A stretch of DNA of 64,000 bases from Methylobacterium sp. Lineage in GTDB: Bacteria > Pseudomonadota > Alphaproteobacteria > Rhizobiales > Beijerinckiaceae. The stretch lies in the NCBI GenBank assembly GCA_020253445.1, contig JADCBP010000001.1, positions 186,001-250,000 of the forward strand. Reading direction: 5' to 3'. Both the position numbers and the translations under genes were made by a program. The first letter of the stretch is position 1; each line of letters starts with the position of its first letter. Shown one piece after another: positions 1 through 64,000 of the stretch. Below the pieces are notes generated by a model that saw only the letters and a program-made list of their open reading frames with translations, was not told where the DNA came from and did not search any database.

Positions 1-1
1 C

Positions 2-799
2 TTCCCCTCGCCGAACCATGGCGCGCGGATGGGCGGGCGAAGCGGCGAGCCACGCGCGCCGGACAGCATCATCCTGCATTATACCGGCATGGCGGATGCG
101 AGTTCGGCTCTGCTCTGGCTTTGCAACCCCGTCGCGGAGGTCTCGGCGCATTACTTCGTGTTCGAGGATGGCCGCATCTTCCAGCTCGTGCCGGAGAGCC
201 GTCGCGCCTGGCACGCGGGTCGTGGTTCTTGGCGCGGCGAAACGGATATGAATTCCGCCTCCATCGGCATCGAGATCGCCCATCCCGGTCATGATCCCGG
301 TCGGGGTTTTGGCGCGAATGGCCATCCCCTGCCCCTGCCGGAAGGCGTGAAGCCCAACCCCTACCCGCCCCCGGGACCACCCTTCCCGGAAAGGCAGATC
401 GAGGCCGTCATCCGCCTCGTCGGCGACATCAAGTCACGCCGGACCATTCCCGACAGCCGCATCCTCGCGCATTCGGATATCGCGCCGGGGCGGAAGATCG
501 ATCCGGGCGAGAATTTCCCGTGGGAAAAGCTGGCAGCGGCGGGTCTGGGGCTGTGGACGACCATATCACCGCCGACCGGCGGCCCCACCTATCGCCGCGG
601 CGATGAGGGCATGCCGGTGGCGGCTTTGCAATCGCTCTTCGCGGATTTCGGCTACGGCCTCGAGATCAGCGGCGTCTTCGATGAGCGCATGGAGGCGGTG
701 GTCGCCGCCTTCCAGCGGCATTGGCGGCCGGGTCGCGTGGATGGCGTGGCCGATGGCGAGACGTTCCAGCGCCTGCGCGCGCTGGCCGGCATGGCATGA
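2..799 (+). CDS. N-acetylmuramoyl-L-alanine amidase with peptidoglycan-binding domain (5' partial)
   Basis: A zinc amidase that would cleave the bond between N-acetylmuramic acid and the stem peptide in cell-wall recycling or remodelling. The frame is open to the window edge and reads SPNHGAR before the first internal ATG at 29, a typical amidase_2 N-terminus, so the true start lies upstream of position 1. The Amidase_2 fold is visible: the zinc-histidine region IILHYTGM, the FVFEDGRIFQLVPE strand pair, a second zinc region after SIGIEIAHPG, and the late ILAHSDIAPGRKIDPGENF motif (H and D ligand region). A C-terminal PG_binding_1-like repeat follows (GDEGMPVAALQ to GVADGETFQRLRAL). It resembles the AmpD/AmiD family; the architecture with a C-terminal binding domain favours AmiD. 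It ends 7 bases before the next gene on the same strand. Confidence 0.85.
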   Translation, partial: FPSPNHGARMGGRSGEPRAPDSIILHYTGMADASSALLWLCNPVAEVSAHYFVFEDGRIFQLVPESRRAWHAGRGSWRGETDMNSASIGIEIAHPGHDPGRGFGANGHPLPLPEGVKPNPYPPPGPPFPERQIEAVIRLVGDIKSRRTIPDSRILAHSDIAPGRKIDPGENFPWEKLAAAGLGLWTTISPPTGGPTYRRGDEGMPVAALQSLFADFGYGLEISGVFDERMEAVVAAFQRHWRPGRVDGVADGETFQRLRALAGMA

Positions 800-806
800 G
801 GAAACG

Positions 807-1808
807 ATGCAGCAGATCATCTCCACCGTGGAAATGCATACCGGCGGCGAGCCTTTCCGCATTGTCACCAGCGGCTTCCCCCGCGCGCCGGGCGCCCGCA
901 TTGTCGATCGCCGCGCCTGGCTCAAGGCGAATGCCGATCACCTCCGGCAGGCCATCATGTTCGAGCCGCGCGGGCACGCCGACATGTATGGCGGCATCCT
1001 CACCGACCCCGTCAGCGAGGGGGCGGATTTCGGGGTGATGTTCATTCATAACGAGGGTTATTCCGACCATTGCGGCCATGGCGTCATCGCGCTCGCCACC
1101 GCTGCGGTGCAGCTCGGCTGGTTGCTGCCGGAATCGCCGGAGACGCGCGTAGGGATCGACGCGCCCTGCGGCTTCATCGAGGCCTTCGTGGGGTGGGACG
1201 GGAGCCGCGTCACCGGCGTGCGCTTCCTCAACGTGCCGAGTTTCCTGCTTCACCGGGATGTGACGGTGGAAACCCCGAGCTTCGGCCGCGTGACCGGCGA
1301 CATCGCCTTCGGCGGCGCGTTCTATTTCTATGCGAGCGGCGTGCCGCATGGCCTCGCGATCCGCGAGCATGAGGTCGAGCGGCTCATCCGCTTCGGGGCG
1401 GAGGTGAAGGCGGCGGCAAACCGCGCCTTCCGCGTGCAGCACCCGGATATCCCCGAGATCAACCACATCTATGGCACGATCATCGATGGACCCCCGCGCC
1501 ATGCCGGCTCGACACAGGCGAATTGCTGCATCTTCGCGGATCGGGAGGTGGATCGCTCGCCGACCGGTTCGGGCACGGCGGGGCGCGTGGCGCAGCTCGT
1601 GGCGCGCGGCGAACTGGCGTTTGGAGCGGAGATCATCAACGAATCGATCATCGGCTCGGTGATGCGCGGCAAGGCGATCGCGAAAGCCCGTTGCGGCCCG
1701 CATGAGGGCGTGATCCCGGAGGTTTCGGGCACCGCCCATCTCGCAGGCCTCGCGCATTGGATCATCGACCCCGATGATCCGCTGAGGCATGGCTTCCTGG
1801 TGCGGTGA
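807..1808 (+). CDS. trans-3-hydroxy-L-proline dehydratase (proline racemase superfamily)
   Basis: A 333-residue cytoplasmic enzyme of the proline racemase/4-hydroxyproline epimerase superfamily. Start chosen at ATG 807, which follows AGGA in TGAGGAAACG and opens the canonical N-terminus STVEMHTGGEPFRIV. The first catalytic site keeps cysteine (SDHCGHGVI). The second reads DRSPTGSGT, with threonine where racemases and epimerases have cysteine. The Cys/Thr pair is the known signature of trans-3-hydroxy-L-proline dehydratases (as in the human enzyme), which make 1-pyrroline-2-carboxylate. So dehydration is predicted rather than epimerisation; this is inferred from residues, not assayed. No ketimine reductase or hydroxyproline transporter gene is adjacent. 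It converges on metH with only 6 bases between the stop codons. Confidence 0.82.
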   Translation: MQQIISTVEMHTGGEPFRIVTSGFPRAPGARIVDRRAWLKANADHLRQAIMFEPRGHADMYGGILTDPVSEGADFGVMFIHNEGYSDHCGHGVIALATAAVQLGWLLPESPETRVGIDAPCGFIEAFVGWDGSRVTGVRFLNVPSFLLHRDVTVETPSFGRVTGDIAFGGAFYFYASGVPHGLAIREHEVERLIRFGAEVKAAANRAFRVQHPDIPEINHIYGTIIDGPPRHAGSTQANCCIFADREVDRSPTGSGTAGRVAQLVARGELAFGAEIINESIIGSVMRGKAIAKARCGPHEGVIPEVSGTAHLAGLAHWIIDPDDPLRHGFLVR

Positions 1809-1814
1809 GGCGGA

Positions 1815-5552
<3,738 letters not shown>

Positions 5553-5575
5553 CAGACAACAACCTTCGTGAAAGA

Positions 5576-6484
5576 TTACGCCGCCGCAGCCACGGGCTCG
5601 GCCCTCAGGCCGAGCATATGGCAGATGGCGAAGACAAGATCCGCCTTGTTCATCGTGTAGAAGTGGAAATCGCTGACGCCGTTATCGAGCAGATCATAAA
5701 CCTGCTCCACGGCCACCGCCGCCGCCACCATGCGGCGCGTCTCGGGGTCGTCTTCCAGTCCTTCGAAGCGCCTGGCGAGCCAGGCGGGAACGTCCGTGCC
5801 GCATTTCGTCGCGAAGCTCGCGGATTGCCGGAAGTTCTGCACCGGCAGGATGCCCGGCACGACGGGGATGGAAATTCCAGCTTTTCGCACGCGCTCCATG
5901 TAGCGATAGTAATGCCCGTTATCGAAGAAGAACTGCGTGATGGCGCGATCCGCCCCGGCATCCACCTTCCGCTTCAGAAGATCGATCTCGAAATCGAGGC
6001 TGGGGCTCTCCGGGTGTTTCTCGGGATAGGCCGACACCGCCACGTGAAAATCGCCGATCGCCTTGATGCCCGCGACCAGTTCCGGCGAGCCCTGATAGCC
6101 TTCCGGATGCGCCTCGAACGTGGTGCCGATGCCGGTGACGGGATCACCGCGCAGGGCCACGATATGGCGCACGCCCATGGCCCAATACTGGCGGAGGATC
6201 TCGTCGGTATCGTCCTTCGTGGCGGCCACGCAGGTGAGATGCGAGGCAGGTTTCAGGCCGGTTTCTTCGAGGATGCGCTTCACGGTCGCATGCGTGCGCT
6301 CCCGCGTGGAACCGCCCGCTCCATAGGTGACGGACACGAAATCGGGCGCGAGCGGCGCGAGGCGCTGCACGGAAGCCCAGAGCGTTTCGGCCATGGCATC
6401 GTTCTTCGGCGGAAAGAACTCGAAGGAAATACCAGGCTTCGGCGCCTCGGTCTGGCGGCTCGAACGGGCGGGGGCAGCATGCAT
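5576..6484 (-). CDS. metF: Methylenetetrahydrofolate reductase MetF
   Basis: Flavoprotein reducing 5,10-methylene-THF to 5-methyl-THF, the methyl donor for the adjacent metH product. The frame is open further upstream, but that stretch overlaps the regulator gene and is low-complexity. ATG 6484 gives a 302-residue protein of normal length. It carries [11 protein letters not shown] near residue 20, [16 protein letters not shown] (the folate/FAD loop), [21 protein letters not shown] and [14 protein letters not shown], all hallmarks of the MTHFR barrel. The start lies one base after the stop codon of the upstream regulator gene, indicating translational coupling. Confidence 0.96.
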
Positions 6485-6485
6485 C

Positions 6486-7520
6486 TCAGGCAACCTTGGT
6501 GATGATCGAACGGGAGAGCGGATCGCCAGGCAACGAGAAATCGCCCTCGCGGGCGCTGTCCTCGGCAATCCAGAGGGAAACGGTGAGTGCGCCCGTGGCT
6601 TCGGGGCGGATATCGCGCGAAAGCTGCAGGTTGAGACCGTTCTCGGCGAAGAAAGCGCCGATCTCCTCGGCCGAGAAGCCAAGGCGGCGATGCGCATGTT
6701 CCACACGCAGGCTCTCTTCGTGGTGTGGCGCGAAATCGACGATCACGATCCGCCCGCCGGGCTTGAGCACGCGCGCGGCCTCGCGCACGGCGCGGGCCGG
6801 ATCATCCATGAAATGCAGCACCTGATGCAGGATCACGAGATCGAACCGTGCGAGATCCGCCGGCAGCGCATAGAGATCGCCCTGCCGCAACTGCACATGG
6901 CGCAGGCCCGCCTCGTCGAGGTTGGCGCGCGCCACCGCGAGCATGGCCGGGCTGACATCCAGGCCCACGGCGCGGCTCGCACGGGGTCCGAAGAGCTTCA
7001 GCATCTGCCCCGTGCCGGTGCCGAGATCGAGGATCGCCTCGTATTCGCGCTCGCCGAGGGCATCGAGCATGGCCTTCTCGACCGCCGATTCCGGCACATG
7101 CAGGGCGCGGATGCGATTCCAGTCGGCAGCGTGGCGGGCGAAGTAGGCGGCGGCCTGTTCCTTTCTTTCCACCCGCACCGCCTCCAGGCGGCGCCGGTCG
7201 GCCGCGAGGCCGGGATCGGCGGGGTCGAGCGCCGCAATCACCCCCTCGCGGATGACATTCGCCACACCCCGCTCGGCCAGCCGGAAGAAAGCCCAGGCGC
7301 CCTCGCGATGGCGATCGATCAACCCTGCTTCCACCAGCAGCTTCAGGTGACGCGAGACGCGCGGCTGCGACTGGCCAAGAATGGTCATGAGTTCGGTGAC
7401 AGTGAGTTCGGCCTCCGACAGCAGCGCGAGAATGCGCAGGCGCGTCGCCTCGCCCGCCGCCTCAAGGGCAGCGAGCAGGGCATCAAGCGGCTGGTGGCCG
7501 GGATGGATGGGGCGGATCAT
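6486..7520 (-). CDS. ArsR-family regulator fused to a class I SAM-dependent methyltransferase
   Basis: A 344-residue two-domain protein. Residues about 10-95 form an ArsR winged helix (EATRLRILALLSEAELTVTE, then QSQPRVSRHLKLLVEAGLID). Residues about 140-320 form a Rossmann methyltransferase with the SAM motif ILDLGTGTGQMLKLFG, the acidic ribose-binding residue in AVGLDVSPAML, and FDLVILHQVLHFMDDPARA. Such fusions commonly sit before metF in alphaproteobacteria. SahR, the ArsR-type S-adenosylhomocysteine sensor, controls methionine genes in other proteobacteria, so a SAH/SAM-responsive role is plausible but inferred. The methyltransferase half may be a ligand sensor or a true enzyme. It is the first gene of the metF-metH operon, preceded by a palindrome at 7546-7565. 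Confidence 0.88.
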   Translation of the reverse strand: MIRPIHPGHQPLDALLAALEAAGEATRLRILALLSEAELTVTELMTILGQSQPRVSRHLKLLVEAGLIDRHREGAWAFFRLAERGVANVIREGVIAALDPADPGLAADRRRLEAVRVERKEQAAAYFARHAADWNRIRALHVPESAVEKAMLDALGEREYEAILDLGTGTGQMLKLFGPRASRAVGLDVSPAMLAVARANLDEAGLRHVQLRQGDLYALPADLARFDLVILHQVLHFMDDPARAVREAARVLKPGGRIVIVDFAPHHEESLRVEHAHRRLGFSAEEIGAFFAENGLNLQLSRDIRPEATGALTVSLWIAEDSAREGDFSLPGDPLSRSIITKVA

Positions 7521-7545
7521 CGCCGAGACACTCTCACGGAAAACG

Positions 7546-7565
7546 ACATAAAGATATGTTTATGT
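7546..7565. promoter_or_regulatory. Palindromic operator candidate upstream of the regulator-metF-metH operon
   Basis: Perfect 7-base arms ACATAAA (7546-7552) and TTTATGT (7559-7565) flank a 6-base centre GATATG, 26 bases upstream of the ATG at 7520. AT-rich in a GC-rich neighbourhood. The form ATAAA-N6-TTTAT fits binding by a dimeric ArsR-type winged helix. The most likely ligand is the product of the adjacent gene, giving autoregulation; this is inference from position and symmetry. Confidence 0.65.
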
Positions 7566-7604
7566 GATTTTTATACTCGGCGCAAGATGTTTGAGGAAAA
7601 CCCC

Positions 7605-8684
7605 TCACCCGATGGCTGCATCGCTCTGGAACACGTGCCCCGGCCGGGCAGGAATGAAGCTTTCCGCCGGCCTGCCGGCAGCGTGCAGTTGCCGCGTCAG
7701 CTCTTCCGCCGGCTCCTCGATTGGCTCGTTGGTGAGCTGGAACGTGCCCCAGTGATAGCCGAGCGCATGTCGGCAGCCGAGAATGTCGAAGATTTTCAGG
7801 GCATCTTCCGGGTCGGCATGCTGGTATCGCATGAACCAGCGCGGGCCATAGGCGCCGATGGGGAGAAGCCCGAGCGCCATCGGCCCGTGCTTCTCGCGGA
7901 TCGCCTGGAACACGCGCCCGCCGCCAAAGCCGGTATCCCCCGCGAACCAGATCTTGCCCGCGCCGGTTTCGATGACGAAAGAGGCCCAGAGCGCATGCAT
8001 GCGATCGAACATGCCGCGCGCCGACCAATGCTGCGCGGGCTCGAAAATCACGGCCACGCTGGCTGCGAATTCCACGCGATCGCCCCAATCCTTTGATTCA
8101 ATTTCGATATCCGCACGCCCCTCGCGGATGATCGCATCATTGCCGAGCGGGGTGAGGATGCGCGGGCGGTCGCGATCCCAAAGGGCGTGCAGGCTCGGCA
8201 CATCGAGATGATCGTAATGGTTGTGGCTGACCAGCACGACATCGATCTTCGGCAAATTGTCGAAGGCGATGGCCGGCGGATTCACCCGTTTGGGCCCCGC
8301 GAAGGAGACGGGCGAAGCGCGTTCGGAAAACTGCGGATCGAGCAGGATGTTCACCCCGCCGGTCTGGATGAGGAAGCTCGCATGGCCGATGAAGCTCACG
8401 CGCAAGGCCTTGCCCTCCACGCGCGCGGGCGGCATATCGGCGGCATGGGGGCTCGGGAAACTCGCAGGCCATTCCGCAGCCTTCTCGCCGAATTGCCAGC
8501 GCAGGAAATCGCGGAAGCTGCGCGGGCCATCACCCCCCGGCAGGAAGAATTTCTGCCCGTCGAAATGATCCGAAACCGGGCCGGAATAATAGGAATTGGC
8601 GCGTGCGGGCCGGAAAATGGCTGTGACGCCGCCCGCGACGACAGCGGCACCGGCGAGGAACTTGAAGAAGCGTCTGCGGTTCAT
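7605..8684 (-). CDS. Tat-exported metallo-beta-lactamase-fold hydrolase (UlaG/NAPE-PLD-like)
   Basis: A 359-residue MBL-fold protein. The N-terminus MNRRRFFKFLAGAAVVAGG is a twin-arginine-type signal or anchor, suggesting a folded, metal-loaded periplasmic enzyme. The core begins at VSFIGHASFLIQTGGVNILLDP, typical of the L-ascorbate-6-phosphate lactonase/NAPE-phospholipase D branch. The metal site LVSHNHYDHLDVPSL follows, then WFAGDTGFGGG and a C-terminal histidine within ALGYHWGTFQL. The family includes phosphodiesterases and lactonases; the substrate cannot be read from sequence. It stops 84 bases before the regulator gene and looks monocistronic. Confidence 0.85.
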   Translation of the reverse strand: MNRRRFFKFLAGAAVVAGGVTAIFRPARANSYYSGPVSDHFDGQKFFLPGGDGPRSFRDFLRWQFGEKAAEWPASFPSPHAADMPPARVEGKALRVSFIGHASFLIQTGGVNILLDPQFSERASPVSFAGPKRVNPPAIAFDNLPKIDVVLVSHNHYDHLDVPSLHALWDRDRPRILTPLGNDAIIREGRADIEIESKDWGDRVEFAASVAVIFEPAQHWSARGMFDRMHALWASFVIETGAGKIWFAGDTGFGGGRVFQAIREKHGPMALGLLPIGAYGPRWFMRYQHADPEDALKIFDILGCRHALGYHWGTFQLTNEPIEEPAEELTRQLHAAGRPAESFIPARPGHVFQSDAAIG

Positions 8685-8846
8685 GAGCGGGTTACGTGGG
8701 GCGCTCGAGCGCAGATTGCGAGGGGGTGAAGCAGCTGATCGATTAGCCGCAAAGTCCAGCGGGCAAAGTCACGCAACTCTATGGAAAATCAGGTGCAACG
8801 AGTGAACGACGGCGCGCCAAACCTACGGGGAAATCGCCATCGAACG

Positions 8847-9062
8847 TTAGGATCTTTGATAGCTCCTGCTCCCAACCGTCAATTTCGGCCATGCCAAAAG
8901 CTCAGAAAAAATCCCACGTGAGACTGCATCTCGACTTTCAGCCGGCTCTCTCGCTAGCAAGAACTGAACAAGTGACATGCAGAGATATCGACTCAGGAGC
9001 ATTTCGGTCTCGAGCTGAGAGATTTTCTCAGTTAGTCGGTCAACCTCTGCATTTTTTTGCAT
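8847..9062 (-). CDS. Small hypothetical protein following ettA
   Basis: A 71-residue ORF, not recognised. It opens 9 bases after the ettA stop codon with GAGG about 7 bases before the ATG, so it could be translationally linked to ettA. Residues 5-25 (AEVDRLTEKISQLETEML) have heptad-like spacing suggesting a short coiled coil. No membrane segment is evident. The region is distinctly less GC-rich than its neighbours, which argues for recent acquisition or weak selection. No other gene is seen in the space to the next gene start at 8684. Confidence 0.5.
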   Translation of the reverse strand: MQKNAEVDRLTEKISQLETEMLLSRYLCMSLVQFLLAREPAESRDAVSRGIFSELLAWPKLTVGSRSYQRS

Positions 9063-9071
9063 TGTTGGACC

Positions 9072-10724
9072 TCACCGCGCAAATTTGCGATACTTGATGC
9101 GCTTCGGCTCCACGGCGTCGGCACCCAGCCGCCGCTTCTTGTCCTCGATGTAATCCGAGAACGAGCCCTCGAACCACTCGACATGGCTGTCGCCCTCGAA
9201 GGCGAGGATGTGCGTCGCGATGCGGTCGAGGAACCAGCGATCATGGCTGATGATGACAGCGCAGCCCGCGTAATCCTCGAGCGCTTCTTCGAGAGCGCGG
9301 AGCGTATCCACGTCGAGATCGTTGGTCGGCTCGTCGAGGAGGAGCACATTCGCGCCCGATTTCAGCATCTTCGCGAGGTGAACGCGGTTGCGCTCGCCGC
9401 CCGAAAGCATGCCGACTTTCTTCTCCTGATCGCCGCCCTTGAAGTTGAACGCGCCGCAATAAGCCCGGCTATGCATGGATTTCTTGCCGAGATAGATCAC
9501 CTCGGCCCCGCCGGAAATTTCCTCCCAGACCGTTTTCTTGTCATCGAGGCTGTCGCGCGACTGATCGACGAAGCCGAGCTTCACGGTATCACCCACGGTG
9601 ATCGAGCCGCCATCCGGCTTTTCCGCGCCGGTGATCATGCGGAAGAGCGTGGTCTTGCCCGCGCCGTTCGGGCCGATGACGCCGACAATGCCGCCCGGCG
9701 GCAGCTTGAAGGAGAGGTTCTCGATCAGGAGCTTGTCCTGGAAGCCCTTGGAGAGGTTCTCGAAATCGATCACGTTGCCGCCGAGGCGCTCGGCAATGGG
9801 GATGATGATCTGCGCGGTATCCGGCCCCTTCTCGGAAGCCTTCTGCACCAGTTCCTCGTAGCGGGTGATGCGCGCCTTGTTCTTCGCCTGCCGTGCGCGG
9901 GGGGATGAAGCCACCCATTCCTGCTCGCGCGCCATGGTGCGCTGGCGGGCGGCATCCTCGCGGCCCTCCTGCTCGAGGCGCTTCTGCTTCTGCGTGAGCC
10001 AGCTCGAATAATTACCCTCGTAGGGGATGCCCTTGCCGCGATCGAGTTCGAGGATCCAGCCGGTCACGTTGTCGAGGAAGTAGCGATCGTGGGTCACGAT
10101 CAGGATCGCGCCGGGATATTCGCGCAGATGGTTTTCCAGCCAGTTCACGGTCTCGGCGTCGAGATGGTTGGTAGGCTCGTCGAGGAGCAGCAATTCGGGT
10201 TGCTCCAGCAGCAGCTTGCAGAGCGCGACACGGCGCTTCTCGCCACCCGAAAGGTTCGTCACCGCCCAGTCATCGGGCGGGCAACGCAGGGCATCCATCG
10301 CCTGATCGACCTTGCTGTCGAGATCCCAGAGGTTCTGGCTGTCGATCTGGTCCTGGAGCTTCGCGCCCTCCTCGGCGGTTTCATCCGAGTAGTTCATCAT
10401 CAGCTCGTTGTAGCGATCCAGGATCGCCTGCTTCTTCGCAACGCCGAGCTTCACGTTCTCGCGCACGGTGAGGGCTTCATCGAGCTTCGGCTCCTGCGGC
10501 AGGTAGCCCACACGCGCGCCCTCGGCCACCCAGCCCTCGCCGGTCCATTCCTTGTCGATGCCGGCCATGATGCGCAGAAGCGTGGATTTACCTGCGCCGT
10601 TGACGCCGAGGACGCCGATCTTCGCATCGGGGTAGAAGGAGAGATGGATGTTATCCAGCGTCTTCTTGCCGCCCGGATAGACCTTTGTGAGGCCACGCAT
10701 GTGGTAGATGAACTGACGGGACAT
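9072..10724 (-). CDS. ettA: Energy-dependent translational throttle protein EttA (ABC-F)
   Basis: A cytoplasmic ABC-F ATPase that binds the ribosomal E site and gates the first elongation cycle according to ATP/ADP level. Start ATG 10724 is chosen (MSRQFIYHMRGLTKVYPGG), preceded by GGAG, giving 550 residues, very close to E. coli EttA. Two nucleotide-binding domains are complete: Walker A GVNGAGKSTLL near 38 with signature NLSGGEKRRVALCKLL and Walker B LLLLDEPTNHLDAETV, then GPNGAGKTTLFRM with MLSGGERNRVHLAKML and VLLLDEPTNDLDVDTL. An arm and linker rich in charged residues separates them. There are no membrane segments. Confidence 0.96.
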   Translation of the reverse strand: MSRQFIYHMRGLTKVYPGGKKTLDNIHLSFYPDAKIGVLGVNGAGKSTLLRIMAGIDKEWTGEGWVAEGARVGYLPQEPKLDEALTVRENVKLGVAKKQAILDRYNELMMNYSDETAEEGAKLQDQIDSQNLWDLDSKVDQAMDALRCPPDDWAVTNLSGGEKRRVALCKLLLEQPELLLLDEPTNHLDAETVNWLENHLREYPGAILIVTHDRYFLDNVTGWILELDRGKGIPYEGNYSSWLTQKQKRLEQEGREDAARQRTMAREQEWVASSPRARQAKNKARITRYEELVQKASEKGPDTAQIIIPIAERLGGNVIDFENLSKGFQDKLLIENLSFKLPPGGIVGVIGPNGAGKTTLFRMITGAEKPDGGSITVGDTVKLGFVDQSRDSLDDKKTVWEEISGGAEVIYLGKKSMHSRAYCGAFNFKGGDQEKKVGMLSGGERNRVHLAKMLKSGANVLLLDEPTNDLDVDTLRALEEALEDYAGCAVIISHDRWFLDRIATHILAFEGDSHVEWFEGSFSDYIEDKKRRLGADAVEPKRIKYRKFAR

Positions 10725-10854
10725 CAACGGCTCCGGCTGGTCGGATGAAGGGTTTGGCGGGGATGTAGGCTTTCGCTGCCCGAAGAGCAACGGCGCGCTT
10801 CCTTCGAATTGCAGAAAGAAAGGCGAAAGGCTCCTGCGCTATGCTGCAGAAGGT

Positions 10855-12396
10855 GTGTCGCGTTTTCAGTGTGCGTGGATGGCGGGCGTTTCGGCCGTTA
10901 TGGTCAATCAGGTTCAGGAGGTGAAGGCCAGAAACCTTCAGACCCTGATGGCAGTGCTCGATGAAATCTCGGGCATGGCTGGTCATGCCGCAGACCATAC
11001 AACTCGCCATCCCCGCGGCGCGCTGACCGATGCAGGTGCGCCGCGGCTCGCGACTGTCCTTCTCGCTCCGCAGGGCAATCGCCTCACCCTCAGCCTCGGC
11101 GGCATGCCGCTCGAGGTGGTCCTCCCCGATGCGCTTGTCAGCGCCGCGAAGGCCAATCCGGGCCTGTTCGCCCGCGGCACCATGCTGCAGGTGGAGGTGG
11201 ATGCCCAGACTGGCGTGCTCCGCCTGTCTCTCCCCGCGCCCACCCTGCCGGCGATCACGGCGGCGACCATCCGCACGATCTCCCAGAACGGCACCGGCCC
11301 ATCGGCTTCGCCTGCCCCGCCTTTGCCCGATTTTTTTCCGCCCGGTTCGCCGGGCTCGCTGATCCAGAAGCTTGCACAGCTTCATCTGCCACTGGCCGAG
11401 CGGGGTAATGCCTCACCTTCGGGCGGTGCCGCGCCTCAGCTCAGTGGCAGCCGCGCGATTGGCCCTCTGGCTCTGGCCACGCTGCCGCCGGCTCTGCTGG
11501 AAGCGAGCCTGAAGGCCGCGATCCGGCAGATGCCGCTGGGCAGCGCCCTGTCCGCCCTGCTCTCGGGCAAGACCGAAGGCGTGGACCCGGCCCTCCTCGC
11601 TTCGCTGCGCGCCATGCGGATCGATGGGTTTGCCAAGCCCGATGCCGCAAGCATCGAGCAGGCGCTGCAGCAATCCGGCCTGTTCTTCGAGGGGCGGCTC
11701 GCGGCCCTCGCCCAGGGCACCGGTGGCAGCCTTCCGCATGACCTGAAATCGCTGCTGAACCTCATCCGCGCGAGCCTTGGCGGAGAGGCCGACGCGGTTG
11801 CCGGGCCCGCCAAGCCTCTGCCGACACATCTCCTTTCTGCCAGCGACCGGCCGGGATTGCCGACGCCTCGCGGTCCCGACCTCGCGCGCCTGGTGGAGGG
11901 CGGGGTCGAGCGCATCAAGCTGCAGCAGATCGCATCCCTGCCTGATCATCCCGGCATGACCGTGACCGATGATCGGACACAATCGAGCCGCCTCGCCTTC
12001 CAGATCCCGCTGGCGACACATGGCCAGGAGCGGCCCGAGACCGCGATGATCGGCGTGATGATCGAGCATGACCCGCGCCCGGATCTCCCGCCCGGCATTC
12101 TGGTAGGGGATGAAGGCGGGGAAGGCTCGGAAGCCTTTCCCTGGAAGGTGCGCATCGCACTCGATCTCGAGGAAACCGGCCCCGTTCAGGCCGAGATCGC
12201 CCTCAGAGGCCAGCGCGTGGGCGTGACGCTCTGGGCCGAGCGCAAGGCGATGGCCGAGGATGCGCGCCGCGCGATCGGTGATCTGCACGCCGCACTCACG
12301 GGCGCGGCCTTCGAGGTCGCGCATCTCGAGGTGAAGGATGGCCGACCCGCAGGCCCGGTTCATCGCCCCTCCGCGCATCTGGACCGCCGCTCATGA
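10855..12396 (+). CDS. FliK C-terminal-domain protein (flagellar hook-length control-like)
   Basis: A long protein (up to 513 residues) with a low-complexity, Ala/Pro/Gly-rich first two thirds. The C-terminal domain, about residues 375-495 (FQIPLATHGQERPETAMIGV through VQAEIALRGQRVGVTLWAER), resembles the FliK globular domain. FliK proteins measure hook length and switch export specificity through FlhB. The next gene encodes an FlhB-type cytoplasmic tail and overlaps by 4 bases (ATGA), which supports the assignment. The start is uncertain: GTG 10855 has GAAGG upstream; ATG 10879 or 10900 are alternatives. No other flagellar gene is nearby, so an accessory function is possible. Confidence 0.68.
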   Translation: MSRFQCAWMAGVSAVMVNQVQEVKARNLQTLMAVLDEISGMAGHAADHTTRHPRGALTDAGAPRLATVLLAPQGNRLTLSLGGMPLEVVLPDALVSAAKANPGLFARGTMLQVEVDAQTGVLRLSLPAPTLPAITAATIRTISQNGTGPSASPAPPLPDFFPPGSPGSLIQKLAQLHLPLAERGNASPSGGAAPQLSGSRAIGPLALATLPPALLEASLKAAIRQMPLGSALSALLSGKTEGVDPALLASLRAMRIDGFAKPDAASIEQALQQSGLFFEGRLAALAQGTGGSLPHDLKSLLNLIRASLGGEADAVAGPAKPLPTHLLSASDRPGLPTPRGPDLARLVEGGVERIKLQQIASLPDHPGMTVTDDRTQSSRLAFQIPLATHGQERPETAMIGVMIEHDPRPDLPPGILVGDEGGEGSEAFPWKVRIALDLEETGPVQAEIALRGQRVGVTLWAERKAMAEDARRAIGDLHAALTGAAFEVAHLEVKDGRPAGPVHRPSAHLDRRS

Positions 12397-12704
12397 GCGA
12401 AAAGCCGCAAGCAAGGGTCGCTGTCGCGCTGAAATATGATTTCGGCGATGGCGCACCCATTGTCACCGCGAAGGGCGAAGGGCACGTCGCCGAAAAGATC
12501 ATCGAGACCGCACGCGAGCATGACATCGCGATCGAGGAGAACCCCGTGCTCGCGCAGGCGCTCTCCCAGATCGATCTCGACGAGCAAATCCCCGTGCCGC
12601 TCTACAAGGCGGTGGCGGAGGTTATCGGCTTTGTGCTGAAAACCGGCCGCCTGAAGCGCCCGGAGGCCGGCAACGCGCTTATGCCGCGCCCGGATCAGCC
12701 GTGA
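12393..12704 (+). CDS. FlhB cytoplasmic-domain-like protein (EscU/YscU/FlhB family)
   Basis: A 103-residue soluble protein made only of the FlhB/YscU C-terminal domain: VAVALKYDFGDGAPIVTAKGE, then EHDIAIEENPVLAQAL, DLDEQIPVPLYKAVAEVIGF. The canonical self-cleaving NPTH loop is replaced by a stretch without that motif, and the membrane domain is absent. Such stand-alone domains (FlhX/FhlB type) can substitute for the cleaved FlhB tail in some bacteria. It is coupled to the upstream FliK-like gene by an ATGA overlap, and its last 26 bases overlap the 3' end of the convergent GlcG-like gene. Confidence 0.82.
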   Translation: MSEKPQARVAVALKYDFGDGAPIVTAKGEGHVAEKIIETAREHDIAIEENPVLAQALSQIDLDEQIPVPLYKAVAEVIGFVLKTGRLKRPEAGNALMPRPDQP

Positions 12705-13107
12705 AGCCCGCGGCCTCGATGCCAACAATGGCAGCCGCCTCGTCATTATCGGACGTGTCACCGGAAATCCCGACCGCTCCGACGACCACGCCCTTGTTGC
12801 GGATGAGCACGCCGCCCGGAACCGGTACCAGCGCGCCATCGGCAATGTGCATCGCGGCCTGGATGAAGGCCGGGCGTTCGCCCGCCATCTTGCCCAGCGC
12901 GCGGCTGCCCGCGCCCATGGCCAGCGCTCCATTCGCCTTCGAATAGGCCACTTCCGCGCGCTTGATGGAAGTGTTGTCTTCCGTCAGCACCACTTTTCGC
13001 TGCGCGCGGGCATCGAGCACGACAATCGAGAGCGGCTTGAAGTTGTTGGCGCGCGCGTGCCTGAGGGCCGTATCGGCAATCTTCCGGGCCTTGGCGAGGG
13101 TGAGCAT
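12679..13107 (-). CDS. GlcG/HbpS-family heme-binding-like protein
   Basis: A 142-residue single-domain protein of the GlcG/HbpS (DUF336) family. Start ATG 13107 (MLTLAKARKIADTALRHARA) is preceded by AGGGAG; the longer open frame upstream lacks family similarity. Conserved features are LSIVVLDARAQRKVVLTEDN, FIQAAMHIADGALVPVPGGVLI and the C-terminal GVVVGAVGISGDTSDNDEAAA. Family members bind heme or act as accessory proteins near flavin or glycolate oxidoreductases; function here is not determined. It diverges from a 2Fe-2S/flavin reductase gene, with about 270 bases between the two starts. Confidence 0.8.
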   Translation of the reverse strand: MLTLAKARKIADTALRHARANNFKPLSIVVLDARAQRKVVLTEDNTSIKRAEVAYSKANGALAMGAGSRALGKMAGERPAFIQAAMHIADGALVPVPGGVLIRNKGVVVGAVGISGDTSDNDEAAAIVGIEAAGFTADPGAA

Positions 13108-13376
13108 GGTCGAACTCCCTGTTCGGCGGGAAAACCCCGCTGCGATGTTCTGCCTCGCCCATAAATCGCCCGGCCTCGGAGCGCCAGCCATCCGGCCTTT
13201 CCGATTGCGCACAAGCCTCATGCCCATGTGGACAAGCAGGTCCGGGCCCGGCGCGAAAACGCGCGAATCCGCGCCTTGCCACGCTTGATCGCTTCGGCAG
13301 AGCTTCTATCCTGCCGCAACGACTGATTTGCTTCGTGCCGGCGAGACCTCGTGGAACGAAGCAGGCAAGGGTGGCC

Positions 13377-14444
13377 ATGGCCGACACGTTCCTGACCATC
13401 AACGGCACGCGCATCCCGGCGCGCACCGGCCAGACCGTGCTGGCGGCCGCCGAAGCCGCGGGCCTGCGGCTCCCGAAGGATGATCCCGGCCTTTGCGCGC
13501 ATCATGTGCCGTGTGAAAGCTGCCGCATCCGCCTCGACCAGGGCGCGGTGGAGGGTGGCGAACCGATCGGCCCGACGGTTCTGGCCTGCCTCGCAAGGGT
13601 GGCGGGCGAAGCGACGCTGACTTTCGACCCCTTCCCGCGCGAGGTGAAATCCGCAGCGGAAGTCAAAGCCTGGCGCGGCCTCTCGGCAGAGGTGGTGGAA
13701 CTCGTGCTTCAGGTCGAGAAGCCCATTCCCTACCTGCCGGGCCAGCATGTCACGCTCGCCTTCGGCAAGGCAGCGCCGCGCCGTTTCACGCCCACCCTGT
13801 CGCTCGACGGCCTGAGGGAACTCGACACCCTCCATTTCCACATCCGCCGGCGGGAGGGCGGGCTGTTCGGCGAGAAACCCGAGGAACGCTTCCGCCCCGG
13901 CACCCGCGTGAAGCTGGCCGGGCCCTGTGGCCATTCGCATCTTCGGCAGGGCGATGGACGTCTGGTGCTCGTTTCGAGCGGGACCGGCTTTTCCGCCATC
14001 TGGTCCATCGCGGTGGCCGCGCGCCTCGGCCAGCCGCACCGGCCGGTGCATCTCATCGCTTCGGCGCATGATCCGCGCGACCTCTACATGCGCCCCGCCC
14101 TGGAATGGCTGGCGCGACAGGGAGTCGAGCAGATCATCCTCACCGCATCCGGCGCGCATCCGCTGCCGCCCGTTCGCCATGGCCGCGCGACCTTGCACCT
14201 GCCGGCGCTCGGCGCAACCGATTCCGTGCATGTCGCCGGCCATCCGGGCCTTGTCTCGGCCGTGATGCGGGAAGCGGCCAGAGCCGGTGCCACAGCCTAC
14301 GGCATTCCGCATGTCGCGGTCCCGGCCGAGGCCGGCATGGTGGAGCGCATCGCGCGGTATCTGTCCGGCAGCCGGAAGGCCCCTCCCCCCTTGCCCGATC
14401 CGCAGCCGCTTCCGGCCAATGTGCGGCAGATCCGCCCGGTCTAG
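13377..14444 (+). CDS. 2Fe-2S ferredoxin/FAD/NAD(P)H oxidoreductase (one-piece reductase)
   Basis: A 355-residue electron-transfer protein with a ferredoxin domain (about 1-85), a flavin-binding barrel (about 95-190) and an NAD(P)H Rossmann domain (about 195-310; LVLVSSGTGFSAIWS). Start ATG 13377 places the ferredoxin strand directly at the N-terminus. Cluster cysteines are C40, C46, C49 and C71, that is C-x5-C-x2-C, the spacing seen in adrenodoxin-type rather than plant-type ferredoxins. The flavin motif is RRFTPTLSL instead of the usual RxYS. It resembles reductase components of oxygenases, but no oxygenase is adjacent, so its partner is unknown. Arms GCTTCGT (13330-13336) and ACGAAGC (13356-13362) form an inverted repeat before the start. 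Confidence 0.8.
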   Translation: MADTFLTINGTRIPARTGQTVLAAAEAAGLRLPKDDPGLCAHHVPCESCRIRLDQGAVEGGEPIGPTVLACLARVAGEATLTFDPFPREVKSAAEVKAWRGLSAEVVELVLQVEKPIPYLPGQHVTLAFGKAAPRRFTPTLSLDGLRELDTLHFHIRRREGGLFGEKPEERFRPGTRVKLAGPCGHSHLRQGDGRLVLVSSGTGFSAIWSIAVAARLGQPHRPVHLIASAHDPRDLYMRPALEWLARQGVEQIILTASGAHPLPPVRHGRATLHLPALGATDSVHVAGHPGLVSAVMREAARAGATAYGIPHVAVPAEAGMVERIARYLSGSRKAPPPLPDPQPLPANVRQIRPV

Positions 14445-14548
14445 AGCATTTTCCGATCCATTGGATACCGGTTGGTCGCAGAAAATGCGTTAAACAACAA
14501 GAAATCAGAACGGACGGTCTCATTCAATCAGATCGGAGTCCGGTCTGG
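14443..14548. repeat. Dispersed palindromic repeat, copy A
   Basis: Copy of the family also found at 19.1, 34.9, 46.3 and 54.1 kb. Arms GCATTTTC (14446-14453) and GAAAATGC (14481-14488) can pair around the motif CCGGTTGGTCG. A tail ATCAGATCGGAGTCCG follows at 14527-14542, shared almost exactly with the copy at 34.9 kb. The first bases overlap the TAG stop codon of the reductase gene. Confidence 0.8.
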
Positions 14549-14572
14549 AATCCTGACCTCGGAGGCCTGACC

Positions 14573-16639
14573 CTAGGCGGCAACTTCGCGCACGAAGGAG
14601 CGCAGGCCATTGTCGATGGTCTGCGCATCGGTGATCATCATGCGAGCCGCGCGCAGCACCTCCTCGGTCGCCTCTTCCGCCCCATGCAGGCTCACCCGCA
14701 ATTCTTCCACCGCCTCGTTGAGGCCGGTCATGGCGGTCGATCCACTGGCGAGCCTTTCGGAGATCGAGCGGCGCGCGGCATCCTGCTCCGCCATCACCAC
14801 GGCGATTTCCGCCGTATCGCGCGAGGCGCGCTCGAAGGTCTCGCCAAGATCGCCGATGCGGCGGGCCTGGAGTTCGGCCACAATCGCGACCTGTGACACG
14901 GCGGCGCCAAGCCGTTCGGCCGCCTGGGCGGTTTCTGCGGTGAACCGGATGAGCCCCTCGGCCGCGCCAGAGAAGCTGCCCGCCTGCGCCGCCTGCGCCG
15001 CGCCGAGCGAGGCGGAAAGTGCGCCCTGCGCCAGGTTGGCCACCAGGCTCTGGATATGCCCGAGCGCCTGCTCGGCCTCGATCGCGAGGCGCGAGAGGCC
15101 GATCGCATCGTCGCCTGCGGCGCGCGTGGTTTCCTCGCCGGATTCAACGGCCGCGCGGGTCGATTTCAGGCGCGTCTCGATCTCGGCGATGCCGCGCGTC
15201 AGTTGAAGCGTCGCGCCCGACGCCAGCGTCGCCTCCTGCGCGGTGGCGATCGTGGTTCTCTGGATGCGGTCGGCCTGGTGCTCGGCCGAGCGCGCCGCCT
15301 TGCCGATCGCATCGCTGGCCCGCGCAAGCGCCTCGGCCGCCTCGCCCATCTTGGCCATGACATCGCCAATGCCATTCTCGAACCGGCCGATGGCCTCGCC
15401 CATCGCCAGCCGGCGCTGGTTGATCGCATCGATGCGGATCATTTCCTGGCGCATGCGGTCGCGCTCGATCAGGGCGATCTGCATCGCCTCGATGGCCCGC
15501 GCGATGCGGCCCACCTCGTCCGACCTTTGGGCATGGGGCACGGCCTTCGTCCATTCGCCTGCGGCGACGCGGGACACTTCGCCGGTGATATCCGTCAGCG
15601 GTCCTGTGAGCCGGCGTGTGAGCAACAGGATGAGCCAGCCGATCAGGATCGCGAGACCCGAGGCGAAGACCGCGAGCCGCGTCTGCATGCGGCTGGTCTC
15701 GCTCTGGCTCATCAGCTGCAGTTCGTTGCGGAATTGGACGACCTCGTTCTCGTCGCGCAGCATGCACAGCCGCGTCTGCGGCAGGGAGGCCACGCAGCGA
15801 TAGATGCGACCGCCGAGATAGCGGGTCGTGCCCTCCGGCGGCGGGATGATGTCCGCCGGTGCATCGCCGGAGCGGATGATCACCGTCTCGCCCCACGCCA
15901 GAACAAGCCCGGCGCGCGTGGTTTCCGCGAAGTCAGTCAGTGTCGATTCGGCCGGTTTCAGCAGGCGATAGGCGATGAGAAGCCCGGCGGGATCACCGAA
16001 TTCATCATGGACCGACACCGCCGAGATCAGGCCATAGCGATCCTGGATCGGCATCTGGAATAGCAGTTCCATGCCAAGGCCCATCGGGCCAAGCGCCCGA
16101 AAGCGGATGGGCGCATGCCGGTCGTGCGTCACCAGGATGTTCTGCAGCGCCTCGACGAAATCGAGCGCCTGCACTGCCTTTTCGGCCATGGCAAGCGGCA
16201 GGTCGGCCTGATCCGCGCCGACGGGGATGAGGTTCTGGTCGAGCAGCATCGCCCCTGTGAAGCCGAGGCGCGGCATATCGGCCTGCAGGCGCTCGGCGAT
16301 GCGCCGCTCGTCGCGCTCGCGCAGCAGGCGCAGCAGGGAGGGCTGACCCGCGAGATCCTGCAAGGCGGCCTCGTGGCGCATCACCAGACCCCGCAGGCGG
16401 TGATCCGCCAGTCGGGCCTCGATCTCGAGGCGGTCCGCGACCTTCTGTTCCGCGATCTCGGTGAGGCGATCCCCCTCCGCCAAGATCTTCGCGCGCAGGG
16501 CCGAACCCACGGCATGGACCATCAGCGCGAGGCCAGTGGCCGCAACCAGCGTGACGATCAGCGCCCAGCGCAAGGCCAGCGACGCCGCCAGCATCTGCCA
16601 GGCCAGGGAGAAAACCGGCAGGCCCGCCTTCCGGGTCAT
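14573..16639 (-). CDS. Chemoreceptor-like membrane protein (sensor domain, HAMP, degenerate MCP tail)
   Basis: 688 residues. TM1 is at about 23-45 (WALIVTLVAATGLALMV), followed by a periplasmic sensor of about 290 residues, TM2 at about 325-345 (LAVFASGLAILIGWLILLL) and a HAMP domain (RRLTGPLTDITGEVSRVAAG). The remaining ~280 residues are a long Ala-rich helical coiled coil similar to methyl-accepting proteins. However, the ultraconserved hairpin tip that binds CheW/CheA is not recognisable; the turn region reads LVANLAQGALSASLGAAQ. It may not signal to a standard CheA. The start codon overlaps the stop of the upstream binding-protein gene (ATGA), implying coupled expression and a possible binding-protein/sensor pair. 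Confidence 0.82.
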   Translation of the reverse strand: MTRKAGLPVFSLAWQMLAASLALRWALIVTLVAATGLALMVHAVGSALRAKILAEGDRLTEIAEQKVADRLEIEARLADHRLRGLVMRHEAALQDLAGQPSLLRLLRERDERRIAERLQADMPRLGFTGAMLLDQNLIPVGADQADLPLAMAEKAVQALDFVEALQNILVTHDRHAPIRFRALGPMGLGMELLFQMPIQDRYGLISAVSVHDEFGDPAGLLIAYRLLKPAESTLTDFAETTRAGLVLAWGETVIIRSGDAPADIIPPPEGTTRYLGGRIYRCVASLPQTRLCMLRDENEVVQFRNELQLMSQSETSRMQTRLAVFASGLAILIGWLILLLTRRLTGPLTDITGEVSRVAAGEWTKAVPHAQRSDEVGRIARAIEAMQIALIERDRMRQEMIRIDAINQRRLAMGEAIGRFENGIGDVMAKMGEAAEALARASDAIGKAARSAEHQADRIQRTTIATAQEATLASGATLQLTRGIAEIETRLKSTRAAVESGEETTRAAGDDAIGLSRLAIEAEQALGHIQSLVANLAQGALSASLGAAQAAQAGSFSGAAEGLIRFTAETAQAAERLGAAVSQVAIVAELQARRIGDLGETFERASRDTAEIAVVMAEQDAARRSISERLASGSTAMTGLNEAVEELRVSLHGAEEATEEVLRAARMMITDAQTIDNGLRSFVREVAA

Positions 16640-17409
16640 GGCCGCGACGGGGTGCCCCCATAAGCGGAAACGAGTTCCGCCGCGCGGGCGCTGGCGAGGA
16701 AGGCGAGGAAGGATCGCACGGCCGGGGTGAGCCGGCCCGGCTTATGCGCCAATGCGACCTCGATGCGATGCGGATAGCGTGGATCGCGGATATCGAAGCC
16801 GTCGATGGTCGCGAGCAGCGGCTCATCCTCCGGCAACAGGCGGGCGGTGGAAAGGCCGAGCGAGCCGGGGCTGCGGCGGACAATCGCGACAAGATCAGCA
16901 TGGCGCTCGGCGCGGGCCCAGCGGGGATGCGGGACATGCTCCGGCGGGCCGTCACGCGTCACGAGCCGGATGGGCAGGCGAGGGCCGCCGAGGCTCGACC
17001 AATCCAGAATACGCCCGTCGAGGATGGCGGCGAGATCCGACGCGCGGAGGTTCGGCTTCCCGAGGCCAGGATGCACCAGCACGAGCACCGGCAGGGTGAA
17101 GAGCGGCCGCGCCACCAGGCCCGCCTCGCGTTCATCCATGCGCAACGGGCGGTCAATGCGGGCAAGGGTCGCCCGGTCGCCGATCACATCGGCGAGGGCG
17201 CTGCCCGCGCCCACGGGCGGAGGAACCAGCACCAGCTCGCCGCGCATCCGCCCATCATGGGCGAGCGCCAGCGCGCGCAGGATATCGCTGCCGGTATCGA
17301 CGCCGGGAATGAGGATTTCTTCCGCCAGGACGGGCCGCTCCAGCCCGAAAACCCCCAGACAGGCGACGAGCGCGGCCGAAAGCGGCAGGTTTCTCTCGGC
17401 ATAGGGCAT
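16636..17409 (-). CDS. Periplasmic phosphate/anion-binding-protein-like (PBP fold)
   Basis: 257 residues with an N-terminal signal peptide (AALVACLGVFGLERPVLAEE, cleavage likely near 29). The fold resembles PstS-type binding proteins: LIPGVDTGSDILRALA, VPPPVGAGSALADVIGD (a G-S-rich anion loop), VLVLVHPGLG, then ASDLAAILDGRILDWSSLGG, the equivalent of the conserved ...I..G...W motif. No transport permease lies alongside. Instead the next gene, overlapping by 4 bases, encodes a chemoreceptor-like protein, so this protein is more likely a ligand-presenting sensor than an importer component; that role is inferred. Confidence 0.72.
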   Translation of the reverse strand: MPYAERNLPLSAALVACLGVFGLERPVLAEEILIPGVDTGSDILRALALAHDGRMRGELVLVPPPVGAGSALADVIGDRATLARIDRPLRMDEREAGLVARPLFTLPVLVLVHPGLGKPNLRASDLAAILDGRILDWSSLGGPRLPIRLVTRDGPPEHVPHPRWARAERHADLVAIVRRSPGSLGLSTARLLPEDEPLLATIDGFDIRDPRYPHRIEVALAHKPGRLTPAVRSFLAFLASARAAELVSAYGGTPSRP

Positions 17410-17546
17410 GGCATTACAACGCGTGGCAGAAACAGGAAGGGGCTGGACGGTAACCTTTCTTGGTTAAGAATTGACTTGCCCTTGCCGGGCGTGGTCCTTT
17501 TTCCCGGCTTCCCTACGGAACACGACAGAAGAAGAAGCGGAATTCC

Positions 17547-19049
17547 ATGTCGACTTACGACCTCGCGGTGATCGGCGGCGGCATCAATGGCGCCGGCATT
17601 GCCCGCGATGCCGCCGGTCGCGGCCTTTCCGTGCTGCTGATCGAGAAGAACGATCTCGCCTCGGCCACCTCCTCGGCCTCCACCAAGCTGATCCATGGCG
17701 GCTTGCGCTATCTCGAGCATTACGCGTTCCGCCTCGTGCGGGAATCGCTGATGGAGCGCGAGCGGCTCTGGGCCATCGCGCCGCATATCGTCTGGCCCCT
17801 GCGCTTCGTCCTGCCGCAGATGCCCGGCATGAGGCCTGCCTGGATGCTGCGGCTTGGCCTGTTCCTCTACGATCACCTCGGCGGCCGGGAGAAGCTGCCC
17901 GCGACAAGGAGCCTGAACCTCGCGCGAGACCCCGCCGGGGAGCCTCTTCGCGAGGGCATTCTTTCGGGTTTCGAGTATTCCGATCTCTGGGTCGAGGATG
18001 CGCGCCTCGTCGTGCTGAATGCGCGGGATGCACAGCTTCGGGGCGCGACCATCCTCACGCGCACCGAAGTGACCGAGGCGCGCCGCGTGCAGCAGGGCGC
18101 GGAATCAATCTGGTCCATCCAGGTCCGCGACACGCGAACCGGCGACAGGAAAGAGCATCGCGCGCGGTTGCTCGTGAATGCCGCCGGCCCCTGGGCGGGG
18201 CTCGTGACCAGCGGCGTGATGGGCCTCAACACGCCCGCGCGCATCCGCATGGTGCAGGGCAGCCACGTGGTGGTGCGGAAGCTCTTCGACCACGCGCGCG
18301 CCTATATTTTCCAGAACGCGGATGGTCGGATCATCTTCGCGATTCCCTATGAGACCGATTTCACCCTCATCGGCACCACGGATCGCGACTATGAGGGCGA
18401 CCCCTCTGCCGTGGCCATCAGCGAGGCGGAGACGGATTATCTGTGCCGCGCGGCCTCCGAATATTTCAGGCAGCCGATCAGGCGGGCAAGCGTGGTGTGG
18501 AACTATTCCGGCGTGCGGCCGCTTTACGATGACGGGGCCCCCAAGGCGCAGGAGGCGACGCGCGATTACGTGCTGCATCTCGAGGCGCCTCAGGCCAGTG
18601 CCGCGAGCCTTTCGGTCTATGGCGGCAAGCTCACGACCTATCGCCGCCTGGCGGAACATGCGCTGGAAAAGCTCGAGCCGCATCTGCCCCAGCACGCCCG
18701 CGGGAAGGGCGGCTGGACGGCCCGCGAAGCCCTTCCCGGCGGGCATTTCCCGGTCGAGGGCTTTGACGATCTCGTGGCACAGCACGCAGCGCGCTACCCG
18801 TTCCTTCCGGGGCGGCAGGCGAGGCGCCTGACACGCGCCTATGGCACGGATGTCATGGAGATCCTGGGCGAGGCGCGTTCGGCGGGTGATCTCGGCCGCG
18901 CCTTCGGTGCCGGGCTCACGAGCCGGGAGATCGCCTGGCTCACGAGCCGGGAATGGGCGATGACGGCCGATGACATTCTCTGGCGGCGCTCGAAGCTCGG
19001 GCTTCACATGAGCGCGGCGGAGCGCGCCGAGGTCGCTCGTCTGTTCTGA
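17547..19049 (+). CDS. glpD: Aerobic glycerol-3-phosphate dehydrogenase GlpD
   Basis: FAD enzyme of the inner-membrane face oxidising sn-glycerol-3-phosphate to dihydroxyacetone phosphate and passing electrons to quinone. At 500 residues it has normal length. The N-terminal dinucleotide motif LAVIGGGINGAGIARDAAGRG is followed by the GlpD signature ATSSASTKLIHGGLRYLE; LINAAGPWAG-type and GTTDRDYEGDPSAV motifs follow, and the C-terminal helical domain is present (EWAMTADDILWRRSKLGL). ATG 17547 is preceded by an AG-rich stretch acting as the ribosome site. No glpK, glpF or glpR is adjacent, so regulation is not evident. A repeat pair lies directly after the stop. Confidence 0.96.
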   Translation: MSTYDLAVIGGGINGAGIARDAAGRGLSVLLIEKNDLASATSSASTKLIHGGLRYLEHYAFRLVRESLMERERLWAIAPHIVWPLRFVLPQMPGMRPAWMLRLGLFLYDHLGGREKLPATRSLNLARDPAGEPLREGILSGFEYSDLWVEDARLVVLNARDAQLRGATILTRTEVTEARRVQQGAESIWSIQVRDTRTGDRKEHRARLLVNAAGPWAGLVTSGVMGLNTPARIRMVQGSHVVVRKLFDHARAYIFQNADGRIIFAIPYETDFTLIGTTDRDYEGDPSAVAISEAETDYLCRAASEYFRQPIRRASVVWNYSGVRPLYDDGAPKAQEATRDYVLHLEAPQASAASLSVYGGKLTTYRRLAEHALEKLEPHLPQHARGKGGWTAREALPGGHFPVEGFDDLVAQHAARYPFLPGRQARRLTRAYGTDVMEILGEARSAGDLGRAFGAGLTSREIAWLTSREWAMTADDILWRRSKLGLHMSAAERAEVARLF

Positions 19050-19055
19050 AACAAA

Positions 19056-19246
19056 AGAGCATTTTCAAGCGAAGTGGTTTCCGGTTCGCGTGAAGAAAAT
19101 GCGAAAAAAGAAAGAGAGAAGCATTTTCAAGCGAAGCATGCCCCTGCGAAGGCGGGGGTGGGCACCGGTTCGCGTGAAGAAAATGCGATCAAATCAAGAG
19201 AGAGAGCATCCGAGCTGATTTAATCAGATCGGAATCCGCTCTGAAA
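19056..19246. repeat. Dispersed palindromic repeat, copy B (two units)
   Basis: Two head-to-tail units. Unit 1 (about 19056-19121) has GCATTTTC and GAAAATGC arms around CCGGTTCGCGTGAA. Unit 2 (about 19122-19246) has the same arms plus the internal insert CCCCTGCGAAGGCGGGGGTG and ends with the ATCAGATCGGAATCCGC tail. It lies between the convergent glpD and RND permease genes and could serve as a bidirectional terminator; no separate terminator is evident. Confidence 0.85.
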
Positions 19247-19278
19247 GCGACCCCTCCAGGGGTTGCGTCCCTTCAGGA

Positions 19279-22200
19279 TCATTCGGCCGGTTTGGCCTTG
19301 CCGCCATCCGCCTTCCGCTCGGGGGCGGGCACATCCCCGAACTTGCCGAGCCGGCCAGCGAAGGCATGCTGCAATTCGGTGAGTTTCTCCCCGATGGTCG
19401 AGCGCGGGTTCGAATACTTGCCGATCAGCAGGAAGAGCGCCGGCACGAGAAACAGGGTCATGAAGGTGGAAAGCCCCACCCCGCCAATGATCACCCAACC
19501 GATGGCCGAACGCGCTTCCGCGCCCGCACCACCCGAAAGCGCCAGCGGCACTGCACCCGCCACCGTGGCGATCGAGGTCATGAGGATGGGGCGCAGACGC
19601 ATTTCCGAAGCTTCAAGCACGGCTTCATACATCGGATAACCGCGTTCGCGCAGCTGATTGGTGAACTCGACGATGAGAATGCCGTTCTTGGTCATGATGC
19701 CGATGAGCAGGATCATGCCGATCTGGCTATAGATGTTCAGCGTCTGGTTGGTGAGATGCAGAATGCCGAGCGCACCCGTCAGCGCCAGCGGCACGGTCAT
19801 CATGATGACGGTTGGCGCGATCCAGCTCTCGAACTGGGCGGCAAGCACGAGGAACACGATCACCAGCGCGAAGACGAAGGTGATGTAGATCGAGTTCGAG
19901 GAGCGCTTGAACTCCTTCGATTGGCCGCCATAGCCGATGCGCGCTTCCGCGGGCAGCGATTCCGCCGCGATCCTGTCGAGCGCCTCAAGGCCTTGTCCCA
20001 GGGTGACGCCCGGCGCAAGCGATGCCGAGATGGTGATCGCACGCAGACGATCGAAGCGGTTGAGGCGTTGCGGGCCGGCGATCTCGGTGAGTTGCACGAG
20101 GTTCGAGAGCGGCACCAGCTCGTTCGTTCCGGTGCGCACGAAGATGTTCTTCAGATCCTCCGGGCTCACGCGGTTCTCGGCCTTTGCCTGCAGGATCACC
20201 GGATACTCGAAGCCGCGATCCACGAAGGTGGAGATCTCGCGTTCGCCGAACATGAGTTCCAGGCTGCGCCCGATGACATCGACGGGGACGCCGAGATCGG
20301 CCGCGCGGGCCCGGTCGATCTTCACGCGCAGATCGGGCTGGTTCTCGTTGAAATCGCTGTCGAGATTGCGGAAAAGGCCCGTCGCCTGCGCCTTTTCCAT
20401 GACGATGTCTCGCCAGGCGGAGACGGTCGGGAAATCCGGCCCGCCGATGATGAAGGAGATGGGCTGGCGGAAGCCGCGCTGGCCCAGCGAGGGCGGATTG
20501 ATGGGGAAGATGCGCGCGCCGGGGATGGCCTGCACTTTCGCCAGCAATTCCTGCTGAAGCTGGCTCTGTTTCACGGTGCGCTCGCCCCAGGGCGTCATGC
20601 GCACGATCAGCAGGCCCGCATTCACCGGCGAGGGTCGCTGCAGGCCTGGTGCCACGATGGTCAGCGTCGATTCAACGATCTTCTGGTCGACATAGGGCTG
20701 GAGAAGCTTCTCCACCTCCTGCACGCGCTCGCGGGTATAGGTGAGCGAGGCCCCTTCCGGCGCATTGATCGGGATGATCACAACGCCGCGATCCTCGACG
20801 GGCGAAAACTCGGTGGGAATGGTGCTGAAGAGCTGCACCGCCGCGAGGCTGACACCGAGGCCAATGGCGATGACGAGGATGGGCGCATTCAGCGCGCGGC
20901 GAAGCAAGCTCGCATAAGCATGGCCGAGACCGACGAAAAATGGCTCGGTCTTCCGGTGGAACCAGCTGTGGTGATGGCTCAGCAGCTTCGAGCAGAGCAT
21001 CGGCGTGAGCGTTCGGGCGACAACGCCGGAAAAGAAGATCGCCGTGGCGAGGGTGATGCCGAATTCGCGGAAGAGGCGACCCGTCTGGCCATCCATGAAG
21101 GCGATGGGCACGAACACGCTCATCAGCGTGATCGTGGTCGCGATGACGGCGAAGGCGATCTCGCGCGCGCCGATGAAGGAGGCGAGCAGCGGCGGCTCGC
21201 CTTCCTCGATGCGGCGATGGACGTTCTCGACCTCCACGATCGCATCGTCCACCACGATGCCGATCGCCAGCACGATGGCGAGCAGGGTCAGCACGTTGAT
21301 CGAGAAGCCGAATATCCAGAGCACCGCGAAGGTAGGGATGATCGAGACCGGGATCGCAATCGATGCCACGAGCGTCGAGCGCCAGTCGCGCAGGAAGATC
21401 AGGATGACCAGCACGACGAGGAAAATGCCCTCGGCGAGCGTCGTCAGCACGCCGTTGATCGAGGCACGGATGAAATTCGCCTCGTTGTAAAGAATCTGGA
21501 AGGTCGTGCCCTCGGGGAAGGCCGGGCGCAGCAATTCAAGCTCGCGCGCCACGCCTTCCGCCACCGAAAGCGTGTTGGCGGTGGATTGGCGAATGATTCC
21601 AAGGCCGATCGCCGTCTTGCCGAGCGTGTAGAATTCGAAACGCTCGTCCTCCGCGCCGACTTCCACCCGCGCGACCTCGCCGAGGCGCACCTGATAGCCG
21701 TTGCGGTTTGCCACCACGATGCGGGCGAATTCCTCGCGGTTCGAGAGCTTGGAATCGGTCTTCACCGTGAGTTCGCGCTGCGAGGAGGTGAGACGCCCGC
21801 CCGGCAGATCGACATTCTGCCGGCGGATGGCGCTCTCGACATCCTGGACGGTGAGACCGCGCGCCGCGAGCGCGATGCGGTCGATCGAGATGCGCATCGC
21901 ATAGCGCCGCTCGCCGCCCACATTGATGCTTGCCACGCCGGGCACGGTTGCCAGCCGGTCGATGACCGCGCGGCGGAGGAAGTCGGTCAGTTCCATCGCA
22001 TCGAGATTTTCGGAGGTCACGCCAACCCAGAGGATCGCCTGCGCATTGGCATCCACGCGCTGGATGATCGGCGTCTCCGCCCCTTCCGGCAGGCGCGCGA
22101 GCACGCGGCCCACGCGGTCGCGCACATCGGCCGCGGCCGCATCCGCATCGCGGTTCACATTGAACTCGACCGTGATGTTCGACCGGTCGTTCTGGCTGAA

Positions 22201-22446
22201 GGAGGCGATCTCGGTGATGCCCTCGATGCCCGCCACCGCGCGTTCGAGCACTTCGGTGACGCGGCTTTCGATCACCTCGTTCGAGGCGCCGCGATAGGCC
22301 GTGGAAATGGAAACGATGGGAGGGTCGGTCTGCGGATACTCGCGCACCGGCAGCGAGACCAACCCCGCCACGCCGGCGACGCAGAGAAGCAGCGAGATCA
22401 CGGCCGCGAAGACCGGACGCTGGATGGTCACGTCGGAAATCTGCAT
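19279..22446 (-). CDS. RND multidrug efflux permease (HAE1/AcrB-like)
   Basis: 1055-residue inner-membrane proton-driven pump subunit. The N-terminus MQISDVTIQRPVFAAVISLL is typical HAE1. Two repeats of one TM plus a large periplasmic loop plus five TMs are visible. The TM4 proton-relay motif AIGIVVDDAIVEVENVHR carries both aspartates, and TM10 has MILLIGIMTKNGILIVEF with the partner lysine. The soluble porter regions contain the usual GGxxYAMRI and AIxIRRQN-like strands. It is downstream of its adaptor in the same operon (77 bases between). No outer-membrane TolC-type gene and no TetR or MarR regulator lie next to it, so it probably uses a TolC encoded elsewhere. Substrates are not predictable. 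Confidence 0.95.
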   Translation of the reverse strand: MQISDVTIQRPVFAAVISLLLCVAGVAGLVSLPVREYPQTDPPIVSISTAYRGASNEVIESRVTEVLERAVAGIEGITEIASFSQNDRSNITVEFNVNRDADAAAADVRDRVGRVLARLPEGAETPIIQRVDANAQAILWVGVTSENLDAMELTDFLRRAVIDRLATVPGVASINVGGERRYAMRISIDRIALAARGLTVQDVESAIRRQNVDLPGGRLTSSQRELTVKTDSKLSNREEFARIVVANRNGYQVRLGEVARVEVGAEDERFEFYTLGKTAIGLGIIRQSTANTLSVAEGVARELELLRPAFPEGTTFQILYNEANFIRASINGVLTTLAEGIFLVVLVILIFLRDWRSTLVASIAIPVSIIPTFAVLWIFGFSINVLTLLAIVLAIGIVVDDAIVEVENVHRRIEEGEPPLLASFIGAREIAFAVIATTITLMSVFVPIAFMDGQTGRLFREFGITLATAIFFSGVVARTLTPMLCSKLLSHHHSWFHRKTEPFFVGLGHAYASLLRRALNAPILVIAIGLGVSLAAVQLFSTIPTEFSPVEDRGVVIIPINAPEGASLTYTRERVQEVEKLLQPYVDQKIVESTLTIVAPGLQRPSPVNAGLLIVRMTPWGERTVKQSQLQQELLAKVQAIPGARIFPINPPSLGQRGFRQPISFIIGGPDFPTVSAWRDIVMEKAQATGLFRNLDSDFNENQPDLRVKIDRARAADLGVPVDVIGRSLELMFGEREISTFVDRGFEYPVILQAKAENRVSPEDLKNIFVRTGTNELVPLSNLVQLTEIAGPQRLNRFDRLRAITISASLAPGVTLGQGLEALDRIAAESLPAEARIGYGGQSKEFKRSSNSIYITFVFALVIVFLVLAAQFESWIAPTVIMMTVPLALTGALGILHLTNQTLNIYSQIGMILLIGIMTKNGILIVEFTNQLRERGYPMYEAVLEASEMRLRPILMTSIATVAGAVPLALSGGAGAEARSAIGWVIIGGVGLSTFMTLFLVPALFLLIGKYSNPRSTIGEKLTELQHAFAGRLGKFGDVPAPERKADGGKAKPAE

Positions 22447-22456
22447 TCCCGTCTCC

Positions 22457-22500
22457 CCTGAATCCTGTCAGGCCTGAATCCTGTCAGGCCTGAATCCTGG
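22457..22500. repeat. Short tandem repeat between adaptor and RND permease genes
   Basis: A 16-base unit CCTGAATCCTGTCAGG occurs at 22457-22472 and 22473-22488, followed by a partial copy at 22489-22500. Each unit contains CCTG-T-CAGG, able to fold into a small stem. It occupies most of the 77-base intergenic space before the permease start on the minus strand. Confidence 0.85.
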
Positions 22501-22523
22501 CCAGCCGTGCCGGAAACCGCCGA

Positions 22524-23759
22524 TCAGCCTGCTGAAGGGACGCGAGCCGCATTCGGCGCGGCGCCCGCAGCCGGCGGACCCGACAACGGGCGCGGCTGCA
22601 CGGCGATGCCATTGCGCACGCGCTGGATGCCGCGTGCCACGATGGTTTCGCCCGCCTTGAGGCCTTCGATGATCTCCACCTTGCCGAAGCTGCGCTGGCC
22701 GATCATCACCATGCGGCGTTCCACCCGGTTGTCTTTCACGACATAGGCGACCTGCCGCGGCCCTTCGGCCACGATGGCTTCCTCCGGCGCGATCACGGCA
22801 TTGTCGCGCCGCGCCACTTCGAGCGCGACCGTCATGAACATGCCGGGCTTGAGCGCGAGATCGGAATTCTCGATGACCGCCATCAGCTTCACCGAACGCG
22901 TCACCGGATCGATGCGCGTATCGACGGCCGCGACCGTGCCCTGAAAGACACGGCCCTGGAAGGCGACCGACTGGGCGTTGATCTGCGCGCCGATCCGCAC
23001 GCGGGAGAGCAACGGCTCGGGGACCGAGAAATCGAGGCGGATGCGCCCCACATCATCGAGCGTGGTGATGGGGATCTTCGTATCGACAAAAGCGCCGAGG
23101 CTGACCTGACGCAGGCCGACGCGACCATCGAACGGCGCGCGGACCGTGTAATCCTCCAGCCGGGCGGCAGCGGCCCGCTCGCGCGCCTCGGCGGCGGCAA
23201 CCGTGGTTTCCACGGTGCGAAGCTGGAGCGTGAGATCAGCCACAAGGGCTTCCGTGCCGGCACCGGCGCGGCGCAGCTGCTGGGCCCGATCGAATTTCTG
23301 GTTCACCTCCTCGCGCTGGGCGCGGGCGGTCTGGATCGCGGCGCGGGCGGCCTCAAGCTCGGCCTTGCGTTCGGCCACATCGAGTTCGACCAGCACGTCG
23401 CCGGCCTTCACATCCTGGCCTTCGGTGAAGATGATCTTCTCGACGATGCCGGAAACCTTCGAGGCGATCGTCACGCTCTCATAGGCGCGGGTCGTGCCGA
23501 CGGCTTCGCTCATCTCGATGATCGGGCCGGTTGTCAGTGTCACCACTTCGACCACAGGCGCGCCCTGCCCGCCGCGACCGCCACCTGGGCCGGCCGCCGG
23601 TCCACCGCCCGGACCGCCGGCGGAAGGATTGCCACCGGCCGCCTGCTGCGCGGGGGGAGCGCTGACAAACTGACCAAGCAGACCGGTCCGGAACATGAAT
23701 CCAAGGGCGATGCCGCCGCCGATGACGACAATGGTGGCGATTTGCGTGGCAACGCGCAT
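22524..23759 (-). CDS. RND efflux periplasmic adaptor (membrane fusion protein)
   Basis: 411 residues from ATG 23759, which has GAGG upstream; the longer open frame is an unlikely extension. The N-terminal anchor is MRVATQIATIVVIGGGIALGF, then a Gly/Pro-rich linker (about 40-65). A lipoyl half-motif (AYESVTIASKVSGIVEKIIF), an alpha-hairpin of about 60 residues (VAERKAELEAARAAIQTARA and on), the second lipoyl half (YTVRAPFDGRVGLRQVSLGA) and a beta-barrel (PITTLDDVGRIRLDFSVPE) follow. This is the MexE/AcrA class that links the permease to an outer-membrane channel. It is the first gene of the two-gene efflux operon. Confidence 0.94.
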   Translation of the reverse strand: MRVATQIATIVVIGGGIALGFMFRTGLLGQFVSAPPAQQAAGGNPSAGGPGGGPAAGPGGGRGGQGAPVVEVVTLTTGPIIEMSEAVGTTRAYESVTIASKVSGIVEKIIFTEGQDVKAGDVLVELDVAERKAELEAARAAIQTARAQREEVNQKFDRAQQLRRAGAGTEALVADLTLQLRTVETTVAAAEARERAAAARLEDYTVRAPFDGRVGLRQVSLGAFVDTKIPITTLDDVGRIRLDFSVPEPLLSRVRIGAQINAQSVAFQGRVFQGTVAAVDTRIDPVTRSVKLMAVIENSDLALKPGMFMTVALEVARRDNAVIAPEEAIVAEGPRQVAYVVKDNRVERRMVMIGQRSFGKVEIIEGLKAGETIVARGIQRVRNGIAVQPRPLSGPPAAGAAPNAARVPSAG

Positions 23760-23982
23760 GAAGAACCTCGAGCCCCCTTCAGAGCAAGACCAATGAACGC
23801 GAAAACACCCGCGCCATGGCACCCCCCTCTGCCATGGCTGCGATCATCCCCATCACCGCAATCTAGAGGCAAACTTGAGGCTTGGACAGCGCGAAAGCGC
23901 TCCGGCCATCACAATCCGTTGATCGAAGGTAAAATTCTGTCCATGTTCCAGCGTGTTACCGGATGCGCCGCCGCTCTTTTCA

Positions 23983-24683
<701 letters not shown>

Positions 24684-24684
<1 letters not shown>

Positions 24685-25430
24685 CACGCCGCCTCCTCGC
24701 CAAGATAGGCGCGGCGGACCTCCGGGTTGGCGCGGATTTCCTCCGCGTTGCCCGAGGCGATGACGCGGCCATAAACCAGCACGGAGATGCGATCGGCCAA
24801 CGCGAAGACCGCATCCATGTCGTGCTCCACGAGGAGGATGGTCTTCTGGCCCCGGAGCTTCGCGAGCCGCTCCACCATGCGATGGCTTTCGGATGGGCCG
24901 AGGCCTGCCATGGGTTCATCAAGCAGCAGCACCGGCGCGCCGGAAGCGAGCGCGAGCGCGAGTTCGAGATCCTTCCTTTCGCCATGGCTGAGGGCGGAGA
25001 CGCGCATGTTCGCGCGGGGCGCCAGGCCCGCTTCCGCCAGGCGCTGGCTCACTTCCGCGGCGATTTTCCGATCCGCCGAGGCCCTGCCCCAGAATCGGAA
25101 GGAATGGCCGTCGCGGGTCTGGATCGCCAGCGCGAGGTTTTCGGCGAGCGTGAATTCGGGCAGCAATTCCACGATCTGGAAGCTGCGCGAGAGGCCGAGC
25201 CTCACCCGCTCACGTGGTTTGAGGTGGGTTACCTCGCGACCGTCGAGGAACACATGCCCCTCGTCCGGGCGGATCTCACCCATGATCTGGCCGATCAGCG
25301 TGGTCTTCCCCGCGCCGTTGGGTCCGATCAGCGCGTGGATTTCGCCGGGTTCGAGCGCGAGATCGACATGGTCGGTCGCGAGCACGCCGCCGAAGCGCTT
25401 CACGAGGCCGCGGATTTCGAGCGTGCTCAT
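24684..25430 (-). CDS. livG: Branched-chain amino-acid-type ABC transporter ATP-binding protein LivG
   Basis: 248-residue ATPase. Walker A is ALIGPNGAGKTTLIGQIMG, the characteristic LivG insert region reads FQIVELLPEFTLAENLALA, the signature is ALSHGERKDLELALALA, and Walker B VLLLDEPMAGLGPSES is followed by the H-loop ILLVEHDMDAVF. The start overlaps the livM stop by 4 bases and the stop overlaps the livF start, so translation is coupled across the three genes. It pairs with LivF to energise the LivHM channel. Confidence 0.94.
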
Positions 25431-26416
25431 GAACCCCTCCCGAACGCTTTCGCAAGGAGTGCGCGCGCATCACTCCGGAACAGCACGATGGCGAGCAGGA
25501 TCGGCCCCAGCACGATCTGCCAATGCTCGGTCCAGCCCGCGAGCAGCGTTTCCAGCAGCACCAGCGCGCCCGCACCGAAAAGGGGCCCGAACAAGGTGCC
25601 CACGCCGCCGAGGATGACCATGATCATCAGCTCGCCGGACTTGGTCCAGTGCAGCATGTCGGGGCTCACAAAGCGCAGGTAATTCGCCATCAGCGCGCCC
25701 GCGAGCCCCGCGCCCATGCCGGAAATCGTGAAGGCCGCGAGCTTGTAGGCGTAAGGCGAGAGGCCGAAGATCTGCATGCGCCGCTCGTTCTGGCGGATGC
25801 CCTCGAGCACGCGGCCGAAGCGCGAGCCGACGATGCGCGCTTTCAGGAAGAACACCACGAGGGTCAACCCGAGGCAGAGGAAATAGAAGGTCGTGTCATC
25901 CCGCATGTTGAGGTCGAACAATGTGTTGCGCCGCCGGATGATGAGGCCGTCGTCGCCGCCATAAATCTTGAGCGCCGCAAAGAAGAAGAACAGCATCTGG
26001 GCGAAAGCCAGCGTGATCATGATGAATTGGACGCCGGTTGTGCGCAGCGAGAGCGCGCCGATGAGGGCCGCCATCACACCCGTCACGAGTATCGCCGCAG
26101 GCATGGTCACCAGCAGCGCGTTCGACCCGGTGATGACGCCGAAAAGCGGATCACCCGAAATGAAATGATGGTAGAGGATGCCCGTGACATAGGCCCCGAG
26201 CCCGAAGAAAGCGGCATGGCCGAAGCTCACCATCCCGCCATAGCCGAGCGCGAGATTGAGGCTCGCGGCAGCAATCGTATAGATCAGGATGCGCGTCGCG
26301 AGGCCGATGCTCGCCGGGCTTCCGAAGGCTTTCGCGAGGAAGGGCAGCGCAATCAGCAGCGCAAGTGCTGCCGCGAACATCGCCCAGTGGAGAGGGGAAA
26401 TCCGGCGCTCAGGCAT
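25427..26416 (-). CDS. livM: Branched-chain amino-acid-type ABC transporter permease LivM
   Basis: 329-residue inner-membrane permease with about eight to nine hydrophobic segments. Family motifs are LNLALGYGGMVSFGHAAFFG near residue 55 and the cytoplasmic coupling loop GRVLEGIRQNERRMQIFGLS, then TISGMGAGLAGALMANYLRF. It begins inside the end of livH (8-base overlap) and ends over the livG start. Confidence 0.94.
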   Translation of the reverse strand: MPERRISPLHWAMFAAALALLIALPFLAKAFGSPASIGLATRILIYTIAAASLNLALGYGGMVSFGHAAFFGLGAYVTGILYHHFISGDPLFGVITGSNALLVTMPAAILVTGVMAALIGALSLRTTGVQFIMITLAFAQMLFFFFAALKIYGGDDGLIIRRRNTLFDLNMRDDTTFYFLCLGLTLVVFFLKARIVGSRFGRVLEGIRQNERRMQIFGLSPYAYKLAAFTISGMGAGLAGALMANYLRFVSPDMLHWTKSGELMIMVILGGVGTLFGPLFGAGALVLLETLLAGWTEHWQIVLGPILLAIVLFRSDARALLAKAFGRGS

Positions 26417-27320
26417 TTGCGGGGAACAATCCCTTGGGCCGGATCAGCAATACGAGCGCCATCAGCAGGTAGACCCCCATCGAGGCCAGCCCCGCGCCGA
26501 GGGCATCCGCTTCCGGGCCGGACATCAGCTGCCGGAACAGGCCGGGCAGGAAGGCGCGCATCGACGTATCGACCATGCCCACCAGCAGCGCGCCGAAGAA
26601 GGCGCCCCGCACGGAGCCGAGCCCGCCGATCACCACCACGACGAAGGTGAGGATGAGGATCTGCTCGCCCATGCCGACCTGCACGGCGAGAAGCGGCCCG
26701 GCCATCACGCCCGCAAGGCCTGCCAGCAGCGCGCCGAGGCCAAAGATCACCGTGTAGAGCATGCGGATATCGACACCCAGCGCGCGCACCATGTCGCGAT
26801 GCGTGGCGCCCGCGCGCACCAGCATGCCGATGCGCGTGCGGGTGATGAACAGGGCAAGCGCCACCGCCACGACAAGGCCAACCACGATGATCGCGAGGCG
26901 ATAGACCGGATAGTTGAAAAGCCCCAGCGAGACCGAGCCATTGAGCAAAGGCGGGATATCCACGAACAGGGGTCGGCGCCCGAACAGGATCACCACCGAC
27001 TGGTTGATGGTGAGGATCAGCGCGAAGGTCGCGAGAACCTGGTCGAGATGGTCGCGGGCATAGAGTTTGCGCAGCACCAGCAGTTCGATCAGCATGCCGG
27101 CGATGCCCGCCGCCGCGAGGCCGCCGAGGAAGGCCAGCGCGAAGGAGCCGGTCTTCGCGGCAACAATCGCGCCGGCATAGGCCCCGATCATGTAGAGCGA
27201 GCCATGGGCGAGGTTGATGACCCCCATGATGCCGAATACGAGCGTCAGCCCCGCCGCGAGCAGGAACAGGGTGACGCCCAGTTGCAGGCCGTTCAGCAGC
27301 TGTTCGAGGATGAGGGCCAA
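26409..27320 (-). CDS. livH: Branched-chain amino-acid-type ABC transporter permease LivH
   Basis: 303-residue inner-membrane permease. Motifs are GLTLVFGIMGVINLAHGSLY near residue 25, the coupling region ATHRDMVRALGVDIRMLYT, and LLAGLAGVMAGPLLAVQVGM, all typical of LivH. It lies 70 bases downstream of the binding-protein gene. The transported compound is set by the binding protein; amides, aromatic acids and short peptides are known alternatives to branched-chain amino acids in this class. Confidence 0.94.
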   Translation of the reverse strand: MALILEQLLNGLQLGVTLFLLAAGLTLVFGIMGVINLAHGSLYMIGAYAGAIVAAKTGSFALAFLGGLAAAGIAGMLIELLVLRKLYARDHLDQVLATFALILTINQSVVILFGRRPLFVDIPPLLNGSVSLGLFNYPVYRLAIIVVGLVVAVALALFITRTRIGMLVRAGATHRDMVRALGVDIRMLYTVIFGLGALLAGLAGVMAGPLLAVQVGMGEQILILTFVVVVIGGLGSVRGAFFGALLVGMVDTSMRAFLPGLFRQLMSGPEADALGAGLASMGVYLLMALVLLIRPKGLFPANA

Positions 27321-27390
27321 GCCGGGATCTCCCGCGTGGTCACAGAAAAGGCGGGGCGCATGTCCCCGCCTCCTTGCCGGATTTCAGGAC

Positions 27391-28557
27391 TCAGAGCTTG
27401 CAATCCTTGGCGTAGAAATCGCCCTGGCTGGTCATCACCTTGCCTTTGGAGACGCGCCTCAGCACGCCATCCGCGCCCTTCTCGACGCCCAGCGCGTACC
27501 AATCCTGCACCGGGTGCTGGTTGGGGCCGAACTTGAAGCCGCCCCGCGTGGCCTTGAAATCGGCCTTGAGCATCGCCTGCCGGAAAGCTTCGGTGTTATC
27601 GACCTTGCCGCCGGTCTGGCGAAGCGCCGAGGCGATGGCGAGCGCCGTGTCATAGCCCTGCGCGGCGTAGTTGGTGGGGATGCGGTTATAGGCCTTCTGG
27701 AAAGCCTCGACGAAGGCCTTGTTGGCCGGATTGTCGAGATCGGCATTCCAGTGGCTGGTGACATGCACGCCCATCGCCGCCTCACCCACGGCCTTGAGGA
27801 TCACGCTGTCGAGCGAGGGCGAGGCGAGCACCATCGGCAGCTTTCCGAGCAGGCCCGCCTGCTGATACTGGCGCAGGAAGGCGATGCCGAGGCCGCCCGG
27901 ATGAAACTGGAAAACCACATCGGGGTTCGCGGCGCGGATCTGGGCCATTTCGGCGGCGTAATCGGTCTGGTCGAGGCGGGTATAGACCTCACCGGCGATC
28001 TCGCCCTTGAAGAAACGCTTGAAACCCGCCAGCGCATCCTTGCCCGCCGGATAGTTCGGGGCGAGGATGAAAGCCTTCTTGAAGCCGAGATTGGTGGCAT
28101 ATTGGCCCGCGCTCTCGTGCAGGGTGTCGTTCTGCCAGGAGACCACGAAGTAGTTCTTGTGGCACTCCTTGCCCGCGAAGTTCGACGGGCCGGCATTGGG
28201 GCTGACATAGATCGCGCCGGCATCGAGGATGTCCGGAACCGCAGCGCCAGCGACATTCGAGAAGACGATGCCCGTGAAGAGCCGGATGCCGTCGTTCTTC
28301 AGGAACTTCTCGGCGATCTGCTTGCCCTGGCCGGGCTTGAGCGCGTCATCCTCGACGACGAGTTCCACCGGAACGCCACCGAGCTTGCCGCCCTCCTGCT
28401 GGATCGCGAGCGCCATGGCATCGCGGATATCCTGCCCGAGATAGCCGCCCGGGCCGGAAAGCGTGGTAATCATGCCGATCTTCAGCGGCGCTTGCGCAAC
28501 GGCCGGCAGGGCCGCGAGGCCCGCCATTGCCAGACCCAGAAACAGCTTGCGAGACAT
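27391..28557 (-). CDS. Liv-type periplasmic substrate-binding protein
   Basis: 388 residues from ATG 28557. The signal peptide is MSRKLFLGLAMAGLAALPAVAQA, with cleavage after AQA near 23. The mature protein is a type I periplasmic binding fold: LKIGMITTLSGPGGYLGQDI, ELVVEDDALKPGQGKQIAEK, IRLFTGIVFSNVAGAAVPDI, then KKAFILAPNYPAGKDALAGF. It is the first gene of the operon, so strongest expression is expected. The ligand is not identifiable; the family relatives handle aromatic acids as well as branched-chain amino acids. It is separated from the formate dehydrogenase genes by about 390 bases. Confidence 0.9.
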   Translation of the reverse strand: MSRKLFLGLAMAGLAALPAVAQAPLKIGMITTLSGPGGYLGQDIRDAMALAIQQEGGKLGGVPVELVVEDDALKPGQGKQIAEKFLKNDGIRLFTGIVFSNVAGAAVPDILDAGAIYVSPNAGPSNFAGKECHKNYFVVSWQNDTLHESAGQYATNLGFKKAFILAPNYPAGKDALAGFKRFFKGEIAGEVYTRLDQTDYAAEMAQIRAANPDVVFQFHPGGLGIAFLRQYQQAGLLGKLPMVLASPSLDSVILKAVGEAAMGVHVTSHWNADLDNPANKAFVEAFQKAYNRIPTNYAAQGYDTALAIASALRQTGGKVDNTEAFRQAMLKADFKATRGGFKFGPNQHPVQDWYALGVEKGADGVLRRVSKGKVMTSQGDFYAKDCKL

Positions 28558-28948
28558 GGTTCGCCGAACTCCCTGTTGTTCCCATCGCCTCTCTCCCGGA
28601 GGCGGATGAAAGCAGAGTAAGGGATTTGCCGCCTCTGTCGAGGGGGAAGTTTCAAGCTTGAAGTGTTTTGCGCCGTGCGCTGGGCAGAATGCTTCGCCGC
28701 CGGGCAGGCTGACACGAGAACGGGTGACCGAAAGCCGGGACGATGCAACACAGGCCGTGCAAACTGGCGAGCCATGGATGCCGTAGACGCATGGCAGGGT
28801 CCGAAAGGCGACATCGGCGGAAGTTCCGGTTTCAGACCGGAATCGGCAATAGCCGACGGTGAATTCATCGCAGGAGTGATGTCGAAGGCGCATCGCTTGC
28901 GCTGCGACGCCCCCGCATTTCATGCATCGGGGCGCTTCAAAGGAATGT
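28558..28948. other. Intergenic region with two palindromes, no gene seen
   Basis: Leader region of the Liv-type operon and end of the formate dehydrogenase operon. It contains the perfect palindrome TTCAAGCTTGAA (28651-28662), about 95 bases upstream of the binding-protein start, and an inverted repeat TTCCGG-N7-CCGGAA (28824-28842). The second could be part of a terminator or operator. No convincing coding frame or RNA gene is seen. Confidence 0.5.
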
Positions 28949-31729
28949 TCACGCCCCGTGGCATTTTTTTGCCGACAGCACCCTTGCCGCCGCAACCTTG
29001 AACTCCGGAATCTTGCCATCCGGGTCGATGGCGGAATTGGTCAGAAGGTTGGCGGCCGCCTCGTGGTAGGCGAAGGGAATGAAGATCATGTCGTGCTGGC
29101 AGGCAGCGTCGGCGCGGGCGGTCAGCGTGATGGTGCCGCGGCGGGTCTCGACCGTGATCGCATCCCCCGGAGCCACGCCCAGCCTTTGCAGCGCCAGCGG
29201 ATGCAGGCTTGCGGTAGGCAGCGGCTCCAGCGCGCCCAGCACGACGGATCTTCGCGTCATCACGCCGGTGTGCCAATGCTCCAGCTGCCGCCCCGTGGTC
29301 AGGATGAAGGGAAATTCGGCATCGATGGTCTCGGCGGACGGACGATAGGAGCAGGCCTTGAGCTGTGCCAGACCATCAGCCGTCGGGAAGCTCTCCTGGA
29401 ACACGACCCCTTCGCCGGCCACATCGGTTCCTTTGACAGGATAGGTGACGCTGCTCTCGCGCTCCAGCCTTTCCCAGGTGATATGGGCCAGGGACGGCAT
29501 GGCTCCCTGCATCTCGGCGAAGACCTCCCTGGGATGCGCATAGGCCCAGCCGAGGCCGAGGCGGTTCGCGATATCGACCGTGATCCGCCAGTCCTCCCGC
29601 GCTTCGCCCGGCGGCGCGACGGCCCTTCGGCCCATCTGCACCTGCCGGTTGGTGTTGGTTACGGTGCCGGTCTTCTCGGGCCAGGCGGTGGCAGGAAGCA
29701 CGACATCGGCCAGCATGGCCGTCTCGGTCAGGAAGATGTCCTGGACCACGAGACAATCCAGGCCGGTCAGCGCCTTGCGGGCATGGGCCGCATCGGGGTC
29801 GGACATGGCGGGGTTCTCGCCCATGATGTACATGGCCCTGATGTCGCCAGTGGCTGCGGCGTCCGTGATCTCGGTCACCGTGAGACCGGGCGCGGGGTCA
29901 AGGGCCACGCCCCAGAGCTTCTCGAACTTCAGCCGGTTGGCCTCCACGCCGACGAGCGCATAATCCGGGAATACCATTGGAATGAGCCCGGCGTCGGATG
30001 CACCCTGCACATTGTTCTGGCCGCGCAGCGGATGAAGCCCCGTGCCTGGTTTACCGACATTGCCCGTCAGCATGGCGAGCGAGATCAGGCAGCGGGCGTT
30101 GTCCGTGCCGTGTGTATGCTGGCTCACCCCCATGCCCCAGAAGATCATGCCGCGCTCGGCCCGGGCGAAATCCAGAGCGGCGGCGCGGATCGCCTCCGGC
30201 GCGATGCCGCAGATGGGAGACATCGCCTCCGGTGTTTGTGTCATGAGATGCGCCTTCAGTGCCGCATAGCCCGAACTGCGCCTTTCAATGAAGTCGTTGT
30301 CGACAAGAGCCTCCACCACGATAACGTGCATCATTGCGTTGAGCAGTGCCACGTCCGTGCCAGGCCGGAACTGCAACATGTGGCTGGCGAAGCGCTTCAT
30401 CGCCGTGCCCCGCGGATCGAGCACGATCAGTTTCGTGCCCCGCTTTGCCGCCTGCTTGAAATAGGTGGCGGCGACGGGGTGGTTCTCGGTCGGGTTCGCG
30501 CCGACAATGAGGATGGCGTCCGCCTTCAGCGCATCGTTGAAGGGGGCCGTCACCGATCCCGACCCGATGCCCTCCATCAGAGCCGCCACAGAGGAGGCGT
30601 GGCAAAGGCGCGTGCAATGGTCGACATTGTTGTGGTGGAACGCCGTGCGGATCAGCTTCTGGAAGAGGTAGGCTTCCTCATTCGAGCACTTGGCCGAGCC
30701 GAAGCCCGCGACAGCGCGACCGCCATGAGCCTCCGCGATGCGCTTCAGCCCCGATGCCGCCTGCTCCAGCGCTTCCTCCCAGCTTGCCTCCCGGAAATGC
30801 GTCAGCGGATTGCGTGGATCGACATTCAGTCCCTTTGGCGCACCCTCCCGGCGGATGAGCGGTTTCGTCAGCCTTTGCGGGCTCGCCACATAGTCGAAGC
30901 CGAAACGGCCCTTGACACAGAGTCGGTTCTCGTTCGCCGGCCCCTCGACGCCTTGCACATAGGCGATCCGGCCGTCCTTCACCTTGAAATCAACCTGGCA
31001 GCCGACGCCGCAAAACGGGCAGACCGACCGGGCGCTCGTCTCTGCTTCCCGACTGCCGGCCTGCGTCACGGGATCGACGATGGACTTCGGCATCAAGGCG
31101 CCGGTAGGGCAGGCCTGCACGCATTCGCCGCAGGCAACGCAGGTGGAATCACCCATGGGATCGGAAAGATCGAAGACCGGCGCGTGATGCTCGCCGCGCC
31201 AGGCCATGCCGATCACGTCGTTGACCTGCACGTCGCGGCAGGCGCGCGCGCAGAGATTGCAGGCGATGCAGGCGTCCAGGTTGACAGCCATCGCCGGATG
31301 ACTGAGGTCCTGAAGAGGCTTGTCGCGCGCATGCCGCGAGGGGAAGCGGCTCGTTGCAACACCCATCGTCTCGGCGAAGCTCCACAGCGGCGAAAGCCGG
31401 TCATGGGCCTTCCCGGGTGGCGGCTGGTCAGCCAACAGCAGCTCCATCACCAGCCTGCGCGCCTTCTCGGCCCGCTCCGAGGCAGCCTTTACCACCATGC
31501 CGGGCGTGGGCGTTCGGCAGCAGGAGGCCGCGAGCACGCGCTCGCCCTCGATCTCCACCATGCAGGCCCGGCAATTGCCGTCCGGCTCATAGCCGGGTTC
31601 CGGCCGGTGGCAGAGATGCGGGATCGTCATGCCCTCGCGCTTCGCCACGTCCCAGATCGTTTCGCTCGGCAGGGCGATGACGGTCTTGCCGTCAAGATCG
31701 AACGTAACGGTTTGGACTGGCGCGTTCAT
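28949..31729 (-). CDS. fdsA: NAD-dependent formate dehydrogenase, catalytic alpha subunit (FdsA/Fdh1A type)
   Basis: 926-residue cytoplasmic molybdo- or tungsto-enzyme oxidising formate to CO2. The N-terminal NuoG-like 2Fe-2S domain has cysteines in HLCHRPEPGYEPDGNCRAC and ASCCRTPTPG. Two 4Fe-4S clusters follow (CIACNLCARACRD; CVACGECVQACPTGAL), then the MopB 4Fe-4S motif CPFCGVGCQVDFKVKDG. The metal-ligand cysteine is in DHCTRLCHASSVAAL (cysteine, not selenocysteine), and the dinucleotide-binding C-terminal domain is complete. It shares a 4-base overlap with the upstream beta subunit. The pair resembles Methylobacterium FDH1; metal choice (Mo or W) cannot be read here. No fdhD or fdsD chaperone gene is adjacent. 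Confidence 0.95.
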   Translation of the reverse strand: MNAPVQTVTFDLDGKTVIALPSETIWDVAKREGMTIPHLCHRPEPGYEPDGNCRACMVEIEGERVLAASCCRTPTPGMVVKAASERAEKARRLVMELLLADQPPPGKAHDRLSPLWSFAETMGVATSRFPSRHARDKPLQDLSHPAMAVNLDACIACNLCARACRDVQVNDVIGMAWRGEHHAPVFDLSDPMGDSTCVACGECVQACPTGALMPKSIVDPVTQAGSREAETSARSVCPFCGVGCQVDFKVKDGRIAYVQGVEGPANENRLCVKGRFGFDYVASPQRLTKPLIRREGAPKGLNVDPRNPLTHFREASWEEALEQAASGLKRIAEAHGGRAVAGFGSAKCSNEEAYLFQKLIRTAFHHNNVDHCTRLCHASSVAALMEGIGSGSVTAPFNDALKADAILIVGANPTENHPVAATYFKQAAKRGTKLIVLDPRGTAMKRFASHMLQFRPGTDVALLNAMMHVIVVEALVDNDFIERRSSGYAALKAHLMTQTPEAMSPICGIAPEAIRAAALDFARAERGMIFWGMGVSQHTHGTDNARCLISLAMLTGNVGKPGTGLHPLRGQNNVQGASDAGLIPMVFPDYALVGVEANRLKFEKLWGVALDPAPGLTVTEITDAAATGDIRAMYIMGENPAMSDPDAAHARKALTGLDCLVVQDIFLTETAMLADVVLPATAWPEKTGTVTNTNRQVQMGRRAVAPPGEAREDWRITVDIANRLGLGWAYAHPREVFAEMQGAMPSLAHITWERLERESSVTYPVKGTDVAGEGVVFQESFPTADGLAQLKACSYRPSAETIDAEFPFILTTGRQLEHWHTGVMTRRSVVLGALEPLPTASLHPLALQRLGVAPGDAITVETRRGTITLTARADAACQHDMIFIPFAYHEAAANLLTNSAIDPDGKIPEFKVAAARVLSAKKCHGA

Positions 31730-33441
31730 CGGTGGCGCTCCGCGATCTCGGCAGGGAAGAAGCGGATCACCGAAAGCATGGGGTTCGGCGCGGCCTGCCC
31801 AAGCCCGCAGATCGAGGCGTCCTGCATGACCGTGGCAAGCTCCTCAAGCAGCGGCACATCCCAATCCGCCTCTTCCATCAGCCGCGCCGCCTTCTCCGTG
31901 CCGGCCCGGCAGGGCGTACACTGGCCGCAGCTCTCGTGGCGGAAAAAGCGCATCAGGTTCTGCGCCGCGGCGCGCAGGTCGTCCTTGTCAGAAAGCACCA
32001 CGAATGCATGGCTGCCGACGAAGCAGCCATGCTCGGCGAGCGTGCCGAAATCGAGCGGCAGGTCGCCAAGCCGGGCGGGCAGAATGCCGCCCGAGGCCCC
32101 GCCCGGCAGGTAAGCCTTGAAGGCATGCCCCTTCGCCATGCCGCCCGCGCGTTCGAGCAGCTCCCTGGCCGTAATGCCCGCCGGCGCAACGATGACGCCG
32201 GGGTTTCTGACACGCCCCGAAACCGACCAGGACCGGAAACCTCGCGCGCCATTCATGCCTTGATTGGCGAACCATTCCGCGCCCTTCTCGAGAATGTCAC
32301 GCAGCCAGAACAGGGTCTCGACATTGTGGTTGAGCGTCGGTCGCCCGTAGAGGCCCTTCTCGGCGATGTAGGGCGGGCGTTGCCGGGGCAGGCCGCGCTT
32401 GCCCTCGATCGATTCGAGCATGGCGCTCTCTTCGCCACAGATATAAGCCCCCGCGCCGCGCCGGAGATCGATCAGTCCGGGCCGCGCCAGCCCCGCCGCC
32501 TCGAGCGCCGCGATCTCCTGCGTCAGCAGCAGGCGCAGCCCCGCATATTCGTCGCGCAGATAGATGACGACGCCTTCTGCCTGCACCGCCTCCGCCGCGA
32601 TCAGCATGCCTTCGAGGAAACGGTGCGGGTCGCGCTCCAGATGGTGCCGGTCCTTGAAGGTGCCGGGCTCGCCCTCGTCGGCGTTGACCGTCATGAGGCG
32701 CGGGCCTGGAAAGCCGCGCACGATCTGCCATTTGCGCCCTGCCGGAAACCCTGCGCCGCCCAGACCTCGCAGGCCAGCGGCCGAGACCGAGTCGATGATG
32801 CTCTCGATCGATCGCGCGCCGGCGCGAATGTCGGCAAGAAGTCCGTAGCCGCCGGCCTGCCGGTAGGGCGCGAGACGGATGGCCTGCGGCGGTGCGACAT
32901 CCTCGCACAAGCCGTCATGCAATGCCGCGAGCACATCGCCCGCAGCCGCCTTTCCAACCGGACGGCGCGCCACCACTGCTACGGGCGCCTCGGCGCAGCG
33001 GCCGATGCAGGGCACCGGCTGGATGCGGACCCTGGCCTTGTCGGTCTGCCGGATGAGATCAGCGATCAACGTCTCGGCTCCCGCCATCATGCACGACAGC
33101 GAATCGCAGACGCGGATGGTGACCGGTGGCGGGGCGACCTCGCCCTCCCGCACGATGTCGAAATGGTGATAGAAGCTCGCCACCTCGAAGACCTCGGCCT
33201 GGCCGACGCGGAGCAGTTCTGCCAAGGCGCGCAGATGCCGGGCGGAGAGATGGCCGAATTTGTCCTGGATCAGATGCAGGTGCTCGATCATGCGGTCGCG
33301 GCGCGGCTCCGCCCCGGTGAGTATGCGGATGTCTGCCAGGGCGTCATGGTCGAGCGCGCGGCCCTTGGGCTGTGTTTTCGCCTGGCCCTTGGCCGACCAG
33401 CTGACGGCTTTCTCGGTCGGAAAAACCTTCGGAGCTGACAT
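31726..33441 (-). CDS. fdsB: Formate dehydrogenase beta subunit, NuoE-NuoF fusion (FdsGB/Fdh1B type)
   Basis: 571 residues uniting what are two genes (fdsG and fdsB) in many organisms. Residues about 25-180 are NuoE-like with four 2Fe-2S cysteines (VCDSLSC and PCIGRCAEAP). Residues about 195-560 are NuoF-like: FMN loop LRGLGGAGFPAGRKW, NADH-site DEGEPGTFKDRHHLERDP, GAGAYICGEESAMLESIEGK, and the 4Fe-4S motif HESCGQCTPCRAGT with a later cysteine (ASICGLG). This subunit reduces NAD+. It is the first gene of the operon. Confidence 0.95.
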   Translation of the reverse strand: MSAPKVFPTEKAVSWSAKGQAKTQPKGRALDHDALADIRILTGAEPRRDRMIEHLHLIQDKFGHLSARHLRALAELLRVGQAEVFEVASFYHHFDIVREGEVAPPPVTIRVCDSLSCMMAGAETLIADLIRQTDKARVRIQPVPCIGRCAEAPVAVVARRPVGKAAAGDVLAALHDGLCEDVAPPQAIRLAPYRQAGGYGLLADIRAGARSIESIIDSVSAAGLRGLGGAGFPAGRKWQIVRGFPGPRLMTVNADEGEPGTFKDRHHLERDPHRFLEGMLIAAEAVQAEGVVIYLRDEYAGLRLLLTQEIAALEAAGLARPGLIDLRRGAGAYICGEESAMLESIEGKRGLPRQRPPYIAEKGLYGRPTLNHNVETLFWLRDILEKGAEWFANQGMNGARGFRSWSVSGRVRNPGVIVAPAGITARELLERAGGMAKGHAFKAYLPGGASGGILPARLGDLPLDFGTLAEHGCFVGSHAFVVLSDKDDLRAAAQNLMRFFRHESCGQCTPCRAGTEKAARLMEEADWDVPLLEELATVMQDASICGLGQAAPNPMLSVIRFFPAEIAERHR

Positions 33442-33537
33442 GACCGCTGAATTTCCCCCGCAATACCGATGGCAGGATGCGGGAGGATCGCCAATGTCGC
33501 CAATTCAAAGGCCGGAACGCCTGATCAGCTTTCCGGA

Positions 33538-34425
33538 TCAGGCTCCGAGGCGCTCAACCGCCAGCGCTGCAAAGGCGGCGACGAGCGGCATCTCCGGATC
33601 GCGCCGGGGTGAGACGAGACCAATGCTTTTGATCAGCTCCGGCTCGATCAAGTCATGCCGCGCGGCTTTCTCCGGCGTTCCGAAGAACGCAGCGTGGCTG
33701 GCGGGCAGGATTGTCGCGACGCGGCCTTGCCTGACCGCGCCCAGCAGCGCGGCGAAAGTGTCGCTTACGATATCCGCCCTGGCTTTCGTGCCGGCCTGCC
33801 GGAAGGCGTCGTCGATGATGCGGCGGTTCTGCATCTCGGGGTTGAGCAGGGCCAAGGGCAGGCCGGCAGCGTCGCTCCAGGCCAGCGGCCCTTCCGGAAA
33901 TCGCGCCACATCATGCGGAACGATCGCAACATAGCGCTCCTCGCAAAGCAGCCAATGCCGCTGCGCCGGGGGGCGCTCCGCGTCGATATAGGTCAGGCCA
34001 ATGTCGCATTCATAATGGTCAAGGGCGAGATCGATCGCCTTGGAGGTTCGCGATGAGATCAGCACCTCGACGCCCGGATGCCGTTCCTTCATCATCGCGG
34101 CCAGTTCGCCCGCCATCGGCAGCTGCGAGGGAACGACCGCCAGCCGGAGCTGGCCTTGAAGCGCGCCCCGCGCGGCGCTGATGTCCTGCAGCAATCCGTC
34201 GGCAAGCGCCATGATGCGCCGCCCCCAGTCCAGCACCCGCTCGCCTTCTGGCGTGAAGCATTCGAAGCGCGCGCCACGCTCGACAATACGGACGCCAAGC
34301 GCATGTTCAAGGCCCCTGAGCCGCGCCGAGAAGGCGGGCTGCGAGATATGGCAAGCCTCTGCCGCCCGGGCGAAATGGCGGTGATCAGAAAGAGCGATCA
34401 GCAGGCGGAAGTCGCGCAAGTTCAT
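33538..34425 (-). CDS. LysR-family regulator next to formate dehydrogenase
   Basis: 295 residues from ATG 34425, with AGGAG upstream. The N-terminal helix-turn-helix reads HFARAAEACHISQPAFSARL, followed by the linker helix and a substrate-binding-type effector domain (LRLAVVPSQLPMAGELAAMM onward). It lies 96 bases upstream of the fds genes on the same strand and is the likely regulator of that operon. LysR genes in this position are known in methylotroph FDH1 loci. Effector unknown. Confidence 0.88.
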   Translation of the reverse strand: MNLRDFRLLIALSDHRHFARAAEACHISQPAFSARLRGLEHALGVRIVERGARFECFTPEGERVLDWGRRIMALADGLLQDISAARGALQGQLRLAVVPSQLPMAGELAAMMKERHPGVEVLISSRTSKAIDLALDHYECDIGLTYIDAERPPAQRHWLLCEERYVAIVPHDVARFPEGPLAWSDAAGLPLALLNPEMQNRRIIDDAFRQAGTKARADIVSDTFAALLGAVRQGRVATILPASHAAFFGTPEKAARHDLIEPELIKSIGLVSPRRDPEMPLVAAFAALAVERLGA

Positions 34426-34882
34426 CGCACTGCTCCTGCCTCTCAAACCACATGCCTCGTGACCTGTTCCCGGTTCTCATGCCTTCCAAACCGAAGTCTG
34501 GACAGATGTGAGCCGGCGGGCGATGTCAAGTTGATGGATTGTATCGCGCCGAAGGAATGGATTGAAGTCGATTTTGCGAGGTCCAAGTTCCTGGGCTGCG
34601 AGGATGCCTCTGAAACAGGGCTTGTCCTTGAGGCTCATCTTGTTCCAAGCAGCGCCATCTCGGCGATACCGGACATGATGTGGTCGTCGGGTGTGGCCTT
34701 GTTGTGCTTGTGCTGGTTGGCGACGAAGCGGGTTGGCTCCGCGCCCCGATCGTGGCGAGTTCGCCCGTGAAGCCGTCGCTGGTCCTGGCCATTCTGCCGA
34801 TGGCAGCTCCAGGGAAAAGGTTCGAGACTGCCGGCTGCTCGCGCATTTCTTCGATTCAACCGAAGGAGATCGGATGCTGTAT
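34426..34882. other. Intergenic region without recognisable gene
   Basis: About 450 bases between two LysR genes transcribed in the same direction. Several short overlapping frames exist on both strands, but none has a convincing ribosome site or a familiar domain. Composition is less GC-rich than upstream. It may be a decayed gene remnant; I could not recognise any transposase or other family in it. The repeat at 34883 follows immediately. Confidence 0.4.
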
Positions 34883-35000
34883 CTTCTTGTTTGATCGCAT
34901 TTTCCGATCCAGTGGATCCCGGTTGGTCGAAGAAAACGCGATCAAACAAGAAGGAATGTGAGCGGACGGCCTCATTCCATCAGATCGGAGTCCGCTCGAG
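34883..35000. repeat. Dispersed palindromic repeat, copy C, with a 22-base hairpin
   Basis: Arms 34883-34904 (starting CTTCTTGTTTGATCGC) and 34932-34953 are inverted complements with a single mismatch and a 27-base loop. The loop and following tail (CATCAGATCGGAGTCCGC at 34979-34996) match copy A. The tail runs into the 3' end of the next LysR gene and supplies its stop codon. The hairpin could act as a terminator for that gene. Confidence 0.85.
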
Positions 35001-35891
35001 AAAATTGATCGATCGCTGGGCTGCGAATTCGACAAAGGCCTGTGCCAGTGGCGAGCGCCCCGGCCCGACCGATTGAACCAACACAACATCGTTGATCAGA
35101 CTGGGGCGGAACGGCAACATCACGATGCGGTTGTCTGCAGCAAGTTGCGGACTGGGTGAGGGCACGAGCGTGACAGCGCCGAGGGCCGCGACCAGCTCAC
35201 ATGCGGCAGCGGTCGTGCGGACTTCGATCCGGCTGTCTGGCCTGACCTGAGCGGCAGCCAGCACATGGTCGATCTCGGCCCTGAAACCGGAATCAGGCAT
35301 GTAGGACACAAAGGTTTCGCCCGATAAGTCCCTCGGCTCGACGGCGCGTCCGAGCCTTGTCAACGGGTGCCTCGATGAGACAATACAGACAGCTTCTGTT
35401 TGGCCGATCATCCTTGTTTCAAGGCCGGCATGCGACATGGCCTCGAAGGTGATTCCGATATCCGTCTGGCGGAACGAAAGCCAATCCAGTGTGTTCAGCG
35501 TTGCCACAACCTCGATTGATATCGACGCCAGCGGATGAAGCCGCACAAAAGGGGCGATGAGATCGCGGCTGATGGTCGGCAGCAGGCTTGGAACCACGCC
35601 AAGCCGGAGTTGACCTTCGCCATTCTGACGCAGTGCATCGGCAGTCGCCTCAATGTGCTGCAATCCGAGGAAGCTGCGCTCGACCTGCGCATGAAGGGTC
35701 CGCGCCCGCACCGTCGGCACCAACTGACGAGCGGACCGCACGAACAGCGGGAAGCCGACGCTGCTTTCGAGGTCTGCAATCATCCGGCTTACTGCTGGCT
35801 GTGATACCCCCAGCTTGTCCGCAGCACGCGTGACCGTGCCCGTCACGATGACGCTGTGAAAGGCCTCGATCTGTTTCAGGGTGATCGCCAT
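34980..35891 (-). CDS. LysR-family regulator divergent from soxBDAG
   Basis: 303 residues from ATG 35891 (MAITLKQIEAFHSVIVTGTV). The helix-turn-helix is TRAADKLGVSQPAVSRMIAD; the effector domain starts near LRLGVVPSLLPTISRDLIAP. The gene diverges from soxB with 96 bases between starts, the classical LysR arrangement, so it probably controls the sarcosine oxidase operon and itself. A palindrome lies over the predicted sox promoter. The last few residues (about ERTPI and the stop) are encoded by the end of the dispersed repeat, suggesting the original C-terminus was altered by repeat insertion. Confidence 0.9.
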   Translation of the reverse strand: MAITLKQIEAFHSVIVTGTVTRAADKLGVSQPAVSRMIADLESSVGFPLFVRSARQLVPTVRARTLHAQVERSFLGLQHIEATADALRQNGEGQLRLGVVPSLLPTISRDLIAPFVRLHPLASISIEVVATLNTLDWLSFRQTDIGITFEAMSHAGLETRMIGQTEAVCIVSSRHPLTRLGRAVEPRDLSGETFVSYMPDSGFRAEIDHVLAAAQVRPDSRIEVRTTAAACELVAALGAVTLVPSPSPQLAADNRIVMLPFRPSLINDVVLVQSVGPGRSPLAQAFVEFAAQRSINFLERTPI

Positions 35892-35929
35892 CAGCGACGG
35901 CCTCCTGGCGTTGAGGATACATAACAAAA

Positions 35930-35966
35930 TGACATGAGTTGTCAAAATTGAACAGATTTATATTAT
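35930..35966 (+). promoter_or_regulatory. Predicted soxB promoter overlapped by a LysR-type palindrome
   Basis: Palindrome TGACA-N5-TGTCA at 35930-35944. Its right arm overlaps a -35 candidate TTGTCA (35939-35944), followed after 16 bases by a -10 candidate TATTAT (35961-35966). Transcription would start near 35973, leaving a leader of about 15 bases that contains GAAGGG (35975-35980) before ATG 35988. Overlap of the -35 element with the palindrome is compatible with binding by the divergent LysR product; inferred. Confidence 0.55.
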
Positions 35967-35987
35967 TCACATCAGAAGGGTTCCCGG

Positions 35988-37235
35988 ATGCAGCGCTACT
36001 CGTTTTTCAGCCTCGCACGCAACGCGCTGTCGCAGCATGAAGGCTGGCAGCGTGCATGGCGCAGCCCGCCGCTGAAGAACGAGTACGATGTCGTCATCGT
36101 GGGGGCAGGCGGGCATGGGCTGTCCACGGCCTATCATCTCGCCAAGGAACACGGCGTCACAAACGTGGCGGTCATCGAGAAGGGCTGGCTCGGGGGCGGC
36201 AATACCGCCAGGAACACCCATACGATCCGCTCCAACTATCTGCGCGATGTCAGCATCCGTTTCCACGATGTCTCGGTGAAGCTCTATGAGCAGCTCTCGC
36301 GGGAGCTGAACTATAACATCCTGTTCAGCCAGCGCAGCATGATCGACCTGATCCAGAGCTGGGGCAAGCTGCGCGATCTGCGCCGGCGATCGTTGGCCAT
36401 GGCGCTGCATGGGCCAGATTATCAGTTGATCAGCGTCAACGACCTCCAGCGGCGGATTCCCGCCATGGGCGATCTGTCAGGCGTGCGCCTGCCGCCGCTT
36501 GCAGGCATGGTTCACCCCGATGGAGCAATGGCACGGCATGATGCTGTCGCGTGGTCCTATGCCCGGGCGGCTGATGCTCGTGGTGTGGAAATCCATCAGC
36601 ATACCGAGGTGACCGGGTTCACCTTCGCGGCCAACGGCGCAATCAGTGGTGTCGAAACCAATCGCGGTGTGGTGCGGGCGAGGAAGGTGGCGTTGGCCAC
36701 CGCAGGCAACACCAGCCACGTGATTGCCAGGGCGGGACTGAATCTGCCACTGGTCACCCGCAACCTTCAGGCCTTCGTTTCCGAACCCGTCAAGCCAATC
36801 ATCGATGTGATCGTCAACTGCCCGGACATCGGGCTGTATGTGATGCAGTCTGACAAGGGTGAGCTGGTCATCGGTGGCGGCACGGACCCGATCCCGTCCT
36901 ATCGTCAGGGCTGCCATTTTTCGACGTTCGAGGATGTGGTGGCGTCCCTTGTCGAGCTGTTCCCCCGCTTCAAGAACCTGAAGATGCTGCGCCAGTGGGG
37001 CGGTGCCATCGAGTTTGCCTATGATGCCAGCCCGATCATTTCAGCCACGAGCATTGCCGGTCTGCTGGTCAGCACGGGCTGGTATGGCGGATTCAAATCG
37101 ATCCCGGTTGGCGGTCTAACCTATGCTCATCTGATCGCGACTGGCCAGCCGCATTCCCTGGCGGAAGCTTTCGGCCTCGACCGGTTTACCGGTCTGAGGT
37201 TCCTGCTGGAGGCCGGTACCGTTGCGCAACGCTGA
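35988..37235 (+). CDS. soxB: Sarcosine oxidase beta subunit SoxB
   Basis: 415-residue flavin subunit of heterotetrameric sarcosine oxidase, which converts sarcosine to glycine, H2O2 and 5,10-methylene-THF. The N-terminus FFSLARNALSQHEGWQRAWR is typical. The FAD motif is VVIVGAGGHGLSTAYHLAKE, followed by GNTARNTHTIRSNYL. MARHDAVAWSYARAA contains the histidine that is the covalent FMN attachment site in the family. First gene of the soxBDAG operon, driven by the promoter at 35930-35966. Confidence 0.95.
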   Translation: MQRYSFFSLARNALSQHEGWQRAWRSPPLKNEYDVVIVGAGGHGLSTAYHLAKEHGVTNVAVIEKGWLGGGNTARNTHTIRSNYLRDVSIRFHDVSVKLYEQLSRELNYNILFSQRSMIDLIQSWGKLRDLRRRSLAMALHGPDYQLISVNDLQRRIPAMGDLSGVRLPPLAGMVHPDGAMARHDAVAWSYARAADARGVEIHQHTEVTGFTFAANGAISGVETNRGVVRARKVALATAGNTSHVIARAGLNLPLVTRNLQAFVSEPVKPIIDVIVNCPDIGLYVMQSDKGELVIGGGTDPIPSYRQGCHFSTFEDVVASLVELFPRFKNLKMLRQWGGAIEFAYDASPIISATSIAGLLVSTGWYGGFKSIPVGGLTYAHLIATGQPHSLAEAFGLDRFTGLRFLLEAGTVAQR

Positions 37236-37247
37236 GAGAACACCATC

Positions 37248-37514
37248 ATGCTGATGTTGACATGCCCATGGTGTGGCAGGCGCCCCGAAGGCGAGTTCGT
37301 CAATCTGGGCGAAGCCACGCGCCCTCGCCCGGTTGATCCAGCGGCGCTCACTGATGCCGAGTGGACGGCCTATATCTGCGACAGGCAAAACATCCGTGGC
37401 CGCCATAACGAGCGCTGGTGGCATGTGCGCGGATGCAATGTTGTTTTCGTGGTCGCGCGTGACACGGTCACGCATCAGGTTTTCGACACGGCGGCCGATG
37501 AGGCTGCGCCATGA
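37248..37514 (+). CDS. soxD: Sarcosine oxidase delta subunit SoxD
   Basis: 88-residue zinc-binding small subunit. The N-terminal CPWCGRRPEGEF provides the first cysteine pair; the histidine and cysteine of WWHVRGCNVVFVVARDT complete the site typical of SoxD. The middle segment PAALTDAEWTAYICDRQNIR matches the family pattern. It overlaps soxA by 4 bases (ATGA), so the two are translationally coupled. Confidence 0.93.
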   Translation: MLMLTCPWCGRRPEGEFVNLGEATRPRPVDPAALTDAEWTAYICDRQNIRGRHNERWWHVRGCNVVFVVARDTVTHQVFDTAADEAAP

Positions 37515-40444
37515 CGGCATCGCGTCTGGCAGAGGGCGGCGCGATCGACCGCACGAAGCCCATCTCTTTCAGCTTTGATGGCATGTCGCTGAGCGGCTTT
37601 GCCGGGGACACGCTGGCGTCAGCCCTGCTGGCCAATGACGTGATGGTGGTTGGACGAAGCTTCAAGCTGCACCGGCCACGCGGGCTGTTCGGGGCTGGCT
37701 ATGATGATCCCGGCAGCATGGTTGAGCGGCTCGGCCCGCGGCCCGCCACGAACCAGCTCGCGACAACCACCACACTCGATAACCATGGCGTCTATCGCAG
37801 TGTCGGCACATGGCCGAATGCGCGCCGCGATCTGGGAGCCGTGGCGCAGTTGTTCTCGCGGTTTCTGCCGGCAGGCTTTTACTACAAGACTTTCATGTGG
37901 CCCACATGGCACCTGTTCGAGCCATTCATCCGCGGCGCCGCCGGTCTTGGCCGTGTGCCTGGCGCAGATGTCTGGGAGCCCGTCAGCGAGAGCCGGTTCG
38001 GCGCCTGCGATGTGATGGTGATTGGCGCGGGGCCGGCAGGGCTCGGCGCCGCGCTTGTGGCGGGACGATCGGGCGCCAGCGTGATCCTCGTCGATGATGG
38101 CAGCGCACCTGGCGGGCGCCTGAGCGGCGATGGTGGCGACCCGCAGGGCTGGGCAGAAAGGAGCTGGCAGGAACTCGGCGCGATGCCCAATGTGCGGCTT
38201 CTGCCAAACTCGACCGCCTGGGGTTATCATGAGCATCACCTGATCACGGTGCTGGAGCGTGACCCGCGCGATGCGGCCGGGCTTGATCTGCGCAACTGGA
38301 AGATCAGGGCAGCTGAGGTCATTGTTGCTGCCGGCGCGCTCGAACGGCCCATTCCGTTCGCCAATCATGACCGGCCCGGCGTGATGCTGGCATCGGCTGT
38401 CAGGACATGGCTTGGGCGTTTTGGTGTCCGGGCTGGGCAACGGGCCGTGGTCTTTGCGAACAATGTCTCGGCCTATGGAACTGCGCTTGCCCTGTCTCGG
38501 GCCGGCGCAGGGGTCACCGTCGTCGATGCAAGGGCGGAGCCGGAGGTTGAAGCCATCTCGGCACTGACAGCGGCCAATATTGGCCTCATTCGAGGCTCTC
38601 ATGTATGCAAGGCCTATGGCAGAGGCCGTGTCGAGGCTGTTGATGTGATCGACGGCAGAGGCCGTGTCAGTCGGCTTACGTGCGATCTTGTCGCGGTATC
38701 CGGCGGATGGAACCCGACCTTTCACATGGCATCCCAGACGCGCGAGGCTCGTTCGGTTTGGCATGAGGATCTGGCGACATTCGTGGCCGCCCACGGACCG
38801 GCAGGCTTCCGCCTTGCCGGGGCCGCCCGTGCTGAATTCGACCCGGCCGGATGTGCCATGGATGGCGCGCGGGCAGCCGCTGATGCGCTCGCAGTGCTCG
38901 GTCGCAAGGCACCGGCGCTTGAACAACCCGCACTGCTTGAGCCGTTCGTCACGCGGCGCGTCTCGCCCCTCTGGTTTGTGCCTCCACGCAAGAAGGGCGA
39001 GAAGGTATTTGTCGACTTTTCCGGCGATGTCACCACGGATGATGTTGGCCTTGCCCTGCGCGAAGGGTTCGATTCAATCGAGCTGCTGAAGCGCTACACC
39101 ACAGCGGGCATGGGCGTTGACCAAGGCAAATCAGGTCATGTCAATATCATCGGCATTGTCGGCGCGCTGACCGGAGCCACGACCCAAACTGTTGGCACCA
39201 CAACGTTCAGGCCACCCTTCGTGCCGGTCGAGTTTGGCGCGATTGCCGGCCAGCGCAACAAGGCACGGCTTTATCCCTGGCGGCACACGCCCCTCACGGA
39301 TTGGCACATCGCCCGTGGTGCGGTGATGTATGAAGCGGGACTGCGCTGGCAAAGGCCAGGCTACTATCCGTTGCCGGGCGAAGATTGGGCAAAGGCCGCT
39401 TCGCGCGAAGCGAAAGCCGTGCGCGAGACAGTTGGCGTCTACGATGGCACGCCGCTTGGCAAGTTCCAGCTGAAGGGGCCGGATGTGCCCAGGCTGCTCG
39501 ATCTTCTTTATATCAGCGATTTTGCCAGGCTTTCGCCACGCCGCGGCAAGTATGGCGTGATGCTGTCCGATGACGGGTTGATCATGGATGATGGCGTGGT
39601 CTTCCGGCTGAATGAACAGCAATGGCTGCTGCATTCCTCGACAGGTGCCGCCGACCGTGTCCATCAACACATCGAGCAGATCCTTCAAGTGCACCGGCCT
39701 GACTGGCAGTTGAGCCTGATACCTGTCACCTCGCAATGGGCAAACGCCACCTTGTGCGGGCCAATGGCGCGTCGGGTGCTGGAAGCGTTGCAGCCCGATT
39801 TTGATGTCTCGCGCGAAGCGCTGCCCTTCATGGGCATGACCGAGGGATTGATCGGCGACATTCCGGTGCGCGTTTTTCGCGTAAGCTGGACTGGTGAAGC
39901 CAGCTTCGAGCTCAACACGCCAGCGCGGCATGCCCTGGCTCTGTGGGAGCGGATCATGGCGGCAGGTCAACCATTCGGCATCACGCCGGTCGGTTCCGAG
40001 GCCAACCACATCTTGCGAGTCGAGGCCGGCTATATCTCGACCGGGCACGAGGTCGACGGCACCTCCGATGCGTTCGATCTGGGCCTTGGGCCACTGGTCT
40101 CGCGCACCAAGCCTGATTTCATTGGCAAGCGCTCAATGGAGTTACGCCGACTGGCGGATCCCCAGCGTTTCGAGCTGATCGGCCTGTTGCCCGTCGATCC
40201 CGCGAAACCTGTGCCTGAGGGCGCGCCACTGACGCCAAACGGCGACAAGGCAGATCAGGAAGGGTTCGTCTCAGCCTGCGTCATGAGTGTCGCACGGGGG
40301 CGCGTCATTGCACTCGGGTTGCTAAGGCATGGTCGCGCCCGCATCGGGCAAACCGTTCACGCGCGGGTTCGCAATGAAATCATCCCGATGACCGTGGTGC
40401 CTCCCGTTTTCCATGATGCTGACCGCGCGCGGGTAAAGTCATGA
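37511..40444 (+). CDS. soxA: Sarcosine oxidase alpha subunit SoxA
   Basis: 977 residues, the usual length. The N-terminal ferredoxin-like region is SFDGMSLSGFAGDTLASALL then GRSFKLHRPRGLFGAG. The NAD-binding Rossmann domain starts at VMVIGAGPAGLGAALVAGRS near residue 170. The C-terminal half (about 590-970) is a GcvT-like folate-binding domain, with AGLRWQRPGYYPLPGE and ANHILRVEAGYISTGHEVDG. The folate domain captures the methylene group released from sarcosine, linking this operon to the THF pool used by metF. Overlaps soxD and soxG by 4 bases each. Confidence 0.96.
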   Translation: MTASRLAEGGAIDRTKPISFSFDGMSLSGFAGDTLASALLANDVMVVGRSFKLHRPRGLFGAGYDDPGSMVERLGPRPATNQLATTTTLDNHGVYRSVGTWPNARRDLGAVAQLFSRFLPAGFYYKTFMWPTWHLFEPFIRGAAGLGRVPGADVWEPVSESRFGACDVMVIGAGPAGLGAALVAGRSGASVILVDDGSAPGGRLSGDGGDPQGWAERSWQELGAMPNVRLLPNSTAWGYHEHHLITVLERDPRDAAGLDLRNWKIRAAEVIVAAGALERPIPFANHDRPGVMLASAVRTWLGRFGVRAGQRAVVFANNVSAYGTALALSRAGAGVTVVDARAEPEVEAISALTAANIGLIRGSHVCKAYGRGRVEAVDVIDGRGRVSRLTCDLVAVSGGWNPTFHMASQTREARSVWHEDLATFVAAHGPAGFRLAGAARAEFDPAGCAMDGARAAADALAVLGRKAPALEQPALLEPFVTRRVSPLWFVPPRKKGEKVFVDFSGDVTTDDVGLALREGFDSIELLKRYTTAGMGVDQGKSGHVNIIGIVGALTGATTQTVGTTTFRPPFVPVEFGAIAGQRNKARLYPWRHTPLTDWHIARGAVMYEAGLRWQRPGYYPLPGEDWAKAASREAKAVRETVGVYDGTPLGKFQLKGPDVPRLLDLLYISDFARLSPRRGKYGVMLSDDGLIMDDGVVFRLNEQQWLLHSSTGAADRVHQHIEQILQVHRPDWQLSLIPVTSQWANATLCGPMARRVLEALQPDFDVSREALPFMGMTEGLIGDIPVRVFRVSWTGEASFELNTPARHALALWERIMAAGQPFGITPVGSEANHILRVEAGYISTGHEVDGTSDAFDLGLGPLVSRTKPDFIGKRSMELRRLADPQRFELIGLLPVDPAKPVPEGAPLTPNGDKADQEGFVSACVMSVARGRVIALGLLRHGRARIGQTVHARVRNEIIPMTVVPPVFHDADRARVKS

Positions 40445-41019
40445 GCCAGCGTTACCCTGCCCGGATCACGCGCCTTCCGATGCTTGCGCTCTTCGAGGCT
40501 CGCGGCAGCGAAGCCGGGCTTTTGGCGGCACTCGCGGCAGCAGGGTTGAATTTGCCGCCCGCGACAAAGAGCATTGCGGGGCAGGCCACTCGCCCTTGCG
40601 TTCTGCGTCTTGGTCCGCGCCGTGTCCTGATCATGGGTGAGGCTGGCGAGGAGGCTGCGCTCGGGGAAGCGCTTGATGGAGCCTTTGCGAAGGTGCCCGG
40701 CGCCGATTTTGCGCTTGTATCCGACATGTTCGCGGCCTTCGAGCTGAGCGGCAAAGGTTCCGCAGACATTCTCGCGCAGGGCTTGCCGCTGGATCTTTCG
40801 GAGGCCGCCATGCCTGCCGGGTCTGCCACGGGAACCGAGCTATGGGGGACAACCGTTATCATCATCCGGTCCGAAGTCCCGCAGCCGGGCTTCCGGATCA
40901 TCGTCGACCGCTCCTATGCGGGCTTCATCGAGGACTGGCTGACGGTAGCCTCGGGCGGCACATCGGCCCTGAGGCCAGGCGTCATGATCGCCCCGCCGCG
41001 ATCATGGAAACCGTCATGA
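40441..41019 (+). CDS. soxG: Sarcosine oxidase gamma subunit SoxG
   Basis: 192-residue GcvT-related gamma subunit with no known catalytic residues. Recognisable family patterns are RPCVLRLGPRRVLIMGEAG, FALVSDMFAAFELSGKGSAD and the C-terminal GFRIIVDRSYAGFIEDWLT. Its start overlaps the soxA stop (ATGA). Last gene of the operon; it converges on the GST gene 19 bases away. Confidence 0.9.
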   Translation: MSQRYPARITRLPMLALFEARGSEAGLLAALAAAGLNLPPATKSIAGQATRPCVLRLGPRRVLIMGEAGEEAALGEALDGAFAKVPGADFALVSDMFAAFELSGKGSADILAQGLPLDLSEAAMPAGSATGTELWGTTVIIIRSEVPQPGFRIIVDRSYAGFIEDWLTVASGGTSALRPGVMIAPPRSWKPS

Positions 41020-41038
41020 TCGCCAACCCTGCGGCCGG

Positions 41039-41698
41039 TCAGTCTGCGGGAGCAGTCTTGGCCGCGACCCAGGCCGCAAGAAGCGGGCGGTAGGCGCCAA
41101 TTTCCGATGCCACGCGCGGATCGGCAGTCATCGCCGCAACCATTCGCGCCATGCGCGCGCCGGGCATGGCGGCGAGTGCAAGGGGCCGTCGCAAGGCATC
41201 AAGCCAGCACAGACCGGCGAAAAGTCCGCAATCCGCCATCCCGGGCTTTTCGCCCAGCATGAAAGGTCCGGCCTCGTCCATGGCACTTTCGATCAGGACC
41301 AGACTCTCCATGATCCGCTTGTCCGCCGAGGCCACGATTTCCGGTTTGCGACCAACGGGTGCCACATGTCCGAACAGGCTGCGGATGGCCGCTTCGAGTC
41401 TGAGGTCGACCCAGCGCGAGAGCATCCGCATTCGGGCGCGCGCCTTCAGGTCGGATGGAAAAAGCGCTGTGCCCAGGCGGCGATCTTCGAGATACTCGAT
41501 GATGCTGTCGGTTTCGGTGAGCATCAGGTCATCATCGATCAGTGCCGGAATGGTGCCGGCCGGATTGATCGCGAGATTGTCCGGCGAGCGATAGCTTCCG
41601 CCGGGCGGGTCACGGAGTTCGATATCGAGGCCTTTGAGTTTCAGCGCCAACCTGAGTTTGAAGCTGTAGAGCGAGATGGGCAGTTGATAGATGTGCAT
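41039..41698 (-). CDS. Glutathione S-transferase family protein
   Basis: 219 residues from ATG 41698, preceded by GGAG and CAGGG. The N-terminal thioredoxin-like half contains LPISLYSFKLRLALKLKGLD (catalytic Ser/Tyr region), the cis-proline in NPAGTIPALID and the glutathione-binding LTETDSIIEYL. The C-terminal half is helical. It resembles bacterial zeta/theta-like enzymes (isomerases or hydrolytic GSTs). It diverges from the creatininase-family gene across a 74-base region, so it may be co-controlled. A role in handling a reactive intermediate or formaldehyde is possible but unproven. Confidence 0.88.
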   Translation of the reverse strand: MHIYQLPISLYSFKLRLALKLKGLDIELRDPPGGSYRSPDNLAINPAGTIPALIDDDLMLTETDSIIEYLEDRRLGTALFPSDLKARARMRMLSRWVDLRLEAAIRSLFGHVAPVGRKPEIVASADKRIMESLVLIESAMDEAGPFMLGEKPGMADCGLFAGLCWLDALRRPLALAAMPGARMARMVAAMTADPRVASEIGAYRPLLAAWVAAKTAPAD

Positions 41699-41772
41699 GT
41701 AACCCTGCTCCGGTTCGACTCCTGCATCTGCGCAGAATAGCCTTACGCGGCAACGAAAGGATACCACCTCGG

Positions 41773-42543
41773 ATGCGACTTGAACTGATGACCTCACCCG
41801 CGGTCGAGGCCTATCTCCGAACCAAGCCGGGCATCGTGATACCGGTGGGAGCGACAGAGCAGCACGGGCCGGACGGCTTGATCGGGACGGATCATCTCTG
41901 TGCGGAAGCCATCGCGCGCCGCTTCGGTGAGGCCCATGGCGTCGTGGTCGCGCCGACGATCGCCTACGGCATGTCGCAATTTCATCTGGGTTTCGCCGGC
42001 ACGATCACGCTCAGGCCGTCGACATTGATCGCGATGGTGCACGACATCATTGCTTCGCTGGCCGCAACAGGCTTCACCCGCCTGTATATCCTCAACGGTC
42101 ATGGCGGCAATCTGGCTCCTGTCCGTTCGGCTGTTCAGGAATTCTACGCAGCGCTGTCACTGGCGGGCGGCAAGGTGCCAAGCCCTGTGCATTGTCGCCT
42201 GAAGAGCTGGTGGGAAATGCCGTCGGCCGATGCGCTTCGCAAGACGCTTTATGGCGAGCAGGAGGGGTATCACGCGACACCGTCGGAGGTGGCCATCACC
42301 ATGGCATCCCATCCGGATCACATCACGCCGTTCGAGCGTCCAGCTCCAAGGCAGCCAAGCCATGATGGGCTGCTTCATGCCGGCGACAACTACTACGACG
42401 CTGCCGATTACAAGGCGCGTTATCCCGATGGCCGCGTGATCTCGCATTCGGCGCTGGCAACATGCGAAGCCGGTGAAAAACTGATTGGCCTCGCCGCGGA
42501 TGATCTGGCGCGTGACTTCGCGATGTTCTGCGCCGCAACCTGA
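41773..42543 (+). CDS. Creatininase-family amidohydrolase
   Basis: 256-residue cytoplasmic metal enzyme of the creatininase fold. Metal ligands are seen at PVGATEQHGPDG (E29, H31), D40 in IGTDHLCAE, the histidine of LYILNGHGGN, and the glutamate of ATPSEVAITMA. The family hydrolyses small cyclic or linear amides: creatinine, formamidopyrimidines (ArfB-like), mycofactocin peptide (MftE). Proximity to sarcosine oxidase would fit creatinine breakdown, but no creatinase (M24-type) gene is present, so another cyclic amide is equally likely. It converges on an ABC permease gene 9 bases away. Confidence 0.87.
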   Translation: MRLELMTSPAVEAYLRTKPGIVIPVGATEQHGPDGLIGTDHLCAEAIARRFGEAHGVVVAPTIAYGMSQFHLGFAGTITLRPSTLIAMVHDIIASLAATGFTRLYILNGHGGNLAPVRSAVQEFYAALSLAGGKVPSPVHCRLKSWWEMPSADALRKTLYGEQEGYHATPSEVAITMASHPDHITPFERPAPRQPSHDGLLHAGDNYYDAADYKARYPDGRVISHSALATCEAGEKLIGLAADDLARDFAMFCAAT

Positions 42544-42552
42544 GAGCGAAAC

Positions 42553-43323
42553 TCAATGCCCGCGGTCACTGGCTCCCATGTGCCGCTCAAGGCGACGCAC
42601 CAGCCATGAGACGGCGAGGATGAGCAGCAGATATTCCAGCACCAGCAACGTGTAGATTTCGAGCGGGCGATACTCGACCAGCGTCAGTTCATTGGCCCGC
42701 CTTGTCAGTTCCTGATAGCCGATGACCGAAATCAGCGATGACATCTTGAGCACGTAGACAAACTGGTTGCCGAGCGCCGGCAAGATGCGGCGGATGGCTT
42801 GCGGCAAAACGATGAAGCGCATCACCTGCCATGAGGTCAGCCCAATGCTGCGCCCGGCTTCCCACTGGCCTTTCGGAATTGACTGAATGCCGGCCCGGAA
42901 GATTTCCGCCTCGAAGGCCGAGTCGGACAAGGCAAGTGAGATCACACCGGCTGCGAACACCCCAAACTGGATGCCGGCAACCACTGGCAGGCCGTAATAG
43001 ACCCAAAGCAGCAGAACCAGCAGTGGCACCGAGCGAAACGTCTCGACATATACCTGGTTGAACCCGCGCAGGGCTTTCTGCCTTGACAGTGCAGCCAACG
43101 CCACCGCGATCCCGACCAGGACCGAAATGACGATCGAAATGATCGAAATCGATAACGTCGCCCAGATGCCGGAGGTGAGGAACAAAAGGTTGTTCCGCCC
43201 GCGCGCATCGAACGGCGAGATGACGTGCCAGCCCCAGGTATAGGTCGAACTGGTGCAACCGCTGAGGGCGAGAGCCACTGCGGCAAGCACAAGGAATCTT
43301 GCCACGAGGGGGCTGGTGACCAT
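42553..43323 (-). CDS. Polar amino-acid ABC transporter permease with lipobox-like N-terminus
   Basis: 256-residue HisM/GlnP-type permease. The core has LTSGIWATLSISIISIVISV, VETFRSVPLLVLLLWVYYGL, then the EAA-type coupling loop SIPKGQWEAGRSIGLTSWQV with VLPQAIRRILPALGNQF. The N-terminus is unusual: VLAAVALALSGCTSS resembles a lipoprotein signal with cysteine at about 23. It lies 10 bases after the binding-protein gene of the same operon. No ATPase belongs to this operon; the one at 52243 is the nearest. Confidence 0.88.
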   Translation of the reverse strand: MVTSPLVARFLVLAAVALALSGCTSSTYTWGWHVISPFDARGRNNLLFLTSGIWATLSISIISIVISVLVGIAVALAALSRQKALRGFNQVYVETFRSVPLLVLLLWVYYGLPVVAGIQFGVFAAGVISLALSDSAFEAEIFRAGIQSIPKGQWEAGRSIGLTSWQVMRFIVLPQAIRRILPALGNQFVYVLKMSSLISVIGYQELTRRANELTLVEYRPLEIYTLLVLEYLLLILAVSWLVRRLERHMGASDRGH

Positions 43324-43333
43324 GGTGATGCAA

Positions 43334-44146
43334 TCAGCTGGATGGCAGCCACTTCGCCTGAAGCATGTCGAAGAAGCCTTCGCTCTTTTTCAACACAACC
43401 CATGTGTTGACATAGTTCAGCCAGATCGCGTCATCCTGCGCCACAACATAGGCAAAGGGCCGCTTGTTGCGCATTTCCGTACCCTTCACATTGATCGTCA
43501 ACTGGTCAAAGCGCTTGACCAGCGTCGACGCCTCGACGTTGCTGGTGATGGTGACATCGGCGCGACCGGCCAGCACCTCCTGAAAACCCGTCGCCGGGGT
43601 CTGCACAGCCTGGATGGTGGCCTTGGGGAAATGCGCGCGAGCCTGATCATGGAACACCGTGCCCATGCTGACAGCCACCCGCACATTGGCCTCGTTGATC
43701 GATTCCCAGGTGCTGAACCTGGCTGCATTGGCTTTCAATGAAAGCGGCACGGTCCCGGCCTCGATGTAGGGCGCGCTGAAGGCGGCCGTACGGGCCCTGC
43801 CCATGCTGACCGAGGCACCGGAAAAGATGTCGTAGCGATTGGCTGCAATTCCGGCGACCAGCGTAGCCCATTCCGTCGGCACCCACTCGATCCTGGCGCC
43901 CAGATCCTTGGCGAACTCGGTCATCGCCTCGATATCAAAGCCGGTATACTCGTTGGAGCCGGGATTTCGGAATGACATCGGATTGAAATCACCAGTGGTG
44001 CCGATCCGGATTGTGCCGCGCTTCAATATTTCACCAAGACGGCCAGCGCCAGTTGCGGGTGCGGTCTGTGCCTTCGCAGTGGTGTTCGCCAGCGCGGCGG
44101 CTGTTCCGGCAAGAAGGAGGGATTTGGCGAGATCACGACGTTTCAT
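43334..44146 (-). CDS. Polar amino-acid ABC transporter substrate-binding protein (PheC-like group)
   Basis: 270 residues from ATG 44146 with AGGAG upstream. Signal peptide MKRRDLAKSLLLAGTAAALA with cleavage near AKAQ (about 27); the KRRD start hints at a Tat-compatible signal. The type II binding fold is clear: IRIGTTGDFNPMSFRNPGSN, YTGFDIEAMTEFAKDLGA, YDIFSGASVSMGRARTAAFS. This group includes cyclohexadienyl dehydratases (PheC), but linkage to a permease favours transport. It sits between the XRE-cupin regulator and the permease in one operon. Confidence 0.87.
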   Translation of the reverse strand: MKRRDLAKSLLLAGTAAALANTTAKAQTAPATGAGRLGEILKRGTIRIGTTGDFNPMSFRNPGSNEYTGFDIEAMTEFAKDLGARIEWVPTEWATLVAGIAANRYDIFSGASVSMGRARTAAFSAPYIEAGTVPLSLKANAARFSTWESINEANVRVAVSMGTVFHDQARAHFPKATIQAVQTPATGFQEVLAGRADVTITSNVEASTLVKRFDQLTINVKGTEMRNKRPFAYVVAQDDAIWLNYVNTWVVLKKSEGFFDMLQAKWLPSS

Positions 44147-44261
44147 GAGAGGGCTCCTGAATGAGTGCGAAGGATCGGGATGGGACAAAGCAGGCGGGTG
44201 TCAGGATCAATGCGGGCGAACATCGTCTTTCTCCCGCCTGAAAGTGTCAATGCGAGCATGT

Positions 44262-44882
44262 TCAGCGACGCTCCGCCTGAACCGACAAGAAGCGCAGCCG
44301 GGGCGACAGAACTTCCTGGATGCCATAGCGCAGTTCCGCGTCGAGGCAGAGCGAGTCCCCTTCGCCCAGCTGCACCTCCTGTTGGCCATAACGGTAGATC
44401 GCTTCGCCTTCGAGCACATAGACGAAGACACAGCCATGCCCGGTATATGTCGGCGGCGAGGTGTTTTCGTTGCGCTCGATCGTGACCAGCAGGCTCTCGA
44501 ACTGGAGATCTCTGCGTCGATGAAATCCAAGCATGACAAAATCGTGGATGTGCTGGCCCATCAGCCGGGTCGATTTGAGCCCTTGCCCTTTCTTCACATG
44601 CGTGAAGTCGGCCACTGCCGAACCCGTATCCCGGAACAAGCTGACCATCGGCACTTCGAGCGCCGCGGCGAGCATTTCGAGGACACTCAGGGATGGCGAA
44701 ACCTGACCGCTTTCGACCCGCGAAATCATGGCAGGCGACACGCCTGCGCGCAGACCGAGGTCGCGCGCCGTCATTCGTTTGAGGTCGCGGAGTTCCCTGA
44801 TCGTCCGACCAACTGCCATGTTGATGTCGAGGCCGACACGCCGCGCCGTCTCCTCGGATTTGTGAGGGGCATTTGCGTCCAT
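44262..44882 (-). CDS. XRE-family regulator with C-terminal cupin sensor
   Basis: 206 residues. HTH at about 25-80 (IRELRDLKRMTARDLGLRAG, then VSPAMISRVESGQVSPSLSV) and a cupin at about 125-200 (HGCVFVYVLEGEAIYRYGQQ, LGEGDSLCLDAELRYGIQ). Such regulators (PuuR-like) respond to small amines, amino acids or sugars and usually repress adjacent catabolic genes. Its place inside the transporter/M29-like operon suggests control of that operon and possibly of the divergent Rieske operon. Confidence 0.9.
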   Translation of the reverse strand: MDANAPHKSEETARRVGLDINMAVGRTIRELRDLKRMTARDLGLRAGVSPAMISRVESGQVSPSLSVLEMLAAALEVPMVSLFRDTGSAVADFTHVKKGQGLKSTRLMGQHIHDFVMLGFHRRRDLQFESLLVTIERNENTSPPTYTGHGCVFVYVLEGEAIYRYGQQEVQLGEGDSLCLDAELRYGIQEVLSPRLRFLSVQAERR

Positions 44883-44954
44883 GATATAGCCTTACCGTCG
44901 CAGCAAGGGCGGACCCCTGGCAGATATCCGTGCGGTTGACCAGATAGGCGGTCA

Positions 44955-46124
44955 TCACCGCATACCCGGCATGGAAATCCCGATTTCTCCAATCCCGATT
45001 TCTCCAATCCCGATTGCCCTTGCCGGATTGTCGAACAATTCGCGCGCCGCAGGATATGCAGCCAGAATATCCGGAGCACCTGGCACCGCATGGATGTTGA
45101 TGACGCCATTCTCCCAGATCGCAACGCCATCGACGCGGATTGTCGGATCAACGACGTTCCAGCAGATTTCACCGGGCGCATAGGCTCCACAGGTGTGGAA
45201 ATGCAGCAGGCGCGGGTTGCCGAATGCCGAGCCGCTCCACCGCTCGTAGCTGGCTTCCGCGCGCTCCGGGTAGACGCAGCCGGGATGAATCCCCGCATGC
45301 CAGGAGTGCACGAAACCCCCATCGATCCCGAACAGGTTCGAGACATGCCGGTAGTGAAGCTCCGCTCGCGCGACCTCATCGGGCAAGCCTTCCCAGCCTT
45401 CGATGCGACCGTGTTCGAGACGCGCGAAAAGGGTTGAACGAAGCGGAATCCCGTAGGGCTGATAGTATTTCGAGCCGGTGCCGACGAGCAGATGCGCGAC
45501 CGCGACCTTTCCGCTGAAAGAGGCCGCATCAATGGGCGCAAACACCGATACCGGGAAGCGTTTGATGCCAACATCGGGAGCCTCGCCACCATCTGGCAAA
45601 GGAGGCCTGCCACGAAAATCGGTTCCAAGAGGACAGGTGACGTGGATGTCGCCCGCACTCGCAAAAAGCCGGTTGAATGCTCCCTTGAGCGCCACAAATG
45701 CCGCATGTGGCGCTGCCCCGAACGCAGATGCCATGGCATGCTGATCGAGCACGTAACTCACGATCGGCCTGGCTCCCGCCGGCAATTCACGAAAACGCAA
45801 CTGATCACCAAGGCGGGCCAGAAACAACGTATGGTCGGCGCGCCCCATCTCCACTGCGAGTTCGGCCGGCAATGTCTCGGCGTGCTCGTCGAACGGCACT
45901 GCGCACAAGCGAACATCGAGGCCGATCGCCTTGCCGGCAGCAGCAATCGCTTCGGCGAGGCCAGGCCCGAAATAGCCCAAGGCGGGATCTTCATGCAGGA
46001 TCAGGAGGCTGTCGCCAGACTTCGCTTGCGCGCATCCGAGCAACAGGTTGAGCGCCCCACGTTCAAGCGCATCACCACGTTCAAGCGCATCGCCAAATTC
46101 AAGCGCATCGCCAGATGCCGACAT
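44955..46124 (-). CDS. M29 aminopeptidase/NicX-superfamily-like protein, function unknown
   Basis: 389 residues resembling COG2309 (thermophilic M29 aminopeptidases and the related dihydroxypyridine dioxygenase NicX): an N-terminal Rossmann-like half (SGDSLLILHEDPALGYFGPG), then HVTCPLGTDFRGRPP, VHSWHAGIHPGCVYP and LLHFHTCGAYAPGEICWNVV. The paired H-x-D metal ligands near the C-terminus of NicX and M29 enzymes are not evident; that segment reads CWNVVDPTIRVDG. Metal chemistry may therefore differ, or the protein may have another role. Both ends carry in-frame tandem repeats (N-terminal GDALE.. units, C-terminal IGIGE units). Divergent from the Rieske gene; first in its operon. Confidence 0.6.
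   Translation of the reverse strand: MSASGDALEFGDALERGDALERGALNLLLGCAQAKSGDSLLILHEDPALGYFGPGLAEAIAAAGKAIGLDVRLCAVPFDEHAETLPAELAVEMGRADHTLFLARLGDQLRFRELPAGARPIVSYVLDQHAMASAFGAAPHAAFVALKGAFNRLFASAGDIHVTCPLGTDFRGRPPLPDGGEAPDVGIKRFPVSVFAPIDAASFSGKVAVAHLLVGTGSKYYQPYGIPLRSTLFARLEHGRIEGWEGLPDEVARAELHYRHVSNLFGIDGGFVHSWHAGIHPGCVYPERAEASYERWSGSAFGNPRLLHFHTCGAYAPGEICWNVVDPTIRVDGVAIWENGVINIHAVPGAPDILAAYPAARELFDNPARAIGIGEIGIGEIGISMPGMR
44976..45020. repeat. 15-base in-frame tandem repeat at the 3' end of the M29-like gene
   Basis: Two exact units of AATCCCGATTTCTCC (44976-44990, 44991-45005) and a diverged third (45006-45020). Because the unit is a multiple of three, it adds the peptide unit GEIGI (on the minus strand) without a frameshift. 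Copy number may vary between strains. Confidence 0.85.
46061..46114. repeat. 18-base in-frame tandem repeat at the 5' end of the M29-like gene
   Basis: Three units of 18 bases (46061-46078, 46079-46096, 46097-46114) built on TTCAAGCGCATCGCCA with one or two substitutions. On the minus strand they encode GDALEF/GDALER units right after the start codon. Confidence 0.85.
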
Positions 46125-46279
46125 CGCCCACGACGCCCCTTTTTCAGTTTGACGAGCGCAGGCTACACATGCAACATTTTACTGTCGATCAAATTCTACA
46201 CGCTGGCGCAATTACGGACATGGTTGCCTGAGTTATTGGCAATTTGTCTTGGTGGCCGAAATCCGGGCCAGGGCATTTT

Positions 46280-46374
46280 CTGATCTGCTCGAATGAGATC
46301 GGGTGCTCTGTCTCTTGGTATTGTCGCATTTTCGTCACGCGAACCGGAGCCCGCTTCGCTTGAAAATGCTCTAG
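46280..46374. repeat. Dispersed palindromic repeat, copy D
   Basis: Single unit in the opposite orientation to copies A-C: a GAATGAGATCGG-containing tail at about 46290-46302, then GCATTTTC (46326-46333), GCGAACCGGAGCCCGC, and GAAAATGC (46362-46369). It occupies the region between the divergent M29-like and Rieske genes, ending about 18 bases before the Rieske start, and so lies within the probable promoter zone. Confidence 0.8.
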
Positions 46375-46392
46375 AAAGTTTGGGGAAGGCGC

Positions 46393-47427
46393 ATGTTTCT
46401 GAGAGACTGCTGGTATGTTGCAGGCTGGACACACGAGATCACCCAGCAGCTGAAGGCCGTCCGCATCCTTGGCGAAGACATTGTGATGTATCGGACAGCA
46501 GCGGGCGAAATCGCGGCACTTCAAGATGCCTGCCCGCACCGCAAGCTGCCCCTCTCAAAGGGGACGCTGAAGGAAGACCGCATCATCTGCGGCTATCATG
46601 GGTTGACCTTCGACCAGCGTGGCGCCTGCGTGGCTGCACCGACGCAAGGGCGGATACCAACTGGCGCGGCGGTGAGGCGCTATCCGGTGAAGGACCGATA
46701 TGGTTTTGCCTGGATCTGGATGGGGGCACCCGAAAAGGCCGATGAAAGCCTGATTATCGATATCCCCGACTATGACAACCCGTCCTGGGGCCGGACCAAG
46801 GGCGGCGACATGACCATCGCCTGCAACTACCTCTACATTGTCGATAACCTGCTGGACCCCTCGCATGTCGCCTGGGTGCATCTGACGTCATTTGCTGGAG
46901 CAAAGACCGACGACACGCCGCTCTCCATCGATGTCAACACGGACGGCGTGGTTGTCTGGCGCTGGATGATGGATACCGAAGCGCCGCCCTATTATGCGCC
47001 GTTACTCAAGTTCAGTGGCAATGTCGATCGCAAGCAGCATTATGAGTGCGTCTTGCCGTCGATTGGCATCAACAAATCCATCTTCTCGCCGGCCGGCCAT
47101 GGCGGACCTGACAAGCCCTTCCATGAGAAGACCTATATCAACATCTCCTACAACTTCATGACGCCCATCGATGAGGATAACAGCCACTACTTCTGGTTCC
47201 AGCATCGCAACACCGACCCTGATGACGAGTCGATTTCGGAGAAGATGAACGCCGGGGCCAGGACAGCCTTTATCGAAGATCGCGATGTTCTGGTGGCTGT
47301 TCACAACGGCATGGCCAACCGGAAAACACCCCATCTCGATCTGGCGCTGGACGCGGGCGCGCTGCGCTTTCGCAAACTGCTTCAAACCCGGATGACCGCT
47401 GAAGCGGCATCAGACAAGGCAGCATGA
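46393..47427 (+). CDS. Rieske non-heme iron oxygenase, VanA-type (predicted N- or O-demethylase)
   Basis: 344 residues. The Rieske domain has CPHRKLPLSKG and CGYHGLTFD (C-x-H, 16 residues, C-x2-H). The catalytic domain has the mononuclear iron motif DNLLDPSHVAWVH with two histidines. Length and motifs match the VanA group, which includes vanillate and dicamba O-demethylases and the caffeine N-demethylases. It is followed after 1 base by a matching reductase gene. In a cluster with sarcosine oxidase and amino-acid-type transporters, N-demethylation releasing formaldehyde is the favoured reaction; substrate unknown. ATG 46393 is preceded by GGGGAA. Confidence 0.9.
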   Translation: MFLRDCWYVAGWTHEITQQLKAVRILGEDIVMYRTAAGEIAALQDACPHRKLPLSKGTLKEDRIICGYHGLTFDQRGACVAAPTQGRIPTGAAVRRYPVKDRYGFAWIWMGAPEKADESLIIDIPDYDNPSWGRTKGGDMTIACNYLYIVDNLLDPSHVAWVHLTSFAGAKTDDTPLSIDVNTDGVVVWRWMMDTEAPPYYAPLLKFSGNVDRKQHYECVLPSIGINKSIFSPAGHGGPDKPFHEKTYINISYNFMTPIDEDNSHYFWFQHRNTDPDDESISEKMNAGARTAFIEDRDVLVAVHNGMANRKTPHLDLALDAGALRFRKLLQTRMTAEAASDKAA

Positions 47428-47428
47428 C

Positions 47429-48535
47429 GTGGGCCAGTTGGGAACGGCCTGGCGACGTTACAAGGTTATCGGCCGCAAGATGGAAAGCGAGGTGGTGTGC
47501 TCGCTGCATCTGGCGGCAGATGATGGCGGCCCGTTGCCGCCCTTTGCCGCCGGTCAGTTCCTGACATTTCGGTTGTCCGGTCCGGATGGCAGGCCAATAC
47601 CGCGCAACTACAGCCTGTCATCCGACCCATCCGACCTCTCGGCCTATCGCATCAGCGTCAAGCGCGAACCCCCGCCACCGGGCAGGCCTGATCTGCCGCC
47701 GGGCTTTGGTTCGGGCTTCATGCATGATGAGGTCCAGATCGGCACAATCCTCCAAGGATCAGCGCCCAAAGGGCAGTTCCAGCTCGATGAAGCTTCGCAG
47801 CGCCCTGTGCTGTTGCTGGCTGGTGGTATTGGCATCACCCCCCTGTTGGCCATGGCGCATGTGCTCGCGCGCTCATCTCGAAGGACATATCTGATCCATG
47901 CCTGCGAGAACGGTCGGGTTCAGCCTTTTTCGGGCGAATTGGCCGAGTTGGCGGTGCGGTGTCCCAATCTGACCGTTGCGACCTGCCTGCGAGAACCCGG
48001 TGCACGGGACCATGCCTTGGCCCATCATCATTTCGATGGAGTGGTGACGGCCGACATATTGCGGAAGGTCCTGCCGATCGGGAACTACGATGCCTATCTG
48101 TGCGGACCCGCCGGTTTCATGCAGGCGATGTATGGTCTCCTGCTCGATCTTGGCCTCCGCGAAGAACAGATCCGTTACGAATTCTTCGGCCCATCGACGG
48201 TGCTGAAACAGCACCCGCCGGATGCTCTTGCGACCCGGCCGGCTGTGATGCCCCGGACGGAGGCCACCCAAGCGAGGGGCACTGCAATCAGCGTCACTTT
48301 CTCGCGCTCTGGGATTTCCGTGCCTTGGGACGGCAGTTCTCGAACCTTGCTCGATCTTGCCGAAGCGAACGGATTGGCTCCCGCATTTTCCTGCCGCAAC
48401 GGTATCTGCAACACCTGTCTGTGCGAGGTCGAAGGCGAGGTCGCCTATCTCGAGGAGCCGCTCGATGAACCAGGCCCGGGAATGGCTCTGATCTGCTGCA
48501 GCGTGCCGAAATCGCCGCTGGTCATCGGGATCTGA
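47429..48535 (+). CDS. Ferredoxin-NAD(P)H reductase partner of the Rieske oxygenase
   Basis: 368 residues, GTG start one base after the oxygenase stop. Order: flavin barrel (PRNYSLSSDPSDLSAYRISV), NAD domain (LLLAGGIGITPLLAM; YLCGPAGFMQAMY) and a C-terminal plant-type 2Fe-2S ferredoxin with cysteines in FSCRNGICNTCLCEVEG and LICCS. The architecture matches GbcB/CntB/StcE-like reductases that feed electrons to demethylating Rieske enzymes, rather than the VanB order being decisive. Coupled expression with the oxygenase is certain from the spacing. Confidence 0.9.
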   Translation: MGQLGTAWRRYKVIGRKMESEVVCSLHLAADDGGPLPPFAAGQFLTFRLSGPDGRPIPRNYSLSSDPSDLSAYRISVKREPPPPGRPDLPPGFGSGFMHDEVQIGTILQGSAPKGQFQLDEASQRPVLLLAGGIGITPLLAMAHVLARSSRRTYLIHACENGRVQPFSGELAELAVRCPNLTVATCLREPGARDHALAHHHFDGVVTADILRKVLPIGNYDAYLCGPAGFMQAMYGLLLDLGLREEQIRYEFFGPSTVLKQHPPDALATRPAVMPRTEATQARGTAISVTFSRSGISVPWDGSSRTLLDLAEANGLAPAFSCRNGICNTCLCEVEGEVAYLEEPLDEPGPGMALICCSVPKSPLVIGI

Positions 48536-48559
48536 TGGCAAGATGATGGGAGAAAGCGA

Positions 48560-49399
48560 ATGAGCGATTATTCCATCATGCCTGCCCCCTCCGCCCGGAT
48601 GCGCCGCAAGGCAAAGGCACGCCATGCCGCCCTCATTGACATTGCCTCGTTCATCCTGTTCGTCGCGGCGCTTGCCTGGCTGATCCTGCGCGGTGCCCAG
48701 AGCATGGGCTATAACTGGCAGTGGTTCCGCGTTCCTCGCTATCTCTGGCGCATGATCGACGGCCAATTGATCTGGGGCCCGCTGATGAAGGGCCTGTTCG
48801 TTACCTTGCAGATTTCAGCGATCGCGATGGTTCTGGCTTTGGCCATCGGCCTTTTGACGGCCCTCCTTCGGCTATCGCCAAGCCTTGTCGGACGGGGCAT
48901 CGCGAGGGCTTATCTTGAAATCATCCGCAACACGCCTCTGCTTGTTCAGGTGCTGGTGTTCTATTTCATCATCGCACAGATCCTCGGGATCTCGCGATTC
49001 TGGGCCGGCGTGCTCTGTTTGGCTATTTACGAAGGCGCATTTGCCGCCGAGATCATCCGGGGCGGCATCATCGCGGTCAAGCGCGGCCAATGGGAGGCGG
49101 GGCGAGCACTCGGCCTCAAGCCTTTCGACCTATACCGTGACGTGGTCCTGCCTCAGGCTGTCCCGCTGATGTTGCCGCCGCTGGCGGGGGTGCTGGTCAA
49201 CCTTGTCAAGCACTCCGCCATCGTCAGCGTGATTGCCGTGTTCGATCTGACCACCGAGGGACGCACGATTGTGGCCGACACGTTCATGGCTTTCGAAATC
49301 TGGTTGACGGTCGCGGGGCTTTATCTCGTGATCACTTTGTCGCTGTCGCTTCTGGTGCTGGGCCTTGAGCGAAGGTTTGGACGATCCCGGCATGCCTGA
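48560..49399 (+). CDS. Polar amino-acid ABC transporter permease 1
   Basis: 279 residues, ATG preceded by GGGAG. After a hydrophilic N-terminus come TM segments (IASFILFVAALAWLILRGA; FVTLQISAIAMVLALAIGLL), AYLEIIRNTPLLVQVLVFYF and the coupling loop AVKRGQWEAGRALGLKPFDL with VLPQAVPLMLPPLAGVLVNL. HisM/GlnP type. It follows the reductase gene by 24 bases and is probably cotranscribed with the Rieske pair. Confidence 0.92.
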   Translation: MSDYSIMPAPSARMRRKAKARHAALIDIASFILFVAALAWLILRGAQSMGYNWQWFRVPRYLWRMIDGQLIWGPLMKGLFVTLQISAIAMVLALAIGLLTALLRLSPSLVGRGIARAYLEIIRNTPLLVQVLVFYFIIAQILGISRFWAGVLCLAIYEGAFAAEIIRGGIIAVKRGQWEAGRALGLKPFDLYRDVVLPQAVPLMLPPLAGVLVNLVKHSAIVSVIAVFDLTTEGRTIVADTFMAFEIWLTVAGLYLVITLSLSLLVLGLERRFGRSRHA

Positions 49400-49453
49400 T
49401 GGCGCAACCCTTGCCTTGATCCTTGACGAAAACGACACATAGGGGAGATCAAC

Positions 49454-50293
49454 ATGACCATCTTCAAGACCACTCGCAGATTGCTGGCAGGCGGCCTTGT
49501 GGCAGCCGCCATCCTGGCGGGATTTGCGGCCGTGCCCGCTGCAGCCCAAACCGCCGCGCCGCCCAACCTCATCGATACCATCAAGCGGCGCGGGAAAATC
49601 ATCGTCGGCATGGCAAGCTTCGTGCCCTGGGCCATGCGCGATACCAAGAATGACTGGATTGGCTTCGAGATCGACGTTGCCAGGAAACTGGCGGCCGATC
49701 TGGAAGTTGAGCTGGAATTGGTTCCAACCGCTTGGGACGGCATTGTGCCGGCGCTGCTGGCCAGCCGCTTTGACACAATCATCGGCGGCTTGAGCATCAC
49801 CACGCCCCGGGCGCTGCAGGTCAACTTCACCGTTCCCTACTCGCAATCCGGTACGGGTGTCGCCGCAAGCAAGCAGCTGGCCACCAACCTGAAATGGCCC
49901 GAAGGCTACAATGCCACCAATGTGACCTTTGCCTGCCGTCGCGGGACAGTGGCCTGCAAATGGATCGAGACAAAGTTCCCGAAAGCCACGTTGCGCCAGT
50001 TCGATGATACGGCAGTCGTGTATCAGGAGGTTGTCAACGGAAATGCCCATGCCGCCATCACCAGCGAGCCTGCCCCAACCTTTGCAGTCATCCAGAACCC
50101 CGAGCGGCTGTTCAAGCCGACGGAGAATTTCCTGACCACCAGTGTTGAAGGCTTTGCCATCCGCAAGGGCGATGCGGATGCGCTCGCCTTCTTCAATGCC
50201 TGGATCACGGCAAACCGCGAAAGCGGCTGGCTGCAGGAGCGTCGCGACTACTGGTTCAAGAGCCGCGCCTGGGCAGATCAGGTCAAGCAATAG
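49454..50293 (+). CDS. Polar amino-acid ABC transporter substrate-binding protein
   Basis: 279 residues with a signal peptide (LLAGGLVAAAILAGFAAVPA, cleavage near AAAQ, about 32). The type II binding fold shows IIVGMASFVPWAMRDTKNDW, WIGFEIDVARKLAADLEVEL, FDTIIGGLSITTPRALQVNF and a conserved pair of cysteines (FACRRGTVACKW) likely forming a disulfide. A ligand with an amino-acid-like head is expected. It sits between the two permease genes. Confidence 0.92.
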   Translation: MTIFKTTRRLLAGGLVAAAILAGFAAVPAAAQTAAPPNLIDTIKRRGKIIVGMASFVPWAMRDTKNDWIGFEIDVARKLAADLEVELELVPTAWDGIVPALLASRFDTIIGGLSITTPRALQVNFTVPYSQSGTGVAASKQLATNLKWPEGYNATNVTFACRRGTVACKWIETKFPKATLRQFDDTAVVYQEVVNGNAHAAITSEPAPTFAVIQNPERLFKPTENFLTTSVEGFAIRKGDADALAFFNAWITANRESGWLQERRDYWFKSRAWADQVKQ

Positions 50294-50313
50294 GATCTGG
50301 CGAAGCCGCACGC

Positions 50314-51231
50314 ATGTCTCTGGACGCGCCTGCACGTCTGCCACCTCAGCGCCGCAAGGGTCTCAGCTTCGGCTGGCTCGATGCGGTGCTGCTGGCTTGC
50401 GTGCTCGGTGCTGCGGGTTACTTCATCTGGCGCACCCAGACTGTGCTCTATTACAAATGGGACTGGAGCACGGTCTGGCCCTGGATCCTCCGGGTCGACC
50501 CGAAGACGGGCGGCTGGGTTCCAAACGCGATTCTGCTGGGGCTTGCCACCACCTTGCGGCTTGCCATCTGGGGCATCCTGCTGGCCGCGATCATCGGTGC
50601 CATCATGGGCTGGGCGCGTACCAGCAAGCGCCTTCTGCCACGGCTGATCAGCACGAGCTACGTGATGCTGATCCGCAATATTCCGCCCATCGTCTTCGTC
50701 TTTGTCTTCGTGTTCTTCATTACGAGCCAGATCCTTCCATCGCTGGGCATTGCGGACCGCGCGGCCCGACTTTCGCCTGACATGCGCTGGTGGCTCTCTG
50801 TGCTGTTCGGGCCGATCAGCCGCATCGAGAACTTCCTTGTTGGCCTCATCTGTCTCAGCGTGTTCACCGGTGCATATGTCACGGAAATCGTCCGGGCCGG
50901 CATCGAGTCGGTGCCGCGATCCCAGATCGAAGCCGGCAACAGCCTTGGTTTGTCGCGCTTCGATGTGTTGCGCGATGTGGTTTTCCCACAAGCCCTGCGC
51001 AATGTCATTCCGCCCATGTCCAACCAGTTCATCCAGATGATCAAGGATTCGTCTCTGGTGTCGCTGGTTTCGGTCCAGGAACTGACCTTCGTGGCTCAGG
51101 ATATCCAGATATCGACCCAGCGGGTGTTCGAGGTCCTGCTGTTTGTCGGTTTGCTCTATTTCATGATCTGCTGGAGCCTGTCGCTGATTTTCGGGCGGCT
51201 GGAGCGCGATGCGACACGGGTCAGGGGCTGA
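50314..51231 (+). CDS. Polar amino-acid ABC transporter permease 2
   Basis: 305 residues, GTG/ATG region start at 50314 (MSLDAPARLPPQRRKG). Membrane segments include VLLACVLGAAGYFIW and LATTLRLAIWGILLAAIIGA; SYVMLIRNIPPIVFVFVFVF, then the coupling loop SVPRSQIEAGNSLGLSRFDV with VFPQALRNVIPPMSNQF. Longer than permease 1 because of an additional periplasmic segment. Together with permease 1 and the ATPase at 52243 it forms a complete importer. The deacylase gene starts 2 bases after its stop. Confidence 0.92.
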   Translation: MSLDAPARLPPQRRKGLSFGWLDAVLLACVLGAAGYFIWRTQTVLYYKWDWSTVWPWILRVDPKTGGWVPNAILLGLATTLRLAIWGILLAAIIGAIMGWARTSKRLLPRLISTSYVMLIRNIPPIVFVFVFVFFITSQILPSLGIADRAARLSPDMRWWLSVLFGPISRIENFLVGLICLSVFTGAYVTEIVRAGIESVPRSQIEAGNSLGLSRFDVLRDVVFPQALRNVIPPMSNQFIQMIKDSSLVSLVSVQELTFVAQDIQISTQRVFEVLLFVGLLYFMICWSLSLIFGRLERDATRVRG

Positions 51232-51232
51232 T

Positions 51233-52246
51233 ATGGCAGGCGCGGCGCTGACGGCCAGCATCGATCTCGAAGCGCCGGGGAAACGCATCGGTTACCTGCG
51301 CCTCCCCTGGTCAGACGAGATCCATGCCTATGGCGTGATCCCCGTGCCGATTGCCGTGATCCGAGGTGGCGACGGGCCGGCCGCGCTGATCACGGCCGGC
51401 ATTCATGGCGACGAGTATGAAGGGCTCCTGATTGCCCGCAGGCTGATCGCAGAGCTTGACCACACGGAGGTACCGGGTCGCCTGATCATCATGCCGGGTG
51501 TGAACTGGCCCGCTGTCGAAGGCCGGACGCGAACATCACCGATCGATCAAAAGAACATGAACCGGGCATTTCCCGGTGATCCGTCTTCTGGACCGACCGC
51601 CATGATCGCCAATTTCATCGAGCGCATCATCCTGCCGCATGTCGGCTTTGCAATTGATCTTCATTCCGGCGGCACAAAGTCGATCTACACCCCGTGCGGT
51701 TATGTCTATGGCATGGGCGAGACGTCTTTCCGCGCCCGTAAACTTGCTGCTGCGCACGCCTTCGGCGCGCCCATCACGGCCGTTGTCATGGCAACATCGT
51801 CGGGCGGTTCCCTCTCGTCGGCGTGCGAGCGGCACAATGTCGTCATGGTCGCAACCGAACTTGGCGGAGGAGCCAGGGTTGATCAGGACGCATTGCGCAT
51901 CGGTTGGGATGGGACAATCAATCTCTTGCGGCATGCCGGCATTCTGGCTGGATCAAGCCTGCAAAAGCGCACGGCGCTGCATCACACCGCATCGGCTGAA
52001 GCCTTCGTCATGGCGCCGATTGACGGGCTGTTTGAGGCCTGTGTCCCTCTTGACCAGACCGTGACACATGGCGATCTGGCAGGACGCATCTGGCCTATGG
52101 ATGACCTGTCCCGCCAACCTGTTGCCGTGCACTTTGGAGCCTCCGGCAAGGTCTTGTGCCATCGCACCATGCCGATGGTGCGTCGTGGCGATTATCTTTG
52201 CCACACGGGTCATCCCATCACAGACAAGGAATTCATGGACCTATGA
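51233..52246 (+). CDS. Succinylglutamate desuccinylase/aspartoacylase-family deacylase (DoeB-like)
   Basis: 337 residues from ATG 51233. Zinc carboxypeptidase-like fold: ALITAGIHGDEYEGLLIAR (H and E ligands), MPGVNWPAVEGRTRTSP, NMNRAFPGD, then FAIDLHSGGTKSIYTPCGYV (third ligand) and the C-terminal glutamate region VATELGGGARVDQDAL. It is close to the N-acetyl-diaminobutyrate deacetylase DoeB of ectoine catabolism, but no doeA, doeC or doeD is present. It would remove an acyl group from an imported N-acylated amino compound. Embedded in the transport operon and overlapping the ATPase gene by 4 bases. Confidence 0.86.
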   Translation: MAGAALTASIDLEAPGKRIGYLRLPWSDEIHAYGVIPVPIAVIRGGDGPAALITAGIHGDEYEGLLIARRLIAELDHTEVPGRLIIMPGVNWPAVEGRTRTSPIDQKNMNRAFPGDPSSGPTAMIANFIERIILPHVGFAIDLHSGGTKSIYTPCGYVYGMGETSFRARKLAAAHAFGAPITAVVMATSSGGSLSSACERHNVVMVATELGGGARVDQDALRIGWDGTINLLRHAGILAGSSLQKRTALHHTASAEAFVMAPIDGLFEACVPLDQTVTHGDLAGRIWPMDDLSRQPVAVHFGASGKVLCHRTMPMVRRGDYLCHTGHPITDKEFMDL

Positions 52247-52992
52247 CGTCCGATAAGCCGACGATGATCACGCTCAGGGGTGTCAACAAGTGGTTTGGCG
52301 CCTTCCATGTGCTGAAGGACATTGATCTTGAGGTGCGGCTTGGCCAGCGCGTCGTGGTCTGCGGCCCCTCGGGATCGGGCAAGTCTACCCTGATCCGCTG
52401 CATCAACCGGCTGGAAGAGCACGACGAAGGCGAGATCATCGTGGACGGCATCATTCTTGACGAAGACATGCGCAATGTCGCGGCCATCCGCCGCGAAGTC
52501 GGCATGGTCTTCCAGCAGTTCAATCTCTTTCCGCACCTTTCGGTGCTCGATAACTGCGTGCTGGCCCAGCGCCGGGCGCGCGGCACCCCGAAGGCCGAAG
52601 CACGGGAGCGGGCGATGCATTATCTGGAGCGGGTACGTATCCCCGAACAGGCAGCCAAGTATCCGGCCCAGCTTTCCGGTGGCCAGCAGCAGCGCGTCGC
52701 CATCGCCCGCTCGCTTTGCATGGAGCCCAAGGTCATGTTGTTCGACGAACCAACCTCGGCGCTTGATCCGGAAATGATCAAAGAGGTGCTCGATGTGATG
52801 ATCGATCTCGCACAATCGGGCATGACCATGATCTGCGTCACGCACGAGATGGGCTTCGCCCGCAAGGTAGCCGACCAGATGGTGTTCATGGACCATGGTC
52901 GCATCGTCGAGACCTCTCCGCCGGAGCGGTTTTTTGCGAGCCCTGAATCAGAGAGAACCCGGCTGTTCCTGAGCCAGATCCTGTCTCATTGA
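52243..52992 (+). CDS. Polar amino-acid ABC transporter ATP-binding protein (GlnQ/HisP type)
   Basis: 249 residues. Walker [19 protein letters not shown]-loop [16 protein letters not shown], signature [16 protein letters not shown], Walker [16 protein letters not shown] and H-loop [14 protein letters not shown] are all complete. It is the only ATPase of this class in the window and probably serves the permeases at 48560 and 50314; it may also serve the orphan permease at 42553. Last gene of the plus-strand operon that starts with the Rieske oxygenase. Confidence 0.95.
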
Positions 52993-52996
52993 CCTT

Positions 52997-53989
52997 TCAG
53001 CGCGAAAGCTGATCCAGAATCCGGCGAGCCGTTCCGTGCAGGATCAGGTTCCTGTCTGCTTCGCTGAGGTTGGCGGCCATGACGGTGTCGCGCACCTGAT
53101 GGGGCATGAAAATAGGATAGTCGGTCCCCATCATGATCCTGTCTGCGCCGAAGACGTCTACGGCCAACTCGAGCGCGCGCGGGCCGAGAGAGGCGCAATC
53201 ATAGACCATTCCGCGCAAGCTTTGGCGGGGAAAAGCCTCGTATGGCGGGCGGGATAGCGCGACCGCTTCAAGCCGTTCAAGCACGAAGGGCAGCGTGCCG
53301 CCGAGGTTGACCAACTGAAACGTGATCCGCGGATAGGCCTCCGCCAGACCGCCCGACAAGACGGTCATGGCCATCTGCGACAACGATGCCTGCAGGTTGA
53401 GAACCGAAGCCCGGTAGACGGATGTATCTGCATAAGGCTCCGGAGGGCTCTCACCAACCATCAGGCCCGGATGGATCATCACAATTGCGCCCGCCATGTT
53501 GGCGGCTTCGAGCACCGGCGCAAGCCTCCTCGCGCCATCGATGGTGAGAAAGTAGTTTCCCGGCAGGATTGCGCCGACAAGCCCGAGATCGCTTCGCAGA
53601 CGGAGCATTTCTGCTGTTGCACGCGCGATATCGGCCAAGGGCAAGCCGCCGAGCCCAATGAAACGACCCTGTGATGCCTGCGTTATCGCCGCCAGATGGT
53701 CATTGTATTGCGCAATTGCCTTTCCGACCTCGTCCACCGGCATGACGTCAACACCCAGCGCGCCGGGAAAAGTAAGCAGCTGGGTCCCGATTCCGTGAGC
53801 ATCCATGTAGGCAAGTCGGGCGTTCAGACTGGTGTAGTCATCCGACATCACGGTGGAGGCTGTCATGGCATTCAGGACCATACGCCCTTCAGCATTGCGG
53901 CTGACGTTTGGGCGTGCTGTGCGCAACTCGAGCTCCTCCACGAGGCCGCCATAATAATGTGAATGCATGTCGATTGCGGTTGATGTCAT
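52997..53989 (-). CDS. ACMSD-type amidohydrolase (amidohydrolase_2 family)
   Basis: 330 residues with the metal signature of the ACMSD/LigW group: IDMHSHYYG (H-x-H), VMIHPGLM (histidine) and IMMGTDYPIF (aspartate). Members are non-oxidative decarboxylases or hydrolases acting on ring or ring-cleavage products. It converges on the ATPase gene with only 4 bases between stops, and its own promoter lies in the repeat-rich region towards 54 kb. Its role beside the transport/oxygenase operon is presumed, not shown. Confidence 0.85.
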   Translation of the reverse strand: MTSTAIDMHSHYYGGLVEELELRTARPNVSRNAEGRMVLNAMTASTVMSDDYTSLNARLAYMDAHGIGTQLLTFPGALGVDVMPVDEVGKAIAQYNDHLAAITQASQGRFIGLGGLPLADIARATAEMLRLRSDLGLVGAILPGNYFLTIDGARRLAPVLEAANMAGAIVMIHPGLMVGESPPEPYADTSVYRASVLNLQASLSQMAMTVLSGGLAEAYPRITFQLVNLGGTLPFVLERLEAVALSRPPYEAFPRQSLRGMVYDCASLGPRALELAVDVFGADRIMMGTDYPIFMPHQVRDTVMAANLSEADRNLILHGTARRILDQLSR

Positions 53990-54079
53990 GTCATTCCGGG
54001 GGCTGGCAGCTTCACTTCGATGAAAGAGGCTGTATACTTGACAATTGGGTGATCGGGTAACGTTCCTCGGCGTGGGTTA

Positions 54080-54287
54080 GAGCATTTTCCGATCCGACCG
54101 AATGAGATCGGATGCTCTCTCTTTCTTTTTTCGCATTTTCTTTGCGCGAACCGGTTCCCACCCCCGCCTTCGCAGGGGCATGCTTCGCTTGAAAATGCTC
54201 TCTCTTTCTTTTTTCGCATTTTCTTTGCGCGAACCGGTTCCCACCCCCGCCTTCGCAGGGGCATGCTTCGCTTGAAAATGCTCTGGA
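54080..54287. repeat. Dispersed palindromic repeat, copy E, with an 83-base tandem duplication
   Basis: Same family and orientation as copy D. A first tail (GATCCGACCGAATGAGATCGG) is followed by two near-perfect units repeating with an 83-base period (54131 and 54214 mark the TCGCATTTTC of each). Each unit has GCGCGAACCGGTTCCCACCC, the insert GCCTTCGCAGGGGCATGC and the GAAAATGC arm. It lies in the 425-base space between the amidohydrolase start and the tRNA gene; apart from the repeat no gene is seen there. Confidence 0.85.
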
Positions 54288-54414
54288 GCCGCCCATGAAC
54301 GCCGCGAAGCCTCTCAGCCAGACCGCGAAAAATCAAGGTTCTCGCTGCAAGCTCCCGAAAAATCGGGCAAATGGCCGCTGCAGCGCAGGTCTGTAAAAAA
54401 AGTGGGGCGGGCGG

Positions 54415-54487
54415 TGGGGGTGGCAGGATTCGAACCTGCGATAAGACTGTTATGAGCAGCCGGCCTTGACCGCTTGGCGACACCCCC
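54415..54487 (-). tRNA. tRNA with CAU anticodon on a tRNA-Gln-like body
   Basis: 73 nucleotides on the minus strand. Acceptor stem GGGGGTG pairs with CACCCCC, discriminator A; CCA is not encoded. D-arm GCC-AAGCGGTCAA-GGC, anticodon stem GGCTG/CAGTC with loop CTCATAA (anticodon CAT), variable loop of 5, T-arm GCAGG-TTCGAAT-CCTGC. All stems close. CAU means methionine, or isoleucine if the C is modified to lysidine. The acceptor, D-arm and T-arm are strikingly similar to bacterial tRNA-Gln and unlike usual elongator Met or Ile2 tRNAs, so its charging identity is uncertain. Confidence 0.9.
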
Positions 54488-54592
54488 GGTGTCATCGTTC
54501 TTTGCGCAGTTGCGGCCCGCGTTTCAAGCCCTTCTGCCGGGCGCGAGTCGCCTCGCCGCATTTTTGCTGCATTGCAGCATATAACGGCTCGG

Positions 54593-55138
54593 ATGAAAAA
54601 GCTCCCCAGATTCTCCCCGCATGGCGGGATTCGCGCCGTGCATCGCACGGTTTCCTTCTCTTCATCGGCTCTTCGCCTCACCGGCCCCGCCACGGCTTTC
54701 CTCCTCCTTTCCGGCTCGGCCGCGCTGGCCGAGAGTGGCCATGCCAGCTTCTATGGCCGAGAACTCGCGGGGCGCCGCACCGCTTCCGGTGAAGTCTTCC
54801 GGCCCGATGGCATGACGGCCGCGCATCGCAGCCTCCCCTTCGGCTCGCGGGTGAAAGTCACCAATCATTCCAATGGCAAGGCCGTCGTCCTGCGAATCAC
54901 CGATCGCGGGCCTTTCGTGCGTGGGCGCATCATCGATGTTTCGCATGGTGCCGCACGCGCGCTCGGCTTCGTGGGCCAGGGCACAACCCGCGTGACCATC
55001 GAGCGACTGGGCGGCGATGCCAATCCGGCAGGTCCGGTTCCGGCCGCTGCACCGATGACCGCGACCGCCGAACCCGAATCACCCAATGCCTTGCCTCAGG
55101 CCGAACTCGTGCGTAATCCGGAAGGCAACGGCAACTAA
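54593..55138 (+). CDS. rlpA: RlpA-family septal ring protein
   Basis: 181 residues from ATG 54593 (a TTG 21 bases upstream is the alternative). A long basic N-region precedes a hydrophobic segment ATAFLLLSGSAALAES with signal-peptidase-I-like AxA near 43. The double-psi beta-barrel is complete: SGHASFYGRELAGRRTASGE, AAHRSLPFGSRVKVTNHSNG, VVLRITDRGPFVRGRIIDVS (catalytic aspartate region). RlpA proteins bind or cleave denuded peptidoglycan at the septum. No SPOR domain is present; the C-terminus is a Pro/Ala-rich tail. Confidence 0.9.
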   Translation: MKKLPRFSPHGGIRAVHRTVSFSSSALRLTGPATAFLLLSGSAALAESGHASFYGRELAGRRTASGEVFRPDGMTAAHRSLPFGSRVKVTNHSNGKAVVLRITDRGPFVRGRIIDVSHGAARALGFVGQGTTRVTIERLGGDANPAGPVPAAAPMTATAEPESPNALPQAELVRNPEGNGN

Positions 55139-55154
55139 CCGCGCCCTCCCCTTC

Positions 55155-55667
55155 ATGAACCACGAAGAACCGGAACCTTTCGCGATCGCAGAGATCGAAC
55201 TCGCAGGCGGTGGCCGGCTGGGCATGGCCCGCCTGCCGGGCCGCACCGGCCAGCTCGCGGCGGATGTGGAAGCCATCGCGCGCTGGGGGGCGAACCTCGT
55301 CGTTTCCATGACCGAGGCCGCAGAGATGGCCCGGCACGGGGCGGGTGAGCTCCCGCAGGTGCTGGCGCAGCACGGCATCCCGCATCACGCCTTCGCGGTG
55401 CCGGATTTCAGCGCGCCCGCCGATGACGACGCGCGCTGGAAGCCCCTCTCCGAAACCCTGCAGCGGAACTTGAGCCAAGGCGGTGCTGTTCTCCTCCATT
55501 GCATGGGCGGCAAGGGCCGCTCCGGCATGGTGGCGATGCGGGTGCTGGCCGAGCAGGGCACCCCGCCGGAGATGGCGCTCGAAACCGTGCGCAAGGCGCG
55601 CCCCGGCGCCGTGGAAACCGATGCGCAGGCGGCCTGGGCGGCCTGCGGCTCCGGGGACCGGGCATGA
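55155..55667 (+). CDS. Dual-specificity/tyrosine phosphatase-like protein
   Basis: 170 residues from ATG 55155. The phosphatase P-loop C-x5-R is present in LLHCMGGKGRSGMVAMRVL, with a possible general-acid aspartate upstream in FAVPDFSAPADDDARW. The N-terminal part has the LARLPGR-type strand seen in bacterial CDKN3-like phosphatases. Substrate unknown. It overlaps the next gene by 4 bases, so both are probably one operon with rlpA upstream (16 bases). Confidence 0.83.
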   Translation: MNHEEPEPFAIAEIELAGGGRLGMARLPGRTGQLAADVEAIARWGANLVVSMTEAAEMARHGAGELPQVLAQHGIPHHAFAVPDFSAPADDDARWKPLSETLQRNLSQGGAVLLHCMGGKGRSGMVAMRVLAEQGTPPEMALETVRKARPGAVETDAQAAWAACGSGDRA

Positions 55668-56287
55668 GCGACGCGCCTTCCGAAATCCTCACCCTTTTCC
55701 CCACGCGCATCTACCGCGCGCAGATCGCCGATGCGGAGTTGCTGGCGGAAATCGTCGCGGCGGCGGAAGTGCTGAGCGTGGATGACGCGGCGGGCCAGAA
55801 ATGGTGCCGCGAAAACGGTTATCCCGGCTACACCTCCTATGCCTCGCTGGATGACCTGCCCTGGCGCTTCCCCGCCTTCAAGGCGCTTGCGAAGCTCATC
55901 GACGGGCATGTGAAGGCCTTCGCGAAGGCGCTGGAATTCGATCTCGGCGGAGGCAGGCTCGCCATGGATTCCTATTGGGTGAACGTGCTGCCCGAGGGCG
56001 GCTTTCACGCCGCCCATATCCACCCGAATTCGGTGATATCCGGCACGTTCTACGCGGCGATTCCCCAGGGCGCGAGCGCCATCCGCTTCGAGGACCCGCG
56101 CCACGCGATGATGATGGCGCATCCCCCGCGCAAGAAGAAGGCCGCGCGCGAAAACCAGAGCTTCGTTTCGCTGCAGCCCGAGGCGGGCACCCTGCTGCTC
56201 TGGGAAAGTTTCCTGCGCCACGACGTGCCGATGAACCGCTCGGAGGATGAGCGCATCTCGGTGAGCTTCAACTACAACCGGGTCTGA
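55664..56287 (+). CDS. Putative 2OG-Fe(II) oxygenase (TIGR02466-like)
   Basis: 207 residues. Family features are the N-terminal ILTLFPTRIYRAQI, WVNVLPEGGFHAAHIHPNSV with the H-x-H metal pair, the substrate-pocket strand GTFYAAIPQGASAIRFEDPR, and the distal histidine and arginine in ESFLRHDVPMNRSEDERISV. These match the jelly-roll dioxygenases of this uncharacterised family. Function unknown. Coupled by ATGA to the phosphatase gene. Confidence 0.83.
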   Translation: MSDAPSEILTLFPTRIYRAQIADAELLAEIVAAAEVLSVDDAAGQKWCRENGYPGYTSYASLDDLPWRFPAFKALAKLIDGHVKAFAKALEFDLGGGRLAMDSYWVNVLPEGGFHAAHIHPNSVISGTFYAAIPQGASAIRFEDPRHAMMMAHPPRKKKAARENQSFVSLQPEAGTLLLWESFLRHDVPMNRSEDERISVSFNYNRV

Positions 56288-56674
56288 TCAGGCCGGCGGG
56301 ACGGGCCTCGGCTTGCCGGCATCGTCGATGGCAACGAAGGTGAAATCGGCATCGGTGACCAGTTCCATCCGCTGGGTCATGAAGCGCTGCGCCCAGGCCT
56401 CCACGTGGATCTGGAAGGATGTGCGGCCGACGCGCCCGATTTCCGTATAGACGCAAAGTACGTCGCCCACCTTCATGGGGCGGATGAAGGTCATGGAATC
56501 GACCTTCACCGTCACCACGCGGCCCTTGGTGCGCTCGACACCCGCAATGCCGCCGGCCTGGTCCATCCGGGCCATCACCCAGCCGCCGAAAATATCGCCA
56601 TTGGCATTGGTATCCGCCGGCATGGCGATGGTTCGGAGCGTAAGTTGCCCGCGCGGCGTCTGGGTGTCGGTCAT
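56288..56674 (-). CDS. Acyl-CoA thioesterase (YciA-like hot-dog fold)
   Basis: 128 residues of the hot-dog fold. Motifs are RTIAMPADTNANGDIFGGWV (the catalytic Asn/Asp region), RVVTVKVDSMTFIRPMKVGD and FQIHVEAWAQRFMTQRMELV, typical of YciA/BACH-type thioesterases that hydrolyse short to long acyl-CoA. It directly abuts the convergent oxygenase gene. The upstream MetE-like gene is on the same strand, 22 bases away, so they may be cotranscribed. Confidence 0.9.
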   Translation of the reverse strand: MTDTQTPRGQLTLRTIAMPADTNANGDIFGGWVMARMDQAGGIAGVERTKGRVVTVKVDSMTFIRPMKVGDVLCVYTEIGRVGRTSFQIHVEAWAQRFMTQRMELVTDADFTFVAIDDAGKPRPVPPA

Positions 56675-56696
56675 CCGGGAATCCCTGAGAAAGGCG

Positions 56697-57719
56697 TCAG
56701 CGTCTCAGTTCATCGCAAACGATTTTCGCGCCCTGCGCAAGGCTCGCGAGCTTTCCGTAAGCGACATTGCGTGACATCGGGGCCATGCCGCAATTCGTGC
56801 AGGGGAAAAGCTTCTCGGGTGCCACAAACTTCATGGCCTCGCGGATGGTGGCGGCCACCTGCTCTGGCGTTTCGATATCATTCGAGGCGACATCGATGCA
56901 GCCCACCAGCACATCCTTGCCGTCGAGCAGCTTGATCAAGTCCATCGGGACCCGGGAGTTCCGGCACTCCAGGCTCACCTGCCGGATGGAGGAGCGCGCG
57001 ATGACCGGGAAGGTCTCCTCGTAGTGGCGCCAGGAGCCGCCGAGCGTCGCCTTCCAGTCGATATTGGCCTTGATCCCGTAGCCGTAGCAGATATGCACGG
57101 CGGTGGTGCAGGTGAGGCCCTTGGCGGCGCGCTCGAGCGCTGCCATGCCCCATTCCGCCACCTGCGGCATGTAGACGTTCCAGGCCGGTTCATCGAACTG
57201 GATGACATCCACGCCCAAAGCCTGCAATTCGAGGGCCTCCTCGTTCAGAGCCTCGGCGAAGGCGAAAGCGAGATCCTCGCGGCGGCCGTAATGCGCATCG
57301 GCAATGGTATCGACGATGGTCATCGGGCCGGGCAGCGTGAATTTCAGCTCGCGGGTGGTGTTGGCGCGGGCGGCCTCGGCCTCCATGCGGTGCACGGAAC
57401 CCTTGCGGCGGATGGGGCCGGTGACCGTGGGCACATCCGCCTCGTAGCGGTTGTTGCGGATGCCCATGCGGGTCTTCTTTTCCCAGTCGATGCCCTCGAG
57501 ATTGGCCAGGAACCCATGCACGAAATGCTGTCGCGCCTGCTCGCCATCACCCACGATGTCGAGGCCCGCCTCCTCCTGCAGCTTCACCGCGAGGATGGTG
57601 GCGTCACGCTTTCCCTCAGCGAGATCATCGCCCGCGAGCTTCCAGCCGGCCCAGAGCTTCTCCTCCTCCGCGAGCCATCGCGGCTTCGGCAAGGATCCGG
57701 CAAGCGTGGTCTTGAGCAT
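56697..57719 (-). CDS. Short cobalamin-independent methionine synthase-like protein (core-MetE type)
   Basis: 340 residues corresponding to the C-terminal catalytic barrel of MetE only. The N-terminus TTLAGSLPKPRWL, the barrel segment DVIQFDEPAWN, zinc ligands in TTAVHICYGYG (His, Cys) and LFPCTNCGMAPMSRNVA (Cys), plus the glutamate region SLECRNSRVP are all seen. Short MetE forms that act without the folate-binding N-terminal half have been described (core-MetE/MesD classes) and use other methyl donors or partner proteins. A full MetH is also in this window, so the two may be redundant or have different methyl donors. SD-like AGGAG precedes the start. Confidence 0.88.
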   Translation of the reverse strand: MLKTTLAGSLPKPRWLAEEEKLWAGWKLAGDDLAEGKRDATILAVKLQEEAGLDIVGDGEQARQHFVHGFLANLEGIDWEKKTRMGIRNNRYEADVPTVTGPIRRKGSVHRMEAEAARANTTRELKFTLPGPMTIVDTIADAHYGRREDLAFAFAEALNEEALELQALGVDVIQFDEPAWNVYMPQVAEWGMAALERAAKGLTCTTAVHICYGYGIKANIDWKATLGGSWRHYEETFPVIARSSIRQVSLECRNSRVPMDLIKLLDGKDVLVGCIDVASNDIETPEQVAATIREAMKFVAPEKLFPCTNCGMAPMSRNVAYGKLASLAQGAKIVCDELRR

Positions 57720-57769
57720 GGGCTCCTCCTGTTCGGTTTTTCATGAAGGTGGCCGGATGTGGGCGCGGG

Positions 57770-58990
57770 TCAAGCGGGCTGAGGCATCGCCTTCTGGCGC
57801 TTCATGAAGAGCCAGGCGACCACGAGCAGGTTCAGCCCGTTCCACGCCACGCCATTGAGGAAGGCGAGGCGGTAGGAATTCGTCGCGTCGTAGATCAGCC
57901 CGGAGACATAGCCGCCAAAGGCCATGCCGATGATGGTCGAGGCCATCACGAGGCCGATGCGGCTGCCCGCTTCGCGCGCGGGAAGGAATTCCCGGCAGAT
58001 CACCGCATACATCGGCACGATGCCGCCCTGGAACAGGCCGAAAATGCCAGAAATGATGTAGAGCGAGGCGAGCCCATTGAAGAAAAGATAGAGGACGAGC
58101 GCCACGCCCTGCATGATCGAACCGATCAGCAGCGTCGCCGCGCCGCCAATGCGATCCGCGAGAAAACCCGAGCCGATGCGCGAGGCGATACCGAGGAAGA
58201 GCATCAGCGAGAGCATCTCCGCGCCACGCGCGACGCCGTAGCCAAGATCGCCGCAATAAGCCACGATATGCACCTGCGGCATGCTCATCGCCACGCAGCA
58301 GGAGAAACCCGCAACGACGAGCAGCATCTGCAAGGCGCGGGGGGAAAGGCCGAGATCGGCCTGCGCGGCGGCGGCGGCCTGGGTCGCGGCATCAAGCGCG
58401 GTCTTCTCCGGCCGCCGGCGCATCAGGAAGGCCAGCGGCAGGATGGTGACAACGCAGATCGCGGCGATGGCGAGATAGGTGCCGCGCCAGCCCTGGCTCG
58501 GCATGAGCTGGTTCATGAAGAGCGGCCAGATGCTGCCGGCGAGGTAATTCCCGCTCGCGATGATCACCACCGCGACGCCCCGGCGCTTCACGAACCAGTG
58601 CGAGATATCCGCCATCATCGGCGCGAAGCCCGCGCCTGAGCCCATGCCCACGAGGAAATGCAGCAGCGAGACCATCAGCAGGCTGGGTGCCAGCGCGGCG
58701 AGCCCGAAGCCCAGGCCCAGCGAGACGCCCGCAATGATGATCGGCACCACGATGCCCGTGCGATCCGACATCTGCCCCAGCACGATGGTGCCGAAGGCGA
58801 AGCCGAGCATCATCACCGTGTAAGGCAGCGAGGCCGCACCCCGCGCCACCCCGAATTCACTCTGGATGTCGGGCAAGACCACGACCACCGCCCACATGCC
58901 CACGCCGGCAATGGTGGAGATGCCAAGCGCGAGCACGAGCCTCAGCCACGCATAGGAACTGTCGGGTCGCGGGGCAGCGTTGGCAATCAT
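57770..58990 (-). CDS. MFS transporter
   Basis: 406 residues from ATG 58990 (a TTG start 12 codons upstream is possible). Twelve hydrophobic segments are apparent. The motif FGTIVLGQMSDRTGIVVPII between TM2 and TM3 is the MFS loop signature, and SRIGSGFLADRIGGAATLLI is the corresponding loop in the second half. Similarity is to the OFA/monocarboxylate-type permeases by pattern only. Substrate unknown. No regulator is in the same operon. Confidence 0.9.
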   Translation of the reverse strand: MIANAAPRPDSSYAWLRLVLALGISTIAGVGMWAVVVVLPDIQSEFGVARGAASLPYTVMMLGFAFGTIVLGQMSDRTGIVVPIIIAGVSLGLGFGLAALAPSLLMVSLLHFLVGMGSGAGFAPMMADISHWFVKRRGVAVVIIASGNYLAGSIWPLFMNQLMPSQGWRGTYLAIAAICVVTILPLAFLMRRRPEKTALDAATQAAAAAQADLGLSPRALQMLLVVAGFSCCVAMSMPQVHIVAYCGDLGYGVARGAEMLSLMLFLGIASRIGSGFLADRIGGAATLLIGSIMQGVALVLYLFFNGLASLYIISGIFGLFQGGIVPMYAVICREFLPAREAGSRIGLVMASTIIGMAFGGYVSGLIYDATNSYRLAFLNGVAWNGLNLLVVAWLFMKRQKAMPQPA

Positions 58991-59096
58991 GGCGTTCAAG
59001 GTGGCTGGAACGGCTGCGGCGGTCAAATACGAAAAGCGAATGGGTTCATGATCCGCGCCAATGAATGGGAAAGGCGGAACAGACTAGCATGCATGG

Positions 59097-59774
59097 GTGC
59101 TTCTCCTGCCCGGCCCCTCTTCCGTCCGCGTCTCGCTCGCCATGCTTGTGGCGGCAAACCTGCTACCACTTTTCGGCGTGCTGTTCTCCGGCTGGAGCGT
59201 GTTCATCGTGATGAGCCTGTTCTGGCTCGAGAACGTGATCATCGGTGCCTGGAACGTGCCACGCATGGCGACGCAATTGCTGCGCGGGCAATGGGGCGCG
59301 CTGTTCCTGATCCCCTTCTTCATCGTGCATTACGGGCTGTTCTGCGCCATCCATGGCCTCTTCGTGACGGGCATCTTCGGGCATGACCAGCCGATCCCCG
59401 GCGGGAAGATCGAGGCCTCGCCGCTCGCGGCCTTCACGCTGATAGGGCGGCTGATCGAGGCCGATCCGGCGCTGTGGTGGGCAGCCGCGGGGATGGTCGC
59501 GAGCCATGGCGTATCGTTCCTGGTGAATTTCCTCGGGAGCGGGGAATGGAAGCGGGAGGATGCCGGCAGCCTGATGTTCGCGCCCTATCGGCGCGTGATG
59601 GTGCTGCACCTCACCATCCTCGCCGGCGCAGGCGCGATCGCCCTGCTCGGCGCGCCGGTCTGGGGTCTCGTGGTTCTGGTTTTCATCAAGACCGTGGTGG
59701 ATGCGTGGTCGCATCTCGCCGAACGCAATCGGCTCGCCGGCGCGGCTCAGCCGACCGGCCCCGTTGCGCCCTGA
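59097..59774 (+). CDS. DUF6498-type membrane protein
   Basis: 225 residues with about five to six hydrophobic segments: LAMLVAANLLPLFGVLFSGW, VFIVMSLFWLENVIIGAWNV, ALFLIPFFIVHYGLFCAIHG, and LVNFLGSGEWKREDAGSLMF in a conserved loop. The pattern LFWLENVIIGxxN followed by FFxxHYGxFCxxHG fits the DUF6498 family. No biochemical function is known. It precedes the TetR gene by 6 bases, implying cotranscription. Confidence 0.8.
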   Translation: MLLLPGPSSVRVSLAMLVAANLLPLFGVLFSGWSVFIVMSLFWLENVIIGAWNVPRMATQLLRGQWGALFLIPFFIVHYGLFCAIHGLFVTGIFGHDQPIPGGKIEASPLAAFTLIGRLIEADPALWWAAAGMVASHGVSFLVNFLGSGEWKREDAGSLMFAPYRRVMVLHLTILAGAGAIALLGAPVWGLVVLVFIKTVVDAWSHLAERNRLAGAAQPTGPVAP

Positions 59775-59780
59775 GGCCAG

Positions 59781-60440
59781 ATGCCTGATAAGCTCGCGGG
59801 CATGAACTGGGATTCCGATCCTTCCAAGAAGCGCGGCTATCACCACGGCAATCTGCGCGAGGCGCTGATCGAGGCCGCCCTGCGCCTGATCGGCGAGAAG
59901 GGCCCCGCAGGCTTCACCGTGGCGGAGGCCGCGCGCGCCGCGGGCGTTTCCCCGGCAGCACCCTACCGGCATTTCCGCGACCGCGACGAGATGATGGCGG
60001 ATATCGCCCGGCGCGGCTTCGAAAGCTTCGCCGCCCGCCTGCGCAAGGCGTGGGATGGAGGCAAGCCTGATGCCGGCGAGGCCTTCCAGCGCGTGGGCCG
60101 CGCCTATCTCGCCTTCGCGCGGGAGGAGCCGGCGACCTATTCGGCGATGTTCGAAAGCGGGCTTTCCTTCTCAAGCCAGCCGGCCCTGCACGCCGCCTCC
60201 GAACAGGCCTTCGCCGTGCTGCGCGAGGCCTGCGAGGCAGTGATCGCCGGCATGCCCGGCCCGAAGAAGCCGCCAGCGCTGATGGTGGCCTTGCATATCT
60301 GGGCGCAGAGCCACGGCATCGCGAGCCTCTTCGCGCGCGGGGATGCAGCCCGTCGCCCGGTGCCGATGAGCGCGGAGGACCTGCTGGAGGCGTCGGTCCT
60401 CATCTATCTCGATGGTCTCAAGCAGGCCGCAAAGAGCTGA
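59781..60440 (+). CDS. TetR-family regulator with WHG-type C-terminal domain
   Basis: 219 residues. The DNA-binding domain reads YHHGNLREALIEAALRLIGE, then GFTVAEAARAAGVSPAAPYR with HFRDRDEMM. The C-terminal all-helical ligand domain contains the LHIWAQSHGIASLF segment typical of WHG-type regulators. It probably represses neighbouring genes; a palindrome over a promoter 77 bases downstream of its stop is a candidate target. The membrane protein gene precedes it by 6 bases. Confidence 0.9.
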   Translation: MPDKLAGMNWDSDPSKKRGYHHGNLREALIEAALRLIGEKGPAGFTVAEAARAAGVSPAAPYRHFRDRDEMMADIARRGFESFAARLRKAWDGGKPDAGEAFQRVGRAYLAFAREEPATYSAMFESGLSFSSQPALHAASEQAFAVLREACEAVIAGMPGPKKPPALMVALHIWAQSHGIASLFARGDAARRPVPMSAEDLLEASVLIYLDGLKQAAKS

Positions 60441-60487
60441 ATTCAGGCATCTTTCCGCCACCTTTCGAAGATTTCATCCTCCTGGTC

Positions 60488-60541
60488 TTGACCTAGCAGA
60501 AATCGCCTGCCATATATGTAAATGTGATTTACATTCACATT
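60488..60541 (+). promoter_or_regulatory. Predicted promoter of the DUF2852 gene with overlapping palindromes
   Basis: -35 candidate TTGACC (60488-60493), 17-base spacer, -10 region CATATA/TATATG at 60511-60518. A perfect palindrome TGTAAAT-GTG-ATTTACA covers 60517-60533, and a second inverted repeat AATGTGA-N7-TCACATT covers 60521-60541, overlapping it. The AT-rich operator sits directly downstream of the -10 element, a repressor position. Candidate binders are the adjacent TetR product or a CRP/FNR-type protein; both inferred. Confidence 0.55.
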
Positions 60542-60591
60542 TGATGGATCACGAACCCGGGCGCTGATGGCCCATTGATGGAGAGCGACGA

Positions 60592-61065
60592 ATGACTGCG
60601 ATGGTCGAAAGGCTGGATGGCTATGGACGCGGCGGCTGGATTGCCGCGATGGTCCTGGGCTTCGTGCTGTTCTGGCCCGTGGGGCTCGCGATCCTTTTCT
60701 ACATGATCTGGAGTGGACGCATGAGCTGCGGTTACAATTCCACCTGGGGTGGCAATCCGGAGGCGCGCTGGCAGCGCAAGATGGACAAGATGCAGATGAA
60801 GATGGAGCGCTGGAACGAGATGCGCCAACGCTTCTGGGGTGGCAATGGCGGCGGGCAGACCTTCGCCCCCACCGGCAACCGCGCCTTCGATGAATACCGC
60901 TCGGAGACGATCCGCCGGCTGGAAGACGAGGCCCGCGAGTTCAAGGATTTCCTCGAGCGCCTGCGCCACGCCAAGGACAAGGCCGAGTTCGACCAGTTCA
61001 TGGCCGAGCGCCGCAACGCGCCTCCGGAACGGACTGAAGAAGAACATTCTCCTCAGCAGGGTTGA
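60592..61065 (+). CDS. DUF2852 protein
   Basis: 157 residues. One N-terminal membrane segment (GGWIAAMVLGFVLFWPVGLA continuing into ILFYMIW) is followed by a soluble tail: GGNPEARWQRKMDKMQMK and NRAFDEYRSETIRRLEDEAR EFKDFLERLRHAKDKAEF-type helices, the family hallmark. Rhizobial and Brucella relatives are known only as DUF2852. The start has GGAGAG upstream; the gene has its own operator-bearing promoter. Ends 17 bases from the convergent DUF1003 gene. Confidence 0.88.
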   Translation: MTAMVERLDGYGRGGWIAAMVLGFVLFWPVGLAILFYMIWSGRMSCGYNSTWGGNPEARWQRKMDKMQMKMERWNEMRQRFWGGNGGGQTFAPTGNRAFDEYRSETIRRLEDEAREFKDFLERLRHAKDKAEFDQFMAERRNAPPERTEEEHSPQQG

Positions 61066-61082
61066 GCAGTCGTTCTTCCCTC

Positions 61083-61649
61083 TCAGGCGCCCGGAAGCCC
61101 CCTTCCGGGCGTTTCCTCTTGCAGCGGTGGCTGCGACATTTCCAACTTCGCCTCGATGCGTCGGATGGCATCGCCCAGTTCCTCGATACGCGCGCGATCG
61201 AGTTTCTCGTGCAGGGCCATGATTTCCAGTTCCGCCTTGAGATTCACCTCGTAATCGTGGAGAGCCTGCAGCCGGTCACGCGAGGCTTGCCGGTTCTGGC
61301 TCATCATGATGATCGGGGCCTGGATGGCCGCGAGGGTGGAGAGCACGAGGTTCAGGAGGATGAAGGGATAGGGATCGAAGGCTTGCGAGGCGGCCACCAC
61401 ATTCGCGCCCATCCAGATCGCCATCAGCGCGCCGAAGCCGAAGATGAAGGGCCAGGAGCCGCCCCAATACGCCACCTGATCGGCCACGCGCTGGCCAAAA
61501 GTAAGGTTCTGCTCGTAATCCGCGCTCCAGTTTTTCGTGGAGGAGAGGCGCCGGGCAATGCGCTCCAGCACCCGTTTCTCGCGCGCGGGAAGGTCCTCCG
61601 CGCCTTCCGCGATGAGTTGCTCGGCCAGGCGTCGGATGGTCTCGGACAT
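61083..61649 (-). CDS. DUF1003 membrane protein
   Basis: 188 residues. The conserved core is FGQRVADQVAYWGGSWPFIF, then PYPFILLNLVLSTLAAIQAP and IIMMSQNRQASRDRLQALHD, with two membrane segments and a long C-terminal helical part. These exactly match the DUF1003 pattern. Function unknown; family members are often near cation or stress genes. The LysE-type gene lies 14 bases upstream on the same strand. Confidence 0.9.
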   Translation of the reverse strand: MSETIRRLAEQLIAEGAEDLPAREKRVLERIARRLSSTKNWSADYEQNLTFGQRVADQVAYWGGSWPFIFGFGALMAIWMGANVVAASQAFDPYPFILLNLVLSTLAAIQAPIIMMSQNRQASRDRLQALHDYEVNLKAELEIMALHEKLDRARIEELGDAIRRIEAKLEMSQPPLQEETPGRGLPGA

Positions 61650-61663
61650 GGCCCGCTCTCCCC

Positions 61664-62275
61664 TCAGCGGTCCTGCATCGCGAGGCGCGCGCCGAGCGCC
61701 ACGAAGGCCGCCGCAAATCCGCGTCGCAGCCAGGCCATCACGGCGGGACGCGTGATGACATGATCGCGCATCGCCGCCGCAAACAGCCCGTAAAGCGCGA
61801 AAATCACGAAGGTCATACCCATGAACACGCCGGAGAGCGCCAGCATCTCCATTATCGGATGCATCGCATCTTTCGACATGAATTGCGGCAGGAAGGCCAC
61901 GAAGAAGATCGAGAGCTTGGGATTGAGCAGGTTCAGCGCGATGCCATCGATGATCACCCGGCGGGCCGAGCGTTCGGTGTCTTCGCCGCTGATTCGCATC
62001 GCGCCTTTCTCGCGCAGGATCTGCCAGGCCATCCAGAGCAGATAGGCAACACCCGCGTATTTCACGAGATCGAACAGCAGCGCCGAGGCATGCAGCAGGG
62101 CCGCGAGGCCCATCATCGCGGCGGCAAGATGCGGGATGATGCCAAGCGTGCAGGCAAAAGCCGCGAGCACGCTCGCGCGCCCTCCCCGCCCCAGGCCTGT
62201 TGCGATTGTATAGACCGCCCCGGTTCCCGGCGACGCCACGACGATGAAGGTGGTGATCCAGAACTCGATCGTCAT
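61664..62275 (-). CDS. LysE/RhtB-family amino-acid exporter
   Basis: 203 residues from ATG 62275 with AGGAG upstream. Five to six membrane segments. Family motif FIVVASPGTGAVYTIATGLG (usual PGP replaced by PGT) near the N-terminus, VKYAGVAYLLWMAWQILREK, then INGIALNLLNPKLSIFFVAF-type region with the NPK motif. It would export amino acids or related metabolites. Likely cotranscribed with the DUF1003 gene. Confidence 0.9.
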   Translation of the reverse strand: MTIEFWITTFIVVASPGTGAVYTIATGLGRGGRASVLAAFACTLGIIPHLAAAMMGLAALLHASALLFDLVKYAGVAYLLWMAWQILREKGAMRISGEDTERSARRVIIDGIALNLLNPKLSIFFVAFLPQFMSKDAMHPIMEMLALSGVFMGMTFVIFALYGLFAAAMRDHVITRPAVMAWLRRGFAAAFVALGARLAMQDR

Positions 62276-62323
62276 GGGAACTCCTGATGGCATCGACGAG
62301 CCATCAGGTTTTCACGACAGAGC

Positions 62324-64000
<1,677 letters not shown>

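What the first reader, a model, noticed from the sequence alone, without database searches (positions are those of the whole stretch)
35988..53989. An 18-kb accessory cluster that looks like an uncharacterised catabolic pathway for an N-methylated nitrogen compound
Seen: soxBDAG, a creatininase-family amidohydrolase, a GST, an M29/NicX-like protein, a VanA-type Rieske oxygenase plus reductase, a DoeB-like deacylase, an ACMSD-type amidohydrolase, polar amino-acid ABC transport genes and two dedicated regulators, all packed together. Known: VanA-type Rieske enzymes often demethylate; sarcosine oxidase finishes N-methylglycine breakdown. Inferred: import, deacylation, N-demethylation, amide or ring hydrolysis to sarcosine or a relative, then glycine, with formaldehyde and formate drained through folate and the formate dehydrogenase at 28.9-33.4 kb. 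This combination does not match complete creatinine, ectoine, betaine or nicotinate pathways that I know.
Basis: partly seen in the sequence, partly recalled or inferred. Interest (0 to 1): 0.78.

Follow-up and report, generated by a model that had tools for sequence, protein, structure and literature searches.

The report
Conserved modular N-methyl compound degradation cluster
This bacterium carries an 18-kb set of genes that recurs, in shuffled versions, across many marine and freshwater relatives and most likely breaks down a small methylated, amino-acid-like ring compound (perhaps a methylated histidine) through an enzyme family that the searched protein-family libraries do not name.

Summary
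In detail: 19 genes lie at 34,980-53,989, with the substitution pattern of working genes. A NicX-fold 'M29-like' protein (44,955-46,124), unmatched in Pfam and NCBIfam, anchors related clusters in Alphaproteobacteria. In 107 such loci a VanA-type Rieske oxygenase is in 75, a 2OG-Fe(II) oxygenase in 11, both in none, neither in 21. ABC importers and creatininase-like, DoeB-like, GST and Sox-like genes recur as modules.

The interpretation needs correcting. The 'soxBDAG' is probably not sarcosine oxidase: it scores below both family cut-offs and forms its own clade, and a second locus scores well above them. So 'sarcosine, then glycine' is not supported. Histidine-utilisation genes lie within about 10 kb in 12 of 107 loci, in several arrangements, so a methylated histidine derivative is my leading but weak guess; only 1 of those 12 has the Sox-like genes. 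An N-methylpyridinium acid is the rival; a 2026 homarine paper was not available. The cluster lies in a variable region; one congener has 2.6 kb where this genome has 31 kb. Substrate and step order are inferred.

The parts
34980..35891 (-). LysR-type regulator divergent from the sox-like operon
   Evidence: PF03466/PF00126; in 67 long loci a relative is present in 8, of which 7 also have soxA
35988..37235 (+). soxB-like flavin oxidase beta subunit, M29-linked clade
   Evidence: TIGR01373 512.2 bits vs cut-off 529.45; a conserved GW..GF/YK loop is one residue shorter in 11 of 11 M29-linked rows aligned, 0 of 10 others
37248..37514 (+). soxD-like subunit (88 aa)
   Evidence: position; tblastn conservation with soxB/soxA; not scanned against Pfam
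37511..40444 (+). soxA-like subunit with Fer2_4, SO_alpha_A3 and folate-binding GCV_T domains
   Evidence: Pfam; TIGR01372 1039.8 vs cut-off 1164; own clade of 27 rows
40441..41019 (+). soxG-like subunit
   Evidence: position and tblastn homology; not scanned against Pfam
41039..41698 (-). glutathione S-transferase-like protein
   Evidence: PF13417; in 67 long loci all 13 GST-bearing ones also carry the creatininase-like gene
41773..42543 (+). creatininase-family amidohydrolase
   Evidence: PF02633 209.8 bits; below TIGR04448 cut-off; nearest PDB 3no4
42553..43323 (-). ABC permease 1
   Evidence: PF00528
43334..44146 (-). periplasmic binding protein 1
   Evidence: PF00497; nearest PDB 5kkw, deposited as cyclohexadienyl dehydratase
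44262..44882 (-). XRE-type regulator
   Evidence: weak HTH matches; relatives annotated XRE in plasmid records; present in 44 of 107 loci
44955..46124 (-). M29-like NicX-fold protein, anchor of the cluster
   Evidence: no Pfam/NCBIfam match; AF2 pLDDT 89.7; Foldseek best 7cn3; H276, H308, H310 in 30 of 30 rows
46393..47427 (+). VanA-type Rieske oxygenase
   Evidence: PF19112 150.1 bits, PF00355 78.7 bits; nearest PDB 7qwt and DdmC
47429..48535 (+). FAD/NAD/2Fe-2S reductase, presumed partner of the Rieske
   Evidence: PF00175, PF00111, PF00970; a relative in 8 of 99 loci
48560..49399 (+). ABC permease 2
   Evidence: PF00528
49454..50293 (+). periplasmic binding protein 2
   Evidence: PF00497; nearest PDB 9e2b
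50314..51231 (+). ABC permease 3
   Evidence: PF00528
51209..52246 (+). DoeB-like AstE/AspA-family deacylase
   Evidence: PF24827 118.5 bits; TIGR02994 247.7 vs 402.7; nearest PDB 3cdx, then DoeB 6twl
52243..52992 (+). ABC ATPase
   Evidence: PF00005
52997..53989 (-). ACMSD/decarboxylase-type amidohydrolase
   Evidence: PF04909 84.6 bits; nearest PDB 2dvt and ACMSD
54413..54487 (-). tRNA-Met at the right edge of the variable region
   Evidence: ARAGORN; in congener G082 a similar sequence lies there in inverted orientation, in G287 none was aligned

Best explanation
This is an accessory, probably horizontally acquired, catabolic cluster for a small N-methylated, amino-acid-like ring compound. 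Inferred order: two amino-acid-type ABC importers bring it in. The Rieske oxygenase with its reductase hydroxylates or demethylates it; some other lineages carry a 2OG-Fe(II) oxygenase instead. The NicX-fold M29-like metalloenzyme then acts on the oxidised ring. The creatininase-like or DoeB-like hydrolase, with the GST and the amidohydrolase, opens and trims the amide or formamide products. The Sox-like oxidase then removes the last N-methyl group to 5,10-methylene-folate, releasing an ordinary amino acid. My leading guess for the substrate is a methylated histidine derivative whose product enters the hut pathway, which this genome has on another contig. Shown: gene content, selection pattern, co-conservation, predicted fold, Sox clade, hut proximity in other genomes. 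Inferred: chemistry, order and substrate.
For: Co-conservation: in 107 loci holding the M29-like gene, Rieske 75, 2OG oxygenase 11, both 0; sbp2 51, XRE 44, sbp1 39, creatininase-like 33, soxA 30, DoeB-like 20, GST 19, amidohydrolase 14. The Paracoccus seriniphilus plasmid has DoeB-like, RidA, ferredoxin, ABC set, Rieske, LysR, M29-like, GST, soxBDAG and purU in one stretch. Modules: creatininase-like with sbp1, Fisher p 1.7e-11; DoeB-like with sbp2, p 1e-3; sbp1 against sbp2, p 2e-4, 8 of 67 with both (67 long loci, relatedness ignored). Sox-like identity. Fold; conserved H276, H308-x-H310. hut genes in the same stretch in 12 of 107 loci, in different gene orders in Rhodobacterales loci, L159/L160 and L163; on the M29 tree of the 85 loci of at least 15 kb, 9 of them with hut, at least 6 changes, against 7-9 (mean 8.6) in 100 shuffles. 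A complete hut set elsewhere in the window's genome. Mobility: 0 of 11 other same-genus or same-family genomes listed carry the M29-like gene; same-genus G287 has 2.6 kb where the window has 31 kb. Selection pattern.
Against: No substrate has been tested. hut proximity is found in only 12 of 107 loci; hut is not near the window's cluster; and of those 12 loci 6 have the Rieske and only 1 the Sox-like genes, so the window's full set is never seen beside hut. A putative pyridinium-type operon adjoins the cluster in Leisingera, with parts in Marivita, which pulls the substrate guess another way. If the product is simply histidine, the invariant M29-like enzyme and the hydrolases have no clear role. 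Sox-like genes are in only 30 of 107 loci. 21 of 107 loci (14 of the 85 of at least 15 kb) have neither Rieske nor the 2OG oxygenase at my thresholds, some because a gene is truncated. Frequent partners elsewhere, AhpD-like (56 of 107) and FA-desaturase-like (47 of 107), are absent from the window. One soxA inside an M29 locus (L022) groups with the sarcosine-type copies.
Confidence: 0.4

Rival explanations
1. The cluster degrades an N-methylpyridinium acid such as homarine or trigonelline. The Rieske hydroxylates the ring, the NicX-fold protein cleaves it, the hydrolases remove formyl or amide groups, and the Sox-like enzyme oxidises N-methylglutamate to glutamate. It may be, or be a branch of, the published homarine route.
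For: NicX is the best fold match. The gene kinds parallel nicotinate degradation (recalled). Most of the 80 genome-collection loci are from records titled as Rhodobacteraceae or other Rhodobacterales genera. A 2026 paper states that Mgd takes part in homarine catabolism (PMC13390433, passages only). RidA-like genes are in 14 of 99 loci. One M29 locus (L135) has an mgs-like gene nearby.
Against: The homarine paper itself is not held, so its genes could not be compared. The Leisingera neighbour operon (GntR, amino-acid-synthesis family, hydrolase, flavin reductase, LLM oxygenase, aldehyde dehydrogenase) looks more like a two-component ring-opening route, and its LLM gene has no match in the window's genome (the tool notes that an empty answer proves little). 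The cluster's soxA does not group with the gmaS/mgs-linked Aminobacter copy. The hut link is unexplained.
Confidence: 0.23
2. The cluster holds two or more unrelated functions: a sox-like amine oxidase operon and an amino-acid-type import operon with a Rieske oxygenase, collected in an island.
For: The region is variable and beside a tRNA. sbp1 and sbp2 modules are anti-correlated across loci, and soxA is anti-correlated with sbp1 (p 0.002) and creatininase-like (p 0.03). Sox-like genes are absent from most loci.
Against: The same gene families reassemble around the M29-like gene in several lineages of Alphaproteobacteria with different gene orders. The sox-like genes of M29 loci form one clade, L022 excepted.
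Confidence: 0.19
3. A betaine pathway (hercynine or another quaternary amine): the oxygenase and the Sox-like enzyme strip N-methyl groups one after another, with no ring cleavage.
For: Trimethylamine-methyltransferase-family and FAD oxidoreductase genes adjoin some copies. The soxA-like subunit has a folate domain.
Against: The nearest solved Rieske relatives are dicamba, saxitoxin-type, methylxanthine, carbazole and ketosteroid enzymes, all ring compounds; carnitine monooxygenase is only a weak hit (E 3e-4). The invariant M29-like protein is left without a role. MttB-like genes matched in only 3 of 99 loci.
Confidence: 0.12

Closest known systems
NicX, 2,5-dihydroxypyridine 5,6-dioxygenase (nicotinate degradation)
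   Same: Best fold match of the M29-like protein; setting of oxygenase, hydrolases and GST resembles the nic order of events (recalled)
   Different: 15% identity; no sequence-family match; the His-x-Asp motif appears to read His-x-His here, in 30 of 30 rows (NicX ligands recalled)
M29 aminopeptidases (PepS, AmpS, AmpT)
   Same: Same fold class (TM 0.41-0.48); histidine spacing 32 here against 33 in an M29 peptidase from a related genome
   Different: PF02073 finds nothing in this genome; HxH in place of HxD
Heterotetrameric sarcosine oxidase (SoxBDAG)
   Same: Four-gene order, folate domain, 2gag relative
   Different: Below both TIGR cut-offs, separate clade, loop one residue shorter; a second copy well above the cut-offs exists in the genome
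N-methylglutamate dehydrogenase (MgdABCD)
   Same: Same architecture; a copy beside gmaS/mgs was used as reference
   Different: Not in that clade; no good gmaS in the genome
VanA-type Rieske demethylases (vanillate, dicamba, guaiacol, caffeine; substrates partly recalled)
   Same: PF19112 plus PF00355; PDB relatives DdmC, 7qwt, NdmA
   Different: Linked to amino-acid importers and the M29-like family
DoeB, ectoine degradation
   Same: AstE/AspA family; DoeB is the only NCBIfam model hit; PDB 6twl
   Different: Far below the DoeB cut-off; no other doe gene recognised among the 19

Membership tests
Sarcosine oxidase SoxBDAG | Curated family score (TIGR01373, TIGR01372) | tested here: not met
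   512.2 < 529.45 and 1039.8 < 1164; second genomic copy 721 and 1480.1, both over
Sarcosine oxidase SoxBDAG | Groups with sarcosine-type copies | tested here: not met
   Separate 27-row clade, SH-aLRT 100 (quick tree, long branches flagged by the tool)
Sarcosine oxidase SoxBDAG | Activity on sarcosine | not testable with these tools
   needs enzyme assay
N-methylglutamate dehydrogenase | Linked to gmaS/mgs and grouping with such copies | tested here: not met
   Best gmaS match 41% over 263 of 447 aa; not in the clade of the Aminobacter copy
NicX | Fold | tested here: met
   7cn3_A E 5.8e-15, probability 1.00, TM 0.59/0.64 on a predicted model
NicX | 2-His-1-Asp iron site | tested here: inconclusive
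   Three invariant His (H276, H308, H310) with HxH for HxD; no residue-level structural alignment was possible
M29 peptidase (PF02073) | Pfam family match | tested here: not met
   No match in the window's genome or for 34 members at E<=5
VanA-type Rieske oxygenase | VanA_C plus Rieske domains above gathering score | tested here: met
   150.1 and 78.7 bits
VanA-type Rieske oxygenase | Demethylating activity | not testable with these tools
   needs enzyme assay
Creatininase (creatinine amidohydrolase) | Equivalog score TIGR04448 | tested here: not met
   96.7 < 235
DoeB | Equivalog score TIGR02994 | tested here: not met
   247.7 < 402.7
Homarine pathway (2026 paper) | Orthology to the published genes | not tested
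   paper not held

The most novel reading that the evidence does not exclude
An undescribed alphaproteobacterial pathway for methylated histidine derivatives, anchored by an unnamed NicX-fold enzyme family with a three-histidine metal site, fed by interchangeable oxygenases (Rieske or 2OG-Fe(II)), finished by a new class of heterotetrameric N-methyl amino acid oxidase, and funnelled into histidine utilisation.
Probability: 0.2. Interest if true: 0.75.

Novelty: new variant of a known kind. Interest (0 to 1): 0.5.

Why it matters
The cluster recurs in Ruegeria, Leisingera, Marivita, Boseongicola MAGs and several Hyphomicrobiales, many of them marine bacteria that are known to live on algal small molecules, so its substrate is probably a common dissolved nitrogen compound. 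It gives a conserved protein family with no name in the libraries searched and a set of genes that can be knocked out in culturable strains. It also warns that 'soxBDAG' annotation does not always mean sarcosine.

Tried and rejected
Sarcosine oxidase and N-methylglutamate dehydrogenase were considered for the sox-like operon and set aside. A direct homarine-operon assignment was considered; the decisive paper could not be read and only a citing passage was seen. Passages of two other papers on homarine in diatom cultures were seen and gave no gene information. M29 peptidase membership was rejected. Profile comparison of the M29-like family with four M29 peptidases gave only a 16-column match at probability 0.3%, which was not relied on. 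The first scan of the XRE gene used a wrong frame (44143-44958) and found nothing; the right frame was scanned later. A repeat of the tRNA's island-facing end was sought in the window: 14 bases of it occur only once, and no 14-base direct match links 54301-54560 with 27001-46500. Sequence searches of the M29-like family against the PDB found no real relative: eight jacalin-type chance hits at E 0.57 or worse, and none for the profile. Paper searches for homarine with operon, N-methylglutamate or Rieske, homarine catabolism, M29 family with Rieske and Ruegeria, N-methylhistidine or hercynine with Rieske, SAR11 binding proteins, ergothioneine with hercynine and urocanate, methylhistidine demethylase, and dihydroxypyridine dioxygenase with Rieske and sarcosine oxidase listed no paper that, from its title and the start of its abstract, describes this cluster. 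Those are listings of open-licence papers only and do not show that none exists.

Rows left out of counts: the 'distant M29' loci (L088, L089, L140, L141, L164, L165) were not in the 99- and 107-locus tables. Duplicate or closely related genomes were not removed. The 80 loci are the best of 102. Presence was called by tblastn at thresholds I set per gene. Fisher tests ignore relatedness. In one search only 11 M29-linked soxB rows were aligned, the window's included; 25 ORFs had been collected from the loci.
Full report
What is there. The window (C1:186001-250000 of a 3.28-Mb, 18-contig genome) holds 19 genes from 34,980 to 53,989 that match the finding. On the plus strand: soxB/D/A/G-like genes (35,988-41,019), a creatininase-family gene (41,773-42,543), and a run of Rieske, reductase, permease, binding protein, permease, DoeB-like and ATPase genes (46,393-52,992). 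On the minus strand: LysR, GST, then permease, binding protein, XRE regulator and the M29-like gene (42,553-46,124), and an ACMSD-type amidohydrolase at the right end. Against the nearest relative found (L002, 93-99% protein identity) all 19 genes align without stops in the aligned part, and third-position differences outnumber those at position 1 or 2 in each; the same holds against L004, at 61-93% identity, where the LysR gene is cut short. This is the pattern of working genes.

Is it one unit? The M29-like protein was used as bait. Of 254 candidate stretches in the genome collection, 102 encoded a relative and the best 80 were kept. Their neighbourhoods repeatedly hold the window's other genes. 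With annotated plasmids and loci from order-, class- and phylum-wide samples the table reached 107 loci. Rieske is in 75, 2OG-Fe(II) oxygenase in 11, both in 0; AhpD-like in 56, sbp2 in 51, FA-desaturase-like in 47, XRE in 44, sbp1 in 39, creatininase-like in 33, soxA in 30, DoeB-like in 20, GST in 19, amidohydrolase in 14. 21 of 107 have neither oxygenase (14 of the 85 loci of at least 15 kb), in some because a gene is truncated. AhpD-like and FA-desaturase-like genes, common elsewhere, are not in the window. The clearest named copy is on a Paracoccus seriniphilus plasmid: DoeB-like, RidA, ferredoxin, four ABC genes, AhpD-like, Rieske, LysR, M29-like, GST, soxBDAG and purU in one stretch. In the 67 loci of at least 19 kb of the earlier 99-locus table the creatininase-like gene goes with sbp1 (20 of 21), the DoeB-like gene with sbp2 (13 of 13), and sbp1 and sbp2 are anti-correlated (8 have both). 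Creatininase-like and DoeB-like genes tested directly against each other show no association either way (p = 1); both occur together in only 4 of 107 loci (L002, L004, L130, L131), all laid out like the window. soxA is anti-correlated with sbp1 (p 0.002). The window therefore combines two import-and-hydrolysis modules around one Rieske/M29-like core. Relatedness was not corrected for in these p-values; on the M29 tree of 85 loci the Rieske/2OG state changes at least 11 times and sox presence at least 12 times.

The anchor protein. No Pfam or NCBIfam model recognises it, nor any of 34 aligned members in Pfam at E up to 5 beyond single chance hits; PDB sequence searches found no real relative. 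The predicted structure is good (pLDDT 89.7) and its best fold match is NicX, 2,5-dihydroxypyridine dioxygenase (E 5.8e-15), ahead of M29 aminopeptidases. Across 30 diverse rows H276, H308 and H310 are invariant. M29 peptidases from related genomes show His, about 33 residues, then His-x-Asp; here it is His, 32 residues, His-x-His. That these are metal ligands is recalled for the known enzymes and inferred here. In samples it was found only in Alphaproteobacteria: 17 of 297 genomes of the order, 10 of 385 of the class, and 4 of 398 of the phylum, all four in the same class; each count includes the window's own genome.

The sox-like oxidase. Both large subunits fall under the sarcosine-oxidase cut-offs. 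A second copy on contig 11, beside a GbdR-like regulator and a catalase-peroxidase, is well over them. In a 39-row tree the window's soxA sits in a 27-row clade (SH-aLRT 100) made only of copies from M29 loci, apart from the contig-11 copy and from the Aminobacter copy next to gmaS/mgs (a quick tree, long branches flagged by the tool). One soxA from an M29 locus, L022, and the two copies of the distant-M29 type lie outside it. In soxB a conserved GW..GF/YK loop is one residue shorter in 11 of 11 M29-linked rows aligned and 0 of 10 others. So the enzyme probably oxidises an N-methyl compound other than sarcosine; activity was not testable here.

Substrate. hut genes (at least two of HutH, HutI, HutU, HutF) lie in the same stretch, within about 10 kb, in 12 of 107 loci, in different arrangements: M29 between hutC and hutF in L024, L053 and L070, beside hutC in L031, on the hutH side in L159 and L160, next to hutU in L163. 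On the tree of the 85 longer loci (9 with hut) at least 6 changes are needed, against 7-9 in 100 shuffles. A random 7-kb operon within 10 kb of a gene in a 4-Mb genome is expected in under 1% of loci (my estimate). The window's genome has a complete hut set on contig 14. HisC-like transaminase genes with two-subunit decarboxylase genes adjoin four loci fully and one partly. These point to a histidine-like compound, weakly: of the 12 hut loci only 6 have the Rieske and 1 the Sox-like genes. Also against it, a GntR-led operon with an LLM oxygenase, flavin reductase, hydrolase and aldehyde dehydrogenase adjoins the cluster in the one Leisingera record read, with parts of it in four Marivita loci, which fits an N-methylpyridinium acid. 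A 2026 study of homarine catabolism is cited as involving Mgd (PMC13390433, passages), but that study is not held. Both readings stay open.

Origin. G+C is 0.585-0.606 across 42-54 kb and 0.623-0.634 over the sox part, against 0.597-0.682 in the rest of the window. 0 of the 11 other same-genus or same-family genomes listed in the order sample carry the M29-like gene, although L002, nearly identical over the cluster, is probably a close relative too. In same-genus G287 the flanks matching window 23.6 and 54.7 kb lie 2.6 kb apart and no tRNA-Met was aligned between them; in G082 about 14.6 kb lies between the left flank and a tRNA-Met-like sequence in inverted orientation. The cluster sits in a variable region; no integrase-type repeat was found. 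Transfer is inferred from this patchy distribution.

Verdict. The sarcosine ending is not supported, and the substrate is unresolved. It is a new variant of a known kind of catabolic island, built around a protein family that the searched libraries do not name.

Noticed in passing
window 34843-34904, 46270-46380, 54074-54290, 19056-19242: A dispersed intergenic repeat (about 60-215 nt, with an 83-nt tandem at 54112-54277); parts of it also occur in other pieces of the same genome (L103, L104, L169).
   Followed up: partly
window 23571-54706: Variable region: 31 kb here, 2.6 kb in same-genus G287 (L176), about 14.6 kb of other DNA in G082 (L175), next to tRNA-Met.
   Followed up: partly
L084:10004-15621; L064, L065, L071, L073: An operon of GntR, amino-acid-synthesis family, alpha/beta hydrolase, flavin reductase, LLM oxygenase and aldehyde dehydrogenase beside the M29 cluster in Leisingera, with parts of it in Marivita loci; candidate N-methylpyridinium route.
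   Followed up: partly
L088, L089, L140, L141, L164, L165: A distant M29-like branch; three of these loci (L088, L089, L140) have their own sox-like genes, GST and an AhpD-like gene nearby.
   Followed up: partly
L010, L075, L127, L163 (L134 in part): HisC-like aminotransferase with a two-subunit TPP decarboxylase (sulfopyruvate/phosphonopyruvate decarboxylase-like) next to the cluster.
   Followed up: no
L036:11119-12474 and relatives: Fatty-acid-desaturase-like protein paired with a Rieske ferredoxin in 35 of 36 long loci that have either; it weakly matches the amino-acid hydroxylase model GntB.
   Followed up: no
L135 (G078): An M29-like gene with amidotransferase, FAD oxidoreductase, a distant glutamine-synthetase-like gene (29% to gmaS) and an mgs-like gene (54%) nearby, hinting at gamma-glutamyl or N-methylglutamate chemistry.
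   Followed up: no
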